A DNA stretch of 64,000 nucleotides from Xestospongia muta (taxonomy: Eukaryota > Porifera > Demospongiae > Haplosclerida > Petrosiidae): the NCBI GenBank assembly GCA_963693285.1, contig OY848918.1:3787876-3851875 (forward strand), written 5' to 3'. The position numbers and the translations under genes are program-made. How positions within the stretch are numbered: position 1 is the stretch's first letter; each line of letters begins with the position of its first letter. Of this stretch, positions 1-64,000 are shown piece after piece. The notes under the pieces are model-generated. The model was given only the letters and a program-made list of their open reading frames with translations, ran no database searches and was not told the DNA's origin.

Positions 1-255
1 GCACTGGGAGAGCATTGTGATTTTGGGGACACACTGGATAAGATGATACGTGATAGACTGGTATGTGGCATAAATAACCCCCGTATTCAACGAAGACTAC
101 TTCAAGAAGCCGACCTATCGTATGAGGTAGCATTTCAGAAAGCACAAGCAATGGAAGTAGCAGCACTTGACGTCTCCAAGATGTCACCTCAGAAACCTTC
201 ACAACCTTCAAACCCTGTACACAATTTTCGAACCAAACCCGAACCACACAGACAG
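1..255 (+). pseudogene. Retrotransposon gag fragment
   Basis: An open frame (first Met at 43) contains LVCGINNPRIQRRLL, a motif common in gag polyproteins of animal gypsy elements, followed by a proline/glutamine-rich stretch that normally leads to a zinc knuckle. No CX2CX4HX4C knuckle is present. The frame loses gag similarity near position 250, where integrase-linker sequence begins in another frame, so this is the remnant left by an internal deletion rather than a gene. Confidence 0.7.
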
Positions 256-257
256 AC

Positions 258-1493
258 AAAGATCCAGTATTATCTCGTTTACGTGCACTTGTACTCTCAG
301 GAGGGCAACTTCCTACAGATGTACCAGAAATGAAACAGTATAGTCACATTTTTACAGAACTCAGTGTAGCTGATGGTTGTTTACTCAGGGGATCACGAGT
401 TATTATTCCTTTACCTGGTCGATCTACAATACTTTCCCAACTCCATGAAACCCACTCCGGGATCAGTAGGATGAAAAGTCTTGCTCGTTGTTATGTATGG
501 TGGCCGGGACTCGATAAGGATATAGAAGAGACAGTAAAGAAATGTCAAGTATGTCAAGAGAATGGTAATTTTCCTCCTCAAACCCCTGTTCACCCGTGGG
601 AATGTCCTAAAACCCCATGGACACGAATTCATATAGATCATGCAGGTCCATTTTTAGACCACCACTTTCTACTTATAGTTGATGCTTATTCACGATGGCT
701 CGAAGTTCATTGCGTTCCGTCTACTTCCTCCTCAGCAACTATTAAAGTACTACGTCGAGTGTTCTCGATACATGGTCTTCCACAACAACTGGTGTCAGAC
801 AATGGACCAGGGTTTACAAGTAATGAATTTAAACAATTTATGGATCAAAATGGTATTCGTCATTCACTAACTTCTCCTTACCATCCTAGGTCCAATGGAC
901 TAGTTGAGAGAGCAGTACAGACATTCAAACAAGCCATGAAAAAAATGGATGGTCCTATACATGTTAAGCTAAGTCGTTTCCTTTTCTCATACCGTATTAC
1001 ACCACAAACTACTACTACTGGTCGCTCACCAGCTGAACTCTTAATGGGTCGACGCTTACGTTCAAGATTTGATTTATCTCATCCTGACTCATGTACACCT
1101 TTGCCAAAGCAACCTGTACAACCAACTCGTTCTTTCAAACCAGGGGATCTTTTATTCGCTCGAAATTATTCAGGCACTCCTCTCTGGATACCAGTAACTG
1201 TGTGTAAGGTTGCTGGACCACTCACATATCACGTTGTAACAGCTGAAGGTAGTGTTTTCAAACGTCACGCAGATCAGTTAAAACGACGATATACTACTGA
1301 AGAAACTCCTCAACAAAATACTACTCCTGAAGCTGATGAGAGTGATGATTTCTCTCTACCTACTCCACTGGTTCCGATTCCTCCGATAGCTCCGCCTACA
1401 AGAGGCTTACCAACTCCAACAGCTCCGCCGATACGTCGTTCTAATCGACACAGACTGCCAAGGGATCATGGACCGTATGTTTTTGAAACTTAA
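258..1493 (+). pseudogene. Retrotransposon integrase (pol C-terminal part)
   Basis: Similarity starts upstream of the first Met (330), at about 258, as expected for a polyprotein segment. Visible parts: an HHCC zinc-binding domain (HETHSG, then CQVC); a DDE-type catalytic core with D in HIDHAGPF, D in VSDNGPGF and E in SNGLVERAVQ; a C-terminal domain with KPGDLLFAR and a proline-rich tail. The integrase frame itself is intact to its TAA stop. With no protease or reverse transcriptase upstream, it would need proteins from another element to act. Alternative: a domesticated integrase, not favoured because the polypurine tract and LTR still follow directly. Confidence 0.85.
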
Positions 1494-1504
1494 AGGGGGA
1501 AGGG

Positions 1505-1857
1505 TGTTATAATGTTGTATATAATGGGCTAGTTATACTATCATTTAGTTATTACTAGTTATTATTTAGTGTTATCAGTGTTACATCATGCTATGTAATG
1601 TGAGTCATTATTGCGTATGTGTTATAATTTATTATTACGTAATCATTTGTGTATATAAGTGCATGCTTTTAACTTTGAATAGAAGAGAGATTTTAAACCT
1701 TTCCAAGGTTGTAATTCTTTCACTTCTCGCTCTCCTCGTGGCTTTTCCTTGCCCTTCCCGCTCTCTCCGACTCGGTCACTACAGTGATGACCTCAAAACA
1801 TATGAAACTTTGTTTGTTCTCTTTTTTTTGGTGACTTTTTTAAGCTCTCATTCAACA
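1505..1857 (+). repeat. 3' long terminal repeat
   Basis: The LTR begins TGTTATAATG right after the purine tract AAAGGGGGAAGGG. It contains a TATA-like GTATATAAG at about 1651 and a pyrimidine-rich stretch around 1730-1770. The 3' boundary is placed at a CA in TTCAACA near 1857; it is approximate because the second LTR copy is not in the window. Confidence 0.65.
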
Positions 1858-2550
1858 CCAAAATCTCCTTTTCTTAGCAATTGACCTGAAGTAGTACTTA
1901 AGGCTATGATACAGTAGTGCTGAAGTAGTGCTAATGGGCTAAGGTATTATCAAAATGTCTTAATATTGATGCCTTAGCCTCTAGGTTGATGTTCACAATT
2001 GTGTACATATTTATTTAAGTGATGAAGACCAAATACTAAAAGTATGTTGGTTAATAGCAGCAGATGAATGTTAGTATTTATATGTGCCTACCATCCCTTA
2101 ATACTTTAAATAGAATTGATACATCTGTATATTGGTATGGGTAAGATATACCATCCTGGACCTTCAAGTGGTAACAATAATGTATAGTACTTCTAGAGTC
2201 CTTAATGGTTGCTTTATATTTATACAAATGAGAGTGACAGCATTGCAATGGTAAGCATTCATCATGGTATGTCTTTGTTCTTTTTATTGACAAAATGAAT
2301 GCCCAATAGCCACTGCTAGTTTAAAGAGTACAAACAGAATAGAACAATAATAAATAAAACAGAATCAAGGTATTAAAATACAGCAAACTATTGTTATTAA
2401 AATATAGTAGTATTTGTTGAAAAGAGACTGTTTTTAAATGTGATTTTAAACATGAACAATAAATTATCCTCTCTTTCACACTGTATCAAACTAATACAGT
2501 CACTAGTATAATATATGGAGATAATTACTACTATCAGGTATTGTTTAATA
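1858..2550. other. Intergenic, nothing recognised
   Basis: AT-rich DNA between the retrotransposon LTR and the last exon of gene 1. Short open frames in either direction show no domain, splice-phase continuity or similarity to the receptor family. Confidence 0.6.
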
Positions 2551-2696
2551 TTATATCACACCATATGCAGTACATGTGTTCATCTCAAGTTCAGTAGTAG
2601 GTAGTGTATTAGTGATCATATCAACACTCTTATATTGAGGTATAACTTGATGAGGGACAGTGTCTGTTAGTGGATTAATAGGAGATGGTACAGTAC
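2551..2696 (-). other. Gene 1 distal alternative last exon (YKSV/AYGVI tail)
   Basis: After AG the exon reads in phase from the transmembrane exon into TVPSPINPLTDTVPHQVIPQ, a tyrosine motif (YKSV here, YENV in paralogues), TELEMNTCTAYGVI and stop. The whole 48-codon exon is recognisable behind B, C, E, I, J, N and the right-edge gene, which argues for selection on the peptide. Confidence 0.7.
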
Positions 2697-2757
2697 CTAC
2701 AATGTAATAACATATTATACTCAAGTGAGATCATTACTCAATACTATGTATATAAAC

Positions 2758-2814
<57 letters not shown>

Positions 2815-5800
2815 CATATACACATACTGTTATTGGTCAATATTATATCATACCATATGCTACACATGTGTTCATCTCTAGTTTAGTAGTATGATGGTAA
2901 TTAGTGCTATTCTCATATTGAGGTATATCAGTCATCACTTGATGTTGTACAGTATCTAGTAGTGACTTATATAAGAGAGTATGCATATATAATGTAGTTA
3001 ATTGTACCTTGTCTCAGTGACTTAGTTCTTCTTATCCTATATATCATTATATGTACTAGTATAGTACACACCAGTATTAGAATTGTCACACCCACTAGAC
3101 TACCAGTAATACTACCTACAATATGTAGTGATATATTTAGTTAACTAGACGAGAAGTTATCATACTAGTATTACCTGTTATTAGATCTCTTTGAACACTC
3201 CTCACTGTAGTAGTAATAATATGAACTCAATTGTTATAATATTAATAATAACTTACTATTATCACAGTCTGTACATAGTGTAGTAGGTAATGAAGATGAT
3301 AATGTAATATCATCTCTATCAGGTGGGGACTCAACTAGAGTACTATAATTACTGGAGCCCCATTTGTTCTTTGCTTGTACTTTGAAGAAATATGTCAATG
3401 AACTATTAACTCCTGTCAAATTAAAGTAGGGTATGTCAGTCTCCTCTGTATTTGGTGTAGAATCATCAGAGTTAAAGTACATGACATGATATGATGTCAC
3501 TGGTGCATGCTCCAAAACAGGAGGAGCCTAGGGAAAATAAGTCATGAATGCATGAGGCAATGTTGTATATGTATATCTAAAATAGTAACTAAATCTAAAC
3601 TTGTCATTACAAAGGGTCAATTATTAAAGATTGCTACACAGCAATTTTGAATACATTGATATTTAGAGACAGTCCTTTATGTATTAGAAATATTTTATCT
3701 GCATAACAATTGTTTAAACAAAAGCATTTCCTTGATCATATCAATTAAAGATTGTGCTTAACAACACTAGCCACATAACTGGAGGCGATACTGTGATAGT
3801 GACATACAAATGAATAACTTGTTCTACATTTGCTAAACTGATGCATACCTGCCAATGAAGATGAATATCATCTGTATTTTGTGTCCTGCTTCGTTTTACA
3901 GTTATCCCTTTTGGAACATCTTGAGGTTCTAATAATGAATAAACACACTATTAACAAGCAATTTATTACTGTCATCACAATACTGTTTTATGTGTAACTA
4001 TCATTCTCAGTTACTAACAGACAGATCCAATTTATTTTATTATATAACACAGTAAACTGTATTTCTTAATTAATTATATAAGTCTCCTAACACACATGAA
4101 TTAAGAGTATTGTATGGTCTATCCCTGTTCCATATTTGGTATTGCATTTTAGTAACTAGTCAGTGTAGGAGAGGTGACTTTAGGTACTACTATTATAATA
4201 AAGTTTGATGGCTGCTAAACTGTTAAAGGGTAAAATTACTTCAAAGGAATCCATGTAAAGCTATTTCTAATATAATAGATATATAAATGTGACATCTTGA
4301 CATATTATGATGTAACTTAAAACCATATAGAAATATTATAATGAAATACACACAACTTACTAGCAAAAGTAGTAAATGTCTCAATGTTAGTATACATGCC
4401 ATAACCTTTCTCATTCATGGCTCTCATCTGAAAGTCATACATAACTCCTGGAGACAAGTCTAATTAACCAGAAATGATACAACATCACTACAATCAATCA
4501 TTACTTTCAAAATTATAGCTTAGATTAATGGCATTAACATTCGTGGAAACTTGAACTGATTTCCAAGTTTCACTAGTGTAAGTGCGCCGATAACTAAACT
4601 TTATGATAAAAAAAAGTAATAAAATATAATTATATCATTTGTAGCTTACTTCATACTGTGTAATGCTAACATCAGCAAATTTGAAAGCCCATTTAAGAGA
4701 GACACTGGTATTTGTAGATGCAGCTATATCAATCTGGAAGTCAGTGATATTAGGAGCTAGAAATAAAACAATGATTTCATGAAGTGTCTATTTCATTATT
4801 CATTGCTTAGAATACTAAGTGTACTCTGTTCAAGTTGAGGTGAACACCTAACTCAGTGTTATAACTCAGACTAGGTATAAGTGAGAAATTATTTGTACCA
4901 TTCAATAGGCATTGCAATCCTGCAAATTTATATAACAAAAATATACTTGATCATTCTCAAAAGTCAGTTACAATAATATAATAAAACGAAGAAAAGTAGA
5001 TATACAAACATAGTTAACACATGGTTCAAACTAATCTTAGGACTACCTCGCATACTGCACGTGCCAGGTGGTAAAAACTGGGGTGCTAGCTATTCAGAAA
5101 AGTTGTGAACTAGAAATTCCATATAAAGTGAATGGCCTTCTTCACATTCCACTATGACATAACATGATGTCACGCACAATGTGCATATGATTAATGAACA
5201 CTCATGCAAGTCTTCTCTAATTGCAGCAAAAAGATAAGAAACATTTGAAAATGTCTTTCATAGCAAAAGCAAGAAACATATGAGGAAAACAACAGCAAGA
5301 CTAGACTACCAAGATATTCTTTAAATGCCACAAAACTATTACACAATTAATTTAACGAATAAGAATCATTATAATATATTATCTGTGTTATTATCACACT
5401 AACCTGATTGACATATTCCTATATCTTTTTCCCTTTCATAATTGCCATTTCTCACTCGACACCGATACAATTCAGGAGAACAATCCTGTACTGTTAATTG
5501 TGCTGAAGCTTCATAGTTCAAAGTAGAAAGTAATGCATTATTTTTAGTAGTTGTAACACCAGAAACACTAATTTCATTCCCTCTAACAACTTTCCACAAC
5601 GAGATTTCACTGATATTAGGATATGCAATAGCATTGCAATAAATTGTTATTGGTCCATTTGTTAAAGTTGGATCAGTTACATTTGGAGTTGTTGAAAGTA
5701 TAATAAGAGCAGGAACTAAATGAATATATCAATATTTAAACAAAAGGAGCTTCTATTAATGTTATGAAAAGCACACAGATAATATACATGTTTCGTTCAT

Positions 5801-8800
5801 TAGTGCAAGCTTCTCATAAGGATCAACTTTGTGTTAGTATTTACATTGTAATCAAGACATATATATTTAATTGTATCCAGCAATAAATGGTTTGACATGA
5901 CTTACATCGTATCAGTACTTCATATTCAATAGTCATATTTCCAGCAATATTTGATATATTAGCTATATAATGCCCACGGTCACTAGCAGACACTCCAGTA
6001 GCATTGAATGTGTTTCCTTCGTATATCATTACTCCATTCTTAAACCATTGAAGAGTAGCTACAGAATAAAGAGACCTGTGTGGTGAGTTAAATAAATATA
6101 TTATCTAACCAGGTGGTAATCCAGGATTAACTGTGGGCTGTAGTTTGATATTATCACCTTTGTTATATGTAAATGTTCCCAACTCTTTCTGTAATGTTGG
6201 AGCCACTATATGGTATCATAATTACAGTAATAAGAATATATTGATAAACATGTCAAAGTCTACTATATACAATGTTATAATAATCAGCAATACGTTAAAA
6301 ATAATATTCAGATTTACAGTCATCTAAAATTGCTCATTGACTCCCTTGTTCTAAGAACTGGTTCAATTTCAGTAAACAGGAACACAATGGCTCTGAAAAC
6401 AATAAAACTAAGCAGCTTGTGGTTATATTCAAACACAAGCAATACATCCCTCACTATTATCAAACAGGTACATGTAGGAGAAGAAAATTAAACTAACAAC
6501 AAGAGGATATGATTGTAAAAAATCATCTCAAGATACTTTTGTGGTTGTTAGTGTTGTTGATACACAGCAATGATTCCACAGTTACTGAAGGCTTGAAAGG
6601 TACCAGGATCTACAGTGCTATTTTCACATTGCTAAATGCTTTGATTAATCACAACCAGGCTACAGTATTTACAGTAAAAGTAAATTAAAGTTATTGGATA
6701 AGATCAGAAATTAATGTGCACTGTTTAATTTGATTCATTGGCTTCAAAAGTCTCAAATAAAAAATGAGAAATAGATATAAAATTATAATAACATAATACT
6801 TGGTCCAAAACAATGTAAGACATTTGCAATAATGGATTGATGATTTGATAAATGTAGAAAAAAGTTAGGGGTTAAAAACACAGAGGAATATCAATGATCT
6901 AATTCATCTTTGTAATACAACATTCTGCAACTAAATGATTTAGAATAATTAGTTAATTTATGGTAATAGAACAATAACTATGTGATGACACTTTAACAAT
7001 TAGTAAGGAAAGAATTATGCTACATTTATTAACCTAACAAGGAGAACTACTTTGTCTTGTACAGAACATGCTATACTTTAAATTAACAAACATGCCTTTC
7101 ACTCTTCCTTTAAATAACCTAACCCCTAAAATGACATGATAAGTGTTATATGACAATGCCCACTCTTTCACTTAATACTTTTGATATTATGTATTTATAC
7201 TTGTTGCATGGCCTTATAGCCCCTTACTATAAGACAAACACGATATAAAACAATAATATTACTACCTAGAATGAAGTATATTTCCAAATGTATGTTATAT
7301 AGTAATATTATCAAAACATATTTATTTTGTTAAGAACATTACATCAACCTAATTAACTAATGAATATTCATCACTTTATAGTGCCCTATTCCATGATAAT
7401 ATGTAATTTAATATTCCACAAGTTCTGTGCAAACTCCTTTAGTTCACAAGGGACAGAACAAATGCAGTAGCGAGTGGTATAGTGGGTAGCAAGAGACAAT
7501 AAGGCTGACTAGATGCAATGACATAGTTCAGTATACAATACTTGTAGTAGTAAATAAGCAGATATTCCACATAGAATAATGTCCATGCCAGGACAGACCA
7601 CATCAGCATGTCCAACCAGTCTACCCACCACATATACATAAACTATGCAACGTATATATCATTTCAGTAGAATATAACAAGTCATCAAAGGACCAGAGAC
7701 ATATGTAGTGAATCAATGAGCTTACTACATGAATGAAGAATGTATAATTTAAACTTACCAGCTTCAATAATATCAAAATAGACAAAACATGAACGAGGAA
7801 ATGCGATAAGGTAGTCAAACAGATATGTTCCATTGTAACTAGACTGAAAATTATGAATTGTGAACATTCCAGAGTCAACATCCAATGTGCACATAGGATT
7901 GGTTGTGCATTGAAGAGCTTGATTAGTATTAGCTCTTAGAACTAGTAAATTATTGGGATTCAAATTTACATGTGTGAGTGTTACAGTAACATCAGCACCA
8001 AGGGGAACATAGGTGACATTAGGAGGGAGTATGGGAAACTGATCACGTTGACACTCTGAAAGAAAAGGACAAAGAGTTAAACAGGAAAGGGTTTAGCAAT
8101 TTCACATTGATTTAACACCATCCTTGGTACAAAATTGTATATGTGTGGTGGCCTAGTAAGTTGCGTTTTGGGCCTATCTTAAGACCTAAACCCTAAACCC
8201 TAAACCCTAAACTGCGGTGGCCCAGTAGGTTGCGTTTAGGGTTTAGGATTTAGGGTTTAGAATTTAGATCTTAAGATAGGCCCAAAACGCGACCTACCGG
8301 GCCACCACACTAAACCCTAAACCCTAAACCCTAAATGCGACCTACCGGGCCACCGCATATGTGTAAACTTGTCAAATGCACAGTGTTATTTACAGAATTA
8401 AAAACTGTGTTGAAACAAGAAGTGTACATTGATGCTAAGAATTATACAAATTCTATCCTCTCATCACAAATATTAATATTACATCTTTGAAGTGGAGATC
8501 AAACACAAGAAAACTATTCCTATGGCTCCATTACTATAAGGGCATTATTACAAATTAAGTTCCAAATACCATAATTAATATATCCTCACCCAAAATTACA
8601 ACAACAACTGAAAGAATTGTTCTACAATAGTTTTGATATTATGACCAGTTAGAACACAAATTAGGGGAGGGTTATGTTATGCCTGTGGGCTCACCTTACC
8701 ACCATTTTAACATAATATCACAAACACTATTATACTTAACTGTGTTCTTTTTATTAGAGACTAACAATTATGCCATAATCAAGGCCAAACATTGTTTTGT

Positions 8801-9945
8801 GACAATTACTGATCACTGTATCAAAAGAGGTAGTTAACAGTTTAATATTTAATGGCTTTAAAATACTAAAGTATCTTATACAGGAGAACGAATTTTTCAA
8901 TAAATGTAGAAAAAATCAAAATCAAGACTGTAACCCCTTAAAATTCTAAGATTACTTCATTGAGAGTGTCCCCCCAAGAAGAATTTCATTAGTTTGAGGG
9001 AAGATATAAGCAATTTGATCATGATCTGATTCATGCCTTTTATATGTGCCACTGTTTGAGCCAAAGTGCTTTCACTGAGAAAATATGACCTCTCGCTGGG
9101 TACATTTTTTTATCATTGACAAGCTCTCAAACGCCAAGACCAGTACAATTTATAACTATATCATATGAAGCAAGCTCTGATAAATTGATCTTTCGTTGCT
9201 CACTATCTTCACCTAACTGAGTGAATTTGTCCAGAACCATGGCAAGTAAGTGGGACATGATATAATGAAGGTTGTGAATGCTAAGAGGGTTCTCCCTTCA
9301 CATTCACAGAGTTTGTGCTCAGATTCTTCAGCAATTCAATACCCAATCACAAAAACATACCACAGCAGTTTTATACTAAGAGTTATTGGATGGTTAAAAG
9401 CCAGATAACAACCATCTACAGCAGACAATCCTATTTTGCTGGATTCGGCAGAATTGTATAGTTTGTGAATCCTATCAAACGTTCCTTTAGTCCATCTACT
9501 CTCTCTTTCAGGATTGCCTGGACACTTGCTACCTTGAGATGGTGGCATAACCATCCTCCAGATCTGTCACTGGCAACAGTGTTAGGGGAGAACGTAATTT
9601 TTTTGTATTTGGAAAGACTATAACTGGATTTTTTTAAATTGCAAGATATGCTATAAAATGATTTTATTACATTATGAATCTTGCAGTACGCTGTGATATT
9701 GTTGCTGATTTCTGGTAATTTGCATAAAATAAAAAAAATTTTAAATTATTTTTTAAAATATCTAATACAGGAGAACCAATTTTTAAATAAATTTAGAAAA
9801 ATTCAAAATCAAGACTATAACCCCTTAAAATACTAACACTACTTCCTTGAGAGTGTAACAAAACCCTATTAAGCTTACCAGGTTCATCCGATGGTGCGAG
9901 GTCTCCGCGAGATAGAACAGCTAGTAGCAAAATAAGATAAAACAT
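2551..9945 (-). CDS. Gene 1: Ig/FN3 receptor-like protein with alternative cytoplasmic last exons
   Basis: Type I membrane protein, about 619 aa (distal tail) or 608 aa (proximal tail). Exons in transcript order: 9945-9879 signal peptide (MFYLILLLAVLSRG); 8055-7759 Ig-like; 6205-6110 and 6058-5906 Ig (W in ATLQWFKNG, DRGHY); 5715-5404 Ig (C in YCNAIAY, W in SLWKVV, C in LYRCRV); 4756-4650, 4598-4505 and 4459-4361 FN3; 3928-3849 and 3527-3257 second FN3; 3204-3175 30-nt microexon; 3115-3008 transmembrane helix ending in RIRRTK; then 2955-2843 or 2696-2551 as last exon. All phases match and both totals divide by three. The 3' four exons are near copies of gene B, while the ectodomain is unrelated to B, so it is a fusion of a different ectodomain to the family tail. 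A start at 10005 is also possible, but Met 9945 directly precedes the hydrophobic core. Ligand unknown. Confidence 0.75.
2757..2815. repeat. (CA)n microsatellite between the two last exons
   Basis: Almost pure CA dinucleotides. The same position in genes B, N and J holds shorter CA tracts (about 20225-20240, 57857-57866, 62383-62396), so the microsatellite was duplicated with the exon pair. Confidence 0.9.
2843..2955 (-). other. Gene 1 proximal alternative last exon
   Basis: A separate last exon, 52 nt downstream of the transmembrane exon donor (GACAAG|GTAC). Acceptor CTACTAG gives in-phase DTVQHQVMTDIPQYENSTN, then LEMNTCVAYGMI and stop. It is a diverged duplicate of the distal last exon, so splicing to one excludes the other. 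Confidence 0.65.
8146..8356. mobile_element. Fold-back (MITE-like) element with TTTAGGG/CCCTAAA repeats
   Basis: About 211 bp of nested inverted modules. Each module is GGTGGCCCGGTAGGTCGC-like followed by tandem TTTAGGG or CCCTAAA heptamers; the left arm TTTTGGGCCTATCTTAAGA recurs inverted near 8268-8286. The ends are imperfect inverted copies (TGGTGGCC... and ...GGGCCACCGC). ATATGTG occurs on both sides (8139-8145, 8357-8363), consistent with a target-site duplication. No coding capacity. It lies in intron 1 of gene 1 and is far more GC-rich than its surroundings. Confidence 0.75.
8940..9570 (-). pseudogene. D-amino-acid / D-aspartate oxidase pseudogene
   Basis: In the order expected for the FAD-dependent DAO/DDO family, the minus strand shows: a fragment with TFDRIHKLYNS and SAVDGCYL (like the W..TFD...GY.L part); then SELASYDIVINCTGLG, the family NCTG motif; then ELVNDKKMYPARGHIFSVKA (the RGQ stretch); then YIFPQTNEILLGGTLNE. 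Stops and frame changes separate the pieces and the N-terminal FAD-binding loop and C-terminus are missing, so it is broken. It sits inside intron 1 of gene 1 in the same orientation. A near-identical segment of about 95 bp lies inside it (8879-8975) and beyond it (9770-9866). Confidence 0.65.
9770..9866. repeat. Direct repeat partner of 8879-8975
   Basis: Both copies read ACAGGAGAAC, AATTTTT, AAATCAAGACT, CCCCTTAAAAT and end around TTGAGAGTGT. Spacing is about 890 bp, bracketing most of the oxidase pseudogene. It may mark a tandem duplication or a recombination-mediated insertion in the intron. Confidence 0.7.
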
Positions 9946-10564
9946 AGTTAGCAGTTTCAGGTGGTTATCGAGATGATGGTAAAGACAATCTGTAGGTAGA
10001 GTCACTCAAACAGCTTAGAACAAAAAAGCGAAACCTGACTGAGTGTGACTCTAGCTCTAGGGATGGTTAATTAATAATTATAAAGACATACTATAATAAT
10101 AATTATTCATAAGTTATTAAAATTAATTAAAATTTTATATTTTTGTACTTCATAATTAAAGATCAAAAACTTGATTTTAAACAATTATACAGAAAGATGT
10201 ATGAACTCCATTGATCGGTTTCTTTTATCTCTCAAGTTTGATAAGATGCTTGATTTGTGCAATGTGCTCTGGACTTATGTCAGTATCTTCTTTAGCAAGA
10301 GCCTCAATAATCTAAACCATTATAGCATCAATGTTAGGACAATGGCTAAGATAAAAATATTTATCTGTTGGTTGAGAGGTGAATAAGTCCAAAAAAGAAA
10401 ACAGAACAAAGTAAAGATTTGCTTGCAGATCATCATGCTCAAAATCATATTACACAACTTTTAATTAATTATGATCATAACTATATGAAAATAAATCTTT
10501 TTTGATATTTCACTTTTGGAGGGTCTTAGAAAATTGCACCTTGTCTAGAGGAAATGGTTCCAAC

Positions 10565-11257
10565 CCATAATAATAGTGATATTAGTAGATGATATTGCCC
10601 ACTCATCTGATAATGTATCCTCCTCTTCAATATCATATACATACATATTATATGTACCAGTAGGTATATCATATGTACATCCAATTACTGTACTACTACA
10701 TACTGGAGAACACATCAATGATATGTTAGTACTGTAGGTAGAGGAGGTTAATGAAATAAGACAACCTTTAACAATAGTTCCTCTTATAAAATGACAGCTG
10801 TAACATATTCTACCAATATTACTTAGGTCATTATATATAACCAGATATGGATACCAGAGAGAAGGGAGGAGACCAGGAACAGTTTATATACTGACTTTGT
10901 AAATGACATATCAAGTTGCTGACAGCAGCTAGTTCACCTAATGAGTGGAGAGATATAATGACATATATCAGAGAGTGTGTTAACTTGTATTTTCAGAGTA
11001 GATTCAATAAAGTTGTAATAACTCATGCTACCATTCACAAATCCTATAGCATTACATCTCACTATTGTATCGTTATATAGAGAGTATCCTGGTATGATAA
11101 GATTAGACTGTTGTGATTCATTTTCAATTGTAACAATGCCTAGTTTAATAATGCTATTATCAGTAGAACTTGTTTCATTAACAATAATAAGTAACAATCA
11201 CATATTATATATATCAATATATATATTATATATAATATTATATATATATATATTAAT

Positions 11258-11305
<48 letters not shown>

Positions 11306-11567
11306 CACACACATATATATATCAATTGTAAAATGTTGTTTGTTATAGTTTCATTGATATACCCATATTGGTATTATCCACTGAACATTGGTAATGTGCT
11401 AGTTGATAGACTCCAATATTAGGAGATGGAGTAAATATGAACTGAATAGCTATATAATAAACTAAATAAAATAGTACATTAGTTATTAATATAATCATAC
11501 CTGTACATTTTAATATAATAGATACCAACAATATCAGTAGTAGCCATGTTGTCTTCACTAGATCCAT
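10565..11567 (-). pseudogene. Gene A: collapsed class 2 receptor
   Basis: Signal-peptide exon 11567-11501 (MDLVKTTWLLLILLVS) is intact with its donor. The Ig exon starts at 11449 but is split by an (AT)n expansion of more than 100 bp near 11190-11330; its 3' donor CAAG|GTAAC has become CAAGTTAAC. The FN3 exon begins at about 10937 and, after the residues SLVSISGY, runs straight into the C-terminal half of the class 2 domain (10565-10838) out of frame. The join lies in shared TATA sequence at about 10833-10842. There is no transmembrane exon or tail. Three independent lesions make it non-functional. Confidence 0.8.
11190..11315. repeat. (AT)n microsatellite inside the Ig exon of gene A
   Basis: Long TA/AT runs with short interruptions followed by CACACA. 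The paralogous Ig exons have no such tract, so it expanded or was inserted after the copy formed. Confidence 0.85.
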
Positions 11568-11599
11568 ATTGAGTTTGTCATTACATCACTATTATATCA

Positions 11600-13527
11600 C
11601 TATAAATACACTGATAAATACACTTTATGATGAATCAGTACACTTAAATTAGCATTTTGTCATTTCAACCATTGTCTTTGTTACCATAATCTCATCAATA
11701 TAATGTAAGCCCAATATTGAGTTACCTCAAAGCCACAACTAGTCTAACTCAATATGTATATAAAGCCAACTAGAAGCCAAAAAATACTCTTTGTAGTTTA
11801 TGTCCAATAACAGAAACAGAAACACAATAACAGAAAATGGTGAAGAGCTGGATACTATTCAACTTAACTAAATGGATTAGTTTCAGTCAAACTAGTATCT
11901 ACTTATAGCTTCAATTGAAGCCATGATCAATTACTATAGCACTGATTTAAACACTCTACAATTAGAGTTGAACAATATAACATAATTAACATTTAGACAA
12001 TTTATATCAATATTGTTGTTATGTTTAAGATATAGTCATCAAATAGTACATTTCCTATATTTGTGGATTTATTTCTATACAATTATTAAATGGTTTGCAC
12101 TGGTTAATAATTATGCTTAAAAAGTAGATAGAACACTCTGTATAGAAGAAATGATAGAACTACACTCACACAATTTATTATCACATCACTAGTATATTTG
12201 TAATGTATTAGCAATAGTTATAGTGTTGATATATTAGAACTAAAACAAAACTATTCTTTTAGGATGGAATAAAACATTATAGTATACTAACTAAAACTAT
12301 AACTGAACTTGACTACTTTAATAATAATATGAAAACTAAAACTAGAACAGAAGGCTTTGTTACCCAAACCAAAACTAATTATATTTTTAAATTTAATTTT
12401 ATTTTGATAACTTTAGTTGTTGACCTTATTAATTGTTCATTGTTTTTTACCCACAAAACATAACAACATATCAAGATCTCCTTACAAGGAACATTTAATT
12501 TGGCCTAAATATTGTAGACAATTTGAATGTTTCTCTTTACAAGTGACTACTTGAGGGACAGTACGTGTTAACAGTAAATAATTAATAATCAAAACAGAAT
12601 ATGTTGTCAACACTTTTCAATGTATTTTAGACATGTAAAGAAGATAAGTGATCATGAATTAGTTAAACAACCAACCAGTTCAAAAGACTTATATACATTA
12701 TATATCTAACTCAGAAGAACAAGGAGATGATAATTTCAAAATGTTTAACACTTAATTATGAGGGACATTATACATTAGTAAGAGAAGGGAAATGTTTCTC
12801 TTCCACTGGGACATCATATTATTATACTAATTACATAACAAATTGTATATATATATATATCCAATATGGTGATAACATTAATATTAATAAACTATAATTG
12901 TTGTTCTTTTGATAACATCAAAGTATAATATGTTATTACATTTGTCATGTAATATAACAGTAGTGATTGTAGTACTCACTACATTATATTAAAACTCACT
13001 AAACTGATGATCCTATATACAATAGTTTATTATCAACACAATTGCTAAAGTTATATATACTTTATTACATTAATATACAGTAATATTATATAACAGCAGT
13101 ATTGAGTCTATATTATGTAGAACTAAAAGAGTATAATTAGAAATAAAATGACAATAATGAACTATTTTGATTTTATAAACCACAATATACCACATTAAAA
13201 ACTGTTAACATTCTCAAGTTAAGAATATCCTCAAAATTGGATAAAATTGATTGTTAATTTAACCAATACATTGTTATATAGATTATATCTATGTAACAAA
13301 TTATTTGATATAATAAAATAAACATCATGTACAGTTTTAATTACTAATGTAATAATGTACTATGGAATTGACTATTCATGTAGCTATCTAATTGTTAGAA
13401 CTATAATGTTAAGATGTTGTTACTATGAAATTCATATATAAATCAACTACAGTGTTATAGTCACATACAGAGTACTAGGACAAACAACCAGTATAATGGT
13501 TGTGGTAGTAGAGTAGGAGTGTCTTGT
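11600..13527. other. Repeat-rich intergenic DNA
   Basis: No exon with family similarity or coding bias. It contains the first copy of a dispersed repeat (11949-12502) and a short (TA)n at 12844-12862. Confidence 0.6.
11949..12502 (+). repeat. Dispersed repeat, copy 1
   Basis: From AACACTCTACAATTAGAGTTG to AAGGAACATTTAATTTG it matches 15788-16246 almost base for base in direct orientation, with a small internal insertion here. No open frame spans it. Type unknown. Confidence 0.8.
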
Positions 13528-15768
13528 GATGTGTACTTACTATTTGTGCCACATTGAGGCATAAAATTTGCAGACACTTAAGACATAACATTAAAAAAGT
13601 TTATATATGGATGCTTTGGGATGTTATGAGAATGTCAATCAATATTGCTCATTAGATCACGACTCTCAGAATAATATTATATGGACATCTATACACACAA
13701 TGTGTTTGTAAAGATTATGATTATTACTATCAGAAATTTCCTATAGTAGTTAACTATCAGTATTATTGTCAGGTTCTATGTTGACTATTATTAACATTAA
13801 TGATATATACCTTATATGGTACATCATTAACTACATTATGATTTAAAAGATTTGCCTAAATGTTTTATGACAATATACTCAGTTTGTAATTACAGTTCAA
13901 ACATTGTCCAAATGTATACAAATTAATTGCATTAAAGTAATGTATATAGCCTTTGGAATACATAGTTTGTGTGTGTAGCTGTCATTAAGTTATTCATATA
14001 TAATATTTACTATCCTTATAATCACTGATATGTGTGGATAAATGTATTATTTATTATATCGGATCTACCTTTGTAGTTTGGGTAGTGTATTTGTCAAGAA
14101 ACAATAATAGCTAAGCTGTTGATACTAACATCATAAGTTGTTAGTTTTTAGTACATTAGCAATGAAACTTTTAGTTTGTTTTGATGTGATTAAAATAATC
14201 TATTTGTCATTATATTTAATAAATACTCCAGTAATATCTAGCATTTACTTAAAATGACTTAACACACATAATAATCGATGGAAGACCAATAAATTGGTCA
14301 TGTGATTCTTTATAATAAGTATTGAATGTCATATGAGATGAGATAGTTATTTTACTTGAAGTTGTTCTTAGAAATAACTAATAAAGACTATGAAGTTATT
14401 TTAAAAGACCTCACAAATTAAAAAGGATTAATTAGAAAAACACTTATTGCTGACTGACTAATTAAGTTGGTCACTTCCTTTAGTAAATTGATTCCACATG
14501 TGTGAGCATTTTTGGAGTGAACTCTAACTCTCAGTGCATAAAAATGGATTAACGTAATAAAAATTGTCACATGTAAGTATCAACTGTTGAGTTTCTTACA
14601 ATATTACACACTCTCTTTACCTGATAGTAAATATACATACTCTTTACTTGATGTTAAGTACACATACTCTTTACCTGATGGTAAATATACTCCCTCTTTA
14701 CTTGATGGTAAATATACATACTCTTTACCTGATGTTCAAGCACACAACACTCTTTACCTGATGGTAAATATACATACTCTTTACCTGATGTTAAGTACGC
14801 ACACTCTTTACCTGATGTTAAGCACACACACTCTTTATCTGATGGTAAATACACTCACTTTGTACCTGATGGTAAATATACTCACTCTTAACTGATGGTA
14901 AATATACATACTTTTTACCTGATGTTAAGTACACACGTTCTTTATCTGATGGTAAATACACACACTCTTTACCTAATGTTAAGTACACACACTCTTTACC
15001 TGATGGTAAGTACACACACTCTTTATCTGATGGTAAATACACTCACTCTGTACCTGATGGTAAATATACTCACTCTTAACTGATGGTAAATACACTCACT
15101 CTGTACCTGATGGTAAATATACTCACTCTTAACTGATGGTAAATACACTCACTCTGTACCTGATGGTAAATATACTCACTCTGTACCTGATGGTAAATAT
15201 ACTCACTCTTTACCTGATGGTAAATGTACTCACTCTTAACTGATGGTAAATATACTCCCTCTTTACCTGATGGTAAGTACACACTGTCTTTTAGACACAA
15301 TAACATAGTCTCATTATAAGAGCTTTTGATTTCCTTTTCAGACTGTTATATTTTACACTAAACAGTTGAAAAACATTGACTCAACTCTGTGAGTGAAAAC
15401 AATGACTACATTTACATGAGTCATAACAAATTTAATTTTATTTGTGTAATGCTAGATATATGTGGACTAAATGTAATATCATTATGTTCACTTGTTCACT
15501 TGATTTAAGGGTGATTGGATGCACCAAACAGATGTATTGCTCACCACAACATCCTCCAGATCAAACACTTATAATAATGGCACTATTCTTTATGTAATAT
15601 CAATTTGTATTATGCTTAACAATCTCAAGAAGAATAACAAGAAGATGAACATTCTCATAATGTCCCAAAACGAAACACTATCTCCCAATATATAAACTTT
15701 TTTATGTTATGTCTTAAGTGTCAGCAAATTTTATGCCTCAATGTGGCACAGATAGTAAGTACACATCA
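13528..15768. mobile_element. Inverted-repeat-bounded segment (putative non-autonomous DNA element)
   Basis: GATGTGTACTTACTATTTGT and the following ~110 bp at 13528-13650 recur inverted at about 15640-15768 (ending ACAAGTACACATC-like, with TGTGCCACATTGAGGC inverted). The 2.2-kb interior has no transposase frame and holds the 27-bp minisatellite array. A clear target-site duplication was not found, so this could also be two independent inverted copies of one small element. Confidence 0.55.
14602..15290. repeat. 27-bp minisatellite, about 25 copies
   Basis: The unit resembles CTCTTTACCTGATGGTAAATATACACA. Because 27 is a multiple of three, several frames stay open (LYLMVNTHT-type nonapeptides on plus, YLPSGKECV on minus), but these are repeat artefacts with no flanking exons. 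Each unit contains TTTACC-TGAT-GGTAAA, a perfect 6-bp inverted repeat. Confidence 0.9.
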
Positions 15769-15787
15769 TTACTGAGTGTACACTAAT

Positions 15788-16246
15788 TTGAACACTCTAT
15801 TATTAGAGTTGAACAATATAACATAATAAACATTTAGACAATTAATATCAATATTGTTGTTGTGTTTAAGATATAGTCATCAGTTAGTACATTTCCTATA
15901 CTTGTGAATTTATTTACAATTTATCACATCACTAGTATATTGGTACTATATTAGCAATAGTTATAGGGTTGATATATTAGAACTAAAACAAAACTATTCC
16001 TTTAGTAAGGAGTAAAACATTTTAGTATACTAATTAAAACTATAACTGAACTTGAGTACTTTAATAATAATATGAAAACTAAGACTAGAACTAAAGGCTT
16101 TGTTACCCAAACCAAAACTAATTATATTTTTAAATTTAATTTTATTTTGATAACTTTATTTGTTGACCTCATTAATTGTTCATTGTTTTTTTACCCACAA
16201 AACCTAACAACATATCAAGATCTCCTTATAAGGAACATTTAATTTG
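15788..16246 (+). repeat. Dispersed repeat, copy 2
   Basis: Direct-orientation partner of 11949-12502, starting only about 20 bp beyond the right inverted repeat of the 13528-15768 segment. Confidence 0.8.
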
Positions 16247-16593
16247 TAGCTACCACTAATTGTAATGACATGTATTGCCCAACATATGAAAATAGGAGTA
16301 TTTTCTAAGTCTAAATATGGCTTTTATCCTGAAAAATCAAAGGAACTCCTTTGTAAAATGTCATACAATATCATTTAATGTTTTTATTAATATTATTTGT
16401 TGCTCGTGATACCATTTTACTTAAACTAAAATTAGAGAAATTAAATTAAAGTTGAGTACTTCATTAGCTAGGTGTCAAGGCTCAATAGAATGATGGCTCT
16501 ACAGATTATGTACACATTTGTTAGGAATAATACATCACCATATTAAAGGCATTAGTAATATCTTGTGTACAATATATAGAGTAACATATGTAC

Positions 16594-16735
16594 ATACATA
16601 TATTATATTATATTATATTATATTATATTATATTATAATTGTATTATATTATATTATAATTATATTATATTATATTATATTATATTATATTATATTATAT
16701 TATATTATATTATATTATATTATATTACATTATAA
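16594..16735. repeat. (ATATT)n pentanucleotide microsatellite
   Basis: Nearly uninterrupted TATTA/ATATT repeats. The open frame across it on the plus strand is a repeat artefact. Confidence 0.9.
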
Positions 16736-17154
16736 TAGATTACATGAGGATAATTCCTATACAGGAGCCAATTCAGTACTCAAACACTGGATCTAGTGTC
16801 ACTGTCATAAGAGATAAAGACTATCTTCTTCTAAATAATTCTGGTTTAGGTATAGTTAGTACTAACTTTACAAAAGATGGTACATCAATAACATCAATAA
16901 CTATTATATACTGTCTCAGGAGACAAATGTTATGGCAAACAAAGTTTACTAGTAAATCAAAATAATTCATTAACAATAACTAAATATCATGTGATGTTGT
17001 TATAATAATTAGTGCAATTAATTATTAATATAATATTACTATAAAAATAAGTATTATATAGACATTAATATTTGTATACATAATTTGATCAAAATAAATT
17101 ACATACAAACTGTATAACAAAATAATAGTTAAATCAACCAATCGATTTTTACAG

Positions 17155-17400
17155 TGGTACTAATATGATATATAGTATGTATATAGTACTGGCTATTAAT
17201 ATGATATATAGTTAGTATACAGTACTGGCTATTAACATGATATATAGTTAGTATATAGTACTGGCTACTAACATGATATATAGTAAGTATAGTGTACTGG
17301 CTGTTAATATGATATATAGTATGTATACAGTACTGGTTAGTAACATGATATATAGTAAGTATACTGTACTGGCTATTAACATGATAGTATATCTAATATG
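17155..17400. repeat. 36-bp minisatellite, about 6-7 copies
   Basis: Unit of the form ATGATATATAGTTAGTATAC plus AGTACTGGCTATTAAC. The last unit runs into the left end of the fold-back element that follows, which itself starts TATACAGTACTGGCTGG. Confidence 0.85.
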
Positions 17401-17423
17401 ATTATCCTAACATATATAGTTAT

Positions 17424-17771
17424 TATACAGTACTGGCTGGTATGAACACAGTAATAAACTGAATTAAACTCCACCTAACATGTCATAAAGGAAACAGTTT
17501 CCTTTGATGTTGATAACTTAGAACAGCTGTATCTATGAGTTGGCTAAATCCTGTTATGATAGTTAATTACATCAGTTACTTCCTAGTATGTTTGTATAGT
17601 ATGTAGTAACAGGAAGTAACTGATGTAATCAACTAGCATAACAGGATTTAGCCAACTCATAGATACAGCTGTTCTAAGTTATCAACATCAAATGAAACTG
17701 TTTCCTTTATGACATGTTAGGTGGAGTTTAATTCAGTTTATTACTGTGTTCATACCAGCCAGTACTGTATA
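17424..17771. mobile_element. Fold-back inverted-repeat element, about 348 bp
   Basis: Two arms of about 155-160 bp are near-perfect reverse complements: TATACAGTACTGGCTGGTAT on the left and ATACCAGCCAGTACTGTATA on the right. Arms meet around CAGTTACTTCCT / AGGAAGTAACTG with a loop of about 30 nt near 17583-17610. It would form a long hairpin. No coding capacity. Part of one arm (ACAGCTGTTCTAAGTTATCA) is repeated just after the right end. Confidence 0.9.
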
Positions 17772-18254
17772 CAGCTGTTCTAAGTTATCAACATTAATTA
17801 AATTGTTTATTTGTTACAAAACATATTTTTTATTAAAGCTATAAAAATAAATGATATATATAACAATCATCTTTTTTCATACACAATGTACATGTTTAAA
17901 AATGTGAGAAAGCATAAAGAAAACAGTTTCATTTGATGTTGATAAGTTACAATTAAAAAATTTTAAAGCATAAATATATAAAAGTAAAAAAACATTTAAA
18001 GTGCCTACCTTAAAATAATTATAATGATCTATTAATTTCTAATTTCTAGTGTTAATAGTTATTATTAATATGTTATATACACTTATTTATCATTTACAGT
18101 TACTAAAACATTTGTACTATTATATAATTTATTTTTCAAAACTTTTGGCTTATCAACATCATATGAAACTGTTTTCTTTATGCTCTCACATTTTAGCTTC
18201 AATGTGCTTATACTAGTGGCACTGTTTGATTTAATTAATTTTAATTTGATCCTG

Positions 18255-18440
18255 AGTTACAAAAAACTACCTATATGTTAACAAAATAGTGGACAGTTTG
18301 AATGGTGGAATAACAGCCACATGTATGGCTTGGGAAAATCTTGTTACGATAACATCAGTCACCACCAGTTGCTACGTACTATAGAGTTCATGCAAACATT
18401 TCAATTTCATTCATATATTAAATGGCAGTGATGAGAGTAC
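18255..18440 (+). repeat. Dispersed repeat family R1, copy 1
   Basis: Shares AAAATAGTGGACAGT, GGCTTGGGAAAATC, TGTTACGATAACATCA and the following stretch with 50705-50940 and 59735-59960. The three copies are in direct orientation and partly degenerate. Internal TTGGCTAAATCCTGTTATGA-like sequence also resembles the arms of the 17424-17771 fold-back, so the family may derive from it. Confidence 0.65.
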
Positions 18441-18604
18441 ACGTTTTGTTGAGTATATGTATATTTAATATTAATATCATATGTAATATTGATCATAACA
18501 TCAATAAAACTCTAAGTAATGTATATGCTATGTTGTAACAGTGATGATAAAGTATGACTGTTTGATATAGTATTATGTACCACATCACAGTAGTGACATT
18601 ATTT

Positions 18605-18745
18605 GTTTATACTAGTCAAACAGGTTATACTTGTTATATTAGTCAAACTGGTCATACTTGTTTATACTAGTTAAACTGGTAATAGAGTTTATACTAGTCA
18701 AACTGATTATACTTGTTTATACTAGTCAAACTGGTCATACCTGTT
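18605..18745. repeat. About 28-bp minisatellite
   Basis: Four to five diverged copies of a TTATACTAGTCAAACTGGTCATACTTG-type unit. Confidence 0.8.
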
Positions 18746-18783
18746 TCAGTTATTGCAATACTGGTCAGACTAGTCATGCATGT

Positions 18784-19070
18784 TACTGAGGGTTCAATAT
18801 TAGATGTTTTACAGTAGTTGATGATATGTCACAATGATAAGAGAGAGAAAGATTAGCACTATGTGGTGATGACCCATTTCCATTATCAAACATCAATGTA
18901 CTGTTATTAGTACATAATGATTGTGATATATTGTCATTAAAAATATTCCAAGATCTACAAAGAGAAATTATAATATAATATAAAGAGATATTACTCACTC
19001 ATTCTTATAACACAACTCATATTGTTCCAATGTTATATTGACTTGACTAAGACTCCAGATATAGTACAAA
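18784..19070 (-). pseudogene. Possible diverged receptor ectodomain exons
   Basis: Two exon-like blocks join in phase: one ending VNITLEQYELCYKNE with donor GA|GTGAGT (about 19070-19000), one starting after TTTGTAG and reading SWNIFNDNISQSLC, then ANLSLSYHCDISSTTVKHL and a stop. The LSYxC...S..V.L pattern resembles the class 1 exon that ends LTLSYNCKSLNSPVELF. No signal peptide or membrane exon adjoins. The assignment is weak; it could be an orphan exon pair. Confidence 0.3.
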
Positions 19071-19127
19071 ATAATGATATAGAAATATGTTTACAAAATA
19101 TATATACTGCTTTTTGATTACCAATTA

Positions 19128-19924
19128 CTATGGAATTGACTGTTCATCTGCTTCATCAAAGACTTCATAGAAAGGACACTTATATTGCTTGTGGGACTGT
19201 CCTGTCCTGTTATAAATTCCATTGTAACAGCATTCATATATAGATCTAGCATCCATGAAATTATTTTTGTCTAACTAAAACAGATGTCAAACAAATTTTT
19301 TATATCTCTGACAATTAACTACATGATTGCCAATTATTAATCAATATATTAATCATGAAAACAGACTACACCATATTGAAAAGTCTCAGGGAGAGAGGTA
19401 ATAGATATGAAAGTACATTTCAGACTTTATATTTGTCTGGACAACTAATACTAAAAATCAATAAACAAAACCAAGCTATATATGCAGTACAACAACCAAT
19501 CAAAATACATCTAAGGAGTCCATAGCAACAGCCAATGAGTTAGCAGGAATAGAGTCCTTGACAGATCACAATTGGTTGAAGTGAGCAAAATTGTTTCAAT
19601 CTTCTAACTAGAGATCTCATCAATAGACATGGCAGACATACAAGTTTATTGAAGGATGACTAATAATCTAGGACTTTGTAATTAGTCAAAGTAAATTAAT
19701 TTAATAAGACAATTACCTAATAATGCTAATAATTCTAATTATACCTGAACAAATCTGTCAGTGTACATAAATGTTAGTACTGTTGCCATGACAACTACAA
19801 CATCACCTCCATATATTACAATGTGACCACATGATTTACTTGATGAATATGTCCAATGACTTCTTGATGAATAAAGTTCATAAAGTTTACCAATATTATC
19901 ATCAGTACATTCCTCTGGTCACCT
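19128..19924 (-). other. Orphan 3' exon pair downstream of gene B
   Basis: An open block (about 19924-19744; TDDNIGKLYELYSSRSHW, then VVVVMATVLTFMYTDRFVQ) ends with donor CAG|GTATAA in phase 0. A 147-nt block 19274-19128 starts after TTTTAG in phase 0 and reads LDKNNFMDARSIYECCYNG to FYEVFDEADEQSIP and stop. Degenerate relatives of the first block follow the tails of N (57360-57560) and J (61860-62075). It may be a further alternative cytoplasmic end or a small separate gene; no family recognised. Confidence 0.35.
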
Positions 19925-20012
19925 TCATACTTGATTTTTAAGTGAAATTTGATTTATAAATTTTTCATGATTGTAATGTCAAATTATATAATGTCAGCTG
20001 TTCTATGTATTA

Positions 20013-20367
20013 TTAATATTTTATCACACCATATGCAGCACATGTGTTCATCTCTAGTTCAGTAGTAGGTAGTGTATTAGTGATCATATCAACATTCTCA
20101 TATTGAGGTATAACTTGATGAGGGATAGTATCTGTTAGTGGATTAACAGGAGATGGTACAGTACCTACAATGTAATAACATGTTATACTCAAGTGAGATC
20201 ATTACTCATTACTATGTATAGAAACACACACACACACACTGTTATTGGTCAATATTATATCATACCATATGCTGCACATGTGTTCATCTCTAGTTCAGTA
20301 GTATGATGGTAATTAGTAATATTCTCATATTGAGGTATACCAGTCATCACTTGATGTTGTACAGTAT
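20013..20367 (-). other. Gene B tandem alternative last exons
   Basis: Proximal exon 20367-20255 (DTVQHQVMTGIPQYENITN ... CAAYGMI) and distal exon 20164-20013 (GTVPSPVNPLTDTVPHQVIP, QYENVDMITNTLP, CAAYGVIKY). Both accept the transmembrane exon in the same phase. The arrangement, including a CA tract between them, copies gene 1. Confidence 0.65.
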
Positions 20368-22258
20368 CTAGTAGTGACTTATATAAGAGAGTGTGTATAT
20401 AAAATGTAGTTAACTGTACCTTGTCTCAGTGACTTAGTTCTTCTTATCCTATACATCATTATAAGTACTAGTATAGTACATACAAGTATTAGAACTGACA
20501 CAACCACTAGACTACCAGTAATACTACCTACAATATGTAGTGACATATTTAGTTAACTAGACTAGAAGTTATCATACTAGTATTACCTATTATTAGATCT
20601 CTTTGAACACTCCTCACTGTAGTAGTAATAATATGAACTCAATTGTTATAATATTAATAATAACTTACTATTATCACAGTCTGTACATAGTGTAGTAGGT
20701 GATGGAGATGATGATATAACATTAGTTATTGATGATAATGTAATAATAACTGTTACACTTGATGTAGTAGTTAGTGTAAGAGTAAGAGGAGGAGATAGTC
20801 CAGTGACTGATTGATTAGTCAGTTTTACAGCATACTCAGTAGTATATGGTACATTGTTATAATCCATATCATAAAATGTCACATTATAGTTACTGGTATA
20901 TATTCCTGTCACACATTTACTAGCAGTACTGGCATTTACTGATCTTCTCACTATGGTAATATTACCACTGTAGTAGTCTGTTATAAGTGAATTATATTCA
21001 ATATAACATCCTTGTGATTGACTACCCTCAAGAAAATAACAAGTAAAACAAACTTGACCAGACTCCTCTGTTAAACTGCCATTTTGTACATCAAATGTAG
21101 CTAATAAAAATATTAATACAATTAATATGATTTAAAAGGCTTACAAAATAGTTCAACTGGTGAATTTAGAGATCTACAGTTGTAACTAAAAGTCAAAACA
21201 ATACTCCATTTTTGTCTGTCAATCTTGTCAATACCTATATTTCCAATGAAATTATTTCCAAAAATATGAAAAATAACGTTTTCATAAATAAATGTAGCTC
21301 CAGTACTATTAGTTAAATTGATAAATACTAATGATGGCTGTAGCAAATACACAGTCTAGACAGAATGTATGTAAAATTAGATGATAATTATATAAGAGAA
21401 GTTATCATACCTCCACAATATAACTGACCAAATATGTGTCATTTAATAATCTTTTAGGAATCACATCATAGTTAGTAATTCTATCTATTAGCGTCAAGTA
21501 GTTGACAAATTAAAATGTCTACATCATTTACCTTCTGGTACTATAACTGATGTAGTACTTATCTCTCCTTCTCCAGCTGAGTTATTACCAGCTACACCAA
21601 TTGTATAGTTACCAAATTGACTGGGACAGTACTGCCACGTTGTAGAAGATGTAGTGTTCTTTGTAACTAGTTCTCCTCCATAAGTAACCTTGATGATATA
21701 ACCAGGTATGGATACCAGAGAGAAGGAAGGAGACCAGGAACAGTTTATATACTGACTGTGTACATGACATACCAAGTTATTGACAGCAGCTAGTTCACCT
21801 AATGAGAGGAGATATAATGACATATATTAGAGAGTGTGTTACCTTGTATTCTCAGAGTAGCACTATCAAAGTTGTTATAAAGACTGTCATTGACAAATCC
21901 AAAAGCATTACATGTCACTACTGTATTGTTATATTGAGGATATCCAGGTATAGTAAGACTGGAGTTAGGTGATCCTGCTCCATTTGTAACAATACCAAGT
22001 TGAATAATATTATCATTATTAGAAATTGTTTCATTAACAAGCCAAGTAACAGTCACACCAGTATGATCCACTGAACATTGGTAATGTGCTAGTTGATAGA
22101 CTCCAATGTTAGGAGATGGAATAAATATGAAATGAACAGCTATATAATAAAACTAAATAAAATAGTACATTAGTTATTAATATAATCATACCTGTACATT
22201 TTAATATAATAGATACTAACAATATCAGTAGTAGCCATGTTGTCTTCACTAAATCCAT
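20013..22258 (-). CDS. Gene B: class 1 Ig-FN3 receptor, YENI/YENV tails
   Basis: Type I membrane protein, about 545 aa (distal tail) or 532 aa (proximal). Exons: 22258-22192 signal peptide MDLVKTTWLLLILLVSIILK; 22139-21843 Ig (Cys in HYQCSVD and VVTCNAFG, Trp in VTVTWLV); 21798-21532 FN3 (NCSWSPSFS, YCPSQFGNY); 21484-21411; 21355-21145 (LTFSYNCRSLNSPVELF); 21100-20669 cysteine-rich module (CFTCYFLEG, QGCYIEY, KCVTGIY) then a Ser/Thr stalk; 20616-20587 microexon; 20527-20420 transmembrane helix with RIRRTK stop-transfer; last exon 20367-20255 or 20164-20013. Every junction is in phase and there is no internal stop. The tails carry QYENI or QYENV and AYGM/AYGVI. Many N-glycosylation sequons fit a surface ectodomain. 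Receptor role is inferred; no ligand is known. Confidence 0.8.
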
Positions 22259-22440
22259 ACTGAGTTTATCATTACATCATTATTACATCACTACATATTA
22301 TAGTAACATACTGATAGCAGTTAGTAATATAGTATATATTATATTAAAAGTTGACATAATGATTTTGTAGTATAGTAGTTTGTGTGGTATATATTTTATT
22401 TAGTCCATCTTGCTATTATATTATGTTATATTTATGTTTT
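22259..22440 (-). promoter_or_regulatory. Conserved 5' flank of receptor genes (gene B)
   Basis: Block just upstream of the signal-peptide ATG: TGAGTTTATCATTACATCAT, then TATAGTAACATACTGATA, TAGTATATATTATATTAAAA and TTGTGTAGTATATATTTTAT. The same block precedes C, N, the D relic, and the signal-peptide remnants of F and G. A promoter role is inferred from position and conservation. Confidence 0.45.
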
Positions 22441-22445
22441 ATCAA

Positions 22446-23518
22446 TTGTTATTAATATGTATAATAACAATCTTGAGAGATATCTTAAAGGATAATAAAC
22501 AGTTTCAGTTTGAGTTAAGAATCTGCTGTGTGTTAATACAACCACACCCCAGGAGTGACCCATCCAAGTGTTAACATTGTTTAACAAAGAGATTAAATAG
22601 ATTTAAATTGAAAGGTTATCTTTAATAATATTGACAAATGTATTAGGTCAGGTCAAATGTTTAAACTACAACAAGTTGATGACATTGTTCATTTGCTCCA
22701 GTCCATGTTCTCCTGTCCCACCCTCCACCTGCCTCTTCTATGTGTACAAGGATTTTAAGCAGTTTACAGTCAAAGGAAAATTCATTGCAAACACTATATA
22801 TAGCTAATATACAAAATATATAAGCATAATTCACTACCACATATTATAAATGAGCCAGCACTGAAATAAGTAGACAGCTTTGACTTCATATTACAATATG
22901 ATAATTAATATAGATGGTATATATCATTCTTGACAATCAGGTTTATTGTTTGTTTTAATCAAACACTCTATTATTAATTGTCAAAGCTACTTGTTAGAAT
23001 GCTGTCTAATCCATGAGGGAAATTATGACAAGAATGAATCCATTAGCTAAGATATTTGTACACTCCCTCATCAATGTAATAACATCAATGTAATAACATT
23101 ACAATTTATTTACACATGATAAAATAATTATCTATGAATATATATTTGATGATCTATCTAGTATCAATGAGGGAATGTACAAGTACAATATCTTAATTGA
23201 GATGTTATATATTGTACTTCCGAATTACCATCCAATAACTGACTAAGTTATACTCTCATAATTAATTGAGATGTTACTTGTAATTGTCCTAATTGTATGA
23301 GAGGGTGTACAAATACATTATCTTAATTGAAATAGTAGTTGTTATTATCATAATATTTTCTAATGTACAAAAGTAAGTTATGGCAGGCATTCTACTCGGA
23401 AACCAATGATGAAGTAAGAACTTGTTAAAATTTAAAAGAAGTATATGGAGTCAAGTCTCATAATTATTAAGATATTATTAATAGCATATAGACAATGATA
23501 AAACACATCTTACTAGAT
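22446..23518. other. Intergenic, nothing recognised
   Basis: AT-rich DNA between the gene B promoter and the SRCR gene. It has internally repeated TTAATTGAGATGTTA-type phrases (about 23195-23330) but no exon. Confidence 0.55.
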
Positions 23519-24483
23519 TGATGTATATTCATAACGAGAGTAGTCTGAATAACCCAGCTGTCGACAGGCAACATTAGCATTTGTTGCCCCAAAACTATCA
23601 TCACAGACTGTTCCCCATTGTTCATTACAATAGACCTCAAAACGACCTTGGTTGGAATAAGTTCCATTCACAATACAAGGTGTCCTGAATAAGGATTGCT
23701 ATTCCAGATCTTGGTGGTATCTAAATGAGACATGTATTATTGTATAGAATTTGGTAATAGATCATAATACTTACAACAAACAACAAAAACATCACGAATG
23801 TCATTGTTACAATAAGTAGAGTATCGAGAACTGTAACTACACTGCAAGAGAACCAGGTAACTACTGGAGTAACAGTCAACATCTTCTAATACACTTGAAG
23901 CTGTGTCTGTACCATAACTGTTTATAATATATGAATAAAACATGTCACATAGTACTATACAAATTATAATTAGTTGTAAATCTCACATTGATGTACTTCC
24001 AGCATAACCATAACTGGAGGCACCAGTAAAGGCCAGTTGATGACATATCACATTAGCTTCATAAGAACCAAAAGAACTATCATCACAGATGTTACCCCAA
24101 GTACTAAGATAGTAGATCTCTACTATACCAGAACTATAAGTTTGAGTTGGTGAGTAGATACCATTTCTCAGTAGACGTAATGTTCCAACACCTGAATACA
24201 CAAATACACAACACATATAGTGTTGTGTATAATATATATATTAGTCATAAAGTTATCAAGTAAGTTAGTTCACTGCAAACGTTATATATACAGGAAAATA
24301 ATAATATAAAATGCTTTGTTTTCAACATTTAATAAATAATATAAAAGAGAAAACTATACAATATAAAGTCAGTTATTAGTTAGCTAATCCATGCTTCTTT
24401 ATCTACAGCTAATCTTTAGTACCTTGTCCATTGGCAGTTGAGAACAGAGTAAGAAAACCAAAAATGATCAGAGTGAGTTTCAT
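23519..24483 (-). CDS. SRCR-domain protein, 3' end unresolved
   Basis: Exons: 24483-24423 signal peptide ([20 protein letters not shown]); 24191-23987 first half of an SRCR domain ([35 protein letters not shown]); 23917-23775 second half ([26 protein letters not shown]); about 23717-23519 start of a second SRCR domain ([39 protein letters not shown]). The first three exons join in phase. The second SRCR does not: its frame needs a carry of two bases where the previous exon leaves one, and it runs into TAG after EYTSI, where the first domain would splice. Either a small exon is missed or the second domain is decaying. Secreted or membrane scavenger-type protein by family. Confidence 0.6.
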
Positions 24484-25020
24484 TATCACTATCACTAAAA
24501 TGGCAGACAACAGCTGCTAGCAGGTACTGTTGTATAATGATCTGTTCTTTTTATCTTATAATGACATCAACACAGGATGTGTTTAGGAATGCATGCTATC
24601 AAAACTATAGTAGAATATTTTGATGATCTAGCAATGTATGAATTAAACAAAACTTTTTTTACACAAATTAAATATGCACAGAGAAATTTAAAGTAAGGCA
24701 AACAGTAGGGACTTTAGGAATACTTTTCATTACCATTACCACTTAAAGGTCCAAGATAGAATATTTTACCCATACCAATACTGATATATCCATTCTAATT
24801 AAAGTATTGAGGAATGGTAGTAATGTTAGTATACTGATACCAGTATTTATCTGCTACTATTAACTACATGCGGTTAGTACCTGGTCTTTGTCCTTTAAAT
24901 AAAGATGATTGTGATAGTGAACACACTACCATCTGACAGTAAGTTCTCTTAAGTAACATTGAATTGAAGGTTAAGGCACCAATATTTATAATATCATATA
25001 ATGTACATACACCAGACAAA
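24484..25020. other. Intergenic between SRCR gene and FN3 relic
   Basis: Holds the presumed SRCR promoter; no further exon or repeat identified. Confidence 0.5.
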
Positions 25021-25023
25021 GTT

Positions 25024-25256
25024 ATTGCTGTATAAGCTGTTCCTGGTCTCCTCCATTCTCTCTTGATGGAGTACTTATATATGGTTATATTATTAATATC
25101 ACTACTGAAGGAGACAATACACAATATACTACAACTAGTAATACTACCAGCTAGATCTATTGTCCTAGTCAATTTGGTTATTATACAATTAGTATAGCTG
25201 GTAATAACTCAAATGGTGAAGGAGAGATAAGTACTACAACCGTAACATTACCTACA
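25024..25256 (+). pseudogene. Relic FN3 exon of the receptor family, inverted
   Basis: On the plus strand CSWSPPFSLDGV, an in-frame TAG, then YCPSQFGYYTISIAGNNSNG and GEGEISTTTVTLP followed by a GTATTA donor. It is clearly the family FN3 exon but carries a stop and no neighbouring Ig or membrane exon, and it opposes genes B and C. Confidence 0.75.
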
Positions 25257-25576
25257 GGTATTATTAGTAGTATGTAATTTCTATTATATGGTGGTATCCA
25301 TAGTGACCATTTCTGAATATTCTGTGACAGCTGAAAGGGTAAATAAAAATTGGACTGCAATTTTTGTAATAAAGGTAATACATTGAATTGTTAATACATG
25401 TATATTATATTAGTGTATTTAGAATGCAACATTTCTGGATGACAAACCATTACATGTACATCATTTAGCCTATCAAATTTCATTGATACACTTCATTGAC
25501 AATATAAGAAAAACTTATATAGTAATCTGATTAACAATCAACTAGAGCAGCTGCTTCTTTAAACTTTTTTATTTCT

Positions 25577-27678
25577 TTAGTATTTTATCACACCATATGC
25601 ACCACATGTTTTCATTTCTAGCTCAGTATCTGTTAGTGGATTAACAGGAGATAGTATAGTACCTACAATGGATAATACCATTTACAAACTATTTTCACTG
25701 TTAGTATTACCTTCTCTCAATGACTTAGTTCTTCTTATCCAACATATCACTATATGTACTAGTACAGTACATACCAGTATTAGAACTGACACACCCAGTA
25801 GACTACCTATAGATATTACAGTAATACATTATACAGTATACATAATAATATAATGATATGACAACAATTTTTATTTTGAGAGTCAACTATTTACTAACTT
25901 ATAATAATATGACTACTAGTGTTTATATTATTTCGTAACTATTCATTACCTCCTAATATACCAGCAGCTGTTATAAAACCTTTATCAACTTGTGTATCAT
26001 CTATATAACATACACAGAGATGTAGTAATGATAACAAATGTACTAATGATTACTTACTGATCAAACAATCACATGTTCCTGTAGTTATAGCAACCATGGA
26101 AACAGGATATGTGGATACTGGACAAGTAGTAGGAAATATTCTTACCATGGAAACAGAACATGATGCAGAATTAGTCATTTGAACAGATGGGTAATTTGGT
26201 TCCAATCCAGCAATAATGATATTAGTAGATGATATTGCCCAGTCATCTGACAATGTATCCTCCTCTTCAATATCATATACATACATATTATATATACCAG
26301 TAGGTATATCATATGTACATCCAATTACTGTACTAATACATACTGGAGAACACATCAATGATATGTTAGTACTATAGGTAGAGGAGGTTAATGAAATAAG
26401 ACAACCTTTAACAATAGCTCCTTTTATAAAATGACAGCTGTAACACGTTTTACCAATATTACTTAGGTCATTATATAGGGTAGCTTCAGTAATATCATAT
26501 GTACCTAATGAATGAGGAAATATTTGTAAGTCATTTATAATGTACTTACTTAGTACAATTGATTCTGTTACATCAATAACAACTCCACTTGGTAATAATA
26601 AAGTCATTCTTGTCTTCCATATTTTATTCTCAGTTATATTTACAATATAGATGGTAACAACAATAACTCCTTCATCAGTTAGAATTATTGGATTATTTAG
26701 AAACATAGAAGAATTATCTTGATTGTATATAACAACATTTAGTTGAGCTGACTCCACTGTATGTGGACATTGTTGATGTTTCTAATATCACAAACATGAG
26801 GTATCTAGAGATATCATAATGTAACTTACCAAATCATATATTGTTATATTTAGTATCCAACTATTAACTGATCTGATAAAGGTAGTTGTTAAATTACTTA
26901 TATTAACTAAAATCGAAGTAATAAATTATATATTAGTAACCATAGTGATAATACCTCGTGGTACATGTAGTGATGTAGTAGTTATCTCTCCTTGTCCAGC
27001 TGAGTTATTACCGGCTACACTAATAGTATAGTTACCAAATTGACTAGGACAGTACTGCCATGTTGTAGAAGATGTAATGTTCTGTGTAACTAGTTCTCCA
27101 TAAGTAACATTGATAATATAACCAGGTATGGATATCAGAGAGAAGGGAGGAGACCAGGAACAGTTTATATACTGACTTTGTACATAACATATCAAATTAT
27201 TGACAGCAACTAGTTCACCTAATGAGAGTAGATATAATGACATATATCAGAGAGTGTGCTACCTTGTATTCTCAGAGTAGATTCATTGAAGTTAAAATAG
27301 AGATAACCATCAACAAATCCTGCAGCAATACATCTCACTACTGTATTGTTATATTGAGGATATCCAGGTATGGTAAGATTAGACTTTTGTGATCCATCCC
27401 CATTTGTAACAATGCCAAGTTGGATAATATCATTGTTAGCAGAGCCTGTTCCATTAACATTCCAAGTAACAGTCACACTAGTATGGTCCACTGAACATTG
27501 GTAATGTGCTAGTTGATAGACTCCAATGTTAGGAGATGGAGTAAATATGAACTGAACAGCTATATAATAAAACTAAATAAAATAGTACATTAGTTATTAA
27601 TATAATTATACCTGTACATTTTAATATAATAGATACTAACAATATCAGTAGTAGCCATGTTGTCTTCACTAGATCCAT
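25577..27678 (-). CDS. Gene C: class 2 Ig-FN3 receptor with shortened tail
   Basis: About 553 aa. Exons: 27678-27612 signal peptide (same as B); 27559-27263 Ig (HYQCSVDHTSVTVTW, VVRCIAAGF); 27218-26955 FN3 (NCSWSPPFS); 26906-26830; 26781-26058 class 2 domain of about 240 residues (ESAQLNVVIYNQD, TCYSCHFIKG, KGCLISLTSS, LMCSPVC, GCTYDIPTGIYNMYVYDIEE); 26000-25950; 25806-25711 transmembrane helix with WIRRTK; 25662-25577 last exon. All junctions are in phase. The last exon lacks the segment carrying the YENV tyrosine: NPLTDTELEMKTCGAYGVIKY, an in-frame deletion relative to E. The CxxC and GC cysteines align with the class 1 cysteine-rich module, so the two classes may share a fold. Confidence 0.8.
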
Positions 27679-27865
27679 ACTGATTTTGTCTTAGTTACAT
27701 CATTATACATCACTACATATTATAGTAACATACTGATAACAGTTAGTAATATAGTATATATTATATTAAAAGTTGACATAATAGTTTGTGTAGTATAATA
27801 GTTTATATAGTAGTGTAATAGTTTATATAGTATATATTTTTATTCACTTTGTCTTGTTATTAAAT
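27679..27865 (-). promoter_or_regulatory. Conserved 5' flank of receptor genes (gene C)
   Basis: Same block as upstream of gene B, with a small extra duplication of AGTTTATATAGTAGTGTAAT-type sequence near 27785-27830. Confidence 0.45.
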
Positions 27866-27869
27866 CATA

Positions 27870-28640
27870 TGATCAGTTTTTATTCATTATTTAATATAAT
27901 TTGTGTGATGTTAGTAAAATTGTCTTCAAGTAAGTGAATGTTGTTTGAGTTGAATATACATTATTGAAATAGTTTATATCTCATTAACTTTTAGGTAAAC
28001 AAGAGACACACCACTCATTTCATTTCAAACAGTAAATTTCAAAGTAAGTTGACTCTGCATTTCTAATATGTTATATACAAATAATAAATAAATAATATAA
28101 TAATGACATTTTAAATATTACGTATATACACACACTATATTATAGTAGTTCAGCCTATATAGTATATTATAGTGTATCAAGATGATCTTATAGTTGTCAT
28201 GGCAACGGTGACAACAGTATGCAGACTGACAGATTTGTTGTGAATGACCAGCTTATTACAAGTTATATCAAACAACCAGCACAACAATAAAGTTTTAGCT
28301 GGATTATAAAATACATTATATTCAAATAATAACATATTATAGATACTACATATAATACACTCACTATATTATAGTAATTCTACTGATATAGTTACTAATG
28401 TCTCCATCAACAGACTTCAATACTTTAATTTAATTTGATGTAAATAATTCAGATCCCTAATCGTAAGAAATTAGTACTAGCTAGTGTTAATATAATATAT
28501 TGTGATAAGAGATCTTCCTTAACAAAAAGATGAAGTCACAGTAGATGATTATAAAATATATATATATATTTAAATTTATATAGTAATCTGATTAACAATA
28601 GACTAGAGCAACTGTTTTTTTAAACTTTTTTTGATTTCTT
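27870..28640. other. Intergenic with an inverted copy of the tail-downstream repeat
   Basis: At about 28130-28370 the plus strand matches, in reverse orientation, the segment that lies downstream of the last exons of N and J (GTATCAAGATGATCTTATAG, TTGTCATGGCAACGGTGACA, GACAGATTTGTTG). No open gene. Confidence 0.5.
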
Positions 28641-28647
28641 TATTATT

Positions 28648-28885
28648 TTATCACACCAGGTACAGCATATGTGTTCATTTCTAGTTCAGTATTTGATAAT
28701 GGATTAACAGTAGATGATACAGTATCATTACCAATAAATATAATGGAATAAATATGAACTGAACAGCTATATAATAAAACTAAATAAAATAGTACATTAG
28801 TTATTAATATAATTATACCTGTACATTTTAATATAATAGATACTAACAATATCAGTAGTAGCCATGTTGTCTTCACTAGATCCAT
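28648..28885 (-). pseudogene. Gene D: receptor collapsed to signal peptide plus tail
   Basis: The signal-peptide exon (28885-28819) and its intron match B and C. The Ig exon then starts (VQFIFIP) but within 8 codons passes into last-exon sequence (DTVSSTVNPLSNTELEMNT, ending GVIK and stop). The spliced frame hits a stop. The unspliced frame stays open for 86 codons and does join signal peptide, hydrophobic intron-encoded residues and tail. Everything between, more than 1 kb in relatives, was deleted. Confidence 0.75.
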
Positions 28886-28890
28886 ACTGA

Positions 28891-29164
28891 TCAGTATCAC
28901 ACCACAGTGATATCAGTAGAGTAGATGATATACGTGAGGAAGAAAGATTGGCTTCACTTAACAATGTCTCACAACATCCTAGAGAGGGTGAAGAATCTAC
29001 AACACAATTAAGAGAACTTTTAAAAATTGAAAGAGAACAAAAGGTACTTGAGCTCCTTTACCAGTCATTGGAAGAGTGATAAATTTCTATCTTCTAAATG
29101 TTCTTGTTTCTAGAACTATTACGAAGAATTAGTATCTGTTAAAGAGAGTCAGATAGATCGTCTA
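28891..29164 (+). mobile_element. Inserted fragment of an unrelated intron-containing gene
   Basis: The family 5' flank CATACTGAGTTTATC is interrupted here; CATACTGA is present on both sides (28883-28890, 29165-29172). The 274-bp insert reads on the plus strand SHHSDISRVDDIREEERLAS, then TTQLRELLKIEREQK, donor GTACTT, a 67-nt intron ending TTTCTAG, and NYYEELVSVKESQIDRLHT. Both parts are charged and heptad-like, typical of a coiled coil. The source gene was not recognised. Confidence 0.65.
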
Positions 29165-29330
29165 CATACTGAGTTTATCATTACATCATTATTACATCAC
29201 TACATATTATAGTAACATACTGATAACAGTTAGTAATATAGTATATATTATATTAAAAGTTGACATAATAGTTTGTGTAGTATATAATTTATTTATTAAA
29301 TTATATGACATGTTTTTACCAATTGTTGTT
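29165..29330 (-). repeat. Conserved receptor 5' flank, displaced from gene D
   Basis: Continuation of the family upstream block (TGAGTTTATC ... TTGTGTAGTATATAATTTAT), separated from the D signal-peptide exon by the 274-bp insertion. Confidence 0.6.
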
Positions 29331-29746
29331 AATATGTGTATTATAATTAATAAATTAAGTGTTGTTTGAATTGAATATATTTAAAATAGTTAACAACATA
29401 ACATTCAAAATGACTTTATGGAGAACATTTATTGACACTTTTATTGATTTTGAGATAACTGTTTTTGATATTGAAGTTAATTTGAAATTAATTTTATAGT
29501 AGGCTGGTTTTATTAAGTTTAATTTTTATATTGCATTTTGGTATTTTTGGAGGATTTTAGAAAATTACAGCTTCATCATTGATACCTGGTTTTTAATTTT
29601 AGTCTGATAATACTAAGTGTCATTGATGTCTTTCATTCATTGTTAAGTATACAGCTGGGTCTCTTATCACTCCTAGACAACACTTCACAGTGTCTTTCAC
29701 ATTAATATAAAACTAATACACAGTATATTATTGAAAATAATCACTA

Positions 29747-29853
29747 TTAATATTTTATCACACCATATGCTGCACATGTGTTCATCTCTAGTTCAGTAGT
29801 AGGTAGTGTATTAGTCATCATATCAACATTCTCATATTGAGATATAACTTGAT
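29747..29853 (-). pseudogene. Receptor last exon remnant
   Basis: Reads DQVISQYENVDMMTNTLP, TELEMNTCAAYGVIKY and stop on the minus strand, but its 5' part and splice acceptor are lost. It lies downstream of class 3 relic H and was probably its tail; no transmembrane exon lies between. Confidence 0.7.
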
Positions 29854-30045
29854 CTGACATGGTAAGTAATACTTGCCATAAAATCTAGGTGACTTTAAAG
29901 GGAGGTATATTGGCTTAATGATTATATTTGAAGGTCTCATTAGTTTTTCTATTATTGAAGATACTAAAGTACATTATGTACCTTTACAATTACTACCTAA
30001 CTATTATGTGTATAGTAGAAATGTTTGTAGTACTAACTTAACCTA

Positions 30046-30120
30046 TGGACTAATGGAGAATATAGACTTAATATTACTACAATCAATGGAGCAAGGACTG
30101 GAATATGGAACAATAACACG
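30046..30120 (+). pseudogene. Relic of class 3 FN3 exon, inverted
   Basis: Plus-strand WTNGEYRLNITTINGARTG then IWNNNT matches the FN3 exons of H and J (TNGEYRLNITTINGAGTG). A weaker copy with stops is at 48985-49035. Fragment only. Confidence 0.65.
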
Positions 30121-30357
30121 ACATTCTGAATATTAGGATGTTAATAAAGTTCACATCATTTCTCTCATGATTTATTAAATACATACAAAGCATTTGAGGT
30201 AAGCAGAAAATTGTTAAAACTTAGAATGACTTGTAAGTACTAAATATAATATCAGTTAACAAAAATAAATTATCAAAATATCTTATATAATTTGAATAAA
30301 TCAGTTTTGTTTATTTTAATATAACATATTTACAATGTTGTTTATATGTGAAATCTA

Positions 30358-31720
30358 TTAGTTAAACTTGTCCATTAAGATATTGTCAAATTGAACAAGT
30401 TTAAATTGAAGACACAGTATATCATCTGAAGTATTCCAAACAGTGACACCTTGTAGATCATGAGTACCTTTAAACAAACTATAAATAATATATACAAACA
30501 CATACAATATACTTACTGGTAACTACTGGAGTAGTTTGAAATATCTGTCCACTCTTATATTGTAAGTATACAAATGTATTGAACTTCTCTCTAAGAGGAA
30601 GATCAATTACTGATATTATAGTCTTATATCCATTAGAGTCAGTGATAATAGTAACATTAGTACTGTTATAACAATCAGAAGAGTTCTTTATATTACAACT
30701 CATCATTGTTGTATTGATAATAGGTTGAGCACAAAGTTGAGTGGACTATATGAGAATTGATATGTCATGTGACAAATAAGAGATCATGTGATCATTTACT
30801 GGTATTTTAAAGTGAAAGGTCCAGTCATTGTTTAGTCGATAAGTCACATGGTCACTATAGGAGGTATTGAGCATCTGATCTATGAAAAGAAACACTACTA
30901 TTAATTAATAAATCAATGAAAAATAGATAATACTTGCCAAATTGATATTGAATGTGAACTATGTTAAATGAACATATAGATCTACTTGTACAACAAATAA
31001 ATAACATAAATAGTTTTAGGATTACTGGGTATATGATTTGTGCCAGCAAGCAATAGTTGAGTCATTCATGGAATTACAAAATAATTAATTACATTACCTG
31101 TTTTAAACATTGTAGTGTTACTGTTCAATATTCCAGTCCCTGCTCCATTGATTGTAGTAATATTAAGTCTATATTCTCCATTAGTTAGGTCAATAGGACA
31201 ATAAGTGTAGTTAGTAGTATAAATTACTTCTGACGACATCACTTCTTCTCCTACACTTAATGTCACTTGATACCACACACTTAACTGTCCTAATGTGAAT
31301 GGAGGAGACCAGGAGAAGACAATACAACAATGATCTAACTGATGTCCTCGGAGATTATAGACAATTCCAGGAGGATCTGTGAAGATTATTGTTATAATAT
31401 TTCATTATATTTGACATAATAATCATACTAACCTTGAGCATAAAATAAGCTAATGAAGTAAACATTGGTGTATTAACACTGTCATCAGCTATACATCTCA
31501 CACCAGTACCATTGAGTGTACTAGTTACAGTAAAGGTAGTTGAGATCTTTATACCACCATCAGTTAGATTACTCTTCTTCAATGTTGGAGTTATAGATCC
31601 ACCGCTAAAGATGTAGTTAAACGAGAGAGTATATCCAGGTAAGTTAGTAGCACACTCAAATGTTACATTATGATTGAGGTAGACATATTGTGTCTCTGGT
31701 ACAATAGTGAAGATACCTAT
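30358..31720 (-). pseudogene. Gene H: class 3 Ig-FN3 receptor, degenerate
   Basis: Exons: 31720-31433 Ig (VTFECATN, GVRCIADDS); 31376-31098 FN3 (FSWSPPFTLG, YCPIDLTNGEYRLNITT); 30879-30800; 30745-30517 (STQLCAQPI, NSSDCYNSTNVTIITDSN); 30467-30358. The Ig exon ends in phase 0 but FN3 needs phase 1, a frame break. The last block reads THDLQGVTVWNTSDDILCLQ and stops after about 35 codons, where J continues for 117. A possible short exon WYIIPCVT precedes the Ig exon at about 31765-31790; there is no signal peptide and no transmembrane exon. It represents a third ectodomain type. Confidence 0.7.
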
Positions 31721-31854
31721 AAAATAATGTCAGTATTAACATAATACTTATATTGTACTTACTGGTAACACAAGGTATAATATACCAGCTGTAAGTTAAT
31801 ATATGTAATATTTCATAGTCCTCTGATTAATACTAGACTAGAGCAGCTGTTTTT

Positions 31855-32970
31855 TCAATATTTTATCACACCATATGCAGCACATGTGATCATCTCTAGT
31901 TCAGTAGTAGGTAATGTATTAGTGATCATATTAACATTCTCATATTGAGGTATAACTTGATGAGGGACAGTATCTGTTAGTGGATTAACAAGAGATGGTA
32001 CAGTACCTATAATGGATAATACAATTTACAAAAATTCCCACTGTTAGTATTACCTTGTCTCAGTGACTTAGTTCTTGTTTTCCAATATATGATTATATGT
32101 ACTAGTACAGTACATACCAGTATTAGAACTGACACACCCACTAGACTGCCTAGATATTACAGTAATACATTATACAGTATACATAATAATATAATTATAT
32201 GACAACAGTTTTCATTTTAAGAGTCAACTATTTACTAACTTATAATGATATGACTACTAGTGTTTATATTGTTGTTATATTTATTACCTCCTAACCTCCT
32301 AATATACCAGTAGCTGTTGCAAACACTCTATTCACTTGTGTATCATCTATATAACATACATAGAGATATAATAATGATAACAAATGTACTAATGATTACT
32401 TACTAGTCAAACAGTCATATCTTCCTGTAGTAATAGTAACTATGAAAGCAGGACTTGTTGATACTGGACAAGTAGTAGGATATAATGTTATGATAGAAAC
32501 ATAATGTGATATAGGGCTAGTCATTTCAAAAGATGGATAAATTGGTTCCAATCCAGTAATAGTGATATTAGTAGATGATTATTGCCCACTCATCTGATAA
32601 TGTATCCTCCTCTTCAATATCATATACATACATATTATATATACCAGTAATTATATCATATGTACATCCAATTACTATACTACTACATACTGGAGAACAC
32701 ATCAATGATATATTAGTATTGTAGGTAGAGGAGGTTAATGAAATAAACAATAGCTCCTCTTATAAAAGGACAGTTGTAATATGTTCTACCAATATTACTT
32801 AGGTCATTATAAAGTGTAGCTTCTGTAATATCATATGTACCTAATGAATGAGAAAATATTTGTAAGTCATTTATAATGTACTTACTTAGTACAGTTGATT
32901 CCGTTACATCAATAAGAGCTCCACTTGATGATGATTAAGTCATTATTGTCTTCCATATTTTATTCTCAGT
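31855..32970 (-). pseudogene. Gene I: truncated class 2 receptor
   Basis: Intact 3' end: last exon 32006-31855 (QYENVNMITNTLP, CAAYGVIKY), transmembrane exon 32149-32054 and a linker exon near 32347-32300. The class 2 domain exon is broken by a one-base insertion (GCAATAATCATC for GCAATATCATC) and an 11-base deletion near 32745, and ends abruptly at about 32970. FN3, Ig and signal-peptide exons are missing. Beyond 32970 the sequence belongs to oppositely oriented relic K. Confidence 0.8.
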
Positions 32971-33009
32971 TAAATACTTGCATTTAAAAAATTTTGTCTC
33001 CTTTTACAC

Positions 33010-34006
33010 CCACGACATCACATATGCCTTCAACAGTCAATGTTATAACATCTTTTTCATCACCTACACTTGGTAGTAAGTTATTACATTAGCAGTTTGA
33101 TTTATGCTATTACAGTGAGAAGTGTTCAAAGAGAATCATCATTACCAGCTATTATTGGTAAGTTTAGAATTATGTTAGGGTATTAATTTGAGTTCTTTCA
33201 CAGTTACCTCAGTATTTATATCTGGATGTTTACTTGTTTTAATTAGTCTAGGTGTTATGGCTATACCAATAAGTATATGTAAGTTTGGTAACGATATAAT
33301 TTGATGATGTAACTTAGTTATCAAGTGTAGTGGGTATAAGAGTTATTAGGATGACCTTTAATCATTATGCATTAGTTAAGACACTGTTTGAGTACTGGAT
33401 TAGCACTTAAGTTATGGTGGAAACCATAAAAGGAGTACGTTAGAGTACATGAACAGAATGGTGTTTTAACTGTAATGTTTTGTCTAATCAAAGCTACATA
33501 TATTGGACTGTCGGTACCTTTGATCTATTCTTGTATCATAACAAAATGTCTATTAACAATTACAGCCTTATTTCTTTAACTGTCTCCATTCCCTTTGGTT
33601 AAAATATATTAATAGAATATTTTGTTATATTGTAATCTGTAGGTACTAGCTTGTACTCCTGAGTTTATAATTTTTAATTATTTTTTACACATTAGATATT
33701 AACAAAAAATCAACTATTAACCAGATCAACCATACTGATGTGACTCCATTATCTAATGGTCCTATTGGTGCTCCTAATCCTATAGCATCATGTAGTGTAG
33801 TAGTATATGGTACTTCAATAATAGGACAATATAGTTTACCACAGCTGTATTCTGAAAATGAACCATCTAATAGGAAATATGTAAGTCTTGATCATAATGC
33901 ACATGCTAGTACCCAAATTTATGACTATATTTATCATCCTTGTTCTCATATTTCAACACCCAATCCTTCAACAGTTACTATGGTGACAATGACAAGTTAT
34001 ATATAG
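33010..34006 (+). pseudogene. Gene K: 3' half of a multi-tyrosine-tail receptor, inverted
   Basis: Exons in phase on the plus strand: end of a Ser/Thr stalk to 33072 (STVNVITSFSSPTL); 33116-33157 microexon (RSVQRESSLPAIIG); 33204-33278 transmembrane helix (VFISGCLLVLISLGVMAIPI); 33696-34006 cytoplasmic tail (SIIGQYSLPQLYSENEP, KYVSLDHNAHASTQIYDYIY) ending at TAG. The tail aligns with the tyrosine tail of G but stops before the YSTL repeats and has no DEATH exon. No ectodomain exon precedes it, so it is incomplete, yet the remaining frame has no lesion. Confidence 0.65.
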
Positions 34007-34569
34007 TGAGCACTAATTTATTGTCATCATTGATTTTATTTATAGCTGTATACAAAACTATGATCATTTTTATTATTTGTATGTATAAAAACTGAAGTTC
34101 TTAGTGAAAGAGTGCACTTTGTGACATTTAAAAGTGAACAAACATATGCATGTAACAACCAATGAATTTAATTTTATTTGCCACACTATGCTGCTTTATT
34201 AGCCTCTTAATCATTTACTTCAGCAGTTTCAGTAGATGAGGATTATACCCAATTTTAAGTATAGACAATCCTGAATCTAACTAAAATGCACCTGACAATC
34301 ACAGTGATTACAATTTTTGATGGATTATGTGGTGGACCTAGCAATTCCCTAGTAGTTAAATGCCAAATCCACAAATATAAACAATAGCTTTAAACATCAC
34401 TTGATGTATAATTAATAGAATTGCACAGGGAGGATTGGTTATGGGTGAAACAGCAACTAGAAAATAGAAAATATCTGTTGATTTACAACAGATTCAGTGT
34501 TAAGATACCACCTCAAAAGTAACAAAAATTTGAGTTCAATAACTCCACACAAAGATATGCACGCTATTA

Positions 34570-36604
34570 TTAATCACTATTTATTACACCGTATGCAGCA
34601 CATGTGTTCATCTCTAGTTCAGTAGTAGGTAGTGTAGTGATAATATCAACATTCTCATATTGAGGTAGAACTTGATGAGGGACAGTATCTGTTAGTGGAC
34701 TAACAGGAGATGGTACAGTACCTATAATGGGTAATACCATTTACAAACTATTCCCACTGTTAGTGTTACCTTGTCTCAGTGACTTAGTTCTTCTTATCCA
34801 ACATATCACTATATGTACTAGTACAGTACATACCAGTATTAGAACTGACACACCCACTAGACTACCTATACATAGAGATAATGTTATTCAACTACACAAT
34901 GTGTGGTTCATGTGATATATTTAATTATATACCTCCTAATGCATTTGTCAAACAACTTGTGTTCTTATAAACATGTGTATCTGTAGTACATGTAACTGAT
35001 AATTGAAAACATGTTATGTTATGGTTATGGTATGCGTATTAGACTCACTTGGACAATCACTTGCTCCTTTAGTTACTATTACTGTAAAAAATGATACAAT
35101 GGTCACTGGAGGAGATGGTTCTAATCCAGTAATAGTGATATTAGTAGATGATATTGCCCAGTCATCTGATAATCTACCCTCCTTTTTAATATCATATACA
35201 TACATATTATATATACCAGTAGGTATATCATATGTACATCCAATTACTGTATTACTACATACTGGAGAACACATCAATGATATGTTAGTACTGTAGGTAG
35301 ATGAGGTTAATGAAATAAGACAACCTTTAACAATAGCTCCTCTTATAAAATGACAGCTGTAACATATTGTACCAATATTACTTAGGTCATTATATAGGAT
35401 AGCTTCAGTAATATCATATGTACCTAATAAATGAGAAAATATTTGCAAGTCATTTATAATGTACTTACTTAGTACAGTTGATTCTGTTACATCAATAACA
35501 GCTCCACTTTGTAATGATAAACTCATTCTTGTCTTCCATATTTTATTCTCACTTATATTTACAATATAGATGGTAACAACAATAACTCCTTCATCAGCTA
35601 TAGTTATTGGATTATTTAGAAATATAGAAGAATTATCTTCATTGTATATAACAACATTTAGTTGAGCTGACTCCACTGTGTGTGGACATTGTTGAAGTTC
35701 CTAATATCACAAACATGAGATATCTAGAGATATCATAATGTAACTTACCAAATCATATATTGTTATATTTAGTATCCAACTATTAACTGATCTGATAAAG
35801 ATAGTTGTTAAATTACTTATATTAACTAAAATGAAAGTAATAAATTATACATTAGTAACCATAGTGATAATACCTCCTGGTACATGTAGTGATGTAGTAG
35901 TTATCTCTCCTTCTCCAGCTGAATTATTACCAGCTACACTAATTGTATAGTTACCAAATTGACTGGGACAATACTGCCATGTTGTAGAAGATGTAGTGTT
36001 CTGTGTAACTAGTTCTCCTCCACAAGTAACATTGATAATATAACCAGGTATGGATACCAGAGAGAAGGGAGGAGACCAGGAACAGTTTATATACTGACTT
36101 TGTACATGACATATCAAGTTGTTGACAGCAGCTAGTTCACCTAATGAGAGGGGATATAATGACATATATCAGAGAATGTGTATGTTACCTTGTATTCTCA
36201 GAGTAGATTTACTAGACTTGATATAATCAATATTGTTCACAGATCCTGCAGCAATACACTTCACTACTGTATTGTTATATTGAGGATATCCATGTATTGT
36301 AAGATTAGACTGCTGTGGTCCTCCAGTTGTAACAATACCAAGTTGGACAATGTTGTCATTATGACCATAACTTGTGCCATTTATATTCCAATTAACAGTC
36401 ACACCAGTATGATCCACTGAACATTGGTAATGTGCTAGTTGATAGACTCCAATATTAGGAGATGGAGTAAATTCAAACTGAACAGCTATATAATAAAAGT
36501 AAATAAAATAGTACATTAGTTATTAATATAATCATACCTGTACATTTTAATATAATAGATACTAACAATATCAGTAGTAGCCATGTTGTCTTCACTAGAT
36601 CCAT
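34570..36604 (-). CDS. Gene E: class 2 Ig-FN3 receptor with full YENV tail
   Basis: About 551 aa. Exons: 36604-36538 signal peptide; 36485-36189 Ig (HYQCSVDHTGVTVNW, VVKCIAAGSVNNIDYIKSSK); 36140-35874 FN3; 35825-35749; 35700-35049 class 2 domain (ESAQLNVVIYNED, ICYSCHFIRG, KGCLISLTSS, LMCSPVC, GCTYDIPTG); 34980-34933; 34865-34770 transmembrane helix with WIRRTK; 34721-34570 last exon (VLPQYENVDIITTLP, CAAYGVINSD). All phases match. Its membrane-proximal exons match C, but its Ig exon matches F and G, including the VNNIDYIKSSKSTLRIQG end, so it looks recombinant. Role inferred as a surface receptor. Confidence 0.8.
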
Positions 36605-39600
36605 ACTGAGTTTGTCATTACATCATTATTACATCACTATAAATACATTGATAATACATTATATGACATATTATAAAGTGAAAATGTAGATGGTTATGTT
36701 GCTATAGTAGTGTTGTTATGTTGAATTGCTAACGGTTTAGTCTGTTGCTTGTATATTATAGCTAACAGTTCATTATATACCACTTTTATGTATCATTAAA
36801 ATAACTGTGTAGATATGTTATTGATTATTGTAATATCATATATTGTTGAAATATTGTGTATCTTATAGGTGGTAGCTTCACTCAAAAACACACCATCTTT
36901 ATATATTGTGTATGTGAGATAATGTACATGTGGAAGTGTTGCTGATATAAATAATGAATAGAGTTTTAAATCATATTATGTTAATATTGACTTATTCTTT
37001 TAGGGTCACCATTGATGTCCAAAGTATGAAGTAATGAAAAATGATGATAATGCCTAAGATATTACCTGTCTATGATGAACTTTATAATGAAGAGTAATTG
37101 TCATTATATATAATAATAATTATTATAATAATATATAATAATAGAATAATGTATAATAATATATAATATATGCATTATATATAAAGTGAAAATGTAGATT
37201 GTATGTAATGTTAATAATAACATTGTCCCTTTACTTACCTATCAGCAGATAATAAGAAAGACTATTAAATAATATTTGATTCTATATTGTTATAATATTG
37301 ATTTCAAAGATTTTAGGGATGACAAAGGCTACACATGAACATTAATTAGCATAACACTCAATTTCAGACTTATAACATTGATACTATAGTACTTGCATCA
37401 TCTTATCCATGTAAAATAAATTTAAGAATGAATTGAAGGGACATCCTATCCTGGCAATAACCATACATTGTATAGACTACTTGAACAAGTAAGTTCATAT
37501 AATTATGTAATAACTTAGATATTATTAGATATTAGGTATAAAAATTACTTTAATATTTACAGATTGCTGTTAGCATACATGATATCATATAATAGTATTC
37601 AATTCAAAATAACAAAACTTCGTGAATAATAAATTTATATTCTTTCACAGAAACTCATTTGTACATGTACATTTTAAACTTATCTAGTTAACAGTTCTTT
37701 TTAGAAAAAGAATAGTACACTACAGGGAGTAACCTAACCCACTATTGTTATTATAGCAATTGTAATGTTTCTCAACTGGAACAACTTTCATGTACTAATG
37801 CTAAACAATTTATGGTTAGTATACTATTTTAAAAGGATTGGATTTACAACAGTGGTTCCAATTAATACCAACTTTTAACTACTAAATCTTATGATAATAA
37901 CAATCATGATAGCTTCAGAGTTTGTTTGTACATTAATTAAATATTATTATTGCATCAACTACACAACTAATGACATTACACTTAATGGTAATATCTAATT
38001 TAAAATTCAAAATGTACTACCACAACATCATAATACATCATAATAGATTTAAAGACCAGTTAGTGAAGATGGCTTGAAATAAGGGCAGTTATATCTATTA
38101 CAGTGTAAATTCATCTCTGAAATAAAGACACAGTGCCAGAACTAAATGCAGCTGCAACATTTGACATCATAATATTATAATTAGTGTGTTTAGTATGCCA
38201 AAACTAATACAAATATATAATGTTGTAATGGATAAAATATTTTAGTAGACTAACTAAAACTAAATAGATCACTATTAACATAACATTTAAAACTCTATTC
38301 ATGTTAGCAATAGCTCCACATGTACATTATTTCACATAGACAATGTAAAAGACAGTGTGTTTGTTAGTGAAGCTATCTATAGAGTAAATATACTCAATAG
38401 ATACAGAATATACCAACTACAAGCTCATAAAAGTAACCTCTTGCTATTTGTGAGACATACTGAGTCTCTAAGGCTAGTATTGTATAGATAGACATAATTA
38501 TGATTACTGCATGTTTCTATAGTAATCATACACTTTATAGTGCTGATAATTAGTAGCTTTTGTATAGATTATTAACTTTAAAAGAAGTTTAAAAGACAAG
38601 TTTATTTTGTGCTGACTGTTATGTTACTACCAATCATTCTAATTCTAACTATTACTACATAATAATTCCAAGACAATAATCATAAATGTTATTATTATAT
38701 ATACTACAATTATGATCTCTTAGAATGGTAAAATATATTAGATTGTAAATTAATAATTAGCTATAATATATAATTAGCAAAAATACATATTAGTGTTGTT
38801 GTAATTGTATTTTTTTATGTAAAACAAACAAATATATTTTATTAAATAGTAATATATCATAAATGATAGCTATCACTTTAAAGACAAAGATGGTGAAACA
38901 AGATAAATGAAGTAGGTTGAGAATTTGTACTATATTTACAATGCAGTTATAAATATAGTTACAAAGATCATCAATTTTATTAAAATGACCCCATGAGTTA
39001 AATAAAATTGACTCATAAATACTAAATTGTAATAATGCAACATGTTCTGAGCACATGCAGTACACAATCAAGTTGTATTTTTAAAGTCAATTTTTCCAAG
39101 AATGTGCACATGATAAACTAATGTGTCTGGAGTAAAGATAAGATGATGACTCAGTGATCTAGTCAATGAATATAACACCAATGACCAATAATAGAATGTG
39201 GACTGCATTTGAATAAAATTAAAAACCATGTTGCTACATTTCAAACATAACATTGAATTTTCTCATAAATCATTTTATTACTTTACAAAAAATTCATTAT
39301 CATTATTATTATTATCTTTTTGATAATATAACAACCAATCAGAAAACCTCAGATCATAACTGATATGCCAAGAACTATATCATTTCGTAAAATTCAGAGA
39401 TAAGATAGTATATTATGCCCTCATAATAATGTAAATGAGGATATTCAATCTGATGTACTAGAAAATGAATAGTAAATTTCTCTTGTGAGGTTTTTCACTA
39501 TATCCCATTGTTTATTGACTGTATTGACAGAGGGATTAATAAGTAACCTGATATTATAAACTTTATGCAATGTTTGTTGTTCATTAAGGACACACAAATA

Positions 39601-42038
39601 TGCTTATATCAAACATACACTTTCAATTGGTTGCCTAGACTATTGTTTGCTTTGACATTGATATCAAAGAAATTACACCTGCACTGAACAATATGAAGGA
39701 AGAAGATATAAATTGAATTGTCTGCACCATGTGTAATGTATTACTAGTATGAGTCTCTGAGCAACTGGTACCAGAATTAGTGAATAATACAGGTATAGCA
39801 ACATCAATACAACAATAACATGGGAAGATCAATTATGGAATGTTTATACAAGTATACTTAGCTTTTTGCTTATTTAAATGCATACAAGGAAGGGAGTACA
39901 TGTCTATCTTCCCTTTTATGGTGTAATCAGTTAATCTGACAATGTAACATACACTGTAGTAATTATGTAGTATTAACTACTATGATGTACTTGATATGTC
40001 ACAAACACTACTTCATTCAAGTAAACAACATCTATGTGAAATGAATGTTAGATAATTTTGGGACATACTGGTGTGAGTCTCATTCCTGGACAGTCAAGTT
40101 GATCTATTCACCCTAGGGTAGATATTGAAACAAGTGAATTGGGTTACAAGTTTGCAATGATGCATCCTGTTTGATTCTTTATGACACACTAACTCTAAGA
40201 CATATACTTAGATTGCTAAAGTCATCATAAGGCTGAACAGACTACGCTATTGTATTTTGATCCACCTTTCTTTGGAGGGGAGGGGTAATAAATGGACTTG
40301 TGTGACACATGAAGTCAGAAAGAGAGATTATTTAACATTAATAATATAACTATTATAGTTATATATTGAAAGTTTACTAACTATATTATGTATTAATCAC
40401 TACCTTCAATCAGACTTGTTGTGGTTTACGTATTAGACTATAATGATCAACTTAATGATTAGAATTACCAATGATTTATAATATCTTAGTTTCCTATTAT
40501 ACTTTTTGAAATCTTAGCATTATAATTAGTTAACCATATTCGATGAAGGTGATATACATACAGTTAGGTGATAATAGTAGTGAGAATGATGTAACACCAT
40601 AAACAGGCACTAACTGTGCCATTATTATAATCCAGTTGTCATTTACTGTTTGCAGGAAAAAGAGTTTGCAATTAAGTGACAAAGTTGTAATTTAGTAAGC
40701 TAGATCAAATCTTTAATAAAACATGAGAAGACATATATTCGTGGTAATTCAGAAGAAGTACTGTGTAAGTCTTTGTGACATAAATGCATACATCAAAAAG
40801 TAGCTCATTAAAGATTGATTACTGTAATTAGTTTATTTTAATAATTATCAATAATAAAATGATGGAGTCATAGAACTTTCTTGATCATATCTACTTGTAC
40901 CACTGATATTAATAAACTATTGAGTAATTAAAAAGTAACTATGGACACATAATGTTACATAATGTTATAAATATCATGTATTTATTTTTTAGTTAATTAT
41001 GAGCACATCTGTTCTTATTAAACAGAACAAACTTACAACAGGCCTGTTGTGAAAATTATTCCCATAGAAATTCCTCTTCATAATTACTATTGATAAGAAT
41101 TTAAATAATGTATTCGTTACTGTGAAATACATCATATAATCAGTGTCACTTGTTATGTAAAAAACTAGGAAGAACATTTTATATAGTAATTGTAAGTTAA
41201 TATAATAATTAACATCATTTTAAATCAATGTCTTTGTGTTGAGACATCAATCCATATTGACAGTCATGAGATGGTACAATTAATTATATAACAATATCTG
41301 GGTATACAGGAGATTCTTACAACTACATAATAACAAGACACCACATCAAATACATGATAATATTTGTAAGGTATATTTATAATTATTTTATAATTTCCTG
41401 TGACTACTTATAAATGATAACAGACTACCAATATTAGTGGTCAAATACATTATTATTAATGTTACTAATATCAAACTATAATACATGATATTAATTACAT
41501 TATGTGACATTATGTCTCTATACTTACTTAATAGGTAGTGTAGTTTCTGTATCAGTGTTAATAAACAACAGTCTAATATTGAGGTGAGCCTCACTACATA
41601 ATTTCGAATGTAATTAGAAGCCTATACACTCATAATAAAGAGGCTATATGTGATTTAGTCAACCTGCATTGTATTATAAATATAGTAGTGATTTTTTTAG
41701 TTCCATATGTAACTGCTATGACAAGTAAATGATAATAACACTATTTATTACTATTGACTGTGTGATATATTATCATATTAATCACTTATATTTTGTATAC
41801 TCTATTATTACCAAATCATTGTGAGATATTTCCCTTATGTACACACAAATAGCACGGTCACTCTTGGCAGCATCTAAAAATTAATTGTTTATCCTTACAA
41901 AATATACCTAGAGGAAAAAATGAGTACCATTATTTTTGTAAATTTATTCATTAATCATGTTTTCAAAACTGTAGGACAAATATCACTAATTAATATAAAT
42001 TTTGCTGGTAGCTGTCAACTATATCTGTGCCTATTTAT
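36605..42038. other. Gene-poor AT-rich DNA
   Basis: About 5.4 kb with no exon of the receptor family and no other recognisable gene on either strand. TAA/TA-rich microsatellite-like sequence lies near 37105-37180. Scattered short open frames lack splice continuity and domain features. Confidence 0.6.
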
Positions 42039-43262
42039 AGTATTTAACCCCAAACCCATCTTGAGAGCATGCACTGCATGTGTACTATATCAATTTGTGA
42101 TATATGATATTCACCACTTCAGAGCATGCACTGCATGCTGTTGGCACATGATAGCTAATAGTAAAGTATATTTACCAATTGTTAAATGGTCCAATTTCCC
42201 ATTACCTTAGAATGGTATACATATATTGGGTTATACAAATACTTGTGATAAATTATTTGTGGCATTTAACCCCAAACCCATCTTGAGAGCATGCACTGCA
42301 TGTATATTATGTCAATTTGTGATATATGATATTCACCACTTCAGAGCATGCACTGCATGCTGTTGGCACATGATAGCTAATAGTAAAGTATATTTACCAA
42401 TTGTTAAATGGTCCAATTTCCCATTACCTTAGAGTGGTATACATATATTGGGTTATACAAATACTTGTGATAAATTATTTGTGGCATTTAACCCCAAACC
42501 CATCTTGAGAGCATGCACTGCATGTGTACTATATCAATTTGTGATATATGATATTCACCACTTCAGAGCATGCACTGCATGCTGTTGGCACATGATAGCT
42601 AATAGTAAAGTATATTTACCAATGGTTAAATGGTCCAATTTCCCATTACCTTAGAATGGTATACATATATTGGGTTATACAAATACTTGTGATAAATTAT
42701 TTGTGGCATTTAACCCCAAACCCATCTTGAGAGCATGCACTGCATGTATATTATGTCAATTTGTGATATATGATATTCACCACTTCAGAGCATGCACTGC
42801 ATGCTGTTGGCACATGATAGCTAATAGTAAAGTATATTTACCAATTGTTAAATGGTCCAATTTCCCATTACCTTAGAGTGGTATACATATATTGGGTTAT
42901 ACAAATACTTGTGATAAATTATTTGTGGCATTTAACCCCAAACCCATCTTGAGAGCATGCACTGCATGTGTACTATATCAATTTGTGATATATGATATTC
43001 ACCACTTCAGAGCATGCACTGCATGCTGTTGGCACATGATAGCTAATAGTAAAGTATATTTACCAATTGTTAAATGGTCCAATTTCCCATTACCTTAGAA
43101 TGGTATACATATATTGGGTTATACAAATACTTGTGATAAATTATTTGTGGCATTTAACCCCAAACCCATCTTGAGAGCATGCACTGCATGTGTACTATGT
43201 CAATTTGTGATATATGATATTCACCACTTCAGAGCATGCACTACATGATCTTGGCACATGAT
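42039..43262. repeat. 222-bp satellite array, about 5.5 copies
   Basis: Units start TTTAACCCCAAACCCATCTT and end near GTGATAAATTATTTGTGGCA. The unit is 74 codons long, so a 68-residue frame recurs in each copy without evidence of a gene. Copies alternate at two places: GTGTACTATATC / GTATATTATGTC and TTAGAATGG / TTAGAGTGG. Each unit holds two GAGCATGCACTGCATG palindromes. A diverged half-unit lies at about 43555-43615 (AAATGGTCCCATTTCCCATT). Confidence 0.95.
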
Positions 43263-44192
43263 AGCTTATAGTAAATACAATTTTGACAGTATTGAATTTA
43301 TTATATAATGTGTGTTATGTCCTTGCAATAAAAGTATACTAATACATAGTAATGTGATCTGTTTTTCTCAGATGTAGCTAAATCAGATGAGAGAAAGAAT
43401 ATTATTTATGTCCTTGTAATACAAAGTAGACTAATGTTATTGGTTAATATCAAGTCAAGCAGATGTGTATATAGAGCATGCGATATGCATAGTTTAATTT
43501 AAATACTTAGATAGCTTATATTGTTATATTATACTTGTTAGATATAATTATTCAATTTGTTAAATGGTCCCATTTCCCATTACTTTATAATGGTGTACAT
43601 ATATTAAGTTATACTCTAATACACAAAGCTACTATGCTGATGTGAACACCTTCAATATCACAGAAGAACAACCAATAAATACAGATAAATAATGCATGAT
43701 TTATTAAGTAAATAAGAAGTAAATCAAGAGTTAATTAATAAATAATGACTTATTTAATATATACGAATTAAATATTATTAATATATCACAATAAGTTTCC
43801 AATTTTGATACAAATGACGCCCCATAATAGTGTAATATCTATTCATAGAAAGTTGGATGTAATGTAGCAGCTATCCATTATAAGACAGTTTGTCTAAATC
43901 ATACTTCTTTATATGAATTTCACTGAACTAGCAGAATTACATACACAAAGAGGTGAGGTTATACACATTGATATCATATTGACAGTTAATATGTCACTAT
44001 GAGTAAGTAAAATGAAATGGCATTGAGCTACAATTTGTTCACATACCTCCACAGATTGACATTACTGTTGATTCAATTACTATTTCAATAAGGTATCCAT
44101 TATAATATGAAATAATGGCGTTGTTATATATGCATTACTGTGTTATTTTGGTCTGAAAATAAGGTGTTGACATATACACTCAGCTTTAAAAT

Positions 44193-44198
<6 letters not shown>

Positions 44199-44240
<42 letters not shown>

Positions 44241-44254
44241 GAGGGGGGGGGGAG
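44199..44254. repeat. (GA)n microsatellite
   Basis: AG dinucleotides interrupted by a run of nine or ten G. Confidence 0.9.
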
Positions 44255-44593
44255 AGTGAGAGACTAAGACTATTGTTCTTTTAGATCAGATATAACTGAA
44301 TTTTACATATTACCTCATTAGGGGATATGTTCAACAACTAATGACATTTACATCTATCCACCCTAGACATAAATTATTGACATAAATTATAGACTAGACA
44401 TGATATTTCAAAAACAAGGTTATTTGTCATTAGATAAAATTTGTACATTATAATTTATAATAAACCATGACACACACACCTAATACAATGATTGGAATTA
44501 TGACACTGTCCTTAATTCATCCATGTCTATTGTCTAGCTAGACAATGTTATGATATTATCATGATGATTAGTTGTATCTAAAAATATTATACA

Positions 44594-44661
44594 TGCATAC
44601 ATACATACATACATACATACATACATACATACATACATACATACATACATACATACATACA

Positions 44662-44708
<47 letters not shown>
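44594..44708. repeat. (CATA)n then (AT)n compound microsatellite
   Basis: About 17 CATA units followed by about 20 AT units; the minus-strand frame of alternating Tyr-Met-Cys-Val is an artefact. Confidence 0.95.
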
Positions 44709-44711
<3 letters not shown>

Positions 44712-44944
44712 ATATACACCTCATCTGTGAGAAATATAGATCATTATTACTACATAATTTGTGTTACAAAATACTCAAAATTTTTGTTATAATTATATTT
44801 TTTATTTGTAATGCCATTTACAAATTAATCATACTCCTTTTTGCTTGAATTTACTAACAGAAGAATTATCACATTGCCATAGTAACAGGTTACGGAACAT
44901 TTAAATTAAGTAAGATGTACATTACCATTGGTCATTTCAATTGA

Positions 44945-45501
44945 CTTAACATTGTAAATATAGCTGAGAATAAAATATGGACACAAAAATGAGTTTATCA
45001 TTACCAAGTGGAGCTCTTATTGATGTAACAGAATCAACTGTACTAAATAAGTACATTATAAATGACTTACAAATATTTTCTCATTCATTAGGTACATATC
45101 ATATTACTGAAGCTACCCTATATAATGACCTAAGTAATATTGGTAGATTATGTTATAGCTATCATTTTATAAGAGGAGATATTGTTAAAGGTTGTTTTAT
45201 TTCACTAACTTCCTCTACCTACAGTAGTAACATATCATTGATGTGTTCTCCAGTATGTAGTAGTACAGTAATTGGATGTACATATGATATACCTACTGGT
45301 ATATATAATATGTATGTATATGATATTGAAGAGAAGGGTAGATTATCAGATGACTGGGCAATATCATCTACCAATATCATCATTACTGGATTGGAACCAA
45401 TTTGTCTGTCTATTAAAATGATTATTTTATTATTATGTTCTGTTTCCATTATTATAGCACTAGTTACTACAACAATTACTATAACAGTGTATGACTGCTA
45501 A
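44945..45501 (+). pseudogene. Gene L: class 2 domain relic, inverted
   Basis: The plus strand carries the second two-thirds of the class 2 domain: LSLPSGALIDVTESTVLNKY, LYNDLSNIGRLCYSYHF, KGCFISLTSS, LMCSPVCSSTVIGCTYDI, then hydrophobic residues and stop. A one-base loss after AENKIW breaks the frame; the 174-codon open frame from Met 44977 exists only because of that change. The first CxxC cysteine is changed (CYSY for CYSC). No signal, Ig, FN3 or membrane exon adjoins. Confidence 0.75.
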
Positions 45502-46022
45502 AGTAACTATTTTGCTACAAATTTCCTCTCAGCTGTGTGATAATAGTGGGTAAAGCAAAGCTTTGATAAAGGTATACTAGTATGCATTACAGTGTATATA
45601 TGTGTGATGCTATCCTTAAATAAAACTCAGTATATTATTATATTATGTACACTAAAGCATACACTACTTTATTAGATCTAAACATCATATAAACTTATAA
45701 ATGAGGAAATGTACACTTATCATAATGCTCATAGTGTTAGTTTGTTACTTATAATAACTTTACTTAGCAGTTATGATAATTACAATATCTATCTATGACA
45801 CTAACCAAACCTATGTAAAACCTGTGTAATTATTTTCACTAGTGCACAAACATTACTGTCACCAGAAAGTTATGATAGCAACAAACTATATTTGCACACA
45901 CCTTCATTAATTACATTCCATCATTGATACAGAATTATATAACGTAAGATGATGTATTTTGATGTAGTCTAGTTGTATTAATTAGATTTGGTTCTTTATT
46001 TATTATCAGTGTGGAAAAAATT
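45502..46022. other. Intergenic, nothing recognised
   Basis: Separates relic L from the last exon of gene F; the two converge here. Confidence 0.5.
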
Positions 46023-48153
46023 TCAATAATAAAGAACATTTAAATTGCATTTCATAAGTAGTAGTTCATCATCATTGGTAATACACAGATAAACTGTTGT
46101 ATAGTCTGTCACATTCACATAATGAGACCCTTCACAGTTTACAAAAAGCTCCCACATTATAATAGAGCAGTGTTATGATGAATAATTGTCTTTTGTATTA
46201 ACCTCATCTGAATTATTCTCAGTACTCTCATTGTCTTGTTCTGGCATCCATTTATCTGTACATGTGACAATGTCATTATTAATACAGTATATTTAACTTA
46301 CTTCTCTTGGTTCTATATAGAACTATAGTTATAATTATAGTCCCTATAATAATTAATAATACAACTACAATTGCTGAGATTACTATAGTAACTATAAAAG
46401 ATAATTCACAATAACAACACTACATTATATTATGTATAAACTTACCAGTTGTTGGTACTGATGAATCACCTTTCGCTTCTGTAGTGTATATAAATTAATA
46501 TAACAAGAATTTTAATATAATAACTTACTCTCACCAAGTATAGTTGATGGAGATGATGATATAGTATCAGTTGACAAAGGAAATACACTTGATATGAAGG
46601 TTGTAGAAGGAATAATGTTAGTAGTAGTAGGTAGTCCATTGACTGATTGATTAGTCAGTTTTACAGCATACTCAGTAGTATATGGTACATTGTTATAATC
46701 CATATCATAAAATGTCACATTATAGTCACTGGTATATATTCCTGTCACACATTTACTAGCAGTACTGACATCTACTGATGTTCTCACTATGGTAATATTA
46801 CCACTGTAGTAGTCTGTTATAAGTGAGTTATATTCAATATAACATCCTTGTGATTGACTACCCCCAAGAAAATAACAAGTAAAACAAACCTGTCCGGACT
46901 CCTCTGTTAAACTGCCATTTTGTACATCGAATGTAGCTAATAAAAATATTAATACAATTAATATAATTAAACAAACTTACAAAATAGCTCAACTGGTGAA
47001 TTTAGAGATTTACAGTTGTAACTTAAAGTCAAAACGATGCTCCATTTGTTTCTGCCAGTAATCTCAATACTCATATTTCCAATTAACATATTTCCAACAA
47101 AATCATCTACACTTCCATTAAAAATAAATGATGTTCCAGTACTATTAGTTAAATTGATATATACTAATGATGGCTGTAGTGAATACACAGTCTAGATAAA
47201 ATATATGTAAAAGTTTATGATATTTATATAAGAGAAGTTTTTATACCTCCACAATATAATTGACCAAATATGTGTCATTTAATAATCTTTTAAAAGTCAC
47301 ATCATAGTTAGTAATTCTATCTATTAGTGTCAAGTAGTTAACAAATTAAAATGTCTACAACATTTACCTTCTGGTACTATAACTGATGTAATAATTATCT
47401 CTCCTTCTCCAGCTGAGTTATTACCAGCTACACTAATTGTATATGTACCAAATTGACTGGGACAGTACTGCCATGTTGTAGAAGATGTAGTGTTCTGTGT
47501 AACTAGTTCTCCTCCATAAGTAACATTGATGATATAACCAGGTATGGATACCAGAGAGAAGGGAGGAGACCAGGAACAGTTTATATACTGACTTTGTACA
47601 TGACATATCAAGTTGTTGACAGCAGCTAGTTCACCTAATGAAAGAAGATAAAATGATATATATCAAAGAGTGTGTATGTTACCTTGTATTCTCAGAGTAG
47701 ATTTACTAGACTTGATATAATCAATATTGTTCACAGAACCTGCAGCAATACATTTCACTACTGTATTGTTATATTGAGGATATCCATGTATTGTAAGATT
47801 AGACTGCTGTAGTACTCCACTTGTAACGATACCAGGGTGGATGTTGTTGTCATTATGACCATAACCTGTTCCATTTACATTCCAATTAACAGTCACACCA
47901 GTATGATCCACTGAACATTGGTAATGTGCTAGTTGATAGACTCCAATATTAGGAGATGGAGTAAATTCAAACTGAACAGCTATACAAATTAGAAAATTTT
48001 CATGAAAAATTCTTTTAGCAAATTAGTATATACACGATATGTAGAATGTATGTAGGTATAGCCTGATAGAAAAAAATAAACTGTCATACCCAAGATATTG
48101 ACAAACAACATGATGATGTAGCATAGAGACAGTAGTAAGAGCTCGAGCGCCAT
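46023..48153 (-). CDS. Gene F: class 1 Ig-FN3 receptor with acidic YVNV tail
   Basis: About 540 aa. Exons: 48153-48090 signal peptide MALELLLLSLCYIIMLFVNI, unrelated to that of B; 47979-47683 Ig; 47634-47368 FN3 (NCSWSPPFS, YCPSQFGTY); 47320-47247; 47191-46981 (FIFNGSVDDFVGN, LSYNCKSLNSPVELF); 46936-46529 cysteine-rich module (CFTCYFLGG, QGCYIEY, KCVTGIY) and Ser/Thr stalk; 46478-46446; 46391-46302 transmembrane helix (IVVVLLIIIGTIIITIVLY) then RTKR; 46255-46203 acidic (WMPEQDNESTENNSDE); 46148-46023 last exon (CEGSHYVNVTDYTTVYLC). All junctions are in phase. The cytoplasmic end is unlike B, C and E, and YVNV fits an SH2-type pYxN motif. Receptor role inferred. Confidence 0.8.
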
Positions 48154-48720
48154 TTCTTATCAGGGAGGAATCCAAGGTATACACAATAAAGTGACTTTAG
48201 AGCAAGATTTAGCTCGCATTAGTAAATTGCAGCTTTTTACGTCAAACAACACTTTAGTCTGCGTTGCCGCCTTCCTCTCTAAGCGAAGGGTCGGCAATTC
48301 CAGACTTTTAACACGATACGAGACAGCGTGTACCATCTTTTTTTATTCGTGTAAAAAACAGCTTATGGGAGAGGGAATCCTTGGTAATGACCATAGATTG
48401 TACCAGACACATTACCACGTGATCTGATACAATCTATGAATAAAAAACATTTTCTCTAAAAAATGAAGTAAATGTACTGATGACTAATATAATTAGTTCA
48501 ATATAAAGAATCCAAACAAGGTAGTAAGGATGACAATTGCATCATCCCTACATAATATACAGGTGGCACAAACAATTTGGGATATTCACTAACTATATCT
48601 AAATTCCTTAAATAATATCAGATATATATTGTTCCATTCTATGTCTGTGCTATTGTGTAGGGATGATACTATTGATCTTGTTTGTATTCTTTATATTGCA
48701 CTGATACATCAGTAGTAGCC
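48154..48720 (-). promoter_or_regulatory. Replacement 5' block of gene F
   Basis: Upstream of the F start the DNA turns locally GC-richer (TCTGCGTTGCCGCCTTCCTC, AAGCGAAGGGTCGGCAATTC) and matches the region upstream of G. It ends at about 48712, where the first half of the old signal-peptide exon (MDLMKTTWLLL on the minus strand, 48746-48714) and the family 5' flank resume. The block from about 47985 to 48712 therefore replaced the original intron 1 and half of exon 1. Promoter activity is inferred. Confidence 0.55.
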
Positions 48721-48905
48721 ATGTTGTCTTCATTAGATCCATATTGAGTTTATCATTACATCATTATTACATCACTACATATTATAACAACATACTGATA
48801 ATAGTTAGAGTAATATACTATATATTATATTAAAAGTTGACATAATAGCTTGTGTAGTATATATTTTATTTATTAAATTATGCGACATATTTTTATTTTA
48901 CTGAA
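48714..48905 (-). pseudogene. Stranded signal-peptide remnant plus family 5' flank upstream of F
   Basis: A truncated copy of the standard signal-peptide exon (ATG at about 48746) with no donor, followed upstream by the conserved flank (TGAGTTTATCATTACATCAT ... AGTATATATTTTATTTATT). It marks where the ancestral start of gene F lay. Confidence 0.7.
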
Positions 48906-50560
48906 ATAAGGCAATTATATGATGTATAGTACAGTATAATAACCTGTATTGTGTATATAGTAGAAGTGTTGTAGTACTAACTTAACCTATGAACTAATAG
49001 AGAATATAGACTTAATATTACTACACTCAATGGAGTAGTTAAATAGAATTAAATACAACAGAAGGAAGTACTATATAGGATCTTACTTGTCTGGTTACTA
49101 TAGTAACAATACAGTAAAAAATTATATTTATATTATGCTAAAGTGTTGTCCAATAAGTAAAGAAGTATACTATACCAGCTATATACCAGCTGGTCTGTTT
49201 ATATTTAAATCAGTAACTAATTATCTCACTTTATAATTTACATTTACAATATCATTAGTAAGTATTGTCATTGCAACATATAGACAATCTTTTGTAGGTA
49301 ATATATATTTAGAATGATTATTGTGATTGAATGTAACTATTGTTCAATAAGAAGTATACTCTTCTCTTCTATTGATGTTCAAATCAGTTACTTAATATCT
49401 CACATTAATTATCATTAGTAAGTACTGTTAATACAATATATATACATACAATCTTATTGGTATTATGTACATGATATAAGTAATACAGTATAGCGTCAGT
49501 ATTTGTACAGATGATATACTATTAGTGGGAGTTATAATAAAATTTGTTAAATCAAATAATATTACTACATAAATTAGAGTAGGAGATACTTACAATAGTA
49601 ACCATGTTATACCATATATAGTGTAAATAATATACACTATTATCTGTGATGAAAGAAATACTTGTCATAGCTTTGGTTTGTTGTTATAGTAAGTTAATTT
49701 AGTAAGATATTACCATAACAAAAGGTTATAGTAACATAGTACTAATTGTATATAAATTATTATCAACATCAGTCAGACATATTAAGTCAATAAATTCAAT
49801 AAATAAATTTTAATTTTAGTATGACAGGTGGGTAGGTAACCAAATGTACTCATACAACATTCATGACCCCAATTATGTTGTATTATGTTGTATTAGTCAG
49901 TATACATTAACAATATGTACTTTTCTAGTATAAAGTACGTGTTATTGTGACTATAAATTAATAATGTACATCCTTTTTTAGAGGTTTGGTCTACCAGATC
50001 TATTACACAGTTGTTTATAATCTGATTAGCTAAAGATATAAAGAGGTCATTCATGTCTATAACTTCATATAATGACATCATAACATAAATCCTATTATTT
50101 TATAACAACTTGATCTATTAGTGTTTCTTTGATTAGTAGGTTGCTACACACCATTAGAACATTGTTGTATTATTTAAAAACATAATGAGGTTATATGTTC
50201 AACTAATGCTATCTCATTTTGGTAAGCACAGTTTGACAAATGATTCCAACTACTTTTAACATTCATAAAGAAGATATACATGTGCACACTTTAAATAACA
50301 TGTAAACATTATGAAGTAATATATAGTGCAAGCATTTAATTTCACCAACCTCCAGGACAGTGTATATGGTTTAAGAAATGTCTAAAGATTTCTATATAAT
50401 AGTCATAAACGTTCTCTTCTGTTTCTATAAGACTATATAAAAACACTTGTAACTCGTTTGGTCTTGTGAACAGACAATGGTTGTCTAATTACAAGACTTT
50501 TGAAGACTGTTCAATACTGTAAAATTAAATCAAATATTATAGATAGCATTTTAAGGTAAG
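48906..50560. other. Intergenic with a minor FN3 trace
   Basis: A stop-ridden trace of the class 3 FN3 exon on the plus strand at 48985-49035; otherwise AT-rich DNA with no recognisable gene. Confidence 0.55.
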
Positions 50561-50990
50561 CACTTTAAAATTTGTACTTTTTATATAATTTTGTTTTCAA
50601 AAATTTTGGTTTATCAACATCAAATGAATTTTTACTTATACTCTCTCACATTTTGACTTTATTGTGCTCATATTAGCTGGCATTGTTTGATTTAACTAAT
50701 TTCCATTCAGTCCATTGTTAGAAAACTACCTTTGTGTTTGTAAAATAGTGGACAGTGTGAATGATATAATAACAACTGTATGTATGGCTTGGGAAAATCC
50801 TGTTATGATAGTTCATTACATCAACTATACCTCCTGTTACTACATACTACAGAGTTCGTGTAAACAATTTAATTCACATATTGAATATATGGCTGTTCCC
50901 AAGTATTTTCTTAGAATATTCATAGATATTGCACACTGATATCAACTCTTATGTACTATATAACCTTGTTTATACTTAATTAACAAGAAA
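50560..50990 (+). repeat. Dispersed repeat family R1, copy 2
   Basis: Contains GTGTTTGTAAAATAGTGGAC, GTATGGCTTGGGAAAATCCT, GTTACTACATACTACAGAGT, shared with 18255-18440 and 59735-60000. The upstream part (CAAATGAATTTTTACTTATA, CTCTCACATTTTGAC) matches 18150-18240. Confidence 0.7.
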
Positions 50991-51232
50991 TATACAAATA
51001 AAGGAAGTAATATATAGACAAGTACTATTATAGTACAGTTAGTGTGTATTTGTACTGCTAATTATAGCAGACTGATGCAAGTTCATTTACAGCTAGTAAT
51101 GTGTTATTATTTTATTGTTTGTTTGTTACAAAATATATATTTTTATAAAGCCATAAAAGTAAATAAAACATGTGCATAAGTAAAAACATATGTAATAAAT
51201 GATAACACACTATGGTGAAGTTAGTATTGTTA

Positions 51233-52560
51233 CTATTTAAATAGTTGGTTAGCAAGATGAGGTTCGTTCACAGCTGGTAATCTCAATATCATCAACAATG
51301 TCTCCCGGGTATATGGACATCTCTTAGTATCTACCAGAGTTGGAACACACCAGTGATACCTTGATGGTTCTCTTCAATATCATCTAGTTCAGATGGAGTT
51401 AGTGCTAGGGCAGTAACTATCTCTCGTAGTTTTGTAGTTACACATGGAGCAACATAAGTAACTAGATCTTTATGAGTTAACTCTAATATAATCAATATAA
51501 TATAATATCTACTATATAGTAAAGTTTACTAACCTATTGTCTTCTTAATAGTTAATATATCACTTGTTTTATTAGACAAAGTAGAGTACTGACTGTCAGG
51601 TGATGATATATGACTTGTCATGTTACCATTAGTAGGTAGTGTAGAATACATAGGTGGAATAGGTGTTGAAGTATGAGAATGAGGATGTTGAGTACGATCA
51701 TAAAGTTGGGTACTAGCATGTACATTATAATTAAGTCTGGTATATTCCTCATCAGATGATCCATTTACTAAATATGAAGACTGATATTGTTGTATTAAAC
51801 TATATTGTTCCATTATTGGTGTCTCATATTACTACTGTACTATATGGTACTATAGAATGGAGATCAGGAGGAGTAATAAGTCCATTTGGTAATTGCACAT
51901 CAATATAGTTGGCAGACTGAGTAGCTGTTAATGTCTAAAAATATAATAGAAATAAAAACACAACATAATTAATTGTCACACTAAATAATTACTTTACTAA
52001 TTGATATTCAACAATAAAGATCATTTGAATTGCATTTCATAAAAAGACTATTGTCATAATTGGCAATACACAAATAAACTGTTGTCACATTCACATAATG
52101 AGACCCTTCACAGTTTATATATAGCTCCCACATTATAATAGAGCAGTATTATTATCATTAATTGTCTTTTTATTAGCCTCATTTGAATTATTCTCAGTAC
52201 TCCCATTGTTTTCTTCTGGCATCCATTTATCTATACATGTGACAATGTCATTATTAATAAAGTGTATTCAACTTACTTGTCATGCTTGATACATGACTAT
52301 AATCATAACTATCATAATCGCTATAATAATTAATAATAAAAGCATGATTGCTGAGATTACTATAGCAACTATAGAAGAAATTCACAATAATAACGCTACA
52401 TTAAATTATATATAAACTTACTAATAATTGTTACTGATGAATCACCTTTAACTGCTATAGTGTATATAAATCAATATAACAATTTAATATAATAACTTAC
52501 TATTATCAAGTATAGTTGATGGAGATACACTTGATATGAATGTATGGGAAGGAATAATAA
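51233..52560 (-). pseudogene. Gene M: decayed 3' half of a DEATH-tail receptor
   Basis: From 52560 downward: stalk end, linker exon, transmembrane exon (AIMLLLLIIIAIMIVMIIV) running into TGA before its donor, acidic exon (WMPEENNGSTENNSNE), YVNV-type block, tyrosine-tail exon (about 51935-51535) with a one-base insertion at GTAGTAATATGA, and a DEATH exon 51482-51233 with a one-base deletion (CTCTGGTAGATACTAAG). It lacks all ectodomain exons. It lies directly downstream of G and keeps F-type and G-type tail exons side by side, showing that both once belonged to one 3' region. Confidence 0.8.
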
Positions 52561-52773
52561 AAATTTAAAAATTAAGTGAAAAATACAATAATATAATTAA
52601 ACAAATAAATTAATTCTAAATAAAATGTTAATAAAAAGTTAAAAACACAATAACAAACTAAAACAGTGTGAAACCCACTTGTAAAATATGATTGTATGTT
52701 TGTAATCATTAAATGACAATAGAGCAATAATTATATGTGAAACATACATATATACAAAGTTAAGTCACCAGAG

Positions 52774-55705
52774 TCACTCAATAAGTTGGTCAGCAAGATC
52801 AGGTTCATTTACAGCTGGTGATCTCAGTATCATTAACAATGTATCCCAGGTATATGGACGTCTCTTAGTCTCATACCAGATTTGGAACACACCAGTGATA
52901 CCTTGATGGTTCTCTTCAATGTCATCTAGTTCAGGTGGAGTTAGTGCTAGGGCAGTACCTATCTCTCGTAGTTTTGTAGTTACATGTGGAGCAACATAAG
53001 TAACTAGATCTTTATGAGTTAACTCTAAAATATTAAATATAATATAATATCTACTATATAGTAAAGTTTACAGACCTGTTGTCTTCTTAATAGTTAATTT
53101 ATCATTTGTTTTATTAGGCAAAGTAGAGTACTGACTGTCAGGTGATGATATATAACTTGTCATGTTACTATTAGTAGGTAGTGTAGAATACATAGGTGGA
53201 ATAGGTGTTGAAGTATGAGAATGAGGATGTTGAGTATAGTTGTCAACTGGGATACTAGCATGTATATTATGACTAAGTCTGGCATGTTCTTCATCAGATG
53301 GTCCATTTACTAAATATGAAGACTGATATTGTTGTACTAAACTATATTGTTCCATTATTGGTGTCTCATGTACTACTGTACGATATGGTACTGTAGAATG
53401 GATGTTACGAGGAGCAATAGGACCATTAGATGATGGAATCACATCAGTGTAGTTGTTCTGGCTAGATTGAGTAGTTGTTAATATCTAAATGTGTATAAGA
53501 ATAAAAACACACAGTATTTATTAACATATTTAATTGTCACAGTTGTCATTGATCATTTAATTATATTACATAAATAGAAGTTTATTATCAATAGTAAATA
53601 ATTGTTGGATAATCTGTCGCATTCACATAATGAGACACATTACTGTACTATTTAATAGAGCTTCAACATTATAATAGAGCAGTACCATTAACTGTCATTA
53701 ATATATACCTTATTTAAATTATTCTCAGTACTCCCATTTGCTCGTTTTGGTATCGATTTACCTATACATGTGACATTAAAATTTGCTTATTATTTATAGA
53801 TATATTTAAAATACCTCTCTTGGTTCTGCATAGCACTATAACTATAACTATCACAATGACTATAATAATTAATAATACAACTATAAATGCTGAGATTACT
53901 GCAGCAACTATAAAAGACAATTCACAATAATAACATTATATTATATTATGTATAAACTTACCAATTGTTGTTACAGATAAATCACCTTTCATTGCTGTAG
54001 TATATATAAATTATTGTAATGACTGTAATAATATAATAACTTACTATTATCTGTATATAGTGTAGGTGATGGAGATGATGATGATATAATATTAGTTGAT
54101 GAAAAAAGTACATTTAATGTGGAGACAATAGTAATGGTAGTAGTAGGAAATAGTCCAGTCACTGATTGATTAGTCAGTTTTACAGCATACTCAGTAGTAT
54201 ATGGTACATTGTTATAATCAATATCATAAAATGTCACATTATAGTTACTGGTATATATTTCTGTCACACATTTACTAGCAGTACTGGTATCTACTGATGT
54301 TCTCATTATGGTAATATTACCATTGTAGTAATCTGTTATAAGTGAGTTATATTCAATATAACATCCTTGTGATTGACTACCCTCAAGAAAATAACAAGTA
54401 AAACAAACTTGTCCAGACTCCTTTGTTAAACTGCCATTTTGAACATCAAATGTAGCTAATAAAAATATTAATACAATTAATTAAAGATAGATAATTAGGA
54501 TTAAACTGACTTACATAATAGCTCAACTGGTGAACTAAGAGATCTACAGTTGTATCTTAAAGTCAAAACAATACTCCATTTTTGTCTGCCAGTAATCTCA
54601 ATACTCATATTTCCAATTAACTTATTTCCAACAAAATCATCTACACTTCCATTAAAAATAAATGTAGCTCCAATACTGTTAGTTAAAGTAATAAATGCTA
54701 ATGATGGCTGTAGTGAATACACAGTCTAGATAAAATATATGTAAAATTAAATGATATTTATATAAGAGAAGTTATCATACCTCCACAGTATAATTGACCA
54801 AATATGTGCCATTTGACGATCTTTTAGGAGTCACATAATAGCTAGAAATTGTATCTATTAGTGTCAAGTAGTTGACAAATTAAAATGTCTACATCATTTA
54901 CCTTCTGGTACTACAACTGATGTAGTACTTATCTCTCCTTCTCCAGCTGAGTTATTACCAGCTACACTAATTGTATAGTCACCAAATTGACTGGGACAGT
55001 ATTGCCATGTTGTAGAAGATGTAGTGTTCTGTGTAACTAGTTCTCCTCCATAAGTAACATTGATGATATAACCAAGTATGGATACCAGAGAGAAGGGAGG
55101 AGACCAGGAACAGTTTATATACTGACTTTGTACATGACATATCAAGTTGTTGACAGCAGCTAGTTCACCTAATGAGAGGAGATATAGTGACATATATCAG
55201 AGAGTGTGTTACCTTGTATTCTCAGAGTAGATTTACTAGACTTGATATAATCACTATTGTTCACAGATCCTGCAGCAATACACTTCACTACTGTATTGTT
55301 ATATTGAGGATATCCAGCTATTGTAAGAATAGAGTGCTGTAGTACTCCACTTGTAAAAATACCAGGTTGGATAGTGTTGTCATTATGACCATAACTTGTG
55401 CCATTTATATTCCAATTAACAGTCACACCATTATGATCCACTGAACATTGGTAATGTGCTAGTTGATAGACTCCAATGTTAGGAGATGGAGTAAATATGA
55501 ACTCAACAGCTATATGATTAGAAATTTTTCATGATATATATAATGCTATCAAATTAATACATGATGTGTACAATTATGTATGTTGGCTCAGGTTGATGGA
55601 CAAAACATAATATTATATTAATATTGTAGCAACTATCATACCCAAGACATTGTTGACAAACAACATAATGATGTAGTATACAAACAGTAGTAGTAAGACC
55701 ACCAT
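52774..55705 (-). CDS. Gene G: class 1 Ig-FN3 receptor with tyrosine-rich tail and DEATH domain
   Basis: About 720 aa. Exons: 55705-55642 signal peptide (MVVLLLLFVYYIIMLFVNNV); 55509-55213 Ig; 55168-54902 FN3; 54854-54781; 54725-54515; 54455-54045 cysteine-rich module and stalk; 53994-53962; 53907-53815 transmembrane helix (FIVVLLIIIVIVIVIVIVL) then RTKR; 53761-53709; 53484-53076 tail of 136 residues (MEQYSLVQQYQSSYLVNG, PMYSTLP, SQYSTLP); 53024-52774 DEATH-like domain (LREIGTALALTPPELDDIEE, VFQIWYETKRRPYTWDTLL, SPAVNEPDLADQL) and stop. All phases agree. SQYSTL fits the ITIM consensus. DEATH domains make homotypic contacts with adaptors in apoptotic or innate signalling; which adaptor is used here is unknown. 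A remnant of the F-type YVNV exon at about 53600-53690 has an early stop, so G uses the long tail instead. Confidence 0.82.
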
Positions 55706-56200
55706 TTCTTATCAGGGAAGATTCCAAGGCATACGCAATAAACTGACTAGAGGAAGATTTAGCTCGCATTAGTAGATTGCAGCTTCTTACCTCAAATAAC
55801 ACTGTAGTCTAACGTTACTGCCTTCCTCTCTAAGCGAAGGGATGGCAATGCCAGACTTATAATATGAAACCCAAGAGACCTGCGTCATCTTATCTATTAA
55901 CAAAAAGAACACATGGGGGGGGGATCCTACCCTGGTTAATAACCATAGATAGTATGAACCACGTGACTACGTGGTGGGATGGTTAAAATCAGTTCAATAC
56001 AAAGCATTCAAACTAAGGATGACAATTACATCATCTCAACATATTAGTACAGGTGGCACAAACAATTCGGGATATTCACTAACTATATCCGAATCACTTA
56101 AATAATATCAGATGTATATTGTTGCATTCTATGTCTGTGCTATTATGTAGAGATAATACAATTGATCTTGTTTGCATTCTTCATATTGCATTGATATATC
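55706..56200 (-). promoter_or_regulatory. Replacement 5' block of gene G
   Basis: Homologous to the block upstream of F: TTCCTCTCTAAGCGAAGGGA, then CAGGTGGCACAAACAATTCG and GGGATATTCACTAACTATAT, ending at the stranded signal-peptide remnant near 56200-56233. F and G therefore duplicated after the block was acquired. Promoter role inferred. Confidence 0.55.
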
Positions 56201-56400
56201 AGTAATAGCCATGTTGTCTTCACTAGATCCATACTGAGTTTATCATTACATCATTATTACATCATTACAAATTATAGTAACATACTGATAGCAGTTAGTA
56301 ATATAGTATATATTATATTAAAGTTGACATAATAGTTTGTGTAGTATATATTTTATTTACTAAATTATATGACATGTTTTTTATCAATTGTTTTTTATAT
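56200..56400 (-). pseudogene. Stranded signal-peptide remnant plus family 5' flank upstream of G
   Basis: MDLVKTTWLLL-type start (ATG at about 56233) cut off before its donor, then the conserved flank TGAGTTTATCATTACATCAT to about 56400. Same junction as upstream of F. Confidence 0.7.
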
Positions 56401-56559
56401 GTGTATTATAATTAATAAATTAAGTATTGTTTAAATTGACTATATTAACAATAAGTAACAACATAGCATTCACAATAATTAGTAACTTAACGTTCTAAAT
56501 GACCACATAATATAATAACTATATAAACTACATATCATATGTTGAACATTTGTGTTGAT

Positions 56560-57170
56560 ATAAAGGCAGACATTTTGCCAGTAACAGTAAAAGTAGTCAG
56601 GTTGTTTTGAGATGTTTTATTGAGTTCATATTTACAATAATAATATGTAACATAATATATTGCAATATAAGTTATAACAGTTAGTATATATCTACACTAT
56701 ACAATATCTTGACCACTATACTGACATCCATAACACAGGAAATAAGTCAAATAACATTTATCTTTGTAACACTTATCAGGTAAGAGACACACCAGCTAGT
56801 CTTTATTAATAATATCATTTTTTATGATTACAACGCAAACTATATACATATATTAACAACAGTTAGTAACTTAGCATTCCAGATGACTTAAAGTTGAAAA
56901 TGTGCTAATATAAAGGAAGACATTTTTCCAGTAACAGTAAAAGTAGTTAGGTTGTTTTGAGATGTGTTATTGAGTTCATATTTATATTAATAATATGTAA
57001 CATAATATATATTGTAATATAACTAATAATCGTTTGTTTATATCCATACAATACAATCTCTTGACCACTATACTGACATCTATAACACAGGAAATAGCTT
57101 TCATTTTTTGTAACATTTATCAGGTAAGAGACACACAAGCTAGTTTTATTAATAATACAGTTTCTTATGA
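56560..57170. repeat. Tandem duplicate of about 320 bp; third copy near 61420-61690
   Basis: GTTGTTTTGAGATGT, TTGAGTTCATATTTA, CTTGACCACTATACTGACAT and AAGAGACACACCAG recur in the two halves and again at 61420-61690. On the minus strand each copy reads a CYRCQYSGQEIVLYGYKQT-like peptide, conserved but without splice context. Confidence 0.65.
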
Positions 57171-57359
57171 TTACAGATGTGAATTATTGACAACAAATTA
57201 ACTTAAAGTATTGAAGTCTGTTGGTAGAAACATCAATAACTATATCAGTAGAACTACTATAATATAGTGAGTGTATTATAATTATGTAATATCAATAATA
57301 TGTCATTATTTTGAATATAACATATTGTATAATCCAGGTGTAACTTTATTGCTGTGCTG

Positions 57360-57560
57360 ATTATTTGATATAACTTGTGATAATCTGTCAGTGTATGTAG
57401 CTGTGGTACTGTTGCCATGACAACTATAAGGTTATCTTGATACACAGTACTGTGGCTAGTTGATTTACTTGATGGAGATGTCCGATGACTTCTTAATGAA
57501 TATAGTTTATAATTTTTCTTTAATAATATTATCATTAGTATATTCCTCTGGTCACCCTCA
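57360..57560 (-). repeat. Tail-downstream conserved block (gene N copy)
   Basis: Minus strand reads SLRSHRTSPSSKSTSHSTVY, QDNLIVVMATVPQLHTLTDY. It is homologous to 19744-19924 (gene B) and 61860-62075 (gene J) and always lies about 100 bp beyond the distal last exon. It may be a decayed further terminal exon. Confidence 0.5.
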
Positions 57561-57648
57561 TACTTGATTTTATAGTTAAAAATTTAATTGATTAATTTAT
57601 CATGATCATAATATCAAATCACATAATGTCAGCTGTACAATGTATTGT

Positions 57649-58541
57649 TTAATATTTTATCACACCATATGCAGCACATATATTCATCTCTAGTTCAGTA
57701 GTAGGTAGTGTATTAGTGATCATATCAATGTTCTCATATTGAGGTATAACTTGATGAGGAAAAGTATCTGTTATTGGATTAACAGAAGATGGTACAGTAC
57801 CTACAATGTAATAACATATACTCAAGTAAGATCATTACTCAATACTATGTATATAAACACACACATACACTGTTATTGGTCAATATTATATCATACCATA
57901 TGCTGCACATGTGTTCATCTCTAGTTCAGTAGCATGATGGTAATTAGTGATATTCTCATATTGAAGTATACCAGTCATCACTTGATGTTGTACAGTATCT
58001 AGTAGTGACTTGTATAAGAGAGTGTGTATATAAAATGTAGTTAACTGTACCTTGTCTCAGTGACTTAGTTCTTCTTATCCTATATATCATTATAAGTACT
58101 AGTACAGTACATACTAGTATTAGAACTGACACACCCACTAGACTACCAGTAATACTACCTACAATATTAATATAATAATATAATTAGGCAACACACACCA
58201 TTTCTGTATTGTTATATTGAGGATATCCAGGTATTGTAAGACTGGAGTTAGATGATCCTGCTCCATTTGTAATGATACCAAGTTGAATAGTGTCATTGTT
58301 AGTAGAAACTGTTCCATTAACATACCAAGTAACACTCACACCAGTATGATCCACTGAACATTGGTAATGTGCTAGTTGAAAGACTCCAATATTTGGGGAT
58401 GGAGTAAATATGAACTGAACAGCTATATAATAAAACTAAATAAAATAGTATATTAGTTATTAATATAATCATACCTGTACATTTTATTATAATAGATACT
58501 AACAATATCAGTAGTAGCCTTGTTGTCTTCACTAGATTCAT
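57649..58541 (-). pseudogene. Gene N: receptor lacking most of its ectodomain
   Basis: Signal-peptide exon 58541-58475 (MNLVKTTRLLLILLVSIIIK) and most of the Ig exon (58422 to about 58195; HYQCSVDHTGVSVTW) are present. The Ig exon then stops after PGYPQYNNT and a TAA follows. No FN3 or membrane-proximal exon remains. The transmembrane exon 58158-58051 and both alternative last exons (57998-57886, 57800-57649; QYENI, QYENI/V, AYGM, AYGVI) are intact. No donor near the Ig break gives the phase needed by the transmembrane exon, so it is probably dead. Confidence 0.75.
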
Positions 58542-58700
58542 ACTGAGTTTATCATTACATCATTATTACATCACTACATATTATAGTAACATACTGATAA
58601 CAGTTAGTAATATAGTATATATTATATTAAAAGTTGACATAATAGTTTGTGTACTATATATCTTATTTATTAAATTATATGGCATGTTTTTACCAATTGT
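58542..58700 (-). promoter_or_regulatory. Conserved 5' flank of receptor genes (gene N)
   Basis: Same block as upstream of B and C (TGAGTTTATCATTACATCAT ... TTGTGTACTATATATCTTAT), retained although the gene is broken. Confidence 0.45.
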
Positions 58701-59727
58701 TGTTTATATGTGTTAACATGATTAAATATATATTATTAAATGTATATTATAAAAATAATTAACATTTAAAATGATCATATATTGGACATTGTTGTTAATC
58801 AACTCAAAAAACACATTATTGATTAATAAAATATGTTATAATATCTTTTGGTTACTGTATAGACATTGACTCACATAACATGGAGAATATAGCTTCAACC
58901 TCCAAAGTCATATTACAGCTGGCATCACAATTCTTAATACTGAAATCTAATAATTTCAATATTCCCCATAATGAATTTGCCAGTTTACATAACTGCATGC
59001 CATAAATAAGTTGCTATGACTATATATTATACTGTGATCAGTGCTATTCATCATTGCACAAGCATTGGGTCTAGTGTCACTGTCATAGTAATATTATAAC
59101 AATCATCTTATTTCATATACAAGTGTACATCTCTTAGCCTCATACCATTAATAAAGTAATAACTGATGACTAATGTATAATACAAACATTTACAGTTGGG
59201 AGTAACAATGGTACATAATATTTTAGTGTAAATAGTATGAGTATTTTGATCCTAATGTATCATCATCTCATCATGTGTATCCTTGTTGTCACCAAGTATC
59301 TTGCTTCTTAAAATGTGTCAAACAATTACTTAGTCAATAACAAATGTTTGTGTATCTCCTGTTAGTGTTACAATTATATTGTTGACTTATAATCTACATA
59401 CATCATGGTTGTCCTATAGTTAATATCAGTAACTAATATATTTACTACATATTAGAATGGTATGCTATTAAATGTCTAGAATGGTATGCTATTAAATTAA
59501 GAATATGTTATGACATGAAGTTTACTGAACTAACAACATCATATGTACAAAGGGATGAGTTATACACATAATGTTATTTACTTTAGAATAGTGTTTATAC
59601 ACATTATGATGTCCTCTTTAAGTGATTCTGGATTAGATATGTTAGTACTAACTTTGTCTGACTGGGTTTTTTCTGAACCTGATGTTTTTATTATCCCAGA
59701 GATTGAGCTTGAATTATAAACTTTGAC
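58700..59727. other. Intergenic, mostly repeats
   Basis: Short phrases shared with 16780-16880 (TCTAGTGTCACTGTCATA; TTAGTACTAACTTTG) suggest fragments of one dispersed sequence. No gene recognised. The segment 59328-59590 is the first copy of a direct duplication. Confidence 0.5.
59328..59590 (+). repeat. Direct duplication, copy 1 (copy 2 about 60638-61040)
   Basis: Shared phrases: GTCAATAACAAATGTTTGTG, AATTATATTGTTGACTTATA, ATCATATGTACAAAGGGATG, AGTTATACA. Copy 2 carries an extra stretch of about 140 bp in the middle. Confidence 0.75.
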
Positions 59728-60010
59728 ACTTACAAAAAAACTACCCTTGTGTTTTTAAAATAGTGGACATTGCTAATAGTGTAATAACAGCTGTATATGT
59801 GGCTGGGCAAAATCCTGTTATGATAGTTGATTACATCAATTACTTTCTGTTACTACATACTATAGAGTTCATGTAAACAATTTAATTAATATATTGAATA
59901 TATGGGTGTCTCCAAGTGTTATCTAAGAATAGTAATAGATATAGTACACTTATTGTACAGATATTAATTTCTCATGTACTATAACCTTGTTTATATTATA
60001 TAGATACATC
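59728..60010 (+). repeat. Dispersed repeat family R1, copy 3
   Basis: AAAATAGTGGACATTGCTAA, GGCAAAATCCTGTTATGATA, GTTACTACATACTATAGAGT shared with 18255-18440 and 50560-50990. Confidence 0.7.
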
Positions 60011-60637
60011 TCTTCTAAGATAATATGATGTTATAAACTTTGACACTGGCAAGAAAATAACAATCATTTTTCATACACATATGTACATGTTTGGGAGTTA
60101 AATATTACAATACTATTGATCATGTTTCAATGAAACTGTATATGAAATGATGAACCACAGGTTTGTTAAAATAGAATTATTGATTACCAAATGTTAGTAT
60201 AGACTTACCTCAGTGTCACCAGAGTTATAGTTATGATATTCATGAGTATCCAATTATATCTATGAGATGAATGTTGATGGAGACTCATCCATTAATACAC
60301 TTGTATAAAGCTACATTGGCCAATTGTTTGTCCACAACTAACATTGTTTCTTGGTGTTGTTTTCTCTTTGAACAAATTGGAGTTACTCTTAAGATATGAG
60401 TATATACTTGAAAGGTTGAGGTGACTGTTTTCTTCAATTTAAGGATCTCTTCAGTTGAAAACATGTATATGTATATACTGTATTATCACTGATAAAAGTA
60501 ATGTACTAATATTATGTATTCACAACCAGCAACGTACCTACCTAGTAGATGCACAAATGGTTACATTTGCACACATACTCTCTAGTTTGTGAGGAGGGAG
60601 TCCCTCTACAAGAGCCATTGATGTGTCAAACAGTTAC

Positions 60638-61040
60638 TTAGTCAATAACAAATGTTTGTGTATTTCTTGTTAGTATTACAATTATATTGTTGACTTATAA
60701 TCTACAAACATACGTCATAATTGTCCTACCTATAATTAATGTTATTAACTAATATATTTGTTACATATTATATTATATCACAATAATAATATAACTAGTC
60801 CAGTAATGTACATTAATTACTTGTATTACAGTCTTTAACAAATCATACCAACATATCTCATCTTTATAAAGTTTATGTCCTTGTTCATATAATTATTTGA
60901 ATTGTTGCCAATGTATATAGCAACATGTCTAGAGTGGTATGCTATTAGATTAGGTATGTACTATGATATAAAGTTTACTGAACTAACAACATCATATGTA
61001 CAAAGGGATGAGTTATACATATAATGTTATTTACTTTAGA
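60638..61040 (+). repeat. Direct duplication, copy 2
   Basis: Partner of 59328-59590; the two copies lie 1.3 kb apart in direct orientation. Confidence 0.75.
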
Positions 61041-61134
61041 ATAGTGTACTATTGGATTAGGTGGTATATGTTATGATATGATATAATGAACTAACAACAT
61101 TGTATACACAAAGGAGTAAGTCAATACACATATC

Positions 61135-61275
61135 AATTTACATATTATAGTAGCATACTGATAACAGTTAGTAATATAGTATATATTATACTAAAAGTTG
61201 ACATAATAGTTTGTGTAGTATATATTTTAATTACTAAATTATATGACACATTTTTATCAATTATTGTTTATATGG
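61135..61275 (-). repeat. Orphan copy of the receptor 5' flank
   Basis: TATAGTAGCATACTGATAAC ... AATAGTTTGTGTAGTATATA occurs here without any signal-peptide exon beside it. It is followed by DNA homologous to 56400-57200, so it is part of a larger duplicated segment (about 56290-57640 versus 61140-62170) and marks a lost gene start. Confidence 0.6.
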
Positions 61276-61859
61276 GCATTATAATTAATAAACAAGTATT
61301 GTTTAAATTGACTATATTAACAATAATTAACAACATAACATTCACAGTAATTAGTAACTTAACATTCTAAATGACCACATAATATAATAACTATATAAAC
61401 TACATATCATATGTTGAACATTTGTGTTGATATAAAGGCAGACATTTTGCCATTAACAGTAAAAGTAGTCAGGTTGTTTTGAGATGTGTTATTGAGTTCA
61501 TATTTATATTAATAATATGTAACATAATATAAATTGTAATATAACTAATAATAGTTTGTTTATATCCATACAATACAATATCTTGACCACTATACTGACA
61601 TCCATAACATAGGGAATAACTTTCATCTTTGTAACATTTATCAGTTAAGAGGCACACCAGTTAGTCTTTATTAATAATATCATTTCTTACGATTATAGCG
61701 CAAACTATTTACATTCAATTATCTTAAAGTATTGAAGTCTGTTGATAGAGACATTAATAACTATATCAATAGAACTACTATAATATAGTGTGTGTGTATT
61801 ATATGTAATATCTGTAATATGTCAGTATTTGAATGTAATATATTGTATAATACAGCTGT

Positions 61860-62075
61860 AACTTTATTGCTGTGCTGGTTATTTGATATAACTTGTGATA
61901 ATCTGTCAGTGTACGTAGCTGTGGTACTGTTGCCATGACAAATATAAGGTTATCTTGATACACAGTACTGTGACTAGTTGTTTTATTCAATGGAGATGTC
62001 CAATGACTTCTTAATGAATACAGTTATTGTTTATAATTTTTCTTTAATAATATTGTCATTAGTATATTCCTCTGG
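61860..62075 (-). repeat. Tail-downstream conserved block (gene J copy)
   Basis: Homologous to 57360-57560 and 19744-19924; minus-strand peptide NKTTSHSTVYQDNLIFVMAT with frame changes. Confidence 0.5.
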
Positions 62076-62176
62076 TCACCCTCGTGCTTGATTTTATAGT
62101 TAAAATTTAATTCATTAATTTATCATGATCATAACATAAAATTATATAATGTCAGCTGTATAATGTACTTTTAATA

Positions 62177-63668
62177 TTATATCACACCATATGCAGCACA
62201 TGTGTTCATCTCTAGTTCAGTAGTAGGTAGTGTATTAGTGATCATATCAATATTCTCATATTGAGGTATAACTTGATGAGAGACAGTATCTGTTAATGGA
62301 TTAACAGGAGATATTACAGTACCTACAATGTAATAACGTATTATACTCAAGTGATATCATTACTCAATACTATGTATATAAACACACACACACACAATAT
62401 TAATATAATATTATAATTATATGTGATATATCAAATTAATTAGACTACCTATTATTAGATCTTCATGATTATTTTTCACAGTAGTAGTAGTAGTAGTAGT
62501 ATTGATAGAATGAACTATATAATATAATAACAATTTACTAGTATCACATTTGTTTGTACAAAGTATAAAAAAGGTTTATAGTAGTAACAATTATACTTAC
62601 TAATACTATCAATGATACTAGTAGATATCACAGATGTTTTAGAAGGTCCTTTAGATATTCTGCCAGTGATAGTAATATCTGTTAATATAACAGCTGGATT
62701 AGAACATGTCTTGTTGCCATGAGGTAATGCTCCATCACATACATATAATGTCCAATTATTACCACTGAAACATTTGGTAAAATTTAGTTGATTGTTATGA
62801 GAGAGATCTTCATTATCAAAAAGATAAAGTCTATGATCACACTGTAGATGTAGATGTACTTCATTTGTTGTACTTCCATTAACAAAGATAAACTGAAGAC
62901 ACAATATATCATTTGATGTATTAGTTATAATTAACTGTTGTAGATCATGACTACCTGTTATCAAAGATAGTAATGACATATGTAACACATACAATATACT
63001 TACTGGTAACTACTGGAGTAGTTTGAAATATCTGTCTAATCTTATATTGTAAGTATACAAATGTATTGAACTTCTCTCTAGGAGGAAGATCAATTACTAA
63101 TATTATAGTCTTATATCCATTAGAGTCAGTGATAATAGTAACATTAATACTGTTATAACAATCAGAAGAGTTCTTTAAGTTACAACTCGTCACTGTTGTA
63201 TTCATAATAGGTTGAGTACAGAGTTGAGTGGACTGTAAGAGAGTATGTCATGTGACATATTGAAATATCATGTGATCACGTACTGGTATTTTAAAGTAAA
63301 ACGTCCAGTCATTGTTTAATCGATAAGTCACATGGTCACTATAGGAGGTATTGAGGATCTGATCTATGAAAAGAAACACTATTATCAATTAATAAATCAA
63401 TGAAAAATAGATAATACTTTATTGTATTGATTTTGAATGTGGACATATAGATCTACATGTATAGATAACAAAATAACATAAATAATTTATAGAATTATAA
63501 AAATAAACATCATCATTATGTACCTGTTTTAAACATTGTAGTGTTACTGTTCAATATTCCAGTCCTTGCTCCATTCATTGTAGTAATATTAAGTCTATAT
63601 TCTCCATTAGTTTGGTCAATAGGACAATAAGTGTAGTTAGTAGTATAGATTACTTCTGATGACATTAA
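62177..63668 (-). pseudogene. Gene J: class 3 receptor, 5'-truncated and without a membrane exon
   Basis: From 63668: second half of the FN3 exon, ending 63524 (YCPIDQTNGEYRLNITTMNG); 63363-63284; 63232-63004 (STQLCTQPI, NSSDCYNSINVTIITDSN); 62954-62601, an intact 118-residue block (HDLQQLIITNTSNDILCLQF, FTKCFSGNNWTLYVCDG, ILTDITITGR); a microexon-like sequence near 62475-62445 whose acceptor CAG is CTG; and a normal last exon 62322-62177 (QYENIDMITNTLP, CAAYGVI). The transmembrane exon is reduced to its first codons and no upstream Ig or signal exon is present. The ectodomain exons that remain are in phase. Confidence 0.7.
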
Positions 63669-63829
63669 CGATTGTAGATATAACTGGATATCTTATGTAA
63701 ACAAATTAGTAAATGATCAACAATAACTTTGTCAAAGGTCATTTAGTCTATCAAATTCCTTTGAGAAACATCATCAACAATATGTGATTATAGACCTCTG
63801 ATTAACAATAGACTAGAGCAGCTGTTTCT

Positions 63830-63981
63830 TTAGCATTTTATCACACCATATGCAGCACATGTCTTCATCTCTAGTTCAGTAGTAGGTAGTGTATTAGTGA
63901 TCATATTAACGTTCTCATATTGAGGTATAACTTGATGAGGGACAGTATCTGTTAGTGGATTAACAGGAGATGGTACAGTAC
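63830..63981 (-). CDS. Last exon of another receptor gene extending past the right edge
   Basis: Acceptor CTATTGTAG then GTVPSPVNPLTDTVPHQVIP, QYENVNMITNTLP, LEMKTCAAYGVIKC and stop, in the family frame. Upstream exons lie beyond the window, so whether the gene is intact cannot be judged. Confidence 0.65.
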
Positions 63982-64000
63982 CTACAATAGATAATACCAC

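Follow-up and report, generated by a model that had tools for sequence, protein, structure and literature searches.

Sponges are highly specific in telling self from nonself, and a graft study infers a polymorphic genetic system behind this recognition (PMC5450542). Which genes could form such a system? The question is raised by a 64,000-nucleotide stretch of the genome of the demosponge Xestospongia muta (hereafter, the window), in which an initial annotation had described tandem, modular Ig receptors with tyrosine tails. Existing sponge recognition candidates include the aggregation factor and adhesion molecules; the aggregation factor is an extracellular proteoglycan complex (PMC5450542, PMC11999971), whereas the candidates described here are predicted Ig receptors with transmembrane (TM) exons. 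The words 'immunoglobulin', 'fibronectin' and 'receptor' are all absent from the main text of the sponge graft transcriptome paper (PMC5450542). No description of a sponge complex of this kind was found among the titles and abstract openings that searches of a largely open-access library listed.

Five minus-strand genes in the window can be joined with GT-AG introns, with matching phases and a frame open from the Ig exon to the stop codon, in agreement with the five phase-intact genes previously claimed. We take them to be the genes lettered B, C, E, F and G in the initial annotation, where the letters carry no coordinates. In all five, the exon order is signal, Ig, FN3, membrane-proximal domain (MP), stalk, transmembrane and tail. 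The spliced models are as follows:

20013..22258, minus strand: gene C20, with MP2 and YEN[I/V] tails; exons SP1 22192-22258, Ig 21843-22139, FN3 21532-21798, MP2 plus stalk 20669-21100, stalk 20587-20616, TM 20420-20527, then tail-a 20255-20349 (weak acceptor) or tail-b 20013-20164 (PQYENV...AAYGVIKY)
25577..27678, minus strand: gene E26, with MP1 and a shortened tail without YENV; exons SP1 27612-27678, Ig 27263-27559, FN3 26955-27218, MP1 26058-26756, stalk 25950-26000, TM 25711-25806, shortened tail-b 25577-25662 (YGVI only)
34570..36604, minus strand: gene F35, with MP1 and YENV; exons SP1 36538-36604, Ig 36189-36485, FN3 35874-36140, MP1 35049-35675, stalk 34933-34995, TM 34770-34865, tail-b 34570-34721 (YENV, YGVI)
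46023..48153, minus strand: gene F46, with MP2 and YVNV; exons SP2 48090-48153 (candidate), Ig 47683-47979, FN3 47368-47634, MP2 46529-46936, stalk 46446-46478, TMc 46302-46391, c1 46203-46255, c2 46023-46148 (YVNV; weak acceptor)
52774..55705, minus strand: gene G53, with MP2 and a multi-Tyr plus Death-like end; exons SP2 55642-55705 (candidate), Ig 55213-55509, FN3 54902-55168, MP2 54045-54455, stalk 53962-53994, TMc 53815-53907, c1 53709-53761, multi-Tyr cytoplasmic exon 53076-53484 (9 tyrosines, 5 invariant across five copies), Death-like domain exon 52774-53024 (Pfam Death 14.6 bits, cut-off 22.6)
2551..8055, minus strand: gene 1, with an open frame, GT-AG introns and matching phases; exons Ig0 7759-8055, Ig1a 6110-6205, Ig1b 5906-6058, Ig2 5404-5715, FN3a 3849-3928, FN3b plus stalk 3257-3527, stalk 3175-3204, TM 3008-3115; candidate last exons tail-a 2843-2937 and tail-b 2551-2696 (where YENV reads YKSV)

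Signal, Ig and FN3 exons had all been described as shared. The Ig and FN3 exons are indeed common to the five genes, but the common signal exon, SP1, serves only C20, E26 and F35. In F46 and G53, SP1 breaks off after ~12 codons, and closer to the Ig exon there is another exon resembling a signal peptide, SP2; a single signal exon for all five genes was rejected in favor of these two types. The YENV, YVNV and multi-Tyr plus DEATH ends are found in F35 and C20, in F46 and in G53, respectively, but E26 departs from this scheme with its shortened tail. Gene 1 does carry the stalk, TM and tail exons of the five genes on another Ig/FN3 ectodomain, as proposed: its positions 2812-3307 are 94.8% identical to 20224-20719 of C20, and its ectodomain matches Pfam Ig_3 (34.1 bits) and fn3 (33.3 bits), both above the cut-offs. 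Its spliced model has no signal exon, none having been identified. An Rfam scan of the window gave no match at gathering scores.

Beside the five genes and gene 1, the window holds many relics and partial copies:

10545..11567, minus strand: damaged copy with a signal exon, an Ig exon with a TA-repeat break and FN3 joined mid-exon to MP1
28646..28885, minus strand: relic, a lone signal exon fused with the end of a tail exon
30394..31729, minus strand: type-3 ectodomain (Ig-like, FN3, MP3) without signal, TM or tail match; its FN3 part matches fn3 at E 0.0015, below the Pfam cut-off, and its Ig-like part has no Pfam match at E <= 0.01
31858..32972, minus strand: headless MP1-TM-tail relic whose frame is broken and contains stops
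33678..33966, plus strand: inverted multi-Tyr tail exon fragment (match at 33719+, 48%)
44951..45421, plus strand: inverted MP1 fragment
51236..52526, minus strand: damaged second copy of the TMc, c2, multi-Tyr and Death-like exons
57652..58541, minus strand: deletion form, a signal exon and an Ig that lacks its end, with TM and both tails immediately after it
62170..63665, minus strand: type-3 copy (partial FN3, MP3a, MP3b, tail) without TM match
63830..63997, minus strand: tail-b exon at the end of the window, belonging to the next gene

How far does the cluster extend? Of 205 candidate Ig-exon matches, 150 were scored, and 147 of these lie at C2:3.577-5.468 Mb, within 1.9 Mb of one contig; the figure counts sequence matches rather than proven genes. 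Since all 150 have E <= 1e-31, they are not chance matches. Death-like exon matches at E <= 1e-30 (34 of 150 scored) all fall at C2:3.72-5.49 Mb. The complex is thus ~2 Mb long, reaches far beyond the window and comprises related receptor genes in well over 100 copies, so that the tandem array of the initial annotation is not only upheld but enlarged. Many copies in the complex are broken. Diverged Ig genes of the complex type are also present on four further long contigs in the database, and a second version of the complex therefore probably exists, from another haplotype, individual or species. A whole-protein search with G53 gave nothing at E <= 0.001 among 7995 candidates scored, which says little because a search of this database with the Ig profile brought up 414 proteins.

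The numerous relics, and the 99.6% identity of window positions 1-13111 to a stretch 46 kb upstream, would be expected if the locus consisted mostly of degenerate or mis-assembled copies, with few working genes and the rest relics and uncollapsed haplotypes. However, 145 of the 150 scored Ig exons are stop-free, and the median identity of 38 stop-free Ig exons to the nearest relative within the set is 82%, so that they are too diverged to be uncollapsed haplotypes of a few genes. We consider this explanation very improbable.

What kind of domain forms the head? Two cysteines of the Ig exon, C21 and C76, are at least 90% conserved and W32 is invariant (39 sequences), fitting the cysteines of the putative B- and F-strands and the tryptophan of the putative C-strand of the immunoglobulin superfamily. 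Pfam lists no Ig family for C20, E26 and G53 at E <= 1; among the 39 Ig-exon members, Ig_3 is matched by 14 (best E 0.0078) and 'ig' by four (best E 0.0032), and the best PDB match of the Ig profile is DSCAM, at only E 0.14. Variability along the domain is patterned. Entropy autocorrelation is 0.53 at lag 2 versus -0.02 at lag 1 (p 0.0006; the entropy of residue 94 was entered as 0.74, the computed value being 0.73), which indicates a two-residue period. Strand by strand, the alternation is significant only for residues 73-81 (p 0.007), the values being p 0.18 for 28-36 and p 0.15 for 49-55. In 91 database Ig sequences from outside the two contigs of the complex the pattern recurs, with a profile correlation of 0.91 and a lag-2 value of 0.52. 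As raw estimates, local dN/dS values in the Ig exon reach 1.9 (codons 27-37) and 2.4 (codons 50-57); conversion is a confounder here. Summed over each module, after omission of copies with stops or <90% coverage and of pairs with dS outside 0.03-0.6, dN/dS is below 1 throughout (Ig 0.69, FN3 0.60, MP1 0.63, MP2 0.55).

At the other end of the protein, the tail motifs are conserved: QYxN[VI] is kept in 26 and AYG[VMI]I in 29 of 33 near-complete tail-b copies. The ITIM pattern is [SIVL]xYxx[LIV]; judged by eye, VPYxTV and SQYSTL of the multi-Tyr exon fit it, and AAYGVI of the short tails shows no strict fit. Pfam Death is matched by four of the five Death-like exon copies (best E 0.0029). The best AlphaFold2 model of this exon has six helices and a mean pLDDT of 62 (46-50 in the other four models), and the first ten of its 18 Foldseek matches are death-domain structures, at E 0.59-4.9; a profile search against PDB returned no death domain, only weak unrelated matches.

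Are heads and tails tied to each other? The membrane-proximal domains fall into two classes, as had been described, but the two share a homologous domain. The C-terminal half of MP1 aligns to MP2 (hhalign 98%, E 2.5e-13), with cross-hits at 31-36% identity, and on this alignment the notion of two unrelated domains was rejected. MP2 has no detectable relationship to the Ig or FN3 exons and its profile no PDB match up to E 10; the structure prediction for MP1 is poor (pLDDT 32). Class tests covered the 34 Ig and 32 FN3 copies that remained after omission of genes lacking MP1/MP2 and of copies with stops or <90% coverage. By these tests, the Ig exon is independent of MP class: Ig identity is 0.810 within and 0.818 between classes (permutation p 0.97), and the nearest Ig relative belongs to the other class in 17 of 34 cases, versus 0 of 32 for FN3. 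Mantel correlations are r 0.05 for Ig-MP2 (n=22) and 0.04 for Ig-MP1 (n=8), against 0.64 for FN3-MP2 (p 0.002, n=20) and 0.53 for FN3-MP1 (p 0.055, n=9).

Exchange is not restricted to introns, some boundaries being found inside exons. Among 29 aligned genes (those with FN3 <78% identical to the query or <90% complete being also omitted), the class signal within the FN3 exon is weak from the second half and strong only in the last ~50 bases, and the block shared by gene 1 likewise begins inside an exon. Furthermore, MP1 copies come with one tail set only, the 12 grouped copies, damaged ones included, having no TMc, c2, multi-Tyr or Death match. Thus, the free swapping at phase-1 or phase-0 introns suggested earlier was rejected as a general rule. 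In windows upstream of the Ig exon, identity within class is slightly below that between classes (difference down to -0.04).

The FN3 exon scores below the Pfam cut-off of 25 bits (C20 11.6, G53 17.4; E26 is not listed), and the best PDB matches of its profile, built from 22 copies, are to the netrin receptor DCC (E 1.7e-5). Ig-FN3 ectodomains are common among adhesion molecules, and the DCC match would suit adhesion or developmental receptors, for cell sorting or tissue identity, expanded without a role in self/non-self discrimination. Nevertheless, heads that reassort among tail types, and a high turnover, would be atypical of such receptors, and the copy number is very large; we regard this reading as unlikely.

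The reading that we prefer, and consider likely, is that of a ~2-Mb complex of germline-encoded cell-surface receptors diversified for self/non-self discrimination, with predicted tyrosine or Death signalling. It is a strong candidate for such a recognition system because the most variable outer domain is reshuffled among genes with different tails. The products would be expressed as single-pass receptors, in which the FN3 and cysteine-rich MP domains may hold the Ig domain above the membrane; this membrane-distal domain, with one hypervariable face, would bind partners on other cells or microbes. Short tails would signal through YxN[V/I] and YGVI tyrosines of SH2-adaptor or phosphatase type, and in a minority of receptors the predicted multi-tyrosine tail ends in a Death-like domain; similar heads may therefore feed into distinct outputs, of which cell death is possibly one. 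Tandem duplication would build the repertoire, together with recombination or conversion that shifts Ig heads across MP classes.

Whether such receptors would face kin or microbes is more delicate. A sponge germline allorecognition complex of 2 Mb, with >100 Ig receptors whose heads reassort among adaptor- and Death-type tails, is the boldest interpretation and a tentative proposal; haplotypes would then share few heads, and mismatched contact could lead to rejection and cell death. The clustering, the turnover and the patterned variation of the Ig domain fit equally well with innate immune receptors that recognise microbes and have expanded in the manner of mammalian LILR/KIR or avian CHIR; their diversity would then track pathogens or symbionts rather than kin. 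In a transcriptome study of Halichondria panicea, almost 200 putative cytokine receptors are reported, mostly with tyrosine kinase, Ig and FN3 domains, and 62% of pattern receptors have individual-specific expression. Pfam recognises no microbial ligand-binding family in the modules, which is weak evidence against microbe recognition because Pfam covers these modules poorly. We hold the microbial reading, too, as a possibility short of probable, and give the two about equal weight, leaning slightly to allorecognition.

The arrangement recalls several known systems. Tails of the cnidarian Alr receptors carry tyrosine signalling motifs. The Hydractinia Alr1/Alr2 complex consists of clustered single-pass Ig-superfamily receptors, many of them likely pseudogenes (PMC11999971). 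The likeness to Alr drawn in the initial annotation stands in the sense of 'works like', being one of layout, a tandem complex of single-pass receptors with diversified Ig domains; the sponge receptors differ in having one Ig, an FN3 and an MP domain, several exon-encoded kinds of tail including the Death-like one, and 147 scored Ig matches. Similar heads on different signalling tails in a tandem cluster, as found here, also characterize the vertebrate leukocyte receptor complex (KIR, LILR) and chicken CHIR. Those receptors are not known to contain an MP or Death-like domain; moreover, the short-tail motifs here are YxN[V/I] and YGVI, and the TM segments, by eye, have no charged residue except histidine in some. 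Arthropod Dscam and the chelicerate short Dscams combine diversified Ig heads with shared tails (PMC5775551, PMC4835542), whereas in the window every head belongs to a separate gene; no arrayed alternative Ig cassettes are seen there and only the last tail exon seems to be alternative.

With a single region mapped, its exons counted, its modules defined and its variable face open to measurement, 'which genes?' becomes a question of linkage, expression and binding. If our interpretation is true, head-swapping Ig receptors with mixed tails, following the logic of KIR and Alr, would exist in a branch that is probably among the earliest of the animals, and Ig heads would be naturally coupled to Death-like domains in the complex.

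Five complete receptor genes lie on the minus strand of the window, as does gene 1, which joins the same stalk, transmembrane and tail exons to another Ig/FN3 ectodomain. Exon models were built by hand from the sequence, with splice sites and frames checked. The models of C20 (membrane-proximal class MP2), E26 and F35 (both MP1) span the SP1 signal exon (MDLVKTTWLLLILLVSIILKCT) to the stop codon, and those of F46 (MP2, YVNV tail) and G53 (MP2, multi-Tyr tail ending in a Death-like exon) keep an open frame between the Ig exon and the stop. All modelled introns are GT-AG and of phase 1, except for phase 0 introns in the c-type tail of F46 and G53 and inside the FN3 of gene 1. The weakest splice joins are the acceptors of F46's YVNV exon and of tail-a; the latter and tail-b are two candidate last exons in C20 and gene 1, not one tail. 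F46 and G53 carry a broken SP1 exon some 0.7 kb 5' of the Ig exon. Closer to the Ig exon, just 5' of it, each gene has a signal-peptide-like candidate exon (SP2) whose phase-1 donor reads GTATGA:

48090-48153, minus strand, SP2 candidate exon of F46
55642-55705, minus strand, SP2 candidate exon of G53

SP2-like exons are also found in three further sampled genes, one of them of the MP1 class.

Reassortment was analyzed in the window plus a further 200 kb of the complex (264 kb in all) and in 18 single loci, together containing 41 Ig-bearing copies, damaged ones included. In the 34 copies that have both a usable Ig exon and an assigned MP class, identity between Ig exons is 0.810 within classes and 0.818 between them (p 0.97), and the nearest Ig relative lies in the other class in 17 of 34, versus none of 32 for FN3. 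For instance, the Ig exon of F35 (MP1) is 95% identical to that of F46 (MP2) versus 84% to that of E26 (MP1). Distance matrices are correlated for FN3-MP2 (r 0.64, p 0.002) and, at the margin of significance, for FN3-MP1 (r 0.53, p 0.055, n=9); there is no agreement for Ig-MP2 (r 0.05), for Ig-MP1 (r 0.04) or for Ig-FN3 (r 0.13, p 0.10). A sliding window over 29 genes found the SP-side, Ig and early FN3 stretches free of class signal, which sets in weakly in the second half of the FN3 exon and is strong in the final ~50 bases of that exon. These comparisons indicate that Ig heads reassort among genes while the MP class stays. MP1 copies (12 grouped) show the short-tail set only; of the MP2 copies, nine have short tails, nine have c-type or Death-like tails and six have an unassigned tail set.

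The shared Ig exon keeps Cys-Trp-Cys in the alignment. Pfam found no Ig family at E <= 1 in C20, E26 and G53, and in profile comparison single Ig exons match Ig models weakly; in gene 1, Ig and FN3 are both above Pfam cut-offs. The FN3 alignment profile matches DCC in PDB (E 1.7e-5), supporting the FN3 identity at profile level. MP2 is the same cysteine-rich domain as the C-terminal half of MP1; the MP2 profile had no match in PDB, and Pfam no model above cut-off for this domain in C20, E26 and G53. Weak but agreeing results from Pfam, AlphaFold2 and Foldseek point to a Death-like domain; the exon profile did not retrieve a death domain from PDB.

Per-residue entropy alternates along the Ig domain of 38 exons (autocorrelation 0.53 at lag 2, -0.02 at lag 1; p 0.0006). 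W32 is invariant between variable residues, and in residues 73-81 even positions are near-invariant and odd ones variable, this being the only strand where alternation is significant when tested per strand. The pattern fits a single exposed face of a putative C/F-strand sheet. Summed dN/dS for Ig is 0.69; local windows at codons 27-37 and 50-57 exceed 1, and those at 4-5 and 95-96 do so marginally. The Ig face would bind a partner, and receptor clustering would then cause YxN[V/I] and YxxΦ sites to be phosphorylated or Death domains to assemble. YxN[V/I] is presumably a Grb2-type SH2 site. Tail-b keeps QYxN[VI] in 26 and AYG[VMI]I in 29 of 33 copies, relics included, and five of nine tyrosines of the multi-Tyr exon are invariant across five copies.

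The source assembly comprises 158 Mb in 28 contigs, with the window at C2:3787876-3851875. Of 205 candidate Ig matches, 150 were scored (145 stop-free); 147 lie at C2 3.577-5.468 Mb and the other three on C5 (two) and C14 (one). Module totals count matching exons, not proven genes: 103 of 150 scored MP2 matches ranked above the first MP1 cross-match, MP1 has 152 matches including fragments, the MP3 domain of the type-3 ectodomain has 39, all on C2, and 34 of 150 scored Death-like matches reach E <= 1e-30, all within C2:3.72-5.49 Mb. Window positions 1-13111 are 99.63% identical to C2:3741753-3754868. Ig matches also occur in pairs ~46.1 kb apart, which suggests either tandem duplication of 46 kb or an uncollapsed haplotype.

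Other elements of the window are:

171-1490, plus strand, retroelement integrase frame (Pfam rve, H2C2 zinc binding)
14605-15291, 27-bp minisatellite, 25.5 copies
23737-24240, minus strand, SRCR domain exon, maybe continuing downstream (Pfam SRCR, 34.7 bits at 23983-24240)
42042-43275, 222-bp tandem repeat, 5.6 copies, 97% matches

The SRCR exon marks a scavenger-receptor gene, or the relic of one, within the cluster. Elsewhere, dense runs of FN3 matches (C7:0.22-0.71 and 1.75-1.83 Mb, C5:3.32-3.56 Mb, C9:5.63-5.68 Mb, C12:1.0-1.2 and 3.53-3.58 Mb) may represent further receptor clusters. Many relatives of the Death-like exon, 27-39% identical, occur outside the complex on C1, C3, C4, C6 and others, perhaps in NLR-type genes.

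Clustered, diversified Ig receptor families are a known kind; the module combination, size and probable host appear new. Searches of open-access titles and abstracts, together with passages of PMC5450542, PMC11067881, PMC8242945 and PMC11999971, yielded no account of a sponge complex of this kind.

The Ig profile retrieved 414 proteins; the best 120 are nearly all from ENA, one being the window's own. Two contigs of 1,679,331 and 663,590 bp belong to the present complex and hold 22 of these 120, nine matching sampled DNA at >=95%. Their exact matches span 3.62-5.43 Mb, which would leave little room for other long contigs in the complex. Four other long contigs hold 42 of the best 120, none matching at 95% the sampled DNA, which covers 41 of 150 scored Ig exons. 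Five database proteins were compared with the whole source assembly. P0001, from the complex's own contig, matches at 100%. Among those from other contigs, P0002 matches at 90% across introns, the gene it resembles having its own exact entry (P0014), P0015 at 80% and P0004 at 63%; P0026 has no match at E <= 1e-55, an empty result there not being evidence of absence. The database is clustered at 90%, so listed proteins are skewed to diverged members. The 91 Ig sequences cut from database proteins off the complex's two contigs share its variability profile (r 0.91). In the ENA protein P0005, an MP2 part is followed by tandem stalk-like units, hinting at variation in stalk length. The diverged members on other contigs make it probable that the database holds a second version of the complex, diverged from this one, whether from the alternative haplotype, a different individual or a closely related species, and the choice among these sets how much polymorphism is shown.
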